From Anaspis maculata (taxonomy: Eukaryota > Arthropoda > Insecta > Coleoptera > Scraptiidae), in assembly GCA_949128115.1 (NCBI GenBank), contig OX421968.1, forward strand, positions 26,830,377 to 26,894,376: a stretch of DNA of 64,000 nt, in the 5' to 3' direction. Made by a program: the position numbers and the translations under genes. This document shows positions 1-64,000 of this stretch, piece after piece (positions within the stretch are counted from its first letter, which is position 1; every line of letters starts with the position of its first letter). Under the pieces are notes generated by a model. The model worked only from the letters and a program-made list of their open reading frames with translations. It was not told the DNA's origin and searched no databases.

Positions 1-1521
1 CTTGGTACCGGGCCATAAGTCAACTGATGTGATGATGTGAAGATGGGCTTTCTTCGGAGTCAGCCTAAGATTCTAAAAATTTTGTGTAGTAGGTTCAAGT
101 TCTAGGATATTTATCTAATAAATATCTTCCATCTCCAAAAATATAGTGGTTTCTCAGTATTCAAATGTGTATTTGAACTTGTCATTCTTTAAATTGAGTT
201 CATTTCTTGTCCGATGCTGATGATGATTGTTTTCATTATCTGACAGTAGCTCATAATTTTTTAGTGCAAACATACCTTCTAAGATTATAAATAATAATAA
301 TAGTATGGCTATACATCCCATTGAGAGACTTGGCCTACAAAGCGGAAGGTTAGAGCTTCCGTTCTTTGTGTTCACTACCCGGTTGTCGCGGGCCCCTGGA
401 GGCCCGAGGTGATGGGGTAAGCATCACGCCTTAGACAACCGCCTTATTACCTACCCCTTGTAACCTGAACGCAACAGAAGATATCTACCATATAATGTGT
501 AAAATCCCGGCTCTTTCTTCTTTTCGAATTTCTTGGCCTTGGCTCTCTTCCTATTCGTTGCATAAGTTACAGCCCCATAACATTTAGATTCTTTTCAGTC
601 TTCAGTCCATTTACAAAGGAAAATATCAATGATATTTATAGTTTTTTGACGAAGGCTCTGAAGTTTAGACGAGATATCATAACGGGAACTTATCAAGTTT
701 TTATTTTCATTATTTCATTGTTTAAGATATTCTACTGTACTCGCTAATGTTAAGAGCTTTGATTTTCATCAATACTGTTACGATATTTCGCGTACGGGTT
801 CGAATATAATTGAGACGATCGTTTTAAACACACACTGTTTATTTCGGCGTACTACTACAATAAATGCCAACAATTATCCACTTGGAATTATTTCGCAGGT
901 ACTGCGCTTGTTATCGCTCGCTATAACACTTCGCGTTCCAATTCAATACTGCCGCGAGCTCCTGGCTGACGCCTTATATAAGACCTCCGAGCAGCGTTCT
1001 CGAGCTTTCTGTCTACTTCCAGCAAATTCCATAGTGCCTGGCATATGCGGTTTCTAGACCATTCCTGAATAATCACACACGTTACCCGTATGCTTTCCAT
1101 GTGTTCTGGAATCTGCGCCTCCGCCAAAGTGGACTGATGTGCCTTGATCGAACGTTCGAGTCTCCATTGGGTTTCACATACACGAACGCTCTGGAATGCA
1201 CGAGATCGCTCCAGACTTCTACACTGCGATCTAATGGTGGAAAGATCCAGAAACATCGAGTGTTTACCTATATGTACGAGATCGCCGCTCGTAACAATAC
1301 CTACACTTAACTGTGTTATTTGTATTATTTTTATTATTATTATTATTATTGTAGAACGCAGGTACCTGATTATTTATAGAGACTGGGTTGGTTGCTTGCC
1401 GGAAAGGTTGACGACAGCAGTAAATTTTTCATCACTGCTGCCGCGTCATATCGACTTCACTACTTTTAGGTTCGGAGTCCAGCGCTCCAACCGCTGAGAA
1501 ATCACGGAATTTTCAATGAAT
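1..1521. other. No recognised gene; AT-rich lead-in
   Basis: I see no gene that I can name here. On the minus strand, 375-154 stays open and contains a strongly hydrophobic stretch (around GCIAILLLLFIILEGMFAL) followed by a polar Asn/His-rich tail. It lacks an ATG at its apparent start; an internal ATG precedes the hydrophobic part. It could be a membrane-anchor exon, but nothing confirms that. A TATA-like TTATATAAG lies at 974-982 and a (TTA)n microsatellite at about 1323-1350. Confidence 0.4.
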
Positions 1522-1573
1522 CTTTCAATCTTGGAAGGTAGCCGGCGGTAGGGCTACCTTCCAAGATTGAAAG
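1522..1573. repeat. Perfect 22-bp stem hairpin
   Basis: Bases 1522-1543 and 1552-1573 are perfect reverse complements (22 bp) around an 8-nt GC-rich loop. The stem is shorter than usual for an animal pre-miRNA. It may be a tiny MITE remnant or a structural element; nothing around it decides this. Confidence 0.8.
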
Positions 1574-2880
1574 GCGATTTGAGGTCAAAATCGTGTTGTT
1601 TATGAAGTGATTTCTGCAACTATCCCTTTGACAGAGACTGAGGATGCGTCAAAATAGTTCGTTTCTGACCCAATAAGAATACCCCCTCAGCATATTATGT
1701 AGAGTTCATCTAGACTCTAGAGCATTACCTCATACCAGCGAATGATATGCAACGAATGCACCATAAGTGGTGATTCATTTTTTACTTTGTTTCGATTTTT
1801 TTATTATTTGTGAACAAATAAAGCTTCTCTAGCTTCTAAACAAGACGGTTTAAAACCAGAGGTTATAACCGCCTCCCCTTGTCCAGAACTTGCCATCCAT
1901 CAGTCGGTTCACTAGTTCCCACTCAACTCATGCAAAGCAAACACGAAGTCGGGGGTATATTTCAGAACAAAGCTAAAAACGAGACTAAAATTAGTCTGCC
2001 GCAATGTTCCGCAGCGGATATCTTTTGAAAATGGCTCCAACAAATATAAGTGATGGGATTCCATAATTTGCATTTTTTTTTTCTTGAGATTGCCCCAGGA
2101 GAAAGGTAATTTTGTTGGGTGCAGTCGTCTAATAAATTCAAATATGATTTTGGTATTGTCCGGACGTTAAGGGCTACATTGCTACAACCTTGCAAAAAAT
2201 GATCAAGAGATGGGACTTCTCACGAATGTTTATCAGACCCCCGAGCAACTTTCAAGAAGTGGTGCCACGGTGGGTCCACTTGCAGACGCCGTATATATAC
2301 AGGCTGTTCAGTAATGCAAAAATTCCATCTCCTGAACCAAAAAAGTTGGAGTCACGAAAATCATCATATAGATTGCGAGATAGATTTTCAAGTTGATATT
2401 TGTCAAGATAATAAAGTAAACCGCATCTCCATATCTTTGCCGTTTTCGAGAAATCCCGAAATTAGTGGTCAGTTCTATGAAAATTGACATTTTTCAATGA
2501 ATCAGTGATTTCTCAAGATATTCTGTTGAAATTCGGTAGTGCCATTAAGTCAAGAATGAAATGCCGTCCGTGTGTTGCCATCGTCCCTGTCCACTATCTT
2601 TGAAAATATGACAGTCAACTGTTTTTCTTCTTATGGCCGCTATCTTGAAGTCGCCCATCATTAAATAAGTGAGGAATTGAACTCTACTATTTATATACTT
2701 TTTATTTAGGCTGCCTTCTGACAAAGGATACAAGGTCAATAGTGATGTACATAAAATTAAGTGTTAAATACACACATCAAAAGAATCTAGGGGACAAGCA
2801 AATTCAGACGATTTCTAAAATCATCATAACTTTTGATTGCCATCAGCGATTTCATATCGGCTTTCGGTGTTCGATAGCCC
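1574..2880. other. No gene; contains one arm of a distant inverted repeat
   Basis: No coding sequence is recognised. About 2556-2670 is a diverged reverse complement of 8165-8281, so both are copies of one interspersed repeat. Confidence 0.6.
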
Positions 2881-2940
2881 AATCCTTTGTTTTCATGCTC
2901 TGATCACGTCGAATACGAACAATGTTTCATAAAGATTCTA

Positions 2941-3729
2941 CAGGGTGATCAATGGAACAGTGTAAAATTGCCAAAAGTTCAGTACGAGCGCGATTTCCTA
3001 AAACAAATTTTTTATGCATTCCAATAGCACAGTTATAAAGACTGGTGCTTCAGCTTGAGTAACGTTTTTGAATTTTGAAAATCGAAGGTAAATTGCCAAA
3101 GATATTGATCATTTTGTGCCGCCATGTTGAACTTCCAAGAAAGTAATCCGATTTCATTAAAACTCGGATCACACTGGTCTGGTTCAAGTAATTGGAATTT
3201 CAAGGTCAAATATCTTTTTCGGTCACTTTCCAGCCGCCACATTGAAGTTTTATGTAAATGATTCGATTCTAGTGTGTTTCAAAGTTTCATTCAAATCGAA
3301 TCATTTATGTAAAAAGTTCAATATAGCGGCTCGAAAGTGATCGAAAGTGACATTTGACCTTGAAATTCCAATCACTTGAACCGGACATGAGTGTGTTCCA
3401 AGTTTCAATAAAATCGTATCACTTTTTTCTTTCTTGGAAGTTCAACACGGCGGCTTAAAATGATCAATATTGCTAAAGATATTGATCATTTTAAGCAACC
3501 GTGTTGAACTTCCAAGAAAGAAAAAAGTGATACGATTTTATTGAAACTTGGAACACACTCATGTCCGGTTCAAGTGATTCACCTTCGATTTCTAAAATTC
3601 AAAAACGTCACTGAAGCTGAAACACTGATCTTCATAACTGTGCTATTGAAATGCATGCATTTTCTTCCTTGGGAAATCGCGCTCGTACTGAACTTTCGGC
3701 AATTTTACACTGTTCCATTGATCACCCTG
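2941..3729. repeat. Foldback repeat with TA-CAGGGTG ends
   Basis: The segment starts CAGGGTGATCAATGG and ends with its reverse complement, flanked by TA on both sides (2939-2940, 3730-3731). The two halves fold on each other with a centre near 3477. Similarity between the arms continues some 30 bp outside the TA, so the visible TA may not be the real border of the whole palindrome. The TA flank and CAGGGTG ends suggest a mariner-like non-autonomous element. No transposase is present. Confidence 0.7.
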
Positions 3730-3779
3730 TAGCAACCTTATAAAACATTGTTCGTACTGCAGTGACGGTACTCTGCATG

Positions 3780-5400
3780 CGGATACATCCCCAATCATCT
3801 TTAAAGCTTCCGTATTGTACCGCTCACCCCCCCTTTTAACCCATCTACGTTGTGTATTTTAACCCTTTGTTTCCCGTGAATTAGTTCACCCCTTTCTTTT
3901 GTTGACAAACATTGGTTCTACCTACGAGAGGACCAAATTAATCTATTTCCTACATAGAAACACACAATTCAAATCACACGTTCCTTTATTTTATTTGAAT
4001 AAATTTGAACAAACATAAGCCTTTTGCTTTTACTGAATCTCATTGTCTGATTCTTCATTTCACTGCTTAATTAAACTAGATTCGTAACCAATACAATTTA
4101 ATTCCTGGAATACGTCATTGCCTTCTTTAGCAATAGTTTACACAATTTTAATCACATTTCGAACAGCATGGCAAATTCATTATTTGTGGAGTTCCCCTGT
4201 TAGAGGGTTATTAACCGAAAGAGTTAAATTGGAATGTTTATAACTGCAATAATTCCCAGTTTTGTCGGTTCCCAATTATTGTCATAATGTCGTCAGTTTA
4301 ATACCATACGTTTCAACTCGAACTTTAGTTGATGGTTTATTTACAGGTATGATGGGCATGAATTAACCCTTTGGGTCTTTGTTTGGTACAGTCCTTTCAA
4401 TAGACTTTTCGGAGAGAACTTTATTTCCGATCATGTATCAGGTAGCTTCAAATGACTTGGCTTTTCAGATTTTGTGTGGGGAATTTCTCGCGCTTTGCAT
4501 TTCCTAATTTCCGCAATTTTCCGCTCTTATTTTCTACCGCTTCGCGATGGTTGGCAGCCAGGTTTCCGGACTTTCTGTGACAAGCGACATCTTTCCAGAC
4601 AGGTCGCCGTCAAGCCCGTCCTGACGTTAACTGCCCGTTGATTAACCCTTTGTGTCAGGTAATTGTTGTTTTTGTTTAGCCTCAGTTCATGGTGACATCT
4701 CACCCGGTTCTTTGTGAAGATAGCGTCAGCTTAGTAGGCTCCGGACATCACTTGGAGTTTGCTGGTTCGTTCTGCAATGCCGCACCTGACTTTAACCCTT
4801 TCTTATTCGCGTCTAACTCTCACTTCTAATTCTTCTGAGCTTAGGATTTTAACGCACTGACTAAAGCTTATATCTGAAAGGGTTAACCGCATAGAGAAGA
4901 AAAGCCACGTCAACTTGAAGCACCTTTACAGGTGGTAAAGCCCAGGTAACTTGCTTCTTGACATTTGAATAAATCTGACATTAAGACTGTACTTGGGTTC
5001 CAACAGCTGAACATTCATAATAAATATTGTACACCAGTTAATTGAAGTACGACTTTGATTTCACAATGATCTGTGCTAATAAACTTCTGAACACCTGTTA
5101 CCTCAATTTAGGGTCAAATAAATCAAATCAGTGATACTTGCCTTTATAACTTCAACGATCGATCACCATCAAAACTCACAATCATTAAACCACAAATAAC
5201 TTTATCAACAAATAATATAACAATCATAGCAGGAGCGCAAAGCAGGCGTCTTATCGGTGTTGCATTCACACACCAACCATCCCTTGCGTCCTTTTCTCGG
5301 CTTCCTCAAGCCCTGCATCTTTCCCCTCCTACTTTCTGAATTTCACCAGCTGCAGCTACGCTCTTATGCTTAAGTTAACTATTTTAATTTTAGGCTAGGC
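3780..5400. other. No feature recognised
   Basis: This is about 1.6 kb of AT-rich sequence without a supported ORF, TIR or tandem repeat. Short TTAACCCTTTGT-like words recur several times (for example near 3860, 4365, 4640, 4800) but do not form an array. Confidence 0.5.
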
Positions 5401-5403
5401 CGA

Positions 5404-5585
5404 TCACCACAGTATATTCAGAATTTTTCGTCCTTTTTTGGTTGTAATCCATGAATTAGCTGGAGTGTATTCCCCGAGATATTCCCCAAATAACTTCACT
5501 CCTCTACGTTTACATGGAAGGTTACACCACTTTTGAAACTCGCTTTCTCTAAGATGTTTTCGGAGGTTTTGTGAGCTCAAATAAT
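5404..5585 (-). pseudogene. Possible C-terminal fragment of a non-LTR reverse transcriptase
   Basis: On the minus strand one frame reads through ...RKHLRESEFQKWCNLPCK, then a basic GV-LF-E stretch and PANSWITTKKG before a stop. The pattern Trp-x2-Leu-Pro ... Gly-Val ... Phe ... Asn-Ser-Trp resembles the region after the polymerase domain of R2-like non-LTR retrotransposons. It is short, has no catalytic motif, and overlaps in another frame with the tail of the neighbouring unknown ORF. The recognition is tentative. Confidence 0.3.
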
Positions 5586-5587
5586 CA

Positions 5588-6046
5588 TTATTCGGAGGAA
5601 GGGCAATTGGTACCACCATCCACCCCAACCACCACCTCAGGTATTGCAGAAGTAACTGCAGGACAGCTTGTAGCACGTTCATGATGTCCAACCAAATAAT
5701 AGGCTTTGTAAGAAAAATACAAAACACCTTGATATGCAGGTTCCTTCGATTCACAAATGTTGTCAATTGCCCAAATGGTATTGCCAGTATTCTGAGACCA
5801 CCAATTATTCTCACGACGATTAGGAAACCACACTGTTTTTAGAGACGCCAACGGAATAGTACAGATCTGAGATTTACAGTTGCCTTCGGATGTATCAGTC
5901 TCATCGTAAATGCGAATTTGAACAAAACATGGAGCTCTTGTAGTGGTCATCTCCAACTTCACACCCAAAAATTTAAAATCATGTTTGTCACTAACTACAT
6001 CAGGCAATCAGGCTTTTTGAAGGCTGTCACTGCACCAGCTCCTACT
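5588..6046 (-). pseudogene. Unrecognised repeat-borne protein, left (minus) copy
   Basis: A reading frame of about 140 residues runs leftwards from near 6007. It is the inverted homologue of 7490-7765: both carry the blocks KHDFKFLGVKLEM, SLKTVWFPNRRENNWWSQ and NICESKEPAYQGVLY. This copy has a longer C-terminus ending around 5588. The alternating hydrophobic pattern would fit a beta-rich fold such as a virus-type coat protein, but I see no diagnostic motif and do not recognise the family. Homology to the right copy starts abruptly at about 6046, so this copy lacks the basic N-terminus seen upstream of the other one. It may be a transposon protein or an endogenous viral fragment. Confidence 0.5.
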
Positions 6047-6268
6047 ATAAATAAAGGATTTTAAGAATATATTGTGTTTTCCAGCTCCTACTCATAATCG
6101 ATAAATTGCGAGCATTAGCGAGCTTATCAGCGGCGGGACTAGCATGACTTCCTGCCGTGTCCGCTCTAAGTAGGTTTTCTTTTTTCTAAGTCCGTTATCG
6201 GTCGAACTGCGCTTGCGCTATCCGGTTTAGGAGTCAGTTTGAATACTCGCGCGCTTTATCAGTTCACA

Positions 6269-7776
6269 ATGTATCGTGGTCGTAAGAAGGTCGTTAAAGG
6301 ACCCCGCACGATTCTTATGGAAAATGGCTCCCGGTTAAATTCTCTGAATTTTTGATATGTTGTAGCTCATAAGATACTAATCAAATACCGTGAACCCCAA
6401 ACTCAAATAATGGACAGTTTTTCACCCACAGGGGGTTGAAGTTGGAGGTTTTGACGGCTTCAAAATGATATTATGACGTTAATAAAGGCTTTTTATTTGG
6501 TTTCTCTTCATGTTGTGTTTCATGCTAAATGTATTTATTTGACAGAAAAATATCAACCCCCTCCTCCACCCCCAACCCCTATCTACCATCATAATATTCG
6601 AGATTTCTCCCAAAAGCTATGCGGATGGCTTCTGTGATTTAAATTATGAATTTTGACATAAAAATTATTTTCCACCCCTAATGTTGGGGTGCCGATTTTC
6701 CAATTTTCCTCGGTTAATTTGGCTGAATTTTTGGTATTGTGTACTTCTAATTCTGCTGAACAAAAAGTTATAATGCCAAAACTTATTCCTATGGACAGTT
6801 TTTGTTCTACAGGGGACTGAAGTTGAAGATTTGAGAGCATAAATATTGAACTTCAGTCCCCTGTAGAACAAAAACCGTTCATAGGAATAAGTTTTGGTAC
6901 GAGAACTTTTGGTTCAGCAGAATTAGGAGTACACAATACCAAAAATTCAGCTAAATTAACCGAGGAAAATTGGAAAATCGGCACCCCAACATTAGGGGTG
7001 GAAAATAATTTCTATGTCAAAATTCATAAATTGAATCACAGAAGCCATCCGCATGGCTTTTTGGAGTAATATCGAATTTTATGATGGTAGATAGGGGTTG
7101 GGGGTGGAGGAGGGGGTTGATATTTATCTGTCGAATAAATACATTTAGCATGAAACACGCTTGAAGAGAAACCAAATATAAAGCTTTTATTTACGTCAGA
7201 ATATCATTTCTGAGCCGTCAAAACCTCCAACTTCAACCCCCTGTGGGTGAAAAACTATCCATTATTTGAGTTTGGGCTTCACGGTATTTGATAAGTATCT
7301 CATGAGCTACAACATATCAAAAATTCAGAGAATTTAACCGGGAGCCATTTTCCATAAGAATCGTGCGGGGTCCTTTGGTACTAAACGTAGGATCTCGTAT
7401 TTCGATCCGCGTGTTGCTGGGGGGGGTCCAGGATGATGGAGAGGGCATAGTAGGAGCTGGTGCAGTGACAGCCTTCAAGAGGCCTGATGTAGTTAGTGAC
7501 AAACATGATTTTAAATTTTTGGGTGTGAAGTTGGAGATGACCACTACAAGAGCTCCATGTTTTGTTCAAATTCACATTTACGATACATCCAAAGGCAACT
7601 GTAAATCTCAGATCTATACTATTCCGTTGGCGTCTCTTAAGACAGTGTGGTTTCCTAATCGTCGTGAGAATAATTGGTGGTCTCAGAATACTGGCAATAC
7701 CATTTGGGTAATTGACAACATTTGTGAATCGAAGGAACCTGCATATCAAGGTGTTTTGTATTATTCTTCCACTTAA
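6269..7776 (+). pseudogene. Unrecognised repeat-borne protein, right (plus) copy, interrupted
   Basis: An ATG at 6269 opens a short basic N-terminus (MYRGRKKVVKG). The frame is broken at about 6300 by a 1.08-kb palindrome and resumes after 7376 with another basic stretch. A run of eight G near 7420-7428 separates that frame from the one used for the rest, so a small indel is likely. The main body ends at a stop near 7776 and matches the minus copy at 5588-6007. The upstream 6100-6268 is shared with neither arm. A basic N-terminus plus a beta-rich body is compatible with a small nucleic-acid-binding or capsid-like protein, but this is inference only. The copy is clearly non-functional. Confidence 0.5.
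6296..7376. mobile_element. 1.08-kb palindromic insertion (foldback)
   Basis: The two halves are near-complete reverse complements, from AAAGGACCCCGCACGATTC at the left to its complement at the right, with a centre near 6840. It interrupts an ORF between its N-terminus and body, which makes it look like an insertion. I could not define a clean target duplication. No transposase is encoded, and the short ORFs inside are by-products of the repeat. Confidence 0.75.
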
Positions 7777-7779
7777 ATC

Positions 7780-8445
7780 ATTTCCAGCGAGTAAATCCTT
7801 TTCTATTAAGTATAATCCTGGCCATTTAAAAGTATGAAATTTTATTTTGAACTACCTACTAATTTTTTCAGAATATTTTCAGGCTATTTCAGGAACGACT
7901 GAACTTGAATCAAAATGGTTTTGTATCCCACCTTAAAAAAACATAGAGGATGATTTTAAACACCCTTCTTTATTATTCCAATGGTCATTTTGGCCATGGG
8001 GGGCGCCAGAGTGCTGTGAAACTCGTAAAAACGGGTCCAACGGTCAAACAGCTCTTTTTTGGTCAATTAAAAGGAAGTTGCTCACTGGGTACTGGGTATG
8101 TTTGTTTTTTACATTTAGATCATTGGTTGTGACCGTGATTACTAGTACCGATTGATTTCCCAGTTATTCAATAATGAACGAATTCAAGATGACGGCCATA
8201 AGGAGAAAAACAGTTGACAGTCGTATTTTTGAAGATAGCAGGCGAGTGCGGTGGGAGCACACGGCATTCAACGGCAAAAACAAAGCCAAGGCACCTGATA
8301 AAGGTAAAGATAATGTGTGACCCACGAGTTAAAAGTCAATGATGAGTTGAAAAAAAACCATTATAAATTCTATTCCTGACTAACCTGACTTTACTCCTAA
8401 TGGTAATACCAGAATGTCACCCTAATATATTGAAAAGGAACTGAG
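7780..8445. other. No gene; contains inverted-repeat partner
   Basis: No coding sequence recognised. About 8165-8281 is the reverse-complement partner of 2556-2670. Confidence 0.5.
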
Positions 8446-8460
8446 TTATTGAAAATTGTC

Positions 8461-8687
8461 TGACCGGCCGGTGGCTCAGAAGCTTAACGCAGCACAACAC
8501 CAACCTGGATGTCCCATGCAGGATCGAATCCGGCCGGCGGCGGCGGCAACACATTTTCTGAGCAAACGTTTACTGTGACATCGAAAGTATAATGTATTGG
8601 TAAACCGAACTAATAAAATGTTACAAACTCCTATAACCAAAGGAGAGTTGAGAAGGAGGAAAACAATTCATTTATTTATTCATTTAT
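8461..8687 (+). mobile_element. tRNA-derived SINE with 15-bp target duplication
   Basis: The insert is flanked by perfect direct repeats TTATTGAAAATTGTC (8446-8460 and 8688-8702), the kind of duplication left by LINE-driven retrotransposition. Its 5' part resembles tRNA internal promoters: a box A-like GTGGCTCAGAAGCTTAACG and a box B-like GGATCGAATCC. The 3' tail is an ATTT-rich repeat rather than pure poly(A). Confidence 0.75.
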
Positions 8688-8957
8688 TTATTGAAAATTG
8701 TCAGATCACTAATTTCACGATTTTTCAGAAAGGTTTTATCTGAACAAGCATGACATTGTGAATCTACCTGGTGATTTTCATAACTCCAGCTTGTTTGGTT
8801 CACGGGGTGGAATTTTTGCATTTCTAAACACCCCGTGTTTTTACAATTACAACAATTTGCAACAATATACATACAATTTTTGCATTGTATATTGTGTCTG
8901 CAGGTGGAGCCACCGTGGCTCAACACACAGAAAACTCTGTTTCACTTTGTACCTTTA

Positions 8958-9090
8958 AGGGGCTGGAACTCCTCTTAGGAAGGAAGCAATTGAGTAAAAA
9001 TGTTGCTCTTTTCGACTTATTTTTTTGAGAGGAATCATCTCTCAAAATTTTATGCAAAGTCACTGAAACACACCTGTATGATGGCTGGAG
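8958..9090. repeat. Fragment of a mariner-like repeat family
   Basis: This stretch matches 27330-27463: GGGGCTG..., TTTTCGACTxATTTTTTTGAG, and a CACTGAAACAC end close to ACCTGTAT. The sister copy ends in CACTGAAACACCGTATA. It is a fragment; the opposite end was not found here. Confidence 0.5.
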
Positions 9091-9220
9091 ATGATATTTT
9101 TTTACTTGGCCATGGCCATGATAACTGAAAATACTGAAATGATATCCTGAAAGTTCAAAAATAAGACTAATGCTCTAGAGTTAGACAATGTAAATAAAAA
9201 AATCAACATATTTTTATATA

Positions 9221-9659
9221 CAGGGTGGCCCATTGAAAACGAAACAGACAGATTTTCGGGCATTCGCCCTCATTTTTTCGAAATAAGCCCGGACAGGTCA
9301 ACTTTGTTTTCAAGGGGGACGTTCAACTGCTATTGATTTAACCGTGGAGTTTCACCCCCGTAGCAGGGTGGCAGCCCTTTCGAAAAATTTTAATGACAAT
9401 TGGGGTTGAGTGATATATCATTTCAAAGCTGGTTCAATTGCCTTTATAGCGGTATAAATTTTTCGATTCGATGCAAATTTTCTAAGATAATGCTAATTTC
9501 AGTGTTTTTGGAGGGTTACAGCCCCTTCTAGGAGGCTGGCTCGAAGTTGCCGGACCCATGACGGGGCTTATATCCGTCTAGTAAACATGTTACAGAATAC
9601 AAACAAATTAGGTCAAGTGCCCGAAAATTTGTCAGTTTCGTTTTCGTTGGGCCAACCTG
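9221..9659. mobile_element. TA-flanked mariner-like non-autonomous element
   Basis: The ends are imperfect inverted repeats of about 42 bp, CAGGGTGGCCCATTGAAAAC at the left and the complement of CAGGTTGGCCCAACGAAAAC at the right. TA lies directly outside each end (9219-9220, 9660-9661). The 439-bp interior has no transposase ORF. End sequence and TA target fit the mariner group. Confidence 0.75.
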
Positions 9660-9680
9660 TATGTAATAGGTAATAGTTTT

Positions 9681-11717
9681 TAGCGCATTTTCCATCTTGA
9701 TGAAAATCGCTATTGCAACCGCTTTGTCCGTCCGTCCGTCCGTCCGTCCGTCCGTCCGTTCCTCGAACTCCTCCCAAACTAGACGACCTAGCTTTCTAAT
9801 TTTTTCGCTGTTACATAGCTGCCACTCCCAAAGGAGGGCTAGGCTATATTGGATGTCTACATTGCGCCGCCAACATAGAGAAAACCGCCCCCGATAAACT
9901 TGAAATAACATAATATTGCACTTTCTACCAGACCTGATGCTCTGGTGTTCTCATTTTTTGAATAATACATAGTTGCCACTTATAAACGTAAGCCAAGAAA
10001 CATTCCGTCTTCAATATGCGCCGCCGACATGGGAAAACTGCTAAAAACCGCCCCCAATCACTTTAAAATGAAAAACATAAACCCGAAGACATAGCGATCT
10101 GATTCTTTCGGTATATAGATAGCTGACTAAAAATAGGAAAGGATAGGCTACTTTTGGTTAGTCGCCGCCCCCAGATTCCGCCCCCAAACGATAAAAAGTG
10201 CAACTTTCATAAATGTTACTGATTGAGATGTTCCCTTAAAATTTAGGAACTGCCAACTCAAATTGTGCAACATTTGCTCAGCCGAACGCTGCCGCTCCCA
10301 CACGCCGCCCCCAAAGTAAGAGATAAATGAAAAACATGAACCCGAAGACATAGCGATCTGAGTTTTTCGCTAGATGGATAGCTGACTAAAAATGGGAAAG
10401 GATAGGCTACTTTTGATATGGCACCGCCTCCAGCTTCCGCCCCCAAAAGAAAAAAAGTGCAACTTTCAACAATTTTCACTGATTTAGCTGATAATGTTAC
10501 CTCGAACATTCAGAAACTCTTGACTCAAACTGTGCAAGAATTTCTTTGCCAAACTCTGCCGCTCCCACACGCCGCCCCCAAAGTGAGAGATAAATGTAAA
10601 ACATGAACCTGAAGACATAGCGATCTGATTCTTCCACTATATTGATAGCTGACTAAAATTGGAAAAAGATAGGCTACTTTTAATTAGCCGCCACCTCCAG
10701 CTGCCGCCTCCAAACTAAAAAAAAATGCAACTTTCACAATTTTCACTGATTGTCATATTCCCATTACATTTAGAAACTCCCAACTCAAACTGTGCAACAG
10801 TTACTTTGCCGAATGCTGCCGCCCCCACACGCTGCCCTCAAAGTGAGAGATGGATGAAAAACATAAATCCGAAGACATAACGATCTAATTCTTTCGCTAT
10901 ATGGATAGCTAACTAAAAAGGAAAAAAGCAGGCTACTTTTGATATGGCGCCGCCTCCAACTTCCACCCCCAAAAGAAAAAAGTGCAACTTCCAATAATTT
11001 CCACTGATTTACATTTCAATGTTACCTCAAACATTCAGAAACACCAATCTCAAACTGTGGAAGAATTTCTTTGCCAAACTCTGCCGCTTCCAACACGCCG
11101 CCCCCAAAGTAAGAGATAAATATATAACATAACCCTGAAGACATAGCGATCTAATTGTTCCGCTATATAGATAGCTGACTAAAAATGGGAAGAGATAGGC
11201 CACTTTTGATTAGTCGCCGCCTCCAGCTCCCGCCCCCAAACAAAAAATGCCACTTTCACAATTTTCACTGATTGTCATATTTCCTTAAACATTTAGAAAC
11301 TTCTAACTCAAACTGTGCAACAGTTACTTTGTCGAATGCTGCCACCAGTGCCACCCCCACACGCTGCCCTCAAAGTAAGAGATAAATGGAAAACATAAAC
11401 CCGAAGACATAGCGATCTAATTCTTTCGCTATATGGATAGCCGACTAAAAATGGGAAAGAATAGACTACTGTTGATTAGTCGCCGCTCCCAGATCCCGCC
11501 CTCAAACAAAAAAATATTGATGAGTGAAAGAATTATCATTCAAATCTATTTCATTGGCAAGTACCCCATTCTGATAACGAAATATCACAATGAGTTTCGA
11601 ATGAAGAAAGTGGGCAAGGAATGGTGTTCCTCCTTCAACCTTTCTTTACGTTCATAATATGCCTCTTTGAGAAAATGCGCTACTGAGACTCACGCACGTG
11701 AGGGCATACTCACTTGT
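9681..11717 (+). mobile_element. Helentron-like (HINE/DINE-1/mini-me type) element, copy A
   Basis: The 5' end TAGCGCATTTTC follows a T run and folds with GATGAAAATCGCT just downstream. A (GTCC)n microsatellite lies at 9726-9759. A subterminal GAAAATGCGCTA (11671-11682) is the exact reverse complement of the 5' end, followed by the hairpin CTCACG-CA-CGTGAG (11689-11702) and the end CTTG (11713-11716) before T residues. This set of asymmetric terminal inverted repeats, 3' hairpin, T-run target, GTCY microsatellite and central tandem repeats is what is described for Helentron-associated elements. No Rep/helicase is encoded, so it is non-autonomous. Copy B is its inverted sister 43 kb away. Confidence 0.75.
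10010..11510 (+). repeat. About 260-bp tandem array (about 6 units) inside copy A
   Basis: The word GAAGACATAGCGATCT recurs at 10085, 10343, 10611, 10871, 11137 and 11403 (one base differs at 10871), giving periods of 258-268 bp. Units carry GC-rich CCGCCTCC/CGCCCCC blocks between AT-rich stretches. Short ORFs across the units are shadows of the repeat. Confidence 0.9.
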
Positions 11718-14700
11718 TTAAATTAGGTATTGAAACCATAACCGCGTGTTGTGTGCAAAAACATTCGAAATCACCACCAAGCTCTTGTGCTCAGCATTGC
11801 AATTTTCTCGATATAATAGGCAACTGGGTGGATACCTAATAGCTTGGTTATTATTCCAGTAAAACGATTGAATTGCATCTTGCACCACAAAGGAACAGAT
11901 TGATCCTTCAGAACTGTTATCGTTACTTAAAAAACCCTACAGAAAAAAGCCTGCTGTATAAGTCGTGATACTGATTACTGATTACTAGTAGATCAATTAG
12001 GGCATCGGCAATTCCGTTCAATCGTTGCTACAACCTGTTCAGTGTTCAGTTGAAAAAAAATTCAAAACCAGTGGTTTGCGTAAAGTAACCGCAATAAGTT
12101 CACCTTGCGTGCCCCTTTGGTGCAAAATTGTGCAGGTTCTGCCGAAGAAAATTTGAAAATACAGCAATCAAGAACGAAGATGCCATGGAAATTAAGGAAA
12201 TGGATTCCAAAGAAGATAACGGAATGTTCGACTCTAAAATTGACCAAATGGATGGCATGGAAATGGAGGAAAAAGAGGAAGAGGAAGAGGAAAAGCACAA
12301 GGAATCAAGTTGTGAAATTCTGCAGCAACTGAAAGAACAATTTTCTTCGCCGTCAACATCCAAAGCGCAAAAACTTAAAATTCTCACACTTGCTCCAAAA
12401 TTATGGAGCATGAGAAAGGTGACAAAACTATGAAGACTCGTTTGCACCACTTGTCTTCAACTGTTGAAAATTGTGACACCCTCAAAATAGAAAATTATAC
12501 TTGACATATTCTGAAACTTCGGAAAAAATTGTTCCAGGAGAGTTTTTTTTCATCATGAAGGGAAAGTTTTTTTATGGGGTGTCCGTCTCGCGTAAACACT
12601 CTGCACTTATTGTGTGAATCGACAAAAATGTTAGAATTTATATTCTGTGATTTTTTTCTAGATTTTGCGGAATATGTCAGAGAAATGTTCAGGGCAGAAC
12701 TCTTTGGCTAGGCACGTCAAAGAATGTTGTGACTAATCGCTTGAGACAAAATTAATTAAATTAATTTGTGTTGAAAATCGACGACGAGTTGATTTTTTTT
12801 CCAATTATTTGGGTAAAATTTGTAAATTTCGTGTTTTTTTTCAATCCACTGTCACAAGTTTGTAATCAAGAACAAAATCTGCATTATTTGTGAAAAGAAT
12901 TCTACAACAAAACAACAATGTTTTAAAACATTGATAAAAAAAATGCGACACCCTGTATAATGATGACAGATAAATAGTTATGCGCAACATATTTAATTCT
13001 ACGGGAAAAATTGTTCAGGGATGGTTCTTGGCTTTCCAAATAATATAGGGTCCTTGCATGAATTTTATTTTGAGACGATTACTTCATAAAATCATTTAAA
13101 ACGTTATCCACAATAATTTCCGCAAAAAAAAAAATGTCCATCCTTGAAATGAAGATCAAAGTTTGATCTTTTTTTGGCGCCAAAACGCAGCCGCTTCTAC
13201 AATGACCTTGTACGACCACGATGACGTCACACCGAGAGTTCTATTCTTTATTTGCAAGTTTTTTTCTCTTTTTTTCTCGTTTTTTTTTCTTAAAAAATAA
13301 TTCAAAATCATTGTATTTTTATTCTATATTTTTATTACCACAGTACCTGATTGAATTATTACAAATTTAGTCTATCAAACGTGGCAATGACGGATCTTTT
13401 ATTGTACAAGTTTTTTTACGGTTTTTGCAAATAACCAAGAGAAATCTTCTTTTGCTCTCATGTAGAGGTAGAATCTTGCATTTTTTCTTAGTCCTGCTCT
13501 GGTGTCATATAGGTACTGGTAGGGAATCACTTCAAAAAACTGCAGCATGGTGGACCAAAACAATAATTACCTTATATCAACGCGAGCATCGGACACTTCA
13601 AACTGGTCCACTGGTCCATTCTTTTTTCATATTAATATTGAAGATGTGCATCAGAACTGGCAATCGAAAATAGTATTGACGTATAGGTGTGCTGCTTGGT
13701 ATGTATGATGTCAGGTCTTAAGATTGCTGTTGCAGGTCTAGTATATCGTCGGCGAAACATCCGTTTTTATCAATAATGATTGATGACAAGATCGCTTGGA
13801 TAAGCTGGTGTGTTCTTCCTTTTCATAATTTCATCAGAAAAAAAAATTGGTTTGGTGAGCTCGATCAAAATTTCATTAGTTGTTGAACTTGTAACAGCTG
13901 CGATTGATTTGCCACTAGGTGTATTTGTAGGTACGGTCCTCGATCCTATGGTATTGAACAAAGAGAATCTTCATTTAGCGCCCTAGCTGTGGAAAAGTAG
14001 TGACCCCATTTTCCTCCACATATTTCCAGATCAATGCAGTCGTTCTAATGGACACATTAGAGATCGCTTTTGCAACAGAAGGAGACGACTTCTTTTCTAA
14101 GTACCTGTGAAGAATATAGAAATATTTCATTATTTATTGAGTTCTCACGTAAAACGAACAATTTCGTCATGAAGCTCATTTTTAGCTTTTGTCAAATTTC
14201 AGTAACAGAATAAGTGAAACCAATTTCGGAAGTAGTAAAATGGATTTCAGAAAAAATTGTATCAATTTTAGAAAAAGTACTTGCTACTTGATATCAGTTT
14301 CGGAGAAAAAAAATCAACTCAGGAGGCAAGTGCAAAAAACTGAAGATTCTTTCGGCATGTGATACATGATCCTGATGAAATACTGACTCAAACATAGTTT
14401 AAATTGCGATTTCCGGGCACCGCACAGACACCTTAAAGGTAACAGTGGCTCCAAAAATCTGTCTTCATTCCGGCATCCACGTTCGGCTGCACTTCCCTGC
14501 AGTAATGCAGATAAATCCTGCATTTTCTGAGATAACCTGGACAAGACTTCGAAATCTTATGGAGACATAGGGGCGAGCATGGTGTTGGAAGAGTACCATT
14601 GATTTCATGTGACTAAATAGAAGGTGTTCACGTAAGAATATCATCACTTTGCCAGAAGCTTCCGCTAAGCAATAGGGTTCTTGCACGATTTTTTTTCATT

Positions 14701-14992
14701 GTCTCCAATGATGCTTTGGTAGCCAAATAGCACCACAGGCTGAACGGTTTTTCGCAAATCTTGATTATTATTTCTTATTTCATTTTGTAAACTTGAAACA
14801 CAAAAACTTTTAGGCATGCAACTTCCATGCACCGATGTGTCAGCTGCGGGATGACGTCATCGTGCCCCGGGCTGGCGCTACTTGATTCTACACTAACAGA
14901 TTGCGACTACAAATTTTAAATGTTTGGCATACAGTTCAATTCTTAAAAGATGCAACTTGCGTCACGAATTTACTTTCGAGTTATGCGCAACG
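11718..14992. other. No recognised gene; AT-rich with weak ORF fragments
   Basis: The clearest open frame is + strand 12128-12433, about 100 residues. It contains an acidic run (EEKEEEEEEKHKE) and a C-terminal segment SKAQKLKILTLAPKLWSMRK that looks protein-like, possibly from a repeat-encoded protein I cannot name. Minus-strand frames at 14686-14465 and 13961-13770 also look somewhat coding but match nothing I recognise. A solitary CACCCTGTATA end sits at about 12950. Confidence 0.35.
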
Positions 14993-14995
14993 TTA

Positions 14996-16516
14996 AGCGC
15001 GATTTATAGATTGACGCCCGCCCGTCTCACCGTAAGCCGCTACCCGTTAACCGTAATCCATAGCCCGTAAATATTTTGGCCAATTTATAGAACGTCGTTA
15101 CGTTACCCATAAGCATGCGCAAATTAGTCAAGTATTTGACGATTGACTCGATAAATAATGGCATGTCCAGGGAGTCCATCGTAGATCGGCGTCGGAACTG
15201 GATTTTTTGGTTATACACTTATACAGGGTCCTTCAACAGAACGTCAAGCTTCCCTAGCGCCGTTCCCTTACAAGATAGAGGAAAAGGTGTAACACATAAA
15301 TCTACTTGATTCAAAAAGTTTCATCTCGCAAAATTATTTTCAACTATAGTGTGGTCCATTTTTGTGCTATAAAAAAAAAATTATATTTTTCAGATGTTTT
15401 ATTTTCTTCCTCAGCTTTTCAAGTTCTATTAGAAGTTTTTTTTGTTTTTCCAGTTTGTGACAGTGCTACCAACTAGAAATTAAAAATCGATTTTTTTTAT
15501 AATTTCAAGGTTCATTTTGAAAAATCGTGAGGGCCTCGTTTTTTGGAATTAAGATATGAAACTTGACCCAACACTAGTCGAATAGAAGATGAATAACTTT
15601 ATGACAAAAAACTTGAGATTCAGTGACACAGGTGTGCCCAATTTTTTTTCGAACTTCGCCAATTTCAAAGTGCCATAAGTAATTTTTTTGAAGTGGAACT
15701 GCAATTTTAATCAAATCTATCAATTATTTCAGAAATTATGATATTTAAGGGTAGGGTACTAATAGTAAAAATGAGAGAGGAGAAAAAAGCTATCGAATGG
15801 TGAGATTGAAATATTGAATAGGGGGCATTCTATTCGAATGGAATGACTTATGGCACTTTGAAATTGACGAAGTTCGAAAAAAAATTCTGCACACTATGTA
15901 TTACTGAATCTCGAGTTTTTTTTATCATGAAGTTATTCATCTTCTATTCGACTATTGCTATGTCAAATTTCATCCCTCAATTCCAAATAACGAGGCCTCT
16001 ACGATTTTTCAAAATAAACCTTGAAATTATTGATAAACTCAATTTTTCTTAGTTGGTAGCACTGCCAAAAATTAAAAAAACAAAAATACACTTATAATAG
16101 AACTTGAAAAGCTGAACAAGAAAATAAAGCCAAAAGTGGGGCATTTTATTTAAAAACATATCTTTTTTTGTTATAGCGCAAAAATGGAACACCCTGTATG
16201 TTATAGTTGAAAATAATTTGACGAGATAGAACTTTCTGAATCAATAATTTTGTGTTAACAAAACAGAAATAATCAATGATCAGCAGACTTGCTGTTGGGG
16301 TGGTGCTTTCTGATTGGCTGCCCGCTAGCCGCTAGACGTAAAAGATGAAAGATGGTCATCTTTTCACGGGCGGGCGTCTTACGGGTAGCGCGTTGCAGGG
16401 CGAGCGCCAAACTATAAACAGCACCATACGTCACCAGCAGTTTATCTTGAACGTCTTGTGTCTTACGTCTAGCGTTTAACGGTGAGACGGGCGGGCGTCA
16501 ATCTATAAATCGCGCT
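14996..16516. mobile_element. TTA-flanked element with 38-bp perfect TIRs
   Basis: The left end AGCGCGATTTATAGATTGAC... is repeated as an exact reverse complement at the right end over 38 bp. TTA lies directly outside both ends (14993-14995, 16517-16519), a 3-bp duplication typical of PIF/Harbinger. Further GC-rich GGGCGGGCGTC words lie subterminally near 16370. The interior has no transposase; it holds a nested palindrome. Confidence 0.8.
15285..16262. repeat. Palindrome nested in the TTA-flanked element
   Basis: Sequence from about 15285 pairs with sequence up to about 16262, with a centre near 15770. The right arm contains CACCCTGTA where the left arm lacks about 10 bp, so one mariner-like end has been partly lost on the left. 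Confidence 0.7.
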
Positions 16517-16694
16517 TTATTGTCATGTATCACCGTGTTGAAAAGAAACAGCATGGACTATCATGTCTTTGACACGCTTTATTGGTAAAAGCGCGATGAT
16601 GACGAAGCTAACTGCATAAATCCAGTCGTAGCGCATACCGCTTGTCTTGCCCTGTCGGTGCCGGTACCAGAGCATCTCTAGAAACTGCGACTTA

Positions 16695-17021
16695 GTTAGC
16701 GCGTTCGACTACCACTCCAGAGGTCGCGGGTTCGATCTCCGCCGGGGACGGATTTTCGGCCTCGAAAACAAGCTCCTTGGTTTAGTTGGAATGCTTGCTA
16801 AATGCAAGACGCGCCGTGTGTCGCATAGCACGTAAAATACGAACGATGGTGCCGACCCCATGCGATGTTGGTGGTCGTTAAAAATCCCTACCCTGTGGTG
16901 GAACACACAGGGGTTCGGCAAAATTTCCGGTATAGTGGAGTAAAGCATTCACCGGCGTCGGTGTTAGGCCTCGTTGCGGAAATAAGCCGACGTTAAATAA
17001 ACGAATAAAAAAAATAAAAAA
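16695..17021 (+). mobile_element. tRNA-derived SINE (family 1), plus copy
   Basis: Flanked by perfect 13-bp direct repeats AAACTGCGACTTA (16682-16694 and 17022-17034). The head has a tRNA box B (GGTTCGATCTC) in a GTTCGACTACCACTCC context and the tail is A-rich. The 5' end is slightly truncated against the copy at 44545-44890, which still has the box A region. The body includes a conserved stretch around GGTGCCGACCCCATGCGATG and ends CGTTAAATAAA. A third copy is at 52269-52573. Confidence 0.85.
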
Positions 17022-17047
17022 AAACTGCGACTTACGTCTCGGTCTTG

Positions 17048-17614
17048 AGGGGTTTCTGATGCGACTAAAAAAGTTGTTGACGGAAATCGGTTTCTTTTTT
17101 TTTTCGTCAAGTAAAAGCTCCTCCAAAAAGTACGGGCATCGCTATCAAATTTTGAAAATTTCCAAAAAAAATTCAAAATTTTTTATTTCTATTTTGAAAA
17201 TTCAAAAACCAGATAGCATCGACAATGCATCTTTCCTCGAGGAAATCGCATGCCAAATTTTAACTCTTTATTTTTTAAAAAAAGGTGCCAAAAATGATTT
17301 TCTTCTAATTCACTTTTTTATGTCTACGAGAAATCATTTTTGGTACCTTTTTTTTGAAAATAGAAAGTTTAAATTTGGCATGTGACTTCCTGGAGGAGAG
17401 ATGTATTGGCGATGCTATCTAGTTTTTGAATTTTCAAAATTCAAAATCATAAATTTTCAAAAAAATTTAGAAATTTTCTAAATTTTTTAGAAATTTTTAA
17501 AATTTGATAGCATTGCCCGTACATTTTCTTCTTGGAGGAGTTTCTACTTGACGAAAAAAATTAAATAAAAACCAATTCCCGTCAACAACTTTTTTAGTCG
17601 CATCAGAAACCCCT
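17048..17614. repeat. 567-bp foldback element
   Basis: Begins AGGGGTTTCTGATGCGACTA and ends with its reverse complement; the arms pair through most of their length around a centre near 17320. It lies just downstream of the SINE. The arms are imperfect, so this is not very recent. No ORF of note. Confidence 0.8.
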
Positions 17615-18290
17615 TAATTTATACGCATACGATCGATGACGTAAGGTGTATCTTTTAATAATTGAACTGTATCTCACTGTCACTGTCTCAGACGTCTGTG
17701 GGGGGTGAAGGTGAAGCTCAGTTCAGGTTGAAAAGCGCGCAGCACGAGCTTGGGGATGGACCTGACACGTGAGGCAAAGGCGACGGCGCTGTTCGCGGCT
17801 TTCATACTTTCCCAAAATTGAAATAGGTCGTTTAGCTATAGGGCTACATAGAGGACAAAAAAAGAGTTCCCCGGAAGGAACAGCTATGCCATGGAGGCAA
17901 AGAACAAGACTTTCTTTTGCTCCGCCAGGGACCCCCAATTGCGACGGAAATGGAATCAAAAAAATAATTTTTGGATTTTGGAAATGCCAATGAGCTCAAA
18001 CCAAAGTACATCCTTGTAGCTTTCGAAAGAGACCAAAATGGTAAGAATCCGTGAAGGAATAAACCCACAGGGATTGATTTCGCAACGCTTATTTTACCAA
18101 TTCAACTCCGTCCTTGATCCAGAAGCATGATTAGAAAATATTCAAACACCAATCGTATCTGAAAATAATGTTGATTTACTTTCGACAGTGTTTGAAGAAT
18201 GTACTACAACTTTGCCCTAACATTGTTTTGACATGCCAATCATCCCATCAACTTTTAATTTTGTACCAGGTCGTGTACCGTTCTCATTTT
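17615..18290. other. No gene; right half of a foldback family member
   Basis: About 17950-18122 matches the right half of the 26612-26941 foldback and ends ACCAATTCAACTCCGTCCTT. The left half is missing. The remaining sequence shows no recognised feature. Confidence 0.6.
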
Positions 18291-20320
18291 TAGCGCACTT
18301 CTCCAAACGGGAAGGCGCTTTTGTCCTCGCTTTGTCCGTCCGTCCGCCCGTCCGTCCGTCCGTCTGTCCGTCCGTCACAGCATCTAGTCCTAGACGGAAA
18401 GGTTTTTGCGAAAAATTTTCGCTCCAGTAGCTCATGACCTTGTATCCCGAACCAAGAAAAATCTCGACGAAATAATGATAAACAATTACAATAATAATTT
18501 AGTGTGGCGCGGCATCGCCGTCAAATGCTCCATTTCAGAAGCCGACCTGATCTCGAAAGTTATCACATGGGAACAAGTACCTGTTCTAATCATTTTACAA
18601 TAATACAATATGTGGAGTTATATTTAGAGAAGTTGAACTTCATTTTAACAAAAATTCCACATCGGTGCGAGGTACGGGTCGGTCAATACTTATGAATTTT
18701 TGAAAATGACTCCGAAGCTGCGACTCGGCCGTAAATGATTATTCGTTGTTTGCTGGCGCTTGGAATCTACTTCTCTGAACGGGACGGAATGCTTGACAAG
18801 AAAATTTCAACACAAATATAAGTAACTCATGGTTTTGGTACACGAACCAAGAAAAAGCTTGCCGAAATAACGATAAACAATTACAATAATAACATTTGAG
18901 TGTACGGCGGCGTCGCGGATTAATTGCTGAATTTCACATTTGAATGTAAGAAATTGGGACATGCGGAGAAGTACATATTTTTATGGAAATACATCTCCAC
19001 ATGTGGGGGGGTTATATTTAGTAAAGAATTTGAACTTTATTTTGACAAAAACTCCACTTCGATATGACCCCCGGATCATAAGTTAATAATTTTTTAAAAC
19101 GACCGCAGAGCTACGGCTCTTTAGAAGCTGTACGAATCACTACGGGCGTGTGTTTTGGTAGCGCATAGAGTAAGATAATGGCGCTTATATTATGGATTAT
19201 GGCCGGTTCCTTTCTTTTAATTTTTGATGTTTTCTTTATGGCGGATCAATTGCTAGATCATCACCGCCAGAACTGTAATGTTTGTTTTAATGAAATAAGG
19301 ATCAGAAATAAGAGCACTGATTTCTAGGAACATTAACTTTTTGCGTATTACATTACAAGGGCTTGAATAATGTCTTTGATGTTAGCGAGGGAGGGGATCG
19401 AAGCAAGAGTCTTGGAACTTTTTTCGATGGGTAGCTGATGTGCTCAAGGGTAGCCAATGGGCACTGTTTTTGTTATGCATGCATAGTTATCATTATTATC
19501 AGCAAAAAAAAATATATCCTGTGCGTTTAGAAGAAGTTGAACTTCTCCTCGGGGAATGAAGCTACACTACAGCCCTTAAACTTTATCCGATGGATAGCTT
19601 AGATCCTCAAGGACCAAATAGGCAGATTGGCTTAATAATTCCGCCGCCATCTTGGCCGCTATATTGAAATCTCTTACTAGTTGAACGATTGTCATGAATC
19701 TTGAAACTTATCCTTGTCTAGTACGATCATTCTCATTTTCTTAGCTGCCATATTGAAATTTCTTAATAATGACACGATTTTCACGAAACTTGGGACTTAT
19801 TCTTGTCCAGTAGGATCATTCTTATTTTCATGCTAAATGTCATGATTCCACCGCCATCTTGGCTGCCATATTGAAATCTCTTATTAGTGGACAATTGTCA
19901 TGAAACTTAGAACTTGATCTTGATCTTGTCTCATATGAACCTTCTTATTTTCAAGCTGAGTTTCATGATTCCGCCGCCATCTTGGCTGCCATATCAAGAT
20001 TTTTATCAGTGGAACGATTTCCATGGAACTTACCCTCGTTTCTTCGATGATTCTCATTTTCTAGCCAAATTTCAACATTCCGCCGCCATATTGAAATCTC
20101 TTATTACCGGAACGATTCTCATGAAACTTCGAACTTACCCTTGTTTAGTACGATCATTCTGATTTTCAAGCCGAGTTTAATGATTCTGCCGCTAGTTTGG
20201 TCGCCATATTGGATTTTTTTCCAAATAACGATAGAACCCTAATTAACATCTTGCGTCCAATAATCCTTCAAAAACGAAGTGCGCTACTGAGCCTCATGCC
20301 CATGAGGCATGTTCGCTTGT
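18291..20320 (+). mobile_element. Helentron-like element, copy C
   Basis: Starts TAGCGCACTTCTCC after a T run, with a 5' stem to GGGAAGGCGCT. A (GTCC/GTCT)n stretch spans about 18335-18373. Near the 3' end, AAGTGCGCTA is the reverse complement of the 5' terminus, followed by the hairpin CTCATG-CC-CATGAG and CTTG (20316-20319) before TTTT. The interior includes, at 19625-20235, a loose tandem array of roughly 110-120 bp (CCGCCGCCATCTTGGC ... CCATATTGAAATCTC). No Rep/helicase ORF. Confidence 0.75.
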
Positions 20321-20626
20321 TTTAAATATAGCTGAGGTAAATGGACAATTCTTTCATCCATGACCACGGTTTCTATGCACTTGGACAATCTGCCGGAGTC
20401 TTGAAGAGAGGTGATCGAGTCATTATTTTATGTATGTTGGGGCGTGCCGTTGGATTGGTTTGAACGTTGATGCGTTGGCCGGTTGGAACATCCACGGTTG
20501 AAGAGGTCTTGAAGACGAGGAAATAGAGACTTATTGCAAACCAATAAGAAGCCTACTTTATTAAAGGATTCCTTAAATAAAGTATCCTGTGTCAAAGTAT
20601 TTTCGTCAGTTTCAAGAAGTGTTATT
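20321..20626. other. No feature recognised
   Basis: Short spacer between Helentron-like copy C and the first 189-bp MITE; nothing supported. Confidence 0.5.
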
Positions 20627-20815
20627 GCGTGCTTTCCACCTAGCCCCAAGTTCGGTACACCTGCCATTTACGCATGTGCGGGTGCCAAACGGTGCTTTCC
20701 ATCTACGTGTTCCTACTCGGTTCTGCGCCGTTCATTGGATCACCTAAAATTTTGTGCCACACCATGGAACATGTGCCGTCTGGTGGTATTTGTACCGTCT
20801 AGGTGGAAAGCACCC
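20627..20815. mobile_element. 189-bp MITE, copy 1
   Basis: Inverted ends GCGTGCTTTCCACCTAG / complement of GGGTGCTTTCCACCTAG, flanked by ATT(G) direct repeats (20624-20627 and 20816-20819). A second copy with about six differences lies at 22346-22534. The superfamily is unclear; a 3-4-bp duplication without TWA or TTAA consensus leaves several options. Confidence 0.8.
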
Positions 20816-21627
20816 ATTGCAACGGCACCCATTCGGCCACTACTTTAACTTTATTTTGAAAAGTATGAAGCGAGGTATGAAGTATGTCAAAATGCACGGG
20901 GCACGGCCACATACTGGCACGGCTCCAACTTTCACAGCCTCCAGCCTCCTTCTTCTCCCACTGGTTCTGTAGCATTTGGATGTGCTGCCGAATTGTTTTG
21001 ACTGAAAAGTCTTTTCTGGTCAACTGCAGCAGATAATTTCTCACTTCCTCTCACACTGCAGCACCATTTTCGAAGAGGTTTCGGGTCACCACCTCTCTGA
21101 GAAGGACATCATTCTCGAATTTAATTCTGGGTTTATACACTAAAATCAGGCGCAAGACGTAAGGAACAACGCCTAATAAATGCCTAGGTGGCAACTGATT
21201 GCTAGGATAATTGGCCTAGTTTTTAGGCTTACTCCTTAATCCTTAAGCGTTAAACTTGGTGTATAAACTCAACATAAAACTTTTTTTGTCTTTAAACTAA
21301 AGACAAATTTAAGTAATGCCTCCACTATTAGAGCATCAATCAAACTTATTCAGCATAAAACGTTGACTTTTTTTCTCTCTCTGTGCCATAATCACGAGCG
21401 TCGACACAACAAGTTCAGGTACCTAACCAAAATCAATAAACAAACGACATCCACAAATTACAGGTTAGACGAAATTTACCACGTGTTGTCTGGGGGGCTA
21501 TCGTTACCGGTAGGGATGTGATGGTGATGATGGTGGTAGCAGTGTTTGTAGTTTTGACGGTCAATTGACAGAAAATTGACGCATACGTCAAAATAAGGGT
21601 GCCTTAAATTAAAATTAGAGAGTTTAA
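20816..21627. other. No recognised gene
   Basis: No supported ORF. About 21570-21620 contains CGTCAAAATAAGGGTGCC, a word similar to one near 23243, suggesting a dispersed repeat, but no full element could be bounded. Confidence 0.4.
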
Positions 21628-21858
21628 GGCAGCAGTCACACTGAGCCACCCAACACCACCCACTACCATCAACCAAAAATCAAACGCACGCAATGTAATG
21701 ATGCTGGTCACACTGCAGCCACCTCTTACCACCGCCCAGTGACCACCGGTGGCCATGTGTTTGAAATTTCCAAAGTGGTGGTCAGTGGTCGGTGGTTAAC
21801 AATACGCATCTTGATGAGCATGCAGAACAAACATTTTGTTTATACATACAACATACAA

Positions 21859-22116
21859 TTACCTTTGTCCCGAAGAGAACAAAGGTTTCAATTTTGTCAC
21901 TAACAAATTGTAACATTTCTTGCTCATACGGTAATAACTGTAAAATTGTTCTTCATCATCAACAAGCTGCGGCACTAATTGATGAAATTCTCCCAGTTGT
22001 TCTCTATCGAGAAACATTTGACGCACCCACATGTTCCGGCGTTTTTTACGGATTTTTTTCGAGATGTAGTATAAAGCTACAACTTCGTCGGTATCTGAGT
22101 CATCAGACGAAATCAT
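21859..22116 (-). pseudogene. PIF/Harbinger transposase, N-terminal fragment
   Basis: From an ATG at 22116 the frame reads an acidic Ser/Asp stretch (MISSDDSDTDEVV), a basic KKIRKKRRNMWVRQ segment and then LGEFHQLV ... YRMSKKCYNLLV. This arrangement is typical of the N-terminus of HARBI1-like transposases, just before the DDE nuclease domain. The frame stops after LKPLFSSGQR; a GT follows at the end, so a lost intron boundary is possible. No DDE catalytic domain is present downstream, so the protein is a fragment of roughly 85 residues against a usual 350-400 or so. Confidence 0.7.
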
Positions 22117-22345
22117 TGCAATCACAGAACTTGAGCTGGGCCGCTATTCTTGAATCGTGTGAGAAAAGTCCCTGGGGGTATGAAATACATTCCGCAGTAC
22201 ACTGATGTAGCGATTGTTGCCTAAAATCGTGGTTTTTAGGCAACTTTCGCTACAGAATTGTAGTACGGATTATATAAAACAGGATTATGTCAAATTCAGG
22301 AGGGGGACACGGTGGTTAACGGTGGACGATGGACGGTGGCTCAGT

Positions 22346-22534
22346 GCGTGCTTTCCACCTAGCCTCAAGTTCGGTACACCTGCCATTTACGCATGTGCGG
22401 GTTCCAAACGGTGCTTTCCATCTACGTGTTTCTACTCGGTTCTGCGCCGTTCATTGGATGACGTAAAATTTTGTACCACACCATGGAACATGTGCCGTCT
22501 GGTGGTATTTGTACCGTCTAGGTGGAAAGCACCC
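22346..22534. mobile_element. 189-bp MITE, copy 2 (nested in Harbinger)
   Basis: Same ends and length as copy 1, flanked by AGT(G) direct repeats (22343-22346 and 22535-22538). It interrupts the right subterminal region of the Harbinger-type element, so it arrived later. Confidence 0.85.
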
Positions 22535-22622
22535 AGTGAGACCATGGCGGATTATTTTGCTTGGTGGTAGTGGGTGGTGGTGGGTGGTAGTGGGTGGTGA
22601 TGGCTCCAGTGTGACTGCTGCC

Positions 22623-23773
22623 TTATTGCAGAACGCCATTTTACTGCACGGCACTATTAAAGGAGGCGTTATTAAAATACTGCTCACCTTATTTTTGGTT
22701 GTTGAAAAAGAGTTATTGCAGATCGCAAATTCCCTTACTTGCCCCGTCATTCCCAATTCCTAACCTAAATTTTTAGTCTCAATTTAAAGTTATAGTGCAA
22801 ATTGCATGCGGGACACAAGGACCCCTCTGACGGGCCTAATTTCTTGCACACGTGTACTGCAAGGCCTGCAGAGTCTATCTGCAAAAAATTAGCCCCCTAT
22901 TTAATAACGTAAGGGTAGTTTAATCAAAATTGGACGAATATAGGCAACCAACAATACACTAAGTACAGGGCCATTTTTGGGGCTTGTCAAAATAAAGTAT
23001 GAATAAGGTCGACCTAAAGAGTGCATAAATAAAGGCAAGCGCTATCCTTATTAAGGGAAATTCAACGTCGCACTAATCTGCGCAAGCGTAGGTGCCAAAA
23101 TAGTGCCGCTTTTAATACTGCTTGCCCTTATTTCATCTGCAATAACTCTCTATTGCTTTGCCTGTATTTAAATTAAATACGGGAGGCCTGTATTTTGTTT
23201 AAGGCAAAACTTAAAGGACGCATAAAGTGCGCATGCGTATATGTCAAAATAAGGGAAAACTTAATTAAAGGATCAGTCGGAGGAGATTGCAATAACTCTC
23301 TATTGTTTGAAATAATAGCACAATCATTACTGATCTTTTGCAGGTCAGAAATCTGCGAAAAGTTATGAAGTACGGACCCTTGCTTTCAACACGATTAGGC
23401 CTTGGAATGCACAAAGAAAAACGAAAAAGGTGAGGGTCGTTCCTTTTTCTTGTGAACTGAACCTAGCTTAATGACTCAGCCTGAACCGCTTCATGTAATT
23501 AATAGAAACAGAAGATGAGGCATAGATTGTAGCCATATTACTGTGGCTATGACTATGGCACATATGGCATTCCAGACATGACTTCGTTGAGGGATAAATC
23601 CGATGGTAAATTGCTAGGGACCCCTTCTGTACAGGGTGTTCACGTCAAGATTGACCCTTTCCCCACTAGCTGCCTCATCCCTGGGACAATTGCAAAAAGG
23701 AAAACTGAATCTTGAAGGAGTTTTGCTAAAAAATTTTAATTTGCTCATGAAAAATTTCTAAACAATTAATTTA
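22623..23773. other. No recognised gene
   Basis: AT-rich sequence with repeated AATAAGGGCAAG-like words near 23030-23230 and a solitary TACAGGGTGTTCACG end near 23631. No supported coding region. Confidence 0.4.
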
Positions 23774-24096
23774 CAGGGTGTGTTTCAAAAAAAAATTTCC
23801 AATCACATGCTGTTGATGCAGTCTTTTATCCTTATTACAACGAAATATAGCATTTACAGGTTCATTTGACAAACAAACTGTCAAAATATTATAAATATAC
23901 ATAACAGTTTAAAATATAGAAAAATCACAATCAAACCGATTTTGATTTTTTTTTCAACAACCCATTTTTTTTAATGAACCCGTAAGTGTTATATACCTAC
24001 ATATATATTTGTATTGAGAGCAAAAGTCTGCATCCATTGCATTATTCAAATCAACGTGAATGTGATAAAACAAGGTAATTTTTTTGCAACACCCTG
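23774..24096. mobile_element. TA-flanked mariner-like non-autonomous element
   Basis: CAGGGTGTGTTTCAAAAAAA at the left and the complement of CAGGGTGTTGCAAAAAAATT at the right, with TA immediately outside (23772-23773, 24097-24098). Only about 23 bp of imperfect TIR; the 323-bp interior is non-coding. Confidence 0.65.
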
Positions 24097-25065
24097 TATA
24101 TTATGGATCTAGAAAAATTTCATGGGCAAATTTGAAAAATTCAGCAAATATCCTTCAAGAATCAGTTTTTATTTTTGAAATTGGTCCAGGCTTAAGCCAG
24201 CTAGTGGGGGAGTCAATCTTATCGTGAACACGTACAAGTTGAAGAATCTCAAGGAGAGCTCTTCTATTGGCACTCGCTGGGAGAACTGCGTGGAACTCGG
24301 AAGGCCTTATGGAAAAAGACTGAAGGGGCAGCAGGGAAACTTGGAGCCTACCTCTCTTGTACACATTTTTTCAGCAATTTACTGATTAGACAGAGCACTA
24401 GAGAAATGGGGAAACGCGAAGTTCAAGGTCCAACTGTATTTAGATTAATAATATAGAAAACATCCAAAGTCTGCCTCTGATGTTGTGGGTTGACTACAAG
24501 AGGATTAGCAGTTTATAAAATAACACATTTAGTTTTCCATATGGCGGGTTTTCCATGACAATAGCACTCGTCATGGCATAATCCTGTGTTTTCTGATGCA
24601 ACTGAAACAAAATTTCTAATTTTTCTTGTAGCTACCCACGTGGCTGCTGGAAGGCTGCGGTTGGTGGCGTCTGAAATTCCTCTGTGCTATCTTCACATGA
24701 TTTACATAACAATAAAAATTGATAATTTCAGTCAAAATATGCTGAAATACCTCTAATCATAAATTCTTAGCCTCTTTCGGTCAAATCCAGTGATCAAAAT
24801 ATTTTTGGCCCGCTCTTTTGTATATCATATTTCCCTATGTGCATCGGGTTCCTTTCCTTGTTGCAAAAACCTACCTTTGATGTTGTGCGGGCACGCGCGG
24901 ATTGCAAAATGGTGCACAGGTACCTACCCAAAAGCGGACGCAAAGAAATTTGCACTTTGACGGACGAAGGCTCTGTAAAAAATGCGCTGATGTCGTTGAC
25001 CATTCTCATTAATTAGTTCCAATTCACCGGAGGGCCGATTGAAATCGGGTTCGATTATTATTAAT
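24097..25065. other. No recognised gene
   Basis: Minus 24364-24155 is open and somewhat protein-like, but it has no domain I can name and no convincing splice sites. The rest shows no feature. Confidence 0.35.
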
Positions 25066-26550
25066 CGACGCACAGTGGTCCATTTCACGGATCTAGCTGG
25101 ACAAAAATCGAAAAATAAACTTATTCAAAATTGTTCGCGACCAATGTTTTTCAATGAGCAATAAACCAAAGCAACTAAATCGATTGGAAAGTTTCCTGGA
25201 TACTTCGCCACTTACTTTTTGCGCGGGTTCGAAGTCAAGACAAAACAAGGTAAATAAAAAAGTCTTATCAGTTGACTTCATTTCACTACCAACCTACGGC
25301 AGTGTTTGAGTATTGGCAAAATTTCTGTTCTCAAGAATATCCAGACACAGGTAAGTACTTTCAAATAGTATACTTGTTTTCCATCCTAACCTACTTTACC
25401 CTATACTGACAGCGATTTCTGTTTTACCCTGCAAGTTTTCGAACAGCTACATTTTTGCGTGGACGTACACTTCGATTCCTGTGGATTCCTGTGATAAGTT
25501 TGTATTCTTTTGAAAGCTTGTTTCTTGCTCTGTCAAACTGCATGACCATGACGTTTGGGTGCGTCGAGCTGCGTCCGAGTTTCGTATTTCAATTTTCAGA
25601 CATGCATGTAATTTCTCGGCGTTATCTTTTCGAAGTGTGGGTGAACGAAAAGTACAAAGGGGCAAAGTATTTGCGGGTGTATTTACATGTACCTACTTTC
25701 AGTTTTCTCAACAAGATGGTGTCGGAGTGGCTATTGAAGTAGCTGGTATAAAACGAATTGAAGATTTTGCATGCAAATCTTCTGAAATGAAAAATGGAAC
25801 AAATTAATGTTCCAGAGACAAAATGAAATTTTCAAGAAGTCTTATCTTGAAGCAAAATCTTCAATTCTTTTTATGACAGTCACTTCAATAGCCTCTTCGA
25901 CATCATCTTGTCCGAAAAACTGAAGCTTATTTAGATACACTTACAAATATTTCGCTTCTTAATTTTTTTCGTTCACCACACTTCGAAAAAGTAACGCCGA
26001 GAAATTACATGCATGTCTGAAAATTGAGATACAAAACTCAGACGCAGCTCGACGAACCCAAACTTTGTGCAGTTTGACAGAGCAAGAAACAAGCTTTAAA
26101 ATAAATGAAAACTCATCACAGAAATCCACAGCAATCGAAGTGTACGTCCACGCAAAAATGTAGCCATTCGAAAACTTGCAGGGTAAAACAGAAATCGCTG
26201 CCAATATAGGGTAAAGTGGGTTAGGATGGAAAACAAGTATATTATTTGAAAGTATTTACCTGTGTCTGGATATTCTTGAAAACAGAAACTTTGCCTGTAC
26301 TCAAACACTACCGTAGTTTGGTAGTAGAAAGAACGCAACAGATAGGACTTTTTTTACTTAAGGTACCTCGTTTTATCTTATTTTAGAACCCGCGCAAAAA
26401 GTAGGTGGCGAAGTATTTAGGGAGCTTTTCAATCAATTAAGTTATTTTGGTTCATTGGTTATCAAAAAACATTGGTCGTGATCAATTTGAAAGAAAAAGT
26501 TTTTTTTATTTTTGTCCAGTTATATTCGTGGAATGGACCACTGTGCGACG
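25066..26550. mobile_element. Non-autonomous Transib element with CGACG target duplication
   Basis: Target duplications CGACG at 25066-25070 and 26546-26550 flank a 1475-bp element (25071-26545). Each end has heptamer CACAGTG, a spacer of exactly 23 bp and a nonamer-like ACAAAAATC (left, 25101-25109) or ACAAAAATA (right, read inwards). Transib elements, the source of RAG1, are known for RSS-like ends and 5-bp GC-rich CGNCG-type duplications, so the assignment is strong. The interior is one long imperfect inverted repeat centred near 25810 and encodes no DDE transposase. Confidence 0.88.
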
Positions 26551-26611
26551 TATCGAAAGGCTTTTCTTGGGACGCGGCTCCGTGCCTCTTATTTCGTCAA
26601 ATGTTTTGGCT

Positions 26612-26941
26612 TTAAGGACGGAGTCATATTGGTGAAATAAGCGTTGCGAAATCAATCCGTCTGGGTTTATTCCTTGACGGATTCTTAGCATTTTGGTCTC
26701 TTTCGAAAGCTACAAGGATGTACTTTGGTTTGAGCCCATTGGCATTTCTAAAATCCAAAAAAAATATTTAATTTTGACATTTGAAAAAATTATTTTGGAT
26801 TTTGGAAATCCCAATGGGCTCAAACCAAAGTACATCCTTGTAGCTTTCGAAAGAGACCAAAATGGTAAGAATCCGTCAAGGAATAAACCCAGACGGATTG
26901 ATTTCGCAACGCTCATTTTACCAATTCAACACCGTCCTTAA
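26612..26941. repeat. 330-bp foldback, TTAA at both ends
   Basis: Ends TTAAGGACGGAG and its complement, with arms pairing over most of the element (for example GGATGTACTTTGGTTTGAGC on both sides). TTAA is itself palindromic, so it may be target or element. Other members: right half at about 17950-18122, a SINE-interrupted copy at about 52035-52676, and a partial copy at about 55213-55437. Confidence 0.8.
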
Positions 26942-27329
26942 TGATTTTTAGCTCAACCCATGGAATGGAAGCGCTAGTACTCTCCACGGGTGACGGAAAA
27001 AAGATAGAAATACAAAAGGTCGAAAACAAAACATCGAATGCGTAAAGTCGAAAAACAAAATAACGGAACCACAAAACATCGAAAGTACAAAAGGTCGAAA
27101 ATCAAATTGTCGAAACTAAGAAAGATCGAAATGCAATAGAGCGACCAACCTAACATAGAAAAACCAAAAGGTCGAAAACCAAAAGATCGAAAAGTGAAAT
27201 ATCGAAAAGCAAAAGGTCGAAAACTAAAAGGTCGAAAAACAAAACATCGAGAAGCAAAACATCGAATAATAAAATGTCGAATGACACAATGTCGAACTAG
27301 AAAACCTGTTTCAAATGTGATTACAATTC

Positions 27330-27463
27330 GGATCGATTGAGGGGCTGTGACTCCCTCAGAGAGCACTTGAGAAAAAAATTTACTCTCACTTTTCGACTGA
27401 TTCTTCTGAGAGAAATCACCTCCCGAAGTATTATGCAAGGTCACTGAAACACCGTATATTTTT
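27330..27463. repeat. Mariner-like repeat fragment, second copy
   Basis: Homologous to 8958-9090, in the same orientation, ending GGTCACTGAAACACCGTATA. It lies in the middle of the TCGAAAAACAAA foldback. Confidence 0.5.
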
Positions 27464-27499
27464 TTAAAATCTGATCAGCGTCTTTGACGCAAAGTTAAC

Positions 27500-27690
27500 T
27501 TGGACACAATGATCTGTGTACATAGACCTCGTCAGTTTTTTTTCTTCAAGACTCCATTTAGAAAGCTGTGTACATGGACCTCGTCAGGTTCAGTGATTTT
27601 TTTGCAGACCTGATTTGGTTCTTTGACGCAAAATCCACTCTGAAACGTAAAGCTGTGCACATGGACCTCGTCAGGTGTAGTAGTTTTTTT
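27500..27690. repeat. Short direct-repeat cluster
   Basis: GTACATGGACCTCGTCAG-type units occur three times (about 27517, 27568, 27657), partly with the neighbouring TTTGACGCAAA sequence. This is an irregular local duplication. Confidence 0.6.
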
Positions 27691-28290
27691 TTGAAGACCT
27701 TCCCCAACCCAAGGTTCTTCTTTCTCTCGTCCCAAACTCTCAAATTATTTGTCTTTACAACAATCGTACATACACCTAGTGCTTTTTGATTTTAACGGTT
27801 TTTTTGGGGTTTTCTTTCTCGACCTTTTGCTTTTTGATCTTTTGTTTTTCGACCTATTGCTTTTCGACGTTTTGTTTTTCGACCTATTGTTTTTCGATCG
27901 TTTGTTTTTCGAAATTCTGTAATTCGTTATTATGTAATTTCGACCATATGTATTTCGATCCCTATCACTTTCGATATATTGTAAATTCGACCTTTTCTTT
28001 TTCGACCTCATGCATGCGACCTTTTGTTTTTCGTTCTTTTTTCCGTCACTCTACTTCCACGCCACAAGTTAGGTATTGGCCGCATCGTTTTATCCTGGTA
28101 TATTTCCGCATAGCGCTTGAATGCGTTGCAAATCCCCATGCTGGAGAGACATATCTAATCATTGGCGTGCAATACGCACCTAAATGTTTTTCAGTACACA
28201 AATTACAACAGTACATCAGTACAAAAATTATTTTTTGTCTTGGCCCTGCAGGCCCACACTTCATGAATGAGTTTTCGTATCTTTTTTTTT

Positions 28291-28390
28291 AGTGCATTTT
28301 TAGTGCATTTTTAGTGCAATTTCTTAAGAAAATGACGCTTATATGGCTGGTTTGTCTGTCTGCCTGTCTGTCTGTCTGTCCGTTTTCCAA
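28291..28390 (+). repeat. Degenerate Helentron-like 5' end with (GTCT)n
   Basis: TTTTTAGTGCATTTTTAGTGCA... followed about 60 bp later by GTCTGTCTGCCTGTCTGTCTG. The layout (TAGYGCA, spacer, GTCY run) copies the 5' end of elements A-E, but no 3' hairpin end was found nearby. It lies about 300 bp upstream of the Mitf exon. Confidence 0.4.
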
Positions 28391-28696
28391 CAGGAAAGAA
28401 TTTACGGGAATATCACTTTTTTCTTGACATTATTCTGCACTGACGTGACATTGACCGCTCAGGAGGAATGTCAATTTGGTTGGCATCGTTGACGGTGTTT
28501 ACAGTTTAAAACCATCTGCAGCCTGTCAGGGGACTGTTTGAGCTTTATTGGCGGACTCCCGAACTGTTTGGATTGACAGTGGATGGTTTTTTGAGATGCT
28601 TCTTGAGCACTCAATTTTACATCATGCATTATTGAATGACTTTCGAAATATTTGAGTTGTAAAAAGTAAAGGAGTACAAGAAATTTTGGTTTCTAG

Positions 28697-29222
28697 CCCG
28701 CCAAATTTGAAGACCGCTACACCGCTGTCGAGGACCCAACTGAAGTTGCAACTGATGAGGGACCAGGCGATGATGGAACAGGAGCGGCAGGCCCAGCAGA
28801 GGCGTCACCAGGTCGATCAGGCGATGCAGCAGAGGCCGCCGGCTTTGGCTATGAAGGTGCCTCTGCACAGCCTGGCAGTTGATGTGCCGCCCCAGGTCCT
28901 GCAGGTCCAGACAAAGCTCGCTAATCCGACACGGTACCATGTGATACAGAAACAGAAAAGTCAAGTGCGCCAGTATCTCAGTGAATCATTCCAAACTCCA
29001 GGCAATATCCCGTTTCTGAATAATCTGCACCAACAGAACAATGTCCCGCACCAAACGCACAGTGCACCGGGTATGGGCACCGTTGACTCGGTAGGATCCT
29101 TGATGGGATCGTCACAGCCGATCATCACCTCGCACTCGCACCCCTACCAAGTACCGTGTTCCAGTCCCGATGCCACAGCCATGTCTCCTGGTCTCAGTTC
29201 TGGAGCCACGAGCACGTCAGAA
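28697..29222 (+). CDS. Mitf: Mitf (MiT/TFE transcription factor), one internal coding exon
   Basis: The exon runs from an AG acceptor (TTTGGTTTCTAG, ending 28696) to a GT donor (GAA|GTAAGT, 29223). It starts at the third base of a codon and ends on a codon boundary, giving 175 complete codons. Two blocks identify it: SRTQLKLQLMRDQ, which lines up with the vertebrate TFEB N-terminus (Ser-Arg, then Gln-Leu six residues later), known to bind Rag GTPases at the lysosome; and QVLQVQTKLANPTRYHVI followed by VRQYLSES, the conserved block upstream of the activation domain. Between them is a Gln/Arg-rich stretch, and after them a Ser/Pro-rich low-complexity tail. The protein is a nuclear bHLH-zip factor controlling lysosomal and autophagy genes, but the bHLH-zip exons are not in this window. 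Neighbouring sequence is transposon-filled intron. The ATG must lie in an upstream exon or be unseen. Confidence 0.88.
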
Positions 29223-29317
29223 GTAAGTGTATAGTTTAATAACAGAGCTTCTAAACATCTGGTTCCGTTATCTGCTGATACATAAAAAACTACCTGCATA
29301 TTCTGTTAAAAAATTAA

Positions 29318-29364
29318 TGTAGTTGTAGTAGTAGTTGTAGTAGTAGTAGTAGTAGTAGTAGTAG
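29318..29364 (+). repeat. (GTA)n microsatellite
   Basis: An interrupted GTAGTAGTTGTAGTAGTA run in the intron about 100 bp downstream of the Mitf exon donor. Confidence 0.9.
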
Positions 29365-30340
29365 TTTACATGCTTGTTGTGTTAATACATAGGATGTAAT
29401 GACTTTTATATAAGTTGTATATGGATATTACAGTTTTTGTATTCAAGTTGACACTTGTCAAAATAACCTCAAAAATTACATAATTTTCACAATTTGCAAT
29501 GGAAAAAACAAGTAAAATAGTGTACAACACTCTGGCTGGTTACACAAGATGCTTTCCGACACTCAGCTTCTTACAGAACTCGAGCTGCGCCCTCGTTCTG
29601 CAAATTTCGTTCTGCCACTCATGTAACAGCCAGCTCGTATCGTAAACTACTATTACCTACGACCGCTACCGTAAATGATGAATATCGCATAACTAGGAAC
29701 CTAAGTAAGTGAGTCCTTACGCACAGCGTGACATATTCTGTTAAGTAAATCGCACAGCGTGCGACTTGGGAGTACTAGCTGAGAGAATTTTAATCACGAA
29801 AGACGTTTTCAAGTTATTCAGATTGCGAGATCAAAAAATGGGAGCGTCTGACGGGAAGCTTTCACATGCCTTCGTAGCACCTTTCACATCGAATGGATAA
29901 GCCGGGCTATCTGAATATATTCGGAACAAAGGCCTGACCATAGAAGTGAGATCTATCAATAACAAAATCGTGCAGATATTGGAAAAACGGGAAATAGGCT
30001 TCGCTTCAACCCGCAATGGCTTCCCAGCAGATGACCCGATTTGATTGGTTGTGGCCTTGAATTGTCGAAGAAGGTCCCTTTCTCTCATAATACATTATTG
30101 ATTTTGACTTTCTGACAACTTTCAATAAAAATCAACAAGAACAATGAACACCTATTTTCAATTGTTTCCGCCATTTTGAATTTTGACATGTTCAGCATTT
30201 CCTCATATGAAAATAGTAGCCCTCGTGGTAGCCTGATGTCCAGTTGGTTAGCCATTGACACCAAATTTGAAAATATCGGTTGGGAAATGAGAATATATGG
30301 CGTATTGCGACCAGGATACCTAAATCTGTGTCAGTTATGC
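29365..30340. other. Intronic sequence; one arm of a direct repeat
   Basis: About 29985-30120 recurs as a direct repeat at about 32360-32500 (shared words include CAGCAGATGACCCGATTTGAT and TTGATTTTGACTTTCT). No ORF is supported. Confidence 0.5.
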
Positions 30341-30395
30341 GGGAATAAAAAATTAATGAAAGGATCCATGGGGCTCAAAATGGAGTTGTATAATA

Positions 30396-31385
30396 CAGGG
30401 TTGTTCAAAAGTCCGGAATAAAATTAATAATTTTTGACCATATTTTTTCCGGAAAAACGCACGAATAGGTCGATTTCTGGAAAAGACAAGCCGTTTTTTC
30501 ATGACACGTGTCTTGATCTACCGTCAACCCCTTGACCCCTAGCCACCCTTAGTATTTTTTTTAAATGCACCCTATGGCTTGTTGGGGCTCGTTGGAAAGC
30601 TTGTCAAAAACTGTATTTAGATCTACCATTGAAAGTTAGATCGAACACTTCACCATGAAGCTTTGAGGAACCCCAGGGTTACTCAAAAGTCCGGAACAAA
30701 ATTCATAATTCATTACCATATTTTCCAACAAAAAAAAAACGCTCGAACAGGTCGATTTTTAAAAACGGTAAGTCGTTTCTCCATGATACGTGTCATGATC
30801 TACCGTCAACCCCCTAACCCCCATCCACCCTCAGTATTTTTTTAAATTGCATCCCATGGTTTTGTGGGGGTACGTTGGAAAGCTTCTCAAAAACTGTGTT
30901 CAGATCTATCTTTAAAAATGGTTGGACGCTTAAGGGGTTGAGGGTCAAGGGCGTAAGGGTCAAAGGGTTGACGGTAGACCATGACACGTATAATGGAAAA
31001 ATGACTTACCGCTTTTCAAAATCGACCTGTTCGAGCGTTTTTTTTTTTGAAAAAAATATGGTAAAAAATTATGAATTTTGTTCCGGAATTTTGAGTAACC
31101 CTAGGGTTATTCAAAACTTCATGGTGAAGCGTTCGATAAAATTTTCAATGGTAGATCTGAATACAGTTTTTGACAAGCTTTCCAACCAGCCTCCCTAAGC
31201 CATGAGGTGTAATTTAAAAAAAAAATACTAAGGGTGGCTAGGGGTCAAGGGGTTGATGGTGGATCAATACATGTGTCATGGAAAAACGGCTCGCCCTTTT
31301 CAGAAATCGACCTGTTTGAGCGTTTTCCCCGAAAAAAATTTGGTCAAAAATTATGAATTTTATTCCGGACTTTTGAATAACCCTG
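30396..31385. mobile_element. TA-flanked mariner-like foldback, four-unit structure
   Basis: Ends CAGGGTTGTTCAAAAGTCCG and the complement of CAGGGTTATTCAAAAGTCCG, with TA outside (30394-30395, 31386-31387). The inside is four related units of about 250 bp in order +,+,-,-. The paralogous sequence at 57270-57300 (minus) has the same flanks joined at a single TA, so the element is a real insertion with a TA duplication. Confidence 0.88.
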
Positions 31386-31462
31386 TATAAAGTTGTAGTA
31401 AATAAGTCTTTTCGACTTGGTTTTTTCATATCGTTTACTCGAGTTTCGGCTTGTTAAATATA

Positions 31463-32153
31463 CAGGGTGTCCACGGTTTAAGTGCTCTAACTGTAGGGTT
31501 GTATTCTTTGGCCAAATGGAAGAAAATTTTTCATACAAATTTTTTCGTTTCGGGCTTCAGTTTCCAAGTTACAGGGTGTCAAAAAATTAGAAAATAAATT
31601 TTTTTTTGCTATAACTTAGTAACTACTATTTTCACGAAAACCAAACTTGGTACGATTGATAGACTATTAATCAACTTTCATTCAGGGTTTACCATTACTT
31701 TGTTGAAAAACCAGTGGCGTGGATATTAGGGTTACCCACCAATTAACCCCGGTTATTTGCACGCCACTGAGATACGATCAATCTTTGATAACATTTTCTA
31801 ATTCCCCGGACAATTCTAGGCAAAAAAGGTACTCCCATTTTATGCTGGAAAACATGCAAATCGATCATAACAATAAATTGACTGATGAGACTTTTGTAAG
31901 CTGCAGTATTATTGAAAGTATTAAAATAACTGAAAATAAGACTTATTAGAAATTATTGCTCTTGTTCAGTATTACTCACACTAATTACAAGATAATTTAT
32001 TGAAAAACAAGTTAACAATTTTTTTTCTAATTTTTTGACACCCTGTAACTTGAAAACTGAAGCCCGAGAAAAGAAAATTATGGGAAAAATTTTCTTGCAT
32101 TTGGCTAAAGAATACAACTCTACAGTTAGAGCACTTAAACCGTGGACACCCTG
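31463..32153. mobile_element. TA-flanked mariner-like element with about 170-bp TIRs
   Basis: Ends CAGGGTGTCCACGGTTTAAG and its exact complement, TA outside (31461-31462, 32154-32155). Inverted arms of about 150-180 bp each contain a second ACAGGGTGTCAAAAA motif. The paralogue at about 57040-57060 has the flanks AATTAAATA and TAAAGCCATTT joined at one TA: an empty site. No transposase ORF. Confidence 0.88.
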
Positions 32154-32155
32154 TA

Positions 32156-33178
32156 TAAAGCCATTTTCAAAACTGATGTGACATAGCATAGAACTCGAGA
32201 TAGAACTTTATGTCTAAGTAATGATGTAACAATGAAGAATAGACGTAACAGGTGAAATAACAAAAGAAAATGAAGGAGAGGATCACAAAATTGGGAGTAG
32301 AGCTGGTATAATGTACCTAGATGTTCTCAAAATCGGTTTGTTCGTCAGAATAAAAAAACCGAAAGTAGGCTTCTCTTCAACTGACAATAAAATAGCTCCT
32401 CAGCAGATCACCCGATTTGATCGGTTGTGCTCTTGAATTGACAAAGAAGGTCTTTTCCTTTATAATACATAATTGGTTTTGACTTTCTAATAACTATTTA
32501 TATACAAGTAATACAAATACAATTAGTTCATTCTCTTTAAAATTTACAGGGTGTTCATTTGATGAGTTGTCACCCCTGATTGCCAATTGCCCCTCGACGC
32601 CAAATTTTTTCACAGGAAAACGCCGAAACAGGTCGATTTTTGTTCCAAGGGGGACATCTAGGACATATACTGCCAAATTTTTATTTTCAACCCCTTCGCC
32701 CCCACCCCATAATACTTTAAAATTTCAAATAGCATTATGCTCGGCATTATGTATCTTGTGATACATAGAATTAAACGTGATACAATTGGCGAGTTTCAAG
32801 ATCGAATACGCCATCTGACGGCCAACGTGTAAACGACGTTTGTGCACGGATCAACCGCAGATTTGTGTGGGCTCTTATGAGCGTTGCGGTGTTTGGTGAC
32901 TTTAATTGATTCCATCTGACTTAACGCGGCGTTGATTTTTTCCAACAAAGTACGTGAGCCACGCACGTTTCATTATCTTGAATATACTAGGTGTCGTCGG
33001 TTGCAAAAGCATTGCATTTTTAAATAAGAGTGGCACGTGTACGACGACTGGCAAGCAAAAGTGGCATCAGAATGGGAGGTGGTAAGATTTGTGATTTTGT
33101 CATAGTGACAAAAAGTGGCGGAGAATTTGTTGCGTTTCCGAGTGCGAGTCGCGCTGTGGAAACCGGAAAAAGAAAGAG
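32156..33178. other. No recognised gene
   Basis: Holds the second copy of the 29985-30120 direct repeat (about 32360-32500) and a solitary TACAGGGTGTTCATTTG end near 32547. Nothing else is supported. Confidence 0.5.
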
Positions 33179-33806
33179 TTACATTTTCACCGTTTCCCGT
33201 CGAAAGCGAAAGACGCAAGTTGGGTAGTCAAGATGACAAACAAACTTGGCACTGTGGAAAATATGACTACGAGAAAAGCCTGGTAAGTGTGCTGAAAATA
33301 GGAACTTTAAATGGCTGCACCGAAGAAGCACAGCTGCGATATGTTTGAATGTCCCGGACTGGCCTGCTTTGCAAGTGCATTTAAACGTTCCAATTTCACA
33401 GGAACTCTCGCAGGAACTTCTACTACTATTTCTTTTAATTACAATCTCAGTTGCCTCGTGAGGAGATTCATACAATGCGCTTGTTTGTAAACACAATCCA
33501 AATATGTCTACTATGTTTGAACTGAAGCTTGATTCGGTTCGCTTTCGACCATACAACACAAGAAATTGTGACTTCAGAATTTCCTCTCCCATCAGTATCC
33601 CATCACGATAGATCGAGAATCCGTTGAGGCTTGAGGCCATCCAGTGATTGAAAACCTTCATAACACTCAATTCGCTTTTGCCATTTTCGAGTTCCACCGC
33701 AATAGGTACTAATTAACCACGTTTCACGTCTGGAGGACATTAAAAACCGATTACTACTGATAAGATTTTTGAACGCGCGGGCAACAATCCGTGCCCTATC
33801 CGACAT
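33179..33806 (-). pseudogene. Degenerate SWIM zinc-finger protein
   Basis: Two overlapping minus frames (33806-33603 and 33697-33179) look like one protein broken by a frameshift near 33690. The downstream frame contains EIGTFKCTCKAG followed by QSGTFKHIAAVLL. This has the SWIM layout (CxCx..CxH), but the second-half Cys is replaced by Phe, so zinc binding would be lost. SWIM domains occur in MULE-type transposases and in some host proteins; with no other domain seen I cannot choose. The first segment, MSDRARIVARAFKNLISSNR, is of unknown affinity. Confidence 0.45.
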
Positions 33807-34127
33807 GTTTGTTTACATGCGAAGCGCATCAGCAGCGCCACCATCGGTAATGTTACTCGCCAATTCTCTTTCCGCCAAACATATTTCTAATTTATTTAAA
33901 CTACCCCCCCAACCCTTGTGATCACTAAAAACACACCATATTGTTCAATTATACTTTTTAGTGAACTAAAACTTACGAATCTATAGCGAAAATTAGTATT
34001 CACTCAATTTTACTGTGTTAATTTTCGGAATTTGCACGAATTCTATCACGTGACCGGAGTGTACCAATAGCAAGCCCTCCACACTTCGCACATGCGTCAG
34101 GAGAAAAGGTAAACTAGATTCGTCTAT

Positions 34128-34635
34128 ACGTCGTTCCAAAGAATTTCGCCTTTTTTCAATTTGATGTAACTTTGGATTGCTGCAATAAATTTGTATTCTG
34201 TTTAAAGTGTTCGCTGACTTAATCATTTGGCTAACAGTCCGTTGTTTAGCAAAAAAAAAAGGTACTTCACATAAAGTTTGTACAGGGTGTTCAATAAGAC
34301 GCTCCCGTTCAAAAAATAATTTTTTTTCTTGAATTTTAACCACAAAGATGCCGAAGGTTAATCTTAAGGTAGAGTATGGTGTTTGAATTTTCAGCTTATC
34401 TCCTTTATTTACTGAGTGAACACAAATAATCACCTTTTTGGTTTTGCAGTGATAATTTCTTTCTTTGTTGACCGATTTTGAAAATTTGCGGCTCATAATA
34501 AAGCTGAAACTTTGAGTGGTGAAGCCTGAAGATCAAAATTGACTATACAAAACATTTTAGGTCAAGAGTTCCATCAAAGGTGATCCAAATCTGAAACGCG
34601 TTCGAAAAACCGTTTCGGAGAAGGATTTAGTAAAA
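34128..34635 (+). repeat. Left arm of an 8-kb-spaced inverted repeat
   Basis: Reverse complement of about 42520-43075, with point differences and a replaced stretch around TACAGGGTGTT (34282 here). The long minus-strand open frame across it (34496-33993) is not supported as a gene. Confidence 0.75.
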
Positions 34636-34680
34636 GTCACGTTTCTTTAGGGGGAATAATTTATTCTGAATACGTCAAGG

Positions 34681-35909
34681 TTTTTAGCGCACTTTCCCCG
34701 AAAAATGGGAAAAAGGTGCTTTTAGCTTCACTTTATTCGTCCGTCCGTCCGTCTGTCCGTCCGTCCGTACCCGGGATAACTCCTCAGAGAAGAGAGATAT
34801 CGATGTGGTGTAAACGCTGATCAATAGTACATATGTCCAGGATGTCAAGTTGACTTTTGGTTTTTTGTTATTCTGCCGCCATATTTAATCCGCATTTTGA
34901 ATTTCTCTAAAAGTGATCAAATTGGAATAAAATTTGCAGGCAGTGTAAACCACATCAAGATCTATCCAATTTTTGACAATTGATGCCCCGCCGCCATCTT
35001 GTATTCTCCATATTGAACATGTTTCGAAGTGATAGAACTAGGAGAATTATTCCTCAACGAAAAGAGATATCGTCGATGTGGTGCAAACGCCAATGAAATG
35101 CGTACGTGTCCACCATATAAAGTTGACCAATGATTGTTGTCATTTGGCTGCCATCTTTAATCCGCCATTTTGAATTTCTCTAAAAGTGATCCGATTGAAA
35201 TGAAATTTGCAGGCAATGTAAACCACATCAAGATATATCCAATTTTTGACAATTGATGCCTCGCCGCCATCTTGTATCTTCCATATTGAACATGTTTCAA
35301 AGTGATAGAACTAGGGGAATTATGCCTCAATGAAAAGAGATATCGGTGTGGTGCAAACGCCAATAAAATGCGTAGATACGTGTCCACCATATAAAGTTGA
35401 CCAATGATTGTTGTCATTTGGCTGCCATCTTTGATCCGCCATTTTGAATTTCTTTGAAAATGGTCTGTTTTGAGTGAAATTTGCAGGCGATGTGAACTTC
35501 ATTAGGATACATCCAATTTTTGACAATTGATGCCCCACCGCCATCTTGTATTCTCCATATTGAACGCATTTCAGAGTGATAGAACTAGGAGAATAATGCC
35601 TCAACATAAAGAGATATCGATGTGATGCAAACGCCAATCGAATGCGTACGTGACCACCATATAAAGTTGACCAATTATTTTTGTCACTTGGCCGTCATCT
35701 TTGATCCGCCATTTTGAATTTCTCTGAAAGTAGTCCAATTTGAGTGAAATTTGCAGGCGATGGATGCCCCGCCGTCATCTTGTATTCTCTATTTTAAACA
35801 TGTTTCAAAATGATACAACTAGGAGAACTATGCCTCAACAAAAAGAGATATCGATGTGGTGCAAATGCCAATCAAATGCGTACATGTCCACCATATAAAT
35901 TTGACAAAT
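34681..35909 (+). mobile_element. Helentron-like element copy D, 5' part
   Basis: Starts TTTTTAGCGCACTTTCCCC with the 5' stem to TGGGAAAAAGGTGCT, then (GTCC/GTCT)n at about 34739-34770. It is followed by an array of about 270-bp units: ATATCGATGTGG-type words at about 34797, 35068, 35340, 35613, 35848. The units contain GCCGCCATCTTG and CATATAAAGTTGACCA. The array breaks at 35909 where a 4.5-kb inverted-repeat element starts, and the Helentron-like sequence resumes at about 40450. Confidence 0.75.
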
Positions 35910-36705
35910 AGTGCAGTAAAGATAGTCAAAAAAGACCCCAAACCGTGAAAAAATTAATTCATGAAATTTTATAGCAGATATCGATTCAGAATTTCACCCT
36001 CTACCACATACTCAAAATCCCCGAAAATCCCAGTTGAGCATTCTTCTTGCGGCGCTGTCAAAGTATATCGTGTTTGCTGCAACTAGTCCGAAAATTGTAT
36101 TCTCGTTTTTGTCACACTAGAGCTACACTGTTGGCTCAGAGCTGTTGGTATACATTGCAGGGCATGACCAGACCTTCGTTTGAACTTCTAACTCGTATTT
36201 TCCGGAAAAAAAACACGGAAGTCGCTTTAATCCTCAATTAACAGTGTTGATTAAAGATAATCCGAGGGTTAGTAACCAAGTTTATTAAAATCTGTTTGAT
36301 TTGTGATGGAGGCATGAAATTTGGTATGAGTGGTCTTCATGGTCTTCTTTTCAAATGCAAACACGACGACTCGCCATATTTGGGTTAGGGGGGCCTAAGG
36401 GCCCCCTTAAAAATTTGAAGTCTCAGTAACTCTCACAAATCACCGGTAAATATCGTCACACATTTCAAAAAGTAATCATTTGACTCTACACCAAACCTTG
36501 ACAAAAGACACAACAGTTGTCGCCATGAACGCATTGTTTTTCGTGTGAAATTTTTTTTTCTTCGAAGTGTCAAAAAAACCCACAGTTTTAAATGATTTTT
36601 TAATCTAAGAAACGGTGAGTTGATCTGCTGTGTATCATTATTCACTAATTTGTATTTGCCGAAGCTATTCATAAAGTCTGTTTTTTGATACTGTCATTCT
36701 AGGGA

Positions 36706-37209
36706 TGACAGCTCCCGAAGAAATGACCCAATTTAAGTGTGAAGTTCAACAGCGGTTTTTAATTGTTCCCAATCAATATGATCGACAATTTATGAATGGA
36801 TGGATAGCTGGAACTGTTCTGTAACCTAATTTTATATGACTACACGCGAAACCAAGCGCAAAAGCAAAGGAAAACATTTTTTGAAGTGAAACTTCTATTC
36901 TCGCGCCTAGGTCACAACACACAACTAACGCAGAACCACACATGGATGTGAAATTGGTTCATAGCATTAGTGGTTGTAACGAACGCCTGTAACGTTGTCT
37001 TGTCTGACCTTGGGGTGACCAGCGTCGTCCCAGAAAATTGAAGAATAAGCTGTTGCGGCGTTCGCCGCGTTCAGTTCTATTTTTTACTAACCGCCGACAC
37101 TGGACTGCTCTTCGTGTTGTCGTACTGTTGGCCCGACAGGAATGGTTCTCGACTTGGCTTGAATAGATTCGAGCGGATGTGATTTATTATAGGGATAGGG
37201 AGGTATATT
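36706..37209. other. Inner spacer, no recognised gene
   Basis: Left part of the spacer between the arms of the 4.5-kb element; no ORF or repeat supported. Confidence 0.5.
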
Positions 37210-37420
37210 CAGGGCCGGGCCTAGCAGGCGTGCAGTGCGTTTCGGCGCGCATCAGACGGGTATAGCAGGCGGCAAGTTATAGGGGCGGTAATATAATAAT
37301 AAAGTTGAATTTCAAAGGATTCTTTTCACTCCCGCATTTGGTGGGGCTCTCCACTGCCGGTGAGGGAGGCGGCAGTCTTTCGGTGGCACGCAGGCGGCAA
37401 ATAGGCCAGGCCCGGCCCTG
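37210..37420. mobile_element. hAT-type MITE with 8-bp target duplication
   Basis: Ends CAGGGCCGGGCCT / AGGCCCGGCCCTG, flanked by perfect 8-bp direct repeats GGTATATT (37202-37209, 37421-37428). An 8-bp duplication and CAGGG-type ends are characteristic of hAT. The 211-bp body is GC-rich compared with its surroundings and non-coding. Confidence 0.9.
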
Positions 37421-37455
37421 GGTATATTCCGCACACCCAAATGTAGACACAACGT

Positions 37456-37700
37456 TCAGGTACCTATGTACCTATTAAGCAGGAACGATCTTGAAGTTAG
37501 GGCGTCGACCAAAAACCTGTATAGGGCTGAAATCATCTTTATGTTGGTACTAATCAGAATCTCGTGTTGGTCCAATGGTAAGACCTGGCTTCCTAGAACT
37601 GGTCCTAGCCTAAATTCTCTGTATAGTGGGCAGTCAAAGATTATGTGACCAAGAGTTTCATGTGAGTCAAGGTTACACATTGTGCACCTGTAGCTGGATA
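37456..37700 (-). pseudogene. Non-LTR retrotransposon ORF2 C-terminus (zinc knuckle), antisense
   Basis: The minus strand encodes YRCTMCNLDSHETLGHIIF followed by DCPLYREFR, a C-x2-C ... H-x4-C zinc-binding knuckle of the kind at the C-terminus of many non-LTR reverse transcriptase polyproteins. It is in antisense to the ZnF ORF that follows and lies inside (or across the left border of) the segment bounded by the 14-bp duplication. No polymerase domain accompanies it. The apparent last residues read through the duplicated target sequence, so the natural end is uncertain. Confidence 0.7.
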
Positions 37701-39146
37701 GCTGGTCCTTACGGGTCAGTAGATTTCAGTTTTGGTCTACTCTTCCAGTGCAACCTCCAAGTGGTGAGGACCGGGCAACGTAATTGAAAGTTGGTGGACG
37801 AGTATTTTACGGCTAAGCGCAAAAGACGTGTGTGGACGTAGTTTCAGTAAGTGAGGTCCTTGCGATGAAGAAGCGAACCACCGTCACGCCCTCTGGTAGC
37901 CAAACATCAACCGGGCGAACAAGAACGGCTACCAACACCGTGGGAAGTACTCTCCCGCGAGGCGTCGCCAATAAGGCGTCAGGGAGCAGGATTGAACGCA
38001 AGAACTCTGACGGGCCGAAGACAATAAATCCCCGGTTACCACCTGTTCCCGTCACTATTTCTCCCACCTCTTCCAACAGGCATACCACACCTTACGTCTG
38101 TGATGGCGAAGGTTGCGGTAAGAGATTCGAATCATCGTCTGGTCTGGGAAGACACCGCCGAGGGGAATGCAAGCCGCGCACTCAGTGTGACTATTGTCCC
38201 GCAAGGTTCAACACCTACTCCGGGGTCCGCCAACACGAGCGACAAAGGCACCCCGCTGAGTTCAACAATGCCGGTGAAGCTAGTTTAGCGGAATCCGATG
38301 CAATCATGTTGGAGCGGATTGCTAAGGCGGAAGCGAGTAGTACCAACGGGTACTTTTATAAGGAGGCGATGCAGGCTACCGGCTTGACCAGGGATCAGAT
38401 TCGCCATCGGCGTCTCAAGCCATCCTATGCCGGATACCTATCGAGGGCAAGACAGGGAAGTGGGGTTCCACAGCCCACCAAGGCCTTCAAGCCTTTGGCC
38501 CCTTCGAGCCACGGTCGCCTTCTTCGTACCCGTGTGGTGCCGGCTCTGAGTGCCCCGAAGCGGGACCCATGCCGGAAGTCCGATGCGTCGGTTACGGGGA
38601 TTCCATCTCCCGTGACCCAAGTAATCTCTCCCTCCCCTAAAGAGTCACACGCGACTGTTGCTGAGAATACCCCTGTGTGTGAGGCGACCAGTGTTGGACC
38701 GAGCAATCCGGTGCCGATCGGCTTGCGAGGGCTTTCCCAACAGCCTGGTCCGTCCGGCCTGGGACGAAGGTGTGTCAGGGATCTAGAGAATGCCAGGCAG
38801 ACGAGCTCGTGCTCTTCGGACTCGGACTCAGATCATGGTGGAGACGTCGAATACGTCTCGATGCGATATCGAAGGGTTGCGTGGGCTGATTTGTATGGGT
38901 GGCTCTTTTACTTACCCGATTTTAATGTGTTGTCATGTGAAAATATTATTAATGTAGCTCACGTAAACAACGTTCTGTATATGTTATTGTTATTGTTCTC
39001 TGTGTGAAAGTAGAGGCGTTGTCTCGCTTTTTTAAATTTTTAGACACTACACTTTTTCTATCACACTTTTTTCTCTACTGCTTAGGATTCTTTTGTGTAT
39101 CATGAAAGCAATAAACCTATTCTATTTTATTCTATTATACTCTATT
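37486..39146 (+). mobile_element. Internally deleted R2-like non-LTR retroelement with 14-bp duplication
   Basis: CTATTAAGCAGGAA occurs at 37472-37485 and again at 39147-39160, bounding a retroelement-like insert. It holds an antisense knuckle fragment at the 5' side, a zinc-finger N-terminal ORF, and a 3' UTR with AATAAA at 39110-39115 and a TTCTA-type repeat tail. Reverse transcriptase and endonuclease domains are missing. This is compatible with an internally deleted derivative, with the 5' antisense piece added by template jumping, 5' inversion or an earlier rearrangement. Confidence 0.65.
37865..39007 (+). pseudogene. R2-superclade-like N-terminal ORF (zinc fingers + Myb-like)
   Basis: From the ATG at 37865 the frame runs 380 residues. 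A Ser/Thr/Pro-rich start is followed by CDGEGCGKRFESSSGLGRH and the C2H2 finger CDYCPARFNTYSGVRQHERQ-RH (C-x2-C-x12-H-x4-H), then a helical segment ending TGLTRDQIRHRRLKPSY, similar to the Myb-like DNA-binding motif of R2-type elements. A Pro/Ser-rich linker and an acidic SDSDSDHGGD stretch follow. The polymerase domain is absent: after about residue 345 the frame runs into non-conserved sequence and stops at 39007, just before the 3' UTR. In intact relatives this N-terminus recognises the insertion target. The copy cannot retrotranspose by itself. Confidence 0.7.
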
Positions 39147-39160
39147 CTATTAAGCAGGAA

Positions 39161-39664
39161 AGCAGGGGTGGATGATTAAAGCCTAGAGGAGAAGAAGAAT
39201 TTTCGACTATTGAGGCTGAAACAGTTGCTTATTTCGCGTCGCTCACCATCATAAAATTTGTGCCCCTAGGGTGTGTTGAAAATATTTCTATACCGTGTAT
39301 CCACTCGAACTGAGTGCTTTGAAGTATTCCACGCCTCAATCCTCATTCTTCGTGCCTTCTACTTGACAACTGAGATCATATTGACTTTTGTCTATACTCT
39401 TTAGTCTGTATTTACTGTTGTTTTGCCAAAGTAGCATGAAATTTGGTGCAATTCTAACAGTGACAGGTGACGGTTGAAAAAATTTCTTTCGGGGCTTTCG
39501 CGCATCACTCCTCGCATCTAGTTATACTCAATAAAATTATAAAACAGTTGAAGCTATCCACCCAATAATAAATTGTCATTAATATCAATTGGTAACATTG
39601 AAAAAAACGCTGCTGAACTGAGCACTTGAATTGGCTGGTTTCATCTCGAATTGTTGCTTCTAGA
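39161..39664. other. Inner spacer, no recognised gene
   Basis: Sequence between the non-LTR insert and the right arm of the 4.5-kb element; no supported feature. Confidence 0.5.
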
Positions 39665-40446
39665 TGTCAATATGAAGAAATGGACTTCATCAATGGCTTC
39701 GGCAGATACGAATTAGCGGATAATGATATGCGGAAGATAAATTTATTCCTCTAGTACATGAAAAAATTATAAAAACCCAATTTTTTTTGACATTCCGAAG
39801 AATTTTTTTGTCATAAGGAAGAACAGTGCGTACATGGTGACAACTGGTGTGTCTCTTGTTGAGATTTAACGTAGAGTCGAATGATTACTTTTTGAGATGC
39901 GTGACAATTATTTTAATGGTGGTTTGCATGAGTTTCTGCAACTTCAATTTTCAAGGGGGTCCCTAAGCCCCCCTAACCAAAATATGGCGAAACGCTATGT
40001 CTACATTTGAAAAGAGGACCATGAAGACCACTCATACCAAATTTCATGCCTTTATCACAAAAAGAACAGATTTTATTAAATTTGGTCACTAATCCTCGAA
40101 CTATACTTGATTACCACTGGTAATTGGAGATTAAAGCGAGTTACGTGTTTTCTTCTGCGGGAAATGGGATTTCAGCGGTTCAGATGACGTTCTGGTCATG
40201 CCCTGGAGTATATACCAACAGCTCTGAGCTAACAATATAGCTCTAATGTGACAAAAGCGAGGATACAATTTTCGGACTTGTTGCAGCAAACATGATATAC
40301 TTTGACAGCGCCGGCCGCAAGAAAAATGCTCAAATGGGATTTTCGGGCATTTTAAGTACATGGTAGAGGATGAAATTCTGAATCGATAACAGCTTTAAAT
40401 TTCATGAATTAATTTTTTCAACCCCAAAACCTATCTTTACTGCACT

Positions 40447-40795
40447 GAAATGATTTTTTGAATTTCTCTGAAAGTGGTCCGATTTGAGTGCAATTCACAG
40501 GCGATGTGAACTTTATCAAAATATCTCCGATTTTGGACAAATAATGCTCTGCCGCCATATTGTAATTTCTCATCACTTGACAATTTTCATGGAGCTTGGA
40601 ATTTACCCTTGTCTCTAGTAGGTACGATCATTTTGATTTTTGAGCCAAATTTCATGATTCTGACGCTATTTTGGCCGCCATATTGAAATTTCTGCCTAAA
40701 TAACGGTAGAACCCTAATTAATATCTTGCGTTCACTAATCCTTCAAAAAGGAAGTGCGCTACTGAGTCTCATGCCCATGAGGCATATTCGCTTGT
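40447..40795 (+). mobile_element. Helentron-like element copy D, 3' part
   Basis: Continues the GCCGCCATATTG-type repeat, then AAGTGCGCTA (complement of the 5' terminus of copy D), the hairpin CTCATG-CC-CATGAG and CTTG (40791-40794) before TT. With 34681-35909 it reconstitutes one element of about 1.58 kb. Confidence 0.75.
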
Positions 40796-40875
40796 TCTTG
40801 CTTGTCCTAGCCAAGAGTTGTAGGTGATGGCATCCAATTACAAATGCATGTTCAAGAAGGAGAAACAGCCTCTTG

Positions 40876-40895
40876 TGCGCGTGCGCGTGCGCGTG

Positions 40896-40947
<52 letters not shown>

Positions 40948-41190
40948 GCTGCGTCTACGTCTGCGTCTGCGTCTGCGTCTGTGTCTGTGATCTTCCACGA
41001 TAACTGCCGTAACGTTGACTGGATCGACTTGATATTTGGTATACAAACATGGTTGTTTCCTGAAAAGAGCCCATTAGTTTTTGGCTGTCATCTGTCAAAC
41101 CCAACTGTCACTATCATCAAATGTCAGAAGCTATATCTCACGGAACTCAACTTGCAATATGTCATTTGAAAGCCCTTGAAAAACTGTATT
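40876..41190 (+). repeat. (GCGTCT)n microsatellite with conserved 3' flank
   Basis: A GCGTGC/GTCTGC run (about 40876-40988) is followed by a segment homologous, in inverted orientation, to about 57340-57550 (GATAACxxCCxxAxxxxTGAxxxGATCGACTTGA; TTTGGCTGTCATCTGTCAAA). Both copies place a GTCTG-type microsatellite at the same side, so this is a second microsatellite-bearing repeat family, perhaps distantly related to copies A-E. Reading frames of Ala-Ser or Arg repeats here are artefacts. Confidence 0.6.
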
Positions 41191-42519
41191 CAGAACAGTT
41201 GGAAACATTGCCCTATCTGTCATCTGTCAAATAATAAAAAATGTTAAAGTTCAAAACTTTACCAATTAATTATTTAAAATCTATCCGATGGATTGGAACC
41301 AGATTTGGCAGGAAGCAACACAACAAAAGAGTCAAATTGAGGCCGCAGTTGCAGTTTTCTACCATTCTCCAGTTGAGCGTAATGAATTTTCGAAATTTCT
41401 CCTGGCCGTTGCCACTCAGGAGGGGCTCTCGCCGGTGTTTCGACCAGCACGACTCGCTTTTGTAGCAGGACTCCACTCAAAAATTTATTCCTGCTCGGGG
41501 ATCGACTTTTTTTTGGAAATTTCAACTGATATCGAAAGTAGATTGTATTGAGCGTCGTGCAGGTCTATTTTCAGAGTTGACACGGTTTCGGTTTTCCGAC
41601 TGTAATTTTTTCAAAATGAAATTTGCACATTCCGTGAATTTGAGAAAAACGCAATGCAAACTTCTACATGCGGTAAGCCCCACGAAATATTAATCTTAGG
41701 TGCAGACAGGCTGTGAATAAAAGTTGAAGAAAAGATTGAGCTAATTTTTGGAGGAAAAATTTTCGAAATCGGATCAACAGTTGCCGAGTTTTCCTCTCTG
41801 GAAAAACTGCAAATTTTCCAACTTTTTATTCCGTGAACAGATTTCTTGGAATTGTTTTTTTTTTAGAGAATAGATAACTGGTTCTTGAACATTTTCCAAT
41901 AATTTCTCTCCAATTTCCCGGAAATTTTCCTCCTGAAAATATAAAACCACTCATGCGATCGTACAAATTAAGCGGTTCTGTCACGATAATTACCGAATTA
42001 TTGATCCGATCAAATCGAAATCAGGTACGGAGGCCTAAGTTCAGCCTGGAATGTTCTGATTAGACTTTGGGTGGATGATTTTGATCGGAAGCCCTCAGGT
42101 GGCAAATTGGGTCTGGGTTTGTCTGCCCAAGCTCTAAATTGAAAATATAGAGTTGAAATTTGACACACAGATGCAGTGAAAGTTTTCAATCAAGTTTTTG
42201 TAATTTCATCATCATATCTGAAGTAGGAACAAAAATTTCAATAAGGAACCAGCATTGCATTTTTGAGATATCACAACAGTTAGCTACCTAGTTCTACCTT
42301 TTGGATCATTTCATCACCTTGGAAAACTGACCTAACCTGTCATTTTTTCTGTCCGCTCAACAATGGATGCAGGATGCTCGCTAAACGCTCGACTAAATAG
42401 AATTTTTTCATCAATTTCCAAATCGAATCGCCCCCTCCCGAAAGGACACTTCGATCAAAATCATTACTGACGTCTCTGGATACCGCCGGGAAAGTTTTGT
42501 GTCGCTCCACAACAGATTT
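41191..42519. other. No recognised gene
   Basis: Several short frames at 41241-41551 overlap on both strands without a domain. No TIR or tandem structure seen. Confidence 0.4.
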
Positions 42520-43075
42520 TTTAAATTCATCTCCAAAACGATTTTTCGGGAGCGTTTTAGATTTGGGTCACCTTCGATGGAACTCTTGACCTGAAATGTT
42601 TGTTTTAAGTTAATTTTGATCTTCAGGTTTTATCACTCAAAGTTTCAGCTTTAATTTGAGCCGCAAATTTTCAAAATCGGTCAACGAAGAAAGAAATTAT
42701 CACTGCAAAACCAAAAAGGTGATTTCTCGGGTGATTTTTTGTGTTCACCTGTGAATGAAAGAGATAAGCGAGGAGATAAGCGAAAAATTCAAACACCACC
42801 GTGTACCTTAAGATCTAACTTCGTCATCTTTGTGGTTAAAATTCAAGAATTTTTTTTTTCAACGGGAGCTTCGTGACGGTTTACAGATTTTGCACTGTTT
42901 TGTTTAACACCCTGTACAAACTTCATGTGAAGTACCTAGTGTCTTACGAAACCACGGACTGATAGTCAAAGGATTAAGTCAGCGAACACTTCAAACGGAA
43001 TACAAATTTATTATAGCAATCCAAAGTTACATCAAATTGAAAAATGACAAAAATTTTTGGAACGACGAATTGACT
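42520..43075 (-). repeat. Right arm of the 8-kb-spaced inverted repeat
   Basis: Reverse complement of 34128-34635. It contains AACACCCTGTACAAACTTC at the place of TACAGGGTGTT in the left arm. The arms differ enough that the duplication is not recent. Confidence 0.75.
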
Positions 43076-44544
43076 TATGCGTAGTTTAGTATAAAATCCC
43101 GGCTGCCGGGACCCGATCCACTGCCATTTTTTATTGTTGCTTAGTTCTTTTGGCATCGCGTAACATAGAGGCCAAAATTATGTTTTTTTTTCAATTTTTC
43201 TTTGAGAAAAATTGGCCGGGCACCTTGCTGCGCACCAATAGTTTATGCTTGTTTAGCTAAAAGCGGTATCCGCCCTTCTGCCATTGCAGTCCATCCCCGT
43301 TTTTCTGGACTTATTGGGGGATATGGGCGCCGGGCGGGGCGAACTAAGATCAGCACGACCCCAGATCCCCAGACCGCAGCCCCCAGACTTCTGCTTAGAA
43401 CTCTACTAGAGCTAGAGAAGTTAGAACGCAGCTAGCTGCTGATCTGAAAGATAGGGCGTCGGCTAGGGCGTCGTCAATGATCATTGATTCATTGATCAGG
43501 GTCAGGTGCAGGGTGCAGGTGTTGTAATTGTGAAATGATGAGTGTTTTGCATTATGTCGTACATATATCAAGTATTTTTAGAACATAAGAGTCGCAATTT
43601 CAAATAAAAATCTAAAAAATGGAGGACCTTAAAGACCGGTTGGATATGCAACCAAGAATACACTATACGCTCGTGCTGCGTGTGTACATCCGTGGTGTGT
43701 ACCCACCTGTAAAAACGAGCTTCCATCTTTGCTCCCAGTGCTCCCACCCACTCAATTCAAATGCGGAACGTTCGAGTTTCTGAACTTTTCAAGTATTGTT
43801 TTGAAAGTTTTATATCGCCAACGCCAATGTATCTTATTGTCGATGGCATGGCGAGCGTGCGTGAAATAATTAAAACGCGCGTATAAACACGATACGGTTC
43901 TTGATGGGGATCGGTCTTTTCATTGGGCAATTAACGCCGAATTTGTAATTCATATTTATTAGACAAAATGCCATTGTGAATTTGTCAACACTGAACAGAA
44001 GAGAAGCGCATTGCGTGTCAACGTCGTCGTGGGAATAACTGAATCAAACTAAATACTAATGACAAGCGCATGGTGTTAAAAATCGTGTGTGAGAATTTAT
44101 ATTGTACACACACATGTATCGAGGAAGGGGTTACGGGCTATGAGTTAGGAGTTATTAGTAAATAAATTAGGAACGCACGCCGATTTACTTATCATTATGT
44201 GTTGAGTGTTTAACAATGATAATCATTGGCTCTGTGGTTGACGACCATCAAAGCCTCGAGATTACTTACTGATTATGACATGTTTTATTCAAATCATGCA
44301 CCGCAGTGCATCGATATTATATAACGCAAGCTTTATTAAGCTGGTTTGCCGAGCTGTGGTACCTAACTAAATTGATTGAATGTAAAATCTTAGTAAGTAT
44401 TTTTGTTTTTGTTGAGAAAGAATATAAAAAAAATCGCCGTCATTTCGACCGCGGCACGTCTCATCGTCTCATCGAGGGCATTAGTTCCTGCACATTTTTG
44501 AAGCGGGTGTTGCTTTTTCAGGATATTTTTTTCTATTATTTTAT
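43076..44544. other. No recognised gene
   Basis: About 1.5 kb of non-repetitive-looking sequence, no supported ORF. Short open frame 43202-43435 (+) has no domain. Confidence 0.4.
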
Positions 44545-44890
44545 TTAACGTCAGCCCATTTCCGCAACGAGGCCCAACACCGACCCCGGTGAATGCTTTT
44601 CTCCACTATACTGGAAATTTTGCCGAGCCCCTGTGTGTTCCAACACAGAGTAGGGATTTGTAACGACCACCAACATCGCATGGGGGCCGGCACCATCGTT
44701 CGTATTTTACGTGCTATGCGACACACGGCACGTCTTGCATTTAGCATTCCAGCATTCAGCACAAGCATTACTAAATCAAAGAGCTTGTTTTGGGAACGAG
44801 GATCCGAGCGCCCACAGTGGGAGAGTGGGACTCGAACCCACGACCCCTGGAGTGGTAGTCGAACGTGCTGACCACCACACCACAAGCTCT
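44545..44890 (-). mobile_element. tRNA-derived SINE (family 1), fullest copy
   Basis: On the minus strand it starts near GTGGTGTGGTGGTCAGCACG (box A region), continues GTTCGACTACCACTCC and box B GGTTCGAGTCC, has the same body as the 16.7-kb copy, and ends CGTTAAATAAAATAATAGAA. Possible eroded duplication around it (CTTTTTCAGGAT / TTCTTTCACGAT). Confidence 0.8.
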
Positions 44891-45379
44891 TCTTTCACGA
44901 TCTAACCTAATAATATACAGGGTGTTTCAAAAGTAACTAGGTACCCAGCTATCCTCGGATTCAGCATTCAAACATATAATGGTTGCGATCTGAATGATTA
45001 AGAAAGTTACGACCCCTCAAGGTTCAATTTTTAATATACCTATCTTTTTTTCGTATGTAGGTAATACTACAAGAGCTACTAACAGTTTTTATCGATAAAA
45101 TTTCGAACTATTTCGAAAGCTTTGTTTTCAAGAAATGCACCGAAACTGGAGGTTTTTTTTGGTAATAAAGTGACCATTTGTCTGATTTGTCTGTTTGTCT
45201 ATCGATAACGCCATCGTTGTCACGCTTTCGTGTGTGTCGCCGGGAGTCGGAGTCGGGTCTCCTTGGCAACGCATGTGTGCTCACCGGCAAATGATGCACT
45301 CGCATTTCTCTCTGCAGTCTGCTTGCACTGCTGGGTCGGTTTGGATTTTGGAATAGCTCTTTCTGACGCCTCTAGAACA
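44891..45379. other. No gene; solitary TACAGGGTGTTTC end
   Basis: A TA-CAGGGTGTTTCAAAAGTA end occurs near 44918 without a visible partner, and a GTCTGATTTGTCTGTTTGTC stretch near 45180. No coding sequence recognised. Confidence 0.5.
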
Positions 45380-46392
45380 CTTAAACTGCTGGACAACGAA
45401 GTTGCCGGTATCGGAAAAATGGTCCGACTTTGGAGGTCAATATCTCTCGATTGCCGATTGCGATTTTCATTTTGTTTGTTGCGTTAACTAGCTTAATCTT
45501 TCCGTAATCCATCCTGCAATAGTAAATGTTGAGAAACCTCATGTAAGTTTTCTACAGGGTGATACGTAAAATGGTGCAAAATTGCAACGACTTCATCGTA
45601 CCCCCATTTGTCAATTTTTTTTTTATGTATTCTAATACAAAAATTATGAAGTGTGGTGTCTTATCTCGAAACGGTTTTGAAATTTCCCGGATTGGAAGTC
45701 TAACATTAAAGATATCAATTTTTATGTTAAATGTTGCAGATTTACGAAACTCAGGCATAGCACAAGCACAAAAAGTATAACGTCCAGGGGGGCTTTACTT
45801 CACTCGGACACTGAAATTTCACATCGTTATCATGTTCAGGGGCTTAAATCTAGTGTATCTATAGTTCTGATGAAATTCTGGCGAAATCCAACGTACGAAA
45901 AACAGAGCAAGAACAACCACTTGAAAAAGTGCCCCCTGCTTGGCCCCACACAAATATTCGGGTTGTGTTGAAAATTGAATTGTTCTGGACTGTTGTACGA
46001 ACAATCTTGCTCAATGTCAACATCGAGGTCAACATCTATTCATCAGAAGTGACTTAATATCGCGTGCCAACAAGGCAAATCTGTAACATTGAAAATAAAA
46101 ATTTATATCTTCGATGTTAAACTTTCAATCCGGATAATTCCGAAACCGTTTCGAGGTAAGACACCAGACTTCATGATTTTTGTATTAGAATACATAGAAA
46201 ATATTTTTTCGACAAATGGAGGTACGATGAAGTCGGTACAATTTTGCAGCATTTCACGTATCACCCTGTAGAAATTTTACATGAAGTTTCTCAACATTCA
46301 CTTTCATAGAGTATCCGGCAATCGCAAGTTATTGGTCTTCAAAGTCGGACCATTTTTCCGATACCGACAACTTCGTTGTCCAGCAGTTTAAT
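45380..46392. repeat. 1-kb palindrome enclosing a TA-CAGGGTGATACG unit
   Basis: Outer arms TTAAACTGCTGGACAACGAA (from 45383) and complement (to about 46390). Inside, CAGGGTGATACGTAAAATG (45555) and its complement (to 46268) are bounded by TA. The arms correspond across both zones, so the TA unit sits symmetrically inside a larger palindrome. TTAA is present at both outer ends but, being palindromic, is not proof of a duplication. Confidence 0.75.
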
Positions 46393-46419
46393 TATTTATC
46401 GTTGAAAAATCCGCTGCCG

Positions 46420-46915
46420 CCTCGACGCCAAACGGGCAGCAAGCAAGTTACAGACACCGGACAAAAACTATCGTGTTTCCTGTCCATTTGACATAGCAGG
46501 AAAAATAGTTTCAGCCGCCGCCGCCCCCCATACGCCGCTCCCGACGAAAAAAACAGAACCACAAAAGTTACAGACACCGGACAAAAACTATCGAGTTTCC
46601 TGTCCATTCGACATCGCAGGAAAAAAGTTTCAGCCGCTGCCGCCCATACGCCGCCCCCGACAAAAAAAACAGAACCACAAAGGTTACAGACACCGGAGAA
46701 AAACTATCGTGTTTCCTGTCCATTCGACATCGCAGGAAAAATAGTTACAGCCGCCGCCGCCCCCCATACGCCGCCCCGATCAAAAAAACAGAACCACAGA
46801 AATTACAGACACCGGACAAAACTAATCGTGTTTCCTGCCCCTTTGCCATTACAGGAAAAACGGTTTCAACAGACGCCGCCCTCATACGCCGCCCCCTACG
46901 AAAACGAAAATGGAA
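46420..46915 (+). repeat. About 118-bp GC-rich tandem array
   Basis: CAGACACCGG recurs near 46450, 46570, 46687 and 46805 (periods about 116-120). Units combine a CCGCCGCCGCC/ACGCCGCCCCC block with an AT-rich part. The style resembles the Helentron-like array of copy A but the sequence is different. Confidence 0.85.
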
Positions 46916-47700
46916 AGCGCCCAATGAGGGAATGAGGCGAATATGACATTTTCACATATTTAAGTCACTATTTTGGAAAACGGCCGCCATTTTGGATGCA
47001 GCGATAATTTTTGTAGGCACCTCAGACAGAATTGTTGCAAATAGTTCCCTGAAGAAGTCTATCAAATTTTATAACTCTAACATAAAGTGCAGTAGGTATA
47101 TCACTTTATTCTGTCGCGAAGCGGCTATACTAATAGAATCAAGATCTCAACATTCAAAACCACAAAATTTTGAATTCGGAAATAAACGAAGAAATAAAGC
47201 TCAAGTGGGAGCCCTGAAAATACAAACCCAAATGATTTTATACTTGATGACACTGAAATGGATTGGGGTGTAGACTGTAGGTGCTTAATTTTTGGATTGA
47301 GAATTTGTAGGTGAGTTTTGTAGGTCTCCGCGTACAAAAGAAATCGGCCCGCAGCACCGACCCACAAGCCAGATACGAAGTACAATGGGAGCGCTTATTC
47401 TAATTAAAGGGGACTTTGTGGCCCACTCGTATAACTTTGATAGAAGGATGATGCTTTACCCCATATATTCCATTATATTACGGAAATAAACTACAAAACA
47501 TCAATTAAATCAATCTCAGTCGTAATATACGGGTAATATGGGCACATTCAGTGTATCATTAATACGTAAGGACGTCCTTCGCTTTTATATGTGGATACGG
47601 CGTCCGATACAACCAGAAATCCTCCGTAGCTTCGCAGCACCCTGCTTAAAACCTGGAGAAATGATGCGCTTCATCCAAATTTTCAGAAGATTTCTTAGTC
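46916..47700. other. No recognised gene
   Basis: No supported ORF or repeat structure. Confidence 0.4.
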
Positions 47701-47766
47701 CAGGAATTTTAGCTGTTGAAATCGCAAATAGCAAACAAAAATGAAACCCAGCCGGATTTTTGTATA

Positions 47767-49192
47767 TACTGCCTTCCAAAAAAAGTGCAACACCATGAAG
47801 CCGTGGATCAATTTTATTCAAATTTTCGCAAAACATGTGTTTTAACAATAGAAACAAACGATTAGATTCTGGAAATCGTAATACAAGGAACTTCAGAAAA
47901 AATTAATAATGTGTCGCTCCTCCACGATTTGCCCGACACTCATTAACCCTACGAGGCATGCTTTCAATCAAGTGGTCGATTGCCGCTTGTGACAAGCCAT
48001 CCCATGCCTCTTGCAAGGCCATACGGAGATCTTCCAAGTTGTTGGGAGGATGGCGTAATTGCCCCACCTTTCTTCCCATCATATCCCACACGTGTTCGAT
48101 GGGCGACAAATCAGGAGAGCAAGCAGGCCATGGAAGCACGTCAACGTGTGCATCTTCCAGGAACTGCATTGAAGCTCTTGCCGTATGAGGACGTGCATTG
48201 TCTTGCTGGAAAATAGGGTTGTTGAGCCCCTGAAGGTATGGAAGGCAAACGGGTTCCAGCACACTCGCGATGTAAGATGCAGCTGTCATAGTGCCCTCAA
48301 TGAACACCAATGGTGACCTGCTTCCATGGCATATTGCTCCCCAAACCATCAATCCGGGTCCGGGTGTACGGGCAGTGTGTCGCTCGGCAAAAAATTCGGG
48401 ATTATGCCGTTCCCCACGAAAGCGCCTCACCCTCCCCCGGCCGTCATGAGCCCAAAGACAAAAGCGGGACTCGTCACTGAAGACCACCCGATGCCATTCT
48501 TGGACCCAGTTTCTGCGCTCATTGCACCACTCCAATCTTCTGGCCCGGTGAACAGGAGTGAGGGGAAGGGTTAACAGCGGACGATAAGAACTTAGCCCAA
48601 AAGACCTAATTCTTCTATAGACCGTGCTCATTGAGATTGGGCGTCCTATAGCTGCAACCCACTCGTTTCCGACTGCTCGGGTTGTCGTAAATCGGTCTCT
48701 TACAGCCGCTACTCGAAGACGTTGATCTTGACGTACCGTGGAGGCTCTACGACGACCAGATCCATTCCGTCGCCGATAATTGGCCTCCTCGTTCCATCTC
48801 CGCCACCATCTCATCACAGTCGAAGCATTGCAACCAACAAGTCTCGCAATTCTTCGATACGAAATCCCCTCATTTTTTAAGCCAATAATCTGTCCCTTCT
48901 GGAACTCGGTTAAATGATGGTACTGCCGAGGTTGACGGGCTCTTGGCATTTCAGGACTCTTGGGGTTCACTATTGAAACTTATTGCAAAAAATGTGGTTT
49001 GTAACAACCAGGAAAAACGAAAAACAATTTCTTGTGTTTTACGGTTACCAAGGAGAAAAACAAAACAACTACAGCGCCTAGATATCCAGAATGTTAATCA
49101 TTTGTTAGTGTAGATGAAATACTTGTTTTGTGAAAATTTGATCAAAATCAGCCAACGGCATCGAGGTGTTGCACTTTTTTTGGAAGGCAGTA
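47767..49192 (-). mobile_element. Tc1-like transposon, apparently complete
   Basis: TIRs TACTGCCTTCCAAAAAAAGT... (about 28 bp, perfect) at both ends, with TA outside. The right arm of the surrounding palindrome (50505-50510) has the uninterrupted TATATA target. The element of about 1.43 kb contains one uninterrupted transposase ORF, so it may be recent and potentially active. Confidence 0.92.
47903..48949 (-). CDS. Tc1-family DD34E transposase, intact
   Basis: A 348-residue transposase read from the ATG at 48949 (seven in-frame codons precede it, but without ATG). Cut-and-paste transposase acting in the nucleus on its own TIRs. The N-terminal part is a paired-type helix-turn-helix (FQKGQIIGLKNEG ... 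SYRRIARLVGCNASTVMRWW), followed by a basic linker (RRRNGSGRRR) like the AT-hook/nuclear signal of the family. The catalytic triad is visible: VVFSDESRF, IFQQDNARPHTA and SPDLSPIEHVW, with 34 residues between the second Asp and the Glu (DD34E, Tc1 group rather than mariner DD34D). Length is normal for the family and there is no stop or frameshift. Both TIRs are present (47767 and 49192 sides). It lies alone in its element, in antisense to the window. Confidence 0.95.
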   Translation of the reverse strand: MPRARQPRQYHHLTEFQKGQIIGLKNEGISYRRIARLVGCNASTVMRWWRRWNEEANYRRRNGSGRRRASTVRQDQRLRVAAVRDRFTTTRAVGNEWVAAIGRPISMSTVYRRIRSFGLSSYRPLLTLPLTPVHRARRLEWCNERRNWVQEWHRVVFSDESRFCLWAHDGRGRVRRFRGERHNPEFFAERHTARTPGPGLMVWGAICHGSRSPLVFIEGTMTAASYIASVLEPVCLPYLQGLNNPIFQQDNARPHTARASMQFLEDAHVDVLPWPACSPDLSPIEHVWDMMGRKVGQLRHPPNNLEDLRMALQEAWDGLSQAAIDHLIESMPRRVNECRANRGGATHY

Positions 49193-49583
49193 TATAAGCT
49201 CAGTTAAGCATGTAGTTTAACATACTAGAAGTCCTCAAGAATCCGGTGTGAGCTTCGGCCGTGGTGGCCTCGCGAAGAACTTGAGGATCAGTTTTTTGCG
49301 TTTATCTCGTGAACAATGGCACTTGCGAAAAAAGTACCAGAAAGAAATTGTTAGAAATTTTATTGTCCACATGAAAGGTCCTTACACATTCCATCGTCAG
49401 TACACTCCTTCTTCGTCAAAACACAAGAAAATTAAAATAGTCCAGATGCTCCATGCTCAAGACTGTGTGCACCTTGAATTTTATGATGGCGGGGTGCCAC
49501 TTGGTAGAGGTGTTGTTTGATCCATTCTCTTTTGATTGAAACTCGAAGCCATCAGTACCAACCATCCCGGCGGCATATAGGTA

Positions 49584-50121
49584 CAGGGTGAAATAAAAAT
49601 TAAAAGTTGAACATTTGTACCTCAAGAACCAAAATTGATGAAGACATGTAAATCGCCATAAATAATCCTGATTTCATGGTCATGAAGTCGTCGTAAACTT
49701 GAATAATATATCTTGAGACGTTCTTGAAATATCTTCAAAAGACTGAAGTTGTTACCGAAAAAAAAAAAAAATCCGTCCACTTATCAGAAAAAAAGTGACT
49801 GTGTTTTTTTTCCATAAATAGTTTTTTTACTGTCATTTCATTTTAAATGTAATTTATCCATAATTTATCATAAAAACACCAAGTTTCGATTCAATATCTG
49901 AAGAATTACTGATATACGGAAAACTACTTTTTTTGGGAACATCTTCAGTCTTCTGAAGATATTTCAGAAACGGCTCAGCATATTTGATCCAAGTTTACGA
50001 CGACGACTTCATGACCATGAACTTAGATATATTTTTGGCGATTTACATGTCTTCATCAATTTTGGTTATTGGTTCTTGATCGAGGTACAAATGTTCAACT
50101 TTTAATTTTTATTTCACCCTG
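49584..50121. repeat. TA-CAGGGTG unit at the palindrome centre
   Basis: Begins CAGGGTGAAATAAAAATTAA and ends with the complement; TA outside both ends (49582-49583, 50122-50123). Arms of about 110 bp are well conserved and the middle less so. Mariner-like ends, no transposase. Confidence 0.7.
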
Positions 50122-50575
50122 TATATGCCGCCGGGATAGTTGGTACTGATGGCTTCCAATTTCAATCAAAATATAATGTATCAAACATCACCTCTACCAA
50201 GTGGCACCCCGCCATCATAAAATTCAAGGTCCACACAGTCTTGAGCATGGAGCATCTGGACTATTTCAATTTTCTTGTATTTTGACGAAGAAGGAGTGTA
50301 CTGACGATGGAATGTGTAAGAATTTTTCTTGTAGACAATAAAATTTCCAACAATTTCTTCCTGGTACTTTTTTCGCATGTGTCATTGTTCACGAGATAAA
50401 CGCGAAAAACTGATCCTCAAGTTCTTCGCGAGGCCACCACGGCCGAAGCTCACACCGAATTCTTGAGGACTTATAGTATGTAAAACTACACGCTTAACTG
50501 AGCTTATATACAAAAATCTGGCTGGGTTTCATTTTTGTTCGCTATTTTGTCTATAATTCCTGGACTATCTTTTTG

Positions 50576-51595
50576 TCCTACCAAATGCATTTCATCGTTG
50601 GAAATCCAGGTCAATGTCCACAATATAAAAGCTCATAATATGCATTTATTTATTTATATACTTACACCTTAATGTTTAATCATTACTCTCCCATATCTCA
50701 ACACAAAGGTCAATTTTTACAATAGGCAGTTGAATAATTATTATGGTATACTTACGGTATAAATGAAAAAGGATCCGTAATGATTTCCGCTTAGATCGTG
50801 TATTATATGCGCGATATTAAAATGGCGTTAGGGAAATGCACATTTTGATTTTTCCATTTTCACATTTTGGCTTTTCAGATCGACGTCATACAACTTCTTA
50901 ACATATATTTCAATTTCATTCTGCGTTTCTTTACTTTGAAGTACCAAATCAAGTGCGGTTCTTATAGCTTATCATGACATTACAAAAGACATTATTAATA
51001 TTTTGTCTGATATCGGTTATCATTACCTACATTATGGCGACATTAACTGAAGTGGATATATCAAAATCATGGCATGGTTTGTCCGTTTGTGTTCTAATGC
51101 TTCAAAAGTTGGGCTCCACAAAATCAACTGTTCAAATCTGGATAAGCGTGCGTTCAAAAAATGCAATCATTTTCGAAAGTACCTGCACATACTTGATAAA
51201 AACGACACATTTACGTCTTTGTCTTTAGATAATCGAATGTACTTGAACTTGAATTCCGTTTACTGTGTATTGAAGCGGCGCGGCGCCTCAACGTCAACTT
51301 GACGCTCTTCCGTGATGAAGCGATTTTTTTCAGTATGTACTTGGGTAGGTAAGTACTTACCTACCTAATAAGTAGCCAACTTCAATAACATCATCAAGTT
51401 CAAGCCTGGCATATTCGTGCATAGCTACGAAATGCGCGATTGCGCAATATAATTATATCCTTTAATTAACTGTAGAGGACACACATGCTTCGGTCGTCTC
51501 TTCAACAGACAATAATGCTGAAATACTGTCGATTCAAACTAGTTACAGCGTCGAAATTGAATTGCCGAAAGTATATTTTTATTTAATTTATTTAA
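50576..51595. other. No gene; short perfect palindrome
   Basis: A 22-bp perfect palindrome GGTAGGTAAGTACTTACCTACC-type occupies 51344-51365. Nothing else supported. Confidence 0.5.
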
Positions 51596-51765
51596 TTGTT
51601 TTATTTCACGAGGCGACATTCAGCTATTATAAGCTGCTCCACCATGCAACCTCGGGGACGGCACAAAATATCCATGAATGGAGCGGGATTTGAACTCACA
51701 CAGGGCAGCGCGAATGCCTTGGCTTGCCATCACCTATACCACTCGGCAACCACCGCTCCAATATT
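51596..51765 (-). mobile_element. tRNA-derived SINE (family 2)
   Basis: On the minus strand: GGAGCGGTGGTTGCCGAGTG (tRNA 5' part with box A, class-II-like), box B GAGTTCAAATCCCGC, then a short body ending CTCGTGAAATAAAAC and an A/T-rich tail. Different from family 1. No clean target duplication seen. Confidence 0.65.
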
Positions 51766-52034
51766 GATATCTAGGTACCTACTACCTAGGTAATATCGGC
51801 GGGCATATTTTATATTCTATCCTATACCTACTTATGGAGGCTAGCTGGCAGAGTGCACAGCCAAATTTTGGATTCCAAGCTCAAATATTATTTCAAGTCA
51901 TTGAAAGTTGTAAGAAGGTAATAAATATTTGCTTTGCACAATGAGATTTAAAAAATGTACTTTATGAATTAGCACGCTTTTTTTTATTAATATTCCAAGT
52001 GACGTCGCGCCGTGACGTCGGCTCATTAAGCATA

Positions 52035-52676
52035 AGCATTAAATTGAATTGGTGAAATAAGGCGTTGCGAAATCAACCGCAGTGAGCTTATTCCTTGAAA
52101 GAAATCTACCATTCAAGTCTCTTTCCAAAGCTAGATGAAGAAGGTACTTCGATTTGAGCCGATAGACATCTTTAAAATTCAAAAAAGATTTTTTTAAATT
52201 TGATATTTTTGGATTTTGAAAATGTCTACAGGCTCCAATCAAAGTACCTCCTTGTATCGAAAGAGACCTTTTTTTCTTTCTTTTATTTAACGTCGGCCTA
52301 TTCCCGCAACGAGGCCTTACATCGACATCCTCCACTAGACCAGAAGTTTTGCCGAACCTCTGGGTGTTCCAACACGGGGTAGGGATTTTTAACGACCACC
52401 AATATCGCATTGGGTCGGCACCATCGTTCGTATTTTACATGCTATGCGACACACTCACTTAGCAAGCATTCCAACTAACCCCAGAAGGTTGTTTTCGAGG
52501 CGAAAATCCGTCCTTGGCGGAGATCGAACCCGCGGCAGTCGAACGCGCTGACCACCACACCACAAGATCCCATGAAAGAAACCTGAATGGTAAATTTCTA
52601 TCAAGGAATAACCCCATAGCGATTGATTCCGCAACGCCTCAAGTTTCACCAATTCAACTCCATCCTTGAGATTAGA
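52035..52676. repeat. Foldback of the 26612-26941 family, split by a SINE
   Basis: The left half (about 52045-52268) and right half (about 52574-52676, ending ATTCAACTCCATCCTTGAG) match the TTAA foldback. A family-1 SINE interrupts it. Confidence 0.75.
52269..52573 (-). mobile_element. tRNA-derived SINE (family 1), inserted in a foldback
   Basis: Flanked by GAAAGAGACC (52259-52268) and GAAAGAAACC (52574-52583), a 10-bp duplication with one mismatch. The poly(T)-rich side at 52269 is the tail, so the element is on the minus strand. Body matches the 16.7 and 44.5 kb copies; the box B region (GGTTCGATCTC) is present, box A partly. Confidence 0.85.
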
Positions 52677-52678
52677 AA

Positions 52679-54702
52679 CAAGTGAGTATGCCTCCACGTG
52701 CGTGAGTCTCAGTAGCGCATTTTCTCAAAGAGGCATATTGTGAACGTAAAGAAATTTGGTTGAAGGAGAAACACCATTCCTTGCCCACTTTCTTCATTCG
52801 AAACTCATTGTGATATTGTGTTATCAGAATGGGGTACTTGCCAATGAAATAGATTTGAATGAAAATTCTTTCACTCATCGATATATTTTTTTGTTTGAGG
52901 ACGGGAGCTGGGAGCGGCGACTAATCAACAGTAGTCTATTCTTTCCCATTTTTAGTCGGCTATCCATATAGCGAAAGAATTAGATAGCTATGTCTTCGGG
53001 TTTATGTTTTCCATTTATCTCTTACTTTGAGGGCAGCGTGTGGGGGTGGCAGCATTCGGCAAAGTAACTGTTGCACAGTTTGAGTTAAGAGTTTCTAAAT
53101 CTTTAAGGAAATATGACAATCAGTGAAAACTGTGAAAGTTGCATTTTTTGTTTGGGGGCGGGAGCTGGAAGGCGGCGACTAATCAAAAGTGGCCTATCTC
53201 TTCCCATTTTCAGTCAGCTATCTATATAGCGGAACAATTTGATCGCTATGTCTTCAGGGTTATGTTTTACATTCATCTCTTATTTTGGGGGCGGCGTGTG
53301 GGAGCGGCAGAGTTTGGCAAAGAAATTCTTCCACAGTTTGAATTGGGAGTTTCTGAATGTTTGAGGTAACATTAAAAAATGTAATTCAGTGGAAATTATT
53401 GAAAGTTGCACTTTTTTCTTTTGGGGGTGGAAGTTGGAGGCGGCGCCATGCCAAAGGTAGCCTATTCTTTCCCATTTTTAGTTAGCTATCCATATAGCGA
53501 AATAATTAGATCGTTATGTCTTCGGGTTTATGTCTTTCATTCATCTCTCACTTTGAGGGCAGCGTGTGGGGGCGGCAGCATTCGGCAAAGTAACTGATGC
53601 ACAGTTTGAGTTGGGAGTTTCTACATGTGAGGGAAATATGACAATCAGTGAAAGTTGTGAAAGTTGCATTTTTTTTGTTTGGAGGCGGCAGCTGGAGGCG
53701 GCGGCTAATAAAGTGGCCTATATTTTTCCAATTTCAGTCAGCTATCAATATAGTGGAAGAATTAGATCGCTATGTCTTCAGGTTCATGTTTTACATTTAT
53801 CTCTCACTTTGGGGGCGGCGTGTGGGAGCGGCAGAGTTTGGCAAAGAAATTCTTGCACAGTTTTAGTCAAGAGTTTCTAAATGTTCGAGGTAACAGTATC
53901 AGCTAAATCAGTGAAAATTGTTGAAAGTTGCACTTTTTTCTTGTGGGGGCGGAAGCTGGAGGCGGCGCCATATCAAAAGTAGCCTATCCTTTCCCATTTT
54001 TAGTCAGCTATCCATCTAGCGAAAAACTTAGATCGCTATGTCTTTGGGTTCATGTTTTTCATTTATCTCTTACTTTGGGGGCGGCGTGTGGGAGCGGCAG
54101 CGTTCGGCTGAGCAAATGTTGCACAATTTGAGTTGGCAGTTCCTAAATGTTTAAGGGAACATCTCAATCAGTAACATTTGTGAAAGTTGCACTTTTTATC
54201 GTTTGGGGGCGGAATCTGGGGGCGGTGACTAACCAAAAGTAGCCTATCTTTTCCCATTTTTAGTCAGCTATTTATATACCGAAAGAATCAGATCGCTATG
54301 TCTTCGGGTTTATGTTTTTCATTTTAAAGTGATAGGGGCGGTTTTTAGCAGGTTTTTCATGTCGGCGGCGCATATTGATGACGGAATGTTTCTTGGCTTA
54401 CGTTTATAAGTGGCAACTATGTATTATTCAAAAAATGAGAACATCAGATCTGGTAGAAAGTGCAATATTATGTTATTTCAAGTTTATCGAGGGCGGTTTT
54501 CTCCATGTTGGCGGCGCAATATCGACATCCAATATAACCTAGCCCTCCTTTGGGAGTGGCAGCTATGTAACAGCGAAAAATTAGAAAGCTAGGTCGTCTA
54601 GTTTGGGAGGAGTTCGAGGAATAGACGGACGGACGGACGGACGGACGGACGGACAAAGCGGTTATTGCAATAGCGATTTTCATCAGGATGGAAAATGCGC
54701 TA
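52679..54702 (-). mobile_element. Helentron-like element, copy B
   Basis: Inverted sister of copy A. At 52679-52682 the complement of the 3' CTTG; hairpin and GAAAATGCGCTA-type subterminal repeat follow. At 54697-54702 is the 5' end (TAGCGCATTTTC on the minus strand) with its stem and a (GTCC)n run at about 54622-54655. It has the same internal array of about 260 bp as copy A. Confidence 0.75.
52885..54330 (-). repeat. About 260-bp tandem array inside copy B
   Basis: TATGTCTTCGGG-type words at about 52990, 53250, 53516, 53773, 54040 and 54298 give periods of 257-267 bp, matching the array of copy A in inverted orientation. Confidence 0.9.
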
Positions 54703-55212
54703 AAAAAATTATGCTATCACACTTCTCTACACACGTTCATGCCTCACAGTCGATTCATGATTCACAGGAGAAAGATAGATTCAGAGGTTTACGTAAGTAC
54801 CAGGATGTCTCAATAAGTTTACAAAAAGTTATTCGTTGTCCTGAACCATATCTCCCTCCCAGAAAAAAAAAGCTCAAAATCGTACATATCATAGTCAGTA
54901 GTACCTATTAATCAAATTTCCCTTGTAACTTCGCAAAGGTGTTGGGAATAGTCAGTAATAATATAAATAATTGAAGCGTTTTTTGCAAAAAAACCCACTG
55001 GTCACTTTTTGGTAGACATTAATTTTGGATATTTGGGACCATGCTAGACGCAATCCACTGAATAAATCTATGTGAAACCAGTGCAAAAAAATGTGTATCT
55101 GAAATTATGTCACTTCTGCCGAAAAACCACAAATTTTTCAAATTGACAAAGTGGGTTTTCCGCAAAGAACGCCTCAATTGGTACGATTATTGTCGATAAG
55201 TTATCATATTAA
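54703..55212. other. No recognised gene
   Basis: No supported feature. Confidence 0.45.
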
Positions 55213-55437
55213 GAACGGAATTGAATTGGTAAAATAAGCGTTGCGGAATCAATCCCTGTGGGTTTATTCCTTGACAGAATGTCACCATTTAGGTTTCTTT
55301 CGAAAGCTACAAGGATGTGCTTCGGTTTGAGCCCATTGGCATTTCCAAAATCGAGATTTTTTTTATTTTTGGATTAAGTACAAAGTAGAAAGTACATCCT
55401 TATAGCTTTCGAAAGAGACCTAAATGGTCACTTTTAG
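55213..55437. repeat. Partial foldback of the 26612-26941 family
   Basis: AAGAACGGAATTGAATTGG starts the left half; the middle is diverged and the right half stops at GACCTAAATGGTCAC, so the right end is lost. Confidence 0.65.
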
Positions 55438-55444
55438 CTTCTTA

Positions 55445-56865
55445 ACCGTAGCTTTAGAGGAGGTTGGATAATTTCAAAACTTTTTTATTCCTTGGTTAGC
55501 TCATTTATTGTGCTATAAGATGCTCTATTCCATTTTTGGTAGGAGATTTTGTTATCATTCATACAGGATGTTACACTGAGGTACTGCAAAATTGTAAAAG
55601 TTTGGATCCCTCCCAATCGACAAAACATTTTTTTAAATTTTTTCTAACCTGTTCTGGAGAACTGGTATACCTGTTTCTCGAAACGGTTTTTAAAGTTTAC
55701 CCTCATCTCCTCTAATTACAGAGAAAACGGGAGAAAGTAGTGCTTCAGGGTTTCGGTGATAACTTTTCTCAATGTTGATCGATCTCCAACCTATGGCATG
55801 GGGCTTGTGTTGAAGCCAAAACTTCAAGTCAGAACGATACAGGATAAAAATTTGTTCAAGAACAAAACTTAAAATTGGGGGCTCTACCAAAAGTTACCCA
55901 AAAATGGCCAGTATATGAAATCTGTTTGTGGGAACAAGCAATTAAGTTGACAGCTGTTTTTGAGAGAGCAACTCATTGCGACCAATTTGCAATGGTTTTC
56001 AGTCTACTTGGCTAAAAACTTTTGGCATCAAAGTCAAAAGTTCCTCTGCATGCTTAAACGGAGAAAATCTCCCCCATTCACCTGGAAAGTTACCGTCACC
56101 TAGGTTATGGAAGAATCCAATAATGAATACAAACAGGGCATTTAAACTGTCACGTGCTGTTACTAGTGGATTTTTTCGTAACCTAAGTGACGATAATTTT
56201 TCAGGTGAATGGGGGCGATTCTCCTCGTTCAAACATGCAGGGGGACTATTGATTTTGACGCCAAAAGTTTTTAGCCAAATGGACTGAAAGCCGTTGCAAA
56301 TCGGTCACAATGAGTTGCTCTCTCAGAAACAGCTGTCAACTAGATTGCTGATTCCCACAAACATATTTCAGAATACTGGCTATTTTTGGGTAACTTTTGG
56401 TAGAGCTCCCCTATTCTAAGTTTCGATCTTGAACAAATTTTCATCCTGTATCGTCCTGACCTGAAGTTTTGGCTTCAACACAAGCCCCATGGTTGGAGAT
56501 CGATCAACATTGAGAAAAGTTATCACCGAAAGCCTGAAACACTACTTTTTCCCGTTTTCTCTGTAATTACAGGAGATGGAGGTAAACTTAAAAATCCGTT
56601 CCGAGACAAAGGAAGGTATACCAGCTCCCCAGAACAGGTTAGAAGAAATTTAAAAAAAATTTTCGTCGATTGGGAGGGATCCAAACTTTTACAATTTTAC
56701 AGTACCTCAATGTAACACCCTGTATAAATGACATATTGTACCAAAAGTGGAATGAAGCATCTTATAGCACAATAAATGAGCTATCCAAGGAAAAGAATCC
56801 TCCATGAGCTATCCATGAATAAGTTTTGAAATTAGTCAACCTCCTTTGAAACTACGACATTTTGA
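55445..56865. repeat. 1.4-kb palindrome
   Basis: Arms pair from the outside (GAGCTCATTTATTGTGCTATA near 55498 against its complement near 56775) to a centre near 56130. A TACAGGATGTTACACTGAGG unit at about 55564 corresponds to the complement of CAGGGTGTTACATTGAGG ending near 56726. Frames at 55976-56287 (+) and 56232-55999 (-) are the two arms of the same sequence and not genes. Confidence 0.75.
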
Positions 56866-56975
56866 ATTCGACTGAAATTTTTGGGTGGCCCATTTCAATT
56901 GGTGCGCAGTTAATTGAATGGCAAAGTTTTGAATTTGGACATTTTTTCATATTTGACATATGACAGATAGAGAAG

Positions 56976-57285
56976 TATAAAGTTGTAGTAAATCAGTCTT
57001 CTCCACTTGTTTTTTATATCATTTACTCGAGTTTCGGCTAATTAAATATATAAAGCCATTTTCAAAAATAATGTGACATAGCATAGAACTTTATGTCTAA
57101 GTAATGATGTAACAATTGTTCAACAACAACATGATGAACAATTGTTACATCATTACTTAGACATAAAGTTCTATGCTATGTCACATTATTTTTGAAAATG
57201 GCTTTATATATTTAATTAGCCGAAACTCGAGTAAATGATATAAAAAACAAGTGGAGAAGACTGATTTACTACAACTTTATATTAT
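56976..57285. repeat. Near-perfect palindrome carrying two empty sites
   Basis: Arms of about 146 bp look identical, with only about 12 nt between them (57123-57134). The sequence is homologous to the flanks at 30340-30395, 31386-31462 and 32154-32230 but lacks both mariner-like insertions found there. Confidence 0.85.
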
Positions 57286-57289
57286 ACAA

Positions 57290-57680
57290 CTCCATTTTGA
57301 GTACTTTGGATCCCTTTATCAATTTTAGATAGAGAAGTACTTTTAATTGTCCTGAATACAGTTTTGCAAAGGCTTTCGAAAGACATATCGCATGTCAAGT
57401 TTCGTGAGATATAGCTTCTGTCATTTTTTGATAGTGACTTTTTTGTTTGACAGATGACAGTCAAAAATTAGTGGGCTCATTCGACAGCAAAACTATGTCC
57501 GCGTACCAAATTTCAAGTCGATCAGATCAGCCATTTGGTCGTTATCGTGAAATCTTATAGACAGACACGCACACAGCCAGGCACAAAAACTGTCAGACAC
57601 ACAGACAGACAAACTTTGGGAGGCTCAAAATGTATATTTCCGTGTTCATCTCGAAAAATGTTTTTTAGCGCCTTCACAAT
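57290..57680 (-). repeat. Second copy of the GTCTG microsatellite repeat
   Basis: Minus-strand homologue of 40980-41190, with ACAGACAGAC-type microsatellite at about 57551-57612. Confidence 0.6.
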
Positions 57681-57846
57681 AGGTACTTTCCCTTCTCTTT
57701 GGTTGGTGGGTCAGTAGGAGGAAAATCTAAGAACTCTGTTTTAAAATGTGGATCAGCATTGATTGAAAGGCATTCAGACCAACCAGGGTCCTTCAAAATT
57801 TTGAGGAAATCAAATTTGAGAGAGTTGCCACTGTTGCGGAACTTGA

Positions 57847-58010
57847 GGTGCATTCAGTCAGCTTATTTAGCCGCAAGTTTTAATTTTAGTCGCAAGCGCA
57901 GCGACGCCCATTGGCTCTTATGAACCAGCCTCCTCAGAACAGCCAATAAGCGATGCAGCGCTTACGGCTAAAATTGGAACTTGCGGCTAAATAAGCTGAC
58001 TGAACGCACC
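57847..58010. mobile_element. 164-bp MITE with about 40-bp TIRs
   Basis: Ends GGTGCATTCAGTCAGCTTAT and the complement of GGTGCGTTCAGTCAGCTTAT. TIRs continue through TTAGCCGCAAGTT. The flanks TTGA / TTTA give no clear duplication. Confidence 0.75.
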
Positions 58011-58669
58011 TTTAGTCCCTTCTTGCTCATCAAAAACTATGACGCTCACATTTTAAGGCCTGGAGCTTTTATTACATTAATCAGCATTGCTTGAGGGACA
58101 CGTTGGTCAACATTGAGACTTACAGTACCCTCTTCTGAATTACAGCAAGAGTTTATATGATTTGGCGGCACTTACTCTTTTCTTGCCCCAAAGAACTATG
58201 TTCCGCACACTTGTTGGACCGGAGCTTTAAGTATGCTGTTCAGCATTGGTCAAAGGCCGCAAAATATCAAAAGGGACATATTTATTTCAGGGTCAAACCC
58301 TAAAATTCCTGGGCTATAGTAGTTGATGCAGGGCAAAAAAAAAACCTTGAAGCTGCGATCACCGGATTCTGGATCAAGTATTGAGCCAGTGGAATTCACG
58401 AAACTCACTGCTTCCATGCTCCATGCTCTCCCATCGTCGCCGTAGCGACTAGCGAATGCCACAAAATGATGCGATTTTTCAGTAGTTCAGTACCTATCTG
58501 AATTTTGAATAATTGGAATGTTTTCGTTTGGAAGTCAATTCCGCTGCGCCGCCAGCTTTTCTGGAACTTGATGGGAGGTTGGAATGCACCACCATGTTGA
58601 CACTTGTGGCCTCTCATACCAGAACCAGTGGCTGTCGTCTGGACCAGAGGGTCTGGACTAGGAGACAAT
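58011..58669. other. No recognised gene
   Basis: No supported feature. Confidence 0.45.
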
Positions 58670-58799
58670 GGGTAGTATTAATTAAAAAATAAGCATAAGC
58701 ATTTGCTTGGATTTCATAGGCGTTGCCAGGGAAAGTCTGCTCAGCAACTTCTTAAAGATCTAAGCAAATGCTTATGCTTATTTTTTATTGATACTACCC
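58670..58799. mobile_element. 130-bp MITE with about 43-bp TIRs
   Basis: Ends GGGTAGTATTAATTAAAAAA and the complement of GGGTAGTATCAATAAAAAAT, with TIRs running through AAGCATAAGCATTTGCTT. AAT lies on both sides (58667-58669, 58800-58802), a possible 3-bp duplication. Confidence 0.75.
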
Positions 58800-59079
58800 A
58801 ATGGTCACACCATCGGAACGTGAACAGGCCAGGTGGCTCCCAGATCAACGCGATCTTTGATTCTTGACAACAGTGAAAACAGTGAGAACACGACTGAGGA
58901 TGTCATTCAACTCTGCATGTCTTGACCATCGTCCTGAACCTGAATTTTTGGAACAACCGAGGGAACAACGAAGAAGAGGATGTAATAAACCAGTCTCGTC
59001 CTCGTCAACCAGATCACTACATTTACAAATGAACTTCTGGAAAATACATAGGTACGTCGAGTCTTGAAGCGATGTAGAA
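58800..59079. other. No recognised gene
   Basis: No supported feature in this short spacer. Confidence 0.4.
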
Positions 59080-61410
59080 GCGTAAAAATTTGATCAAGAG
59101 ATTGATAGATGTCAACTTGAGTTTCTACAGGGTGTTAAAGAAAGTAGTGCAACATTTATAAAGTTTGACATACTCCCATTTGAAATAAAACTGTTTCTTT
59201 TGAATTTCGACATCAATGGCATGTAGCTAAAGTTCATATCTCGAAACGGTTTTTGATTTATCTCTCTATCCTATCTCTTTTATTTACAGGGTGGTATCAA
59301 AAAAAACGACTTTTTGGTCTTCTGGTGATGATATGTTCCCTTCTTTACCAATAATTTTCTGAATCCAGGGCTCATATTGAAGCTTTAGGCTTAGGTAAGA
59401 CAACTCAATAAACATAATCGACTCAAGACCAACATTCAAAATATAGGGTGGCATCAAAAGTGACATATAAATATATCTGTCCAGGAATCCGACCGGGTGG
59501 AGAATTGAACGAAAATCAACATTGTTTTCGGATGAGGCATTCATTCTGAACACTCTTTGATGTTCCATGATTGATTGTCACCAGAATGATCGATAGAGGG
59601 ACCAAATTAGAATTAAGTGTTTCTGAGGAAGAATCAGCTTTCTCGCTGATCTTAAAATGTTCGTAACCAATGATACAAAATTCGAAACAATCGAAAACAG
59701 ACAGGTGAGTTATAGCGCTGCTTCTCCTTGGAAAACATGCGACTGCAATTTGAACCCTCCATCCAAAGTTCTTGCCACCATCAATCATGAAACATCAAAG
59801 AGTGTTCAGAATAAATGCCTCATCCGAAAACAATGATTATTTTAATTTAATTGTCTATACCCGGTCGGATTCTCATATGTCACTTTTGATGCCACTCTAT
59901 ATTTTGAATGTTGGTCTTGAGTCGATTATGTTTATTGGGTTTTCTTACCTAAAGATTCAGCTTCAATATGAGTCCTGGTATAGAAAATTGGTAAAGAAGG
60001 AAAATGTTATCACCAAAAGACCACAAAGTCGATTTTTCGATACCACTCTGTGAATAAAAGAGATGGAGAGATAAATCAACAAGCGGATATGCCTCATGGG
60101 CATGAGGCTCAGTAGCGCACTTCCTTTTTGAAGGGTTAGTGAACGTAAGATGTTAATTAGGGTTCTACCGTTATTTGGGCAAAAATTTCAATATGGCGGC
60201 CAAAATAGCGTCAAAATCATGAAATTTGGCTCAAAAATCAAAATGATCATACTATAGACAAGGGTGAGTTCCAAGTTTCATCAAAATCGTTCCACCAATA
60301 AGAGATTTCAATATGGCGGCCAAGATGGTGGCAGAATGTTGGAATTCGGCTGGAGAATGAAAATGATCATACAAAACAAAGGTAAGTCCCAAGCTCCATG
60401 AAAATCGTTAAGTGATAAGAAATTTCAATATGGCGGCCAAGATGGCGGCAGAGCATCATTTGTCCAAAATCGGATGTATTTTGATGAAGTCCACATCGCC
60501 TGTGAATTTCACTCAAATCGGACCACTTTCAGAGAAATTCAAAATGGCGGCCAAATGACAAAAATCATTGGTCAAATTTATATGGTGGACACGTACGCAT
60601 TTGATTGGCATTCGCACCACATCGATATCTTTTTTCGTTGAAGCATAATTCTCCTAGTTCTATCACTTCGAAACATGTTCAATAGTGAGAATACAAGATG
60701 GCGGCGGGGCATCAATTGTCAAAAATTTGATGTATCTAATTGAAGTTCACATCGCCTGCAAATTTCACTCAAATCGGACCACTTTCAGAGAAATTCAAAA
60801 TGGCGGATCAAAGATGGCGGCCAAGTGACAAAAATTATTGGTCAACTTTATATAGTGGTCACGTACGCATTTGATTGGCGTTTTTACCACATCGATATCT
60901 CTTTTCGTTGAGGCATAATTCTCCTAGTTCTATCACTTCGAAACATGTTCAATAGTGAGAATACAAGATGGCATCGGGGCATCAATTGTCGAAAATTGGA
61001 TAGATCTTGATGTGGTTTACATTGCCTGCAAATTTCATCTCAATCGGATAACTTTTAGAGAAATTCAAAATGGCGGCAGATAACAAAAAACCAAAAGTCA
61101 ACTTGACATCCTGGACATATGTACTATTGATCAGCGTTTACACCACATCGATATCTTTCTTCCCTGAGAAGTTACCCCGGATACGGACGGACGGACAAAG
61201 TGAAGCTAAAAGCGCCTTTTTCCCATTTTTTGGGAAAGTGCGCTAAAAACCGTTTCGAGATATGAACTTTTGCTACATATCATTGATGTTGAAATTCAAA
61301 AGAAACAGTTTTATTACAAATGGGAGTATGTCAAACTTTATGAAAGTTGCACTACTTTCTTCAACACCCTGTAGAAACTCAAGTTGACATCTATCAATCT
61401 TCGAATTGAT
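59080..61410. repeat. Nested palindrome split by Helentron-like copy E
   Basis: Outer CAGGGTGTTAAAGAAAGTAG (59128) pairs with the end at 61371, TA on both sides; inner CAGGGTGGTATCAAAA (59287) pairs with the end near 60050. Arms otherwise continuous; the right arm is interrupted at 60080-61245. The left arm keeps the uninterrupted target CGGTTTTTGATTTATC (about 59247-59262). Confidence 0.85.
60080..61245 (-). mobile_element. Helentron-like element, copy E (with empty site)
   Basis: Minus-strand element of 1.17 kb: 5' end TAGCGCACTTTCCC with stem to GGGAAAAAGGCGCT near 61215, short (GTCC)n at about 61181-61193, arrays with GCCGCCATCTTG units like copies C and D, subterminal AAGTGCGCTA, hairpin CTCATG-CC-CATGAG and the CTTG end at 60083-60080. 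It lies in a T run (on the minus strand) of a palindrome arm whose partner arm keeps that run uninterrupted. Confidence 0.85.
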
Positions 61411-61808
61411 AGGATTCTATACCTAGAGAATCAAGCTCTCAAATGCTTCAAACAGAACTGAAATTGTTTAAACCAGTCGGAAGTTTTCCTGTTTTGAAAA
61501 AGGACGAAATTTGGATACGACAATAATTTCGTTGCGTAGTTTACTTGAACTTATGATTTCTAATGCCAAGATTTTATAATTTAGATACTCCTTCGTGAAT
61601 ACCAAGATCTTTTATTTTAAATTCGGGCGCGCGTATGCGCGCCTTCATGACCCAGTGAGTAGTGAGTTACGTAAAATGGATCCCAGACGATAGCACAATA
61701 GTCTGATTTACTACGAATAAATAGTACCTATAGTTATACTATAGTTTCAATAAACAGTCAATGCTAGTGGAAGATCTTGTATAACGAATAATAAACCCAA
61801 GTATCTCA
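61411..61808. other. No recognised gene
   Basis: No supported feature. Confidence 0.4.
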
Positions 61809-63866
61809 GGCCCAACTGCACCGCTCACACTTAACCTTAAAGTAAAGCTTTACTGGTCCTTAACTTAAAAGTACTGCCTAAAATAAGCCCAGGGTGTGGT
61901 ACGGCTTAGCCACCACTTATCAACTTTTGAGACCATATGCAGCTGTGCGTGCTGTCAAAAAATGAACAATATCGTAAATAACAATACCCCAATGGAGAAG
62001 CAGTTATTGGATAATGATTTAGACGAATGGGCGAGAATGGGTTACTTCCCTAATTTTTTTTTATTGGTCCATTCGATAGTATGGTTAAAAATAATGCCCC
62101 CGTATTTTGTCTTTTTCCCTAATTCCCAAAATTGCGGCCGTAATGGATGTTTGAAAAATATTTTTGTGACGTCACAAATCTACTAAAAACAGCACTGCTA
62201 GATTGAAAACTCAAAAAACTGTTAGAGTGGCATCACTACCTATTTGGAAAAAAACAGACATGAAAACTTCACTGAAGTTTCCCTGCTGTTAACTGTCAAC
62301 TATGTATTTGGGAAAAAATCGAAAAAAAATCTTTGTAACCGATGGATACCTATACAGGTGTCTCAAAAGTATCGCATTCCGAGTCCAGAGCGAAATATAG
62401 AATCCACTCAAGAATACGAGAAGAATATTATAAAAAATTTGTAACATTTATTTTTGGAAATATGGGGGATCAAGGTGTAGAGGACTTCGCTCCCCTCTAT
62501 TTTCGTGAGTCAAAATTATTTTGGAGAATTATTTGTGATATAATAATCAGTGAAAATTAAAAAATTATCAACCACTGGATGTGCACTGAACTTCTATTTG
62601 ATATACAGGTGATTCATGAAGGTCAAGAATTCATTTTCCTCCAAAAACGTCAATAAAATTTCATTTATGGCAATAAAAAGAGTCATATCTTCTTATTCTA
62701 AATTATTTGAGGAACCAATGGAATATTTTAGATATAATTGTAGAATACTGGATTTTCGTGATCCATGACTCACCCTGTATCGTGAACAGAAATTCACTGC
62801 ACACCCACGGGTTGATAATCTCCACTGATAAATCTATCACAAACAGTTCATCAAAACCACTTTGAATGTTGAAAATAAAGGGGGAAGAAGTTCCACACTT
62901 TTGCCCCCTCCCCCTCCCCCATATCTTCAAAAAAAAAACGTTATTAATTTTTTTTAACATTTTTCTTGGGTTCTTGGGTGGATTCTATATACCGCTATGG
63001 ACTCGGAATGCATTACTTTTGAGAACCCCTGTATTTTCCGGAAATTTTCAAAAAATACTAATTATTACTCTTGTTGATTAAAAGTATTTTCAATCAAATC
63101 TATTTCATTGGCAAGTACCCTATTGGATATCGTGGATTTCGGTGTTCCGAGGCAAAGAAACAGATATATTCCGCTTATTTCATAATATCAATGAACATAC
63201 CAAACCCAAAACTGCGACTCAAAACAGAAAACATCGGAAAAAAAAGTTGATTTTACCCTGTATATACCACCCTGTACGTAGAATACCAGCAGTTGAAGAG
63301 GAGTACATTTTTCACATGTTCAACAGGAGATCATGAGGTTGCTGAATAATTGAAGTCTGTTATTCTCAAAAATTATTTCAGCAGAATAAAAAAAACATTT
63401 ATCTTTCAATTTTCAACCTGTATACTAAATATAACGCGTCGCAGGGATGTATATGCTTTTGACTTGTTGAACAGGTGGGGATGAGCTAACCATCTGGCAA
63501 AAAACTGCTTGAGAACTTTTATTTTCATGCAAAAAATCTAATTCAAACTATTGGCGTTTCCCTGAAAACGAAAGCGGAGAGCGCTCGAGCAGCTCTGGGA
63601 ATTCGCCATTACACTTACTTGTGCAAAATGCCAATAAATTCAAACTATAGACGGTTCAAAAAGCGAGTGAAATTTAAAAACAACCAACTTTAATGGAGAA
63701 AAATTGAATATCCCCAAGGTTTGGAACTTTGCTAAAGCTTAACCCTGGCTTAGCTAAGCTTTGATTAAGCTAAATCGGTGCAGTGAACTCATGGTCCTTA
63801 GGTGAACCCTCACTTAAGCCGAGCTTACTAAAGTAGAGATTTAAGGGTGAGCGGTGCAGTTGGGCC
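61809..63866. mobile_element. PIF/Harbinger-like TIR element without transposase
   Basis: Ends GGCCCAACTGCACCGCTCAC on both sides in inverted orientation; flanks TCA (61806-61808) and TTA (63867-63869) suggest a TTA target with one mutation. The subterminal regions share further CTTAAGxxxAGC-type words. The interior has no transposase ORF; the open frame 61896-62186 (+) has no domain I know. It holds a TA-flanked CAGGTGTCTCAAAAGTA element. Confidence 0.65.
62355..63031. mobile_element. TA-flanked mariner-like element, nested
   Basis: CAGGTGTCTCAAAAGTATCG at the left, the complement of CAGGGGTTCTCAAAAGTAAT at the right, TA outside (62353-62354, 63032-63033). A second smaller unit (CAGGTGATTCATGAAGG, 62606, to CACCCTGTATCG, 62780) is nested inside it. 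Confidence 0.65.
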
Positions 63867-64000
63867 TTAGTACCCTGCGAGCATATGGAGTTGATTGACT
63901 TGATATGAGGCACAAAAGAAAGTAGGTTAGGGTTAGGGTTAGTAGCTATAATAACCTTCTCAAGCGCGGTTTATGTACGATTTTTTCCACTACTAGCAAA
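63867..64000. other. Window end, no feature
   Basis: A short GGTTAGGGTTAGGGTTAG stretch near 63926 is too short to call telomeric. Confidence 0.5.

Follow-up and report, generated by a model that had tools for sequence, protein, structure and literature searches.

Five repeat copies, A to E, in a 64,000-nucleotide stretch of DNA from Anaspis maculata (the window) belong, with a probability that we put at about 0.92, to two families of Helentron-associated elements (HINE/DINE-1/mini-me), which are non-autonomous transposons of the rolling-circle type. A HINE/DINE-1-like element of the mini-me type had been proposed in a first-pass annotation, and this assignment was backed by nearly every sequence feature that could be tested, as well as by an empty site without duplication. 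The copies match published HINE/DINE-1 definitions, as given in the portions of the sources used here (PMC4067079, PMC2374699, PMC7492417). The coordinates proposed earlier were roughly right, except that CTTG closes copy A at 11716, copy C at 20319, and copy D at 40794, and that TAGCGCA of copy D begins at 34685, the former start at 34681 taking in Ts; the interruption of D is real. The features are as follows.

9681..11716, + strand: copy A, HINE-like element with type-A ends; 5' subTIR 9681-9692, putative 5' inverted repeat at about 9702-9712, GTCC array 9726-9759, central repeats of about 267 bp 10066-11514, 3' subTIR 11671-11682, palindrome 11689-11702, CTTG 11713-11716
18291..20319, + strand: copy C, type-C ends TAGCGCACTTC / GAAGTGCGCTA; palindrome stem of 7 bp in the fold; central repeat units of about 89-123 bp
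28281..28381, + strand: element G, 5' end only, with TTTTTAGTGCA three times in tandem, a repeat that is partly complementary, and a GTCT/GTCC array
34685..40794, + strand: copy D, type-C ends; central repeats of about 274 bp
35911-40445: insertion in copy D, an element with inverted ends that interrupts D
40965..42516, + strand: element F, HINE-like and related to the genome's Rep-PIF1 element; start approximate, 5' end not located
52679..54702, - strand: copy B, type-A ends; central repeats of about 258 bp 52886-54324; palindrome CGTGGAG
59099..59575, + strand: paralogous empty site for copy E, aligned across the junction
60080..61245, - strand: copy E, type-C ends; three GTCC units; central repeats of about 270 bp and about 120 bp

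All five copies have a T-run as 5' flank, GTCY arrays, and a CTTG end followed by T. The anatomy ascribed to them beforehand (T-run, TAGCGCA, GTCY, 3' complement, CTTG) was thus largely borne out, with the reservation that E has only three GTCC units. Central tandem repeats accompany the GTCY microsatellite, with units of 258-274 bp in A, B, D, and E. The list of open reading frames contained none of at least 110 aa inside copies A, B, C, or E, and a 127-aa frame on the minus strand overlaps the 5' end of copy A. An Rfam scan at the gathering threshold gave one match, a tRNA at 44825-44882, and a scan of viral contigs for the exact 3' end gave none.

Comparison of the copies did not uphold the idea of one five-copy family. 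Judged by their sequences, A to E are two families, A/B and C/D/E, that share only their ends and the GTCY stretch. Alignment of A with B gives 94.4% identity in 2,050 columns, whereas the BLAST match of A/B against C/D/E is confined to the 28-38 bp GTCY stretch, with the short ends recognizable on inspection. Segments of D and E match at 86-89%, and C has mainly the last ~245 bp in common with D/E (83-87%). The interiors of the two families are unrelated, yet their ends are closely related, at about 2,300-2,900 exact ends apiece. It is conceivable, if on balance unlikely, that each family depended on a separate Helentron that has since been lost, the ends and the specificity of the transposase having diverged together in one genome.

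Searches of the whole genome returned 2,921 exact type-A 5' ends, 2,852 exact type-A 3' ends, and 2,296 exact type-C 3' ends, with reversed-pattern controls at 0. Pairing of ends was evaluated for type-A 5' ends only, among the 100 matches listed on contig C1 up to 35.46 Mb. A type-A 3' end lay at most 5 kb downstream of 69 of these, at a median spacing of 1,992 bp, and a type-C 3' end lay within 5 kb of none. The opposite strand gave 0 pairs, and random 3' positions gave a mean of 0.6 and a maximum of 3 in 200 trials. For the remaining 31, no exact type-A 3' end turned up in this 5-kb range, which counts against the HINE reading. None of four type-C 3' ends fetched with ~1.2 kb each reached a 5' end; after two of them were extended, L066/L070 was found to carry TAGCGCACTTC, and the stretch read of L065/L069 held no 5' end of that type. 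The L066/L070 copy sits in antisense orientation within a reverse-transcriptase-like frame, in keeping with the HINE reading. L065 and L066 carry an internal GTCT stretch resembling the start of element G, so that a nested or mosaic make-up seems likely for some copies. Element G itself has no matching 3' end within the window.

HINE/DINE-1-like elements typically have subTIRs of about 11-15 bp. The exact complementarity between 5' and 3' subTIRs spans 12 bp in A and B, 11 in C, and 10 in D and E, the latter two falling one base under the 11-bp rule for naming families in the part of PMC4067079 drawn on here. When the last 70 bases were dinucleotide-shuffled 2000 times, this 10-12 bp complementarity was matched in 0 of 2000 shuffles for A to D and in 1 of 2000 for E. 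The 5' ends of all five copies fold with an inverted repeat beside the 5' subTIR (z -1.42 to -3.65); the longest exact match of this repeat taken alone was not significant, being equalled in 299-755 of 2000 shuffles. By sequence, a palindrome stands between the 3' subTIR and the end in each of the five copies. Folding of the 3' ends was not clearly better than that of shuffles (z -0.03 to -2.14), with a 7-bp palindrome stem forming in C and E, whereas A, B, and D did not form it in their best folds. At about 4-5 pairs, the consensus palindrome of the A family is short; like the folding result, this counts against the HINE reading.

Alignment of the empty site with the flanks of E (415 of 480 columns identical, 28 gap columns) showed that E inserted into a T-run without target duplication: the junction reads GGTTTTTGATTT in this one aligned empty site and GGTTTT[E]TTGATTT around the element. 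TT follows CTTG at all 12 located type-A 3' ends, although the search pattern did not demand it, and TTTT precedes TAGCGC in 8 of 8 type-A 5' flanks. Short complementary ends, the lack of coding capacity, and high copy number could also suggest MITEs moved by a DDE transposase. We regard these as very improbable, given that no target duplication is seen at E (one site), that the complementary segment is subterminal on the 3' side, and that the copies have a 3' palindrome and a T-run target.

Within the Helentron-associated reading, the relation between the two ends deserves separate consideration. As annotated, the matched segments go by type, each pair being exclusive to its own copies in the window: TAGCGCATTTTC/GAAAATGCGCTA to A and B, and TAGCGCACTT/AAGTGCGCTA to C, D, and E. 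These paired changes had been taken to point to selection on base pairing, which they suggest only weakly, A/B against C/D/E being one contrast and the two-sided stem change a single pair. The subTIR pattern probably goes back to a single protein recognizing one duplex motif at either end, together with joint inheritance, rather than selection for end-to-end pairing; inverted identical binding sites would give the same pattern, and the contrast rests on two TAGCGCA end-types only. The proposed check for covariation was run within the family on type-A copies, from 16 stretches (8 with and 8 without a variant at 5' positions 11-12) chosen among the 100 places listed. Only these positions could vary, because the search pattern fixed 5' positions 1-10 (position 8 as C or T, T in all 100 listed). 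The 3' end was located in 7 of 8 variant and 5 of 8 non-variant stretches, and in all seven of the former, altered at position 11 or 12, the 3' end still read GAAAATGCGCTA, leaving the 5' change unmatched. Such single-copy variants may, however, represent decay after insertion, and the partly complementary repeat a few bases inside the 5' subTIR gives a foldable 5' hairpin in the five copies, which makes some pairing plausible.

The stem was described as changing on both sides (CTCACG/CGTGAG versus CTCATG/CATGAG); one pair does so, but B has CTCACG/CGTGGAG. Of the 12 additional type-A 3' ends, 11 read CGTGAAGG and one CGTGGAGG. The perfect stem of copy A (CGTGAG) is private to it (1 of 14 copies), and therefore the outermost pair of the stem as described is a C-A mismatch in the family. 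Both sides of the change are CpG-type transitions, and C-G in A/B against T-A in C/D/E could tentatively be read as two independent events (ACG to ATG, CGT to CAT) without compensation, as type A has CpG on both sides, type C has TpG/CpA, and a single pair is involved. On the other hand, the type-C stem is unbroken in 2,296 places, though the search pattern itself selected for that; both types retain the CpG of the TAGCGCA core; and compensatory stem changes between fly species have been proposed before, in the portion of PMC2374699 used here.

A search for a longer relative encoding Rep and helicase, as had been recommended, was successful in that a Helentron-type element was found, although its ends differ from TAGCGCA. 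The genome contains 18 matches to PF14214 (Helitron_like_N) and a Helentron-type Rep-PIF1 protein with PF14214 and PF05970. In P0001, VEFQMRGSPHEH corresponds to the Helentron form of motif 2, RGSPHxH by the rule given in the part of PMC4067079 seen. A candidate C-terminal endonuclease domain in the Rep-PIF1 element scored below the cut-off of 27.4 (PF14529, E 0.041, 14.2 bits). Scoring of 20 among 1386 candidates also showed diverged Helentron-type Rep-PIF1 copies in the genome, with fragments at C1:19204123 and C1:19668956 as examples. The L010-L021 element was ruled out as the partner, two copies beginning at the same base and having other ends. Element F, which adjoins copy D, ends in CCGGGAAAGTTTTGTGTCGCTCCACAACAGA followed by a T-run. 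Around 12 of the 18 PF14214 matches (L027-L045, both strands), no pair of exact TAGCGCA ends encloses a Rep match; this 7-mer search, which would miss ends with a changed core, found TAGCGCA in L033, L034, and L045 only. The Rep fragment of L034 lies outside the TAGCGCA element, because the 3' end sits 390 bp before it. The TAGCGCA-family transposase may be extinct or too diverged.

Since the search brought up no autonomous element ending in TAGCGCA, we infer the trans-acting protein from the known family. A Helentron Rep-helicase would nick at the T-run/TAGCGCA 5' end, peel off one strand, and stop at CTTG, close to the 3' palindrome. The subTIR would mark both ends for the same protein or pair in a single-stranded intermediate, and the product would insert between T residues. 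Helraiser, a bat Helitron, is not known to have subTIRs. The mechanism outlined above is modelled on its 3' hairpin, which serves as terminator; unlike our copies, Helraiser is a canonical Helitron with TC and CTAG ends, as described in the part of PMC4778049 used.

The two families are non-coding passengers of a rolling-circle kind known from flies, mites, and oysters, and they are abundant in this large genome; the finding is therefore genuine but unremarkable. The Pacific oyster element Cg_HINE resembles them in having a subTIR, a GTCY-like microsatellite, central tandem repeats of a satellite-like kind, a 3' palindrome, and a T-rich target without duplication, and perhaps in its IR; its sequences are apparently other than those here (PMC7492417, in part). 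HINEs of the mite Metaseiulus occidentalis and others share subTIRs, a 3' palindrome, boundary Ts, a T-rich target without modification, the presence of Helentron families alongside them in one genome, and subTIRs that are nearly identical between families otherwise unlike each other. They differ in that the TAGCGCA partner was not found here and that mite subTIRs are described as palindromic themselves, in the sections of Thomas et al. 2014 (PMC4067079) used. For DINE-1/mini-me of Drosophila, this anatomy was already reported in 2008, together with the GTCY repeat and compensatory changes in the stem (Yang & Barbash 2008, PMC2374699, in part). The likeness extends to subTIRs (13 bp in the fly), a microsatellite rich in GTCY, central repeats that vary, the lack of a significant ORF, insertion at TT, and a 3' stem-loop whose stem differs between fly species, and perhaps to a partial inverted repeat beside the 5' subTIR; the fly subTIRs have a different sequence. 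The families alone extend known HINE/DINE-1 anatomy to one more genome. With two end-types present in thousands of copies, a third set of ends on a Helentron-type element of the same genome, and empty sites that can be found, they provide a large natural data set on which end positions rolling-circle transposons need.

All five copies (A to E) named in the first-pass annotation are real. By exact match within the window, TAGCGCATTTTC/GAAAATGCGCTA are confined to A and B (type-A ends) and TAGCGCACTT/AAGTGCGCTA to C, D, and E (type-C ends).

Copies and neighboring element in the window
9681-11716, +, copy A, ends TAGCGCATTTTC/GAAAATGCGCTA, exact match
52679-54702, -, copy B, ends TAGCGCATTTTC/GAAAATGCGCTA, exact match
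18291-20319, +, copy C, ends TAGCGCACTT/AAGTGCGCTA, exact match
34685-40794, +, copy D, ends TAGCGCACTT/AAGTGCGCTA, exact match
60080-61245, -, copy E, ends TAGCGCACTT/AAGTGCGCTA, exact match
40965-42516, element F, a short way beyond the right-hand end of D

In each copy, a T-run and a 5' subterminal inverted repeat (subTIR) come first. Next stand a partly complementary repeat, a GTCY array (of three units in E), and tandem repeats in the center, and then the 3' subTIR, a palindrome, and CTTG with a T after it. The central units measure 258-274 bp in A, B, D, and E, with additional units of about 120 bp in E, and about 89-123 bp in C. Between the first 14 and last 70 bases, the longest exact complement is 12 bp in A and B, 11 bp in C, and 10 bp in D and E, a length reached by 0/2000 dinucleotide shuffles each for A to D and by 1/2000 for E. 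The 5' ends can also fold with the partly complementary repeat (z -1.42 to -3.65); taken by itself, the longest exact match there does not reach significance. Inside D lies an element with inverted ends GTGCAGTAAAGATAG/CTATCTTTACTGCAC (35911-40445), carrying a 391-aa frame (37832-39007) with C2H2-like fingers by eye.

The proposal of a single five-copy family did not hold. A and B are 94.4% identical end to end over 2,050 columns, D and E are 86-89% identical in segments, and C resembles D and E mainly in the last ~245 bp (83-87% identity). Between A/B and C/D/E, the GTCY stretch is the sole BLAST match besides the short ends. A to E thus represent two families.

Exact pattern counts over the assembly (757.8 Mb, 50 contigs, window included) gave 2,921 type-A 5' ends with the inner repeat (1454+1467), 2,852 type-A 3' ends (1399+1453), and 2,296 type-C 3' ends with an unbroken stem (1185+1111); reversed-pattern controls gave 0 matches genome-wide. 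The type-A 5' pattern also accepted C at position 8, where all 100 places listed have T. Pairing was tested from type-A 5' ends on contig C1 up to 35.46 Mb, which holds 100 type-A 5', 90 type-A 3', and 79 type-C 3' ends. There, 69/100 type-A 5' ends are followed within 5 kb on the same strand by a type-A 3' end (median 1,992 bp), the other 31 lack an exact type-A 3' end over this distance, and 0/100 have a type-C 3' end in that range. Within 10 kb, the counts for type-A and type-C 3' ends are 71/100 and 1/100 (at 7.7 kb), respectively. Controls gave 0 on the opposite strand and a mean of 0.6 (maximum 3 in 200 trials) at random positions. Type-A ends therefore travel together, a property of any family that alone does not demonstrate selection on pairing.

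Such selection had been proposed from paired changes at the ends and in the 3' hairpin; the ends are type-matched, but the covariation argument was over-read. The hairpin CTCACG/CGTGAG is present in copy A but not in B, which reads CGTGGAG. Among 16 further type-A stretches fetched, 12 contained the 3' end, reading CGTGAAGG in 11 and CGTGGAGG in one, so that the outer stem pair forms in 1/14 type-A copies. One covarying pair is left, C-G in type A versus T-A in type C, and the change on both sides is of CpG type. The 3' ends fold weakly (z -0.03 to -2.14); in A, B, and D, the palindrome is missing from the best fold. Eight of the 16 type-A stretches fetched vary in the 5' base at position 11 or 12 (the search pattern fixed positions 1-10); all seven with a located 3' end keep GAAAATGCGCTA unchanged. 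At these two positions, this speaks against compensatory change within a family, although decay after insertion could explain such one-sided variants. Stem covariation had already been proposed in the literature for such elements (PMC2374699).

The joined flanks of E align to window 59099-59575; of the 480 columns, 415 are identical and 28 contain gaps. The filled site reads GGTTTT[TAGCGC...CTTG]TTGATTT and its empty counterpart GGTTTTTGATTT. Outside AGCGC...CTTG there are seven Ts at the filled versus five at the empty site, so the insertion left a net gain of two Ts, with nothing else duplicated. TT directly follows CTTG in 12/12 located type-A 3' ends, and TTTT directly precedes TAGCGC in 8/8 type-A 5' flanks. 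Elsewhere in the genome, a type-C copy (L066 with L070) lies antisense within a frame reading KGDKKNLSNYRPIAILPNISKIFEKL, which we take to be reverse-transcriptase-like.

Elsewhere in the window, a further GTCY element is represented by its 5' end (28281-28381), which has TTTTTAGTGCA as three tandem units; no matching 3' end was found in the window. An uninterrupted 355-aa frame (47903-48970, -) presumably resembles a Tc1/mariner transposase, and a 182-aa frame (28686-29234, +) is presumably similar to the N-terminal portion of a MITF/TFEB-type transcription factor.

Across the genome, Helitron_like_N (PF14214) is matched 18 times. Twelve of these loci are near-identical and a further one is related to them at about 90%; another strong match carries the canonical Helitron motif (P0002, RGLPHAH), and the remaining four matches are weak. 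The 12-locus protein, P0001, is part of a 2,411-residue frame and matches PF14214, PIF1 helicase, and a C48-type protease, with an endonuclease match below its cut-off. Its motif, RGSPHEH, matches the Helentron form given in PMC4067079. Two copies of this Rep-PIF1 element, H18 and H19, begin at the same base, with ACTTTCCCGG directly behind TT, after different flanks; in H19, read for 20.5 kb from the 5' end and short of the element's own 3' end, 3' ends reading CCGGGAAAGTTTTGTGTCGCCCCACAACAGA then TT stand directly before 5' ends. The search for a Rep/helicase relative with the same ends yielded a Helentron-type element, but with different ends: its subTIR, ACTTTCCCGG/CCGGGAAAGT, is unlike TAGCGCATTTTC, so we rejected the element as the apparent partner of A to E. 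Its ends follow the same layout and make up a third self-complementary set.

A 3' end like CCGGGAAAGTTTTGTGTCGCCCCACAACAGA, one base different, occurs at 42486-42516, which identifies F as a HINE-like relative of the Rep-PIF1 element. The stretches that flank D on the left (34428-34629) and F on the right (42522-42724) are inverted copies of one another at 89%. Upstream of a long Rep-PIF1 frame, a head-to-tail array (L047 461-2470; C1:6821460-6823469) contains two junctions at which a Helentron-type 3' end runs straight into a 5' end. More diverged Helentron fragments (57-79% identity) also exist. At L034 position 5033 (C7:13589033), the 3' end takes a third form, GGAAAATGCGCTACCGAGCCGCATGACGGTGAGGGCACATTCATTTG with Ts after it.

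Most likely, A to E would be mobilized in trans by a putative Helentron Rep-helicase. This protein would nick at the T-run/TAGCGCA end, displace a strand from the nicked end as a presumed single-stranded intermediate, terminate at the palindrome/CTTG, and insert between Ts; the subTIRs may act as a shared binding site or by pairing. What the data show directly is the anatomy, the number of copies, the matching of type-A ends, a single clean insertion, and the presence of a Helentron-type protein in the genome.

A to E are two member families of HINE/DINE-1-like elements, a known kind that the first-pass annotation identified correctly. HINEs and Helentrons are defined in PMC4067079, which also reports near-identical subTIRs on otherwise dissimilar Helentron families. 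Oyster HINEs have been described with GTCY arrays and with central repeats that resemble satellite DNA (PMC7492417), and fungal Helitrons with related asymmetric ends (PMC5148889); for one Helitron, experiments support a hairpin as the 3' terminator (PMC4778049).
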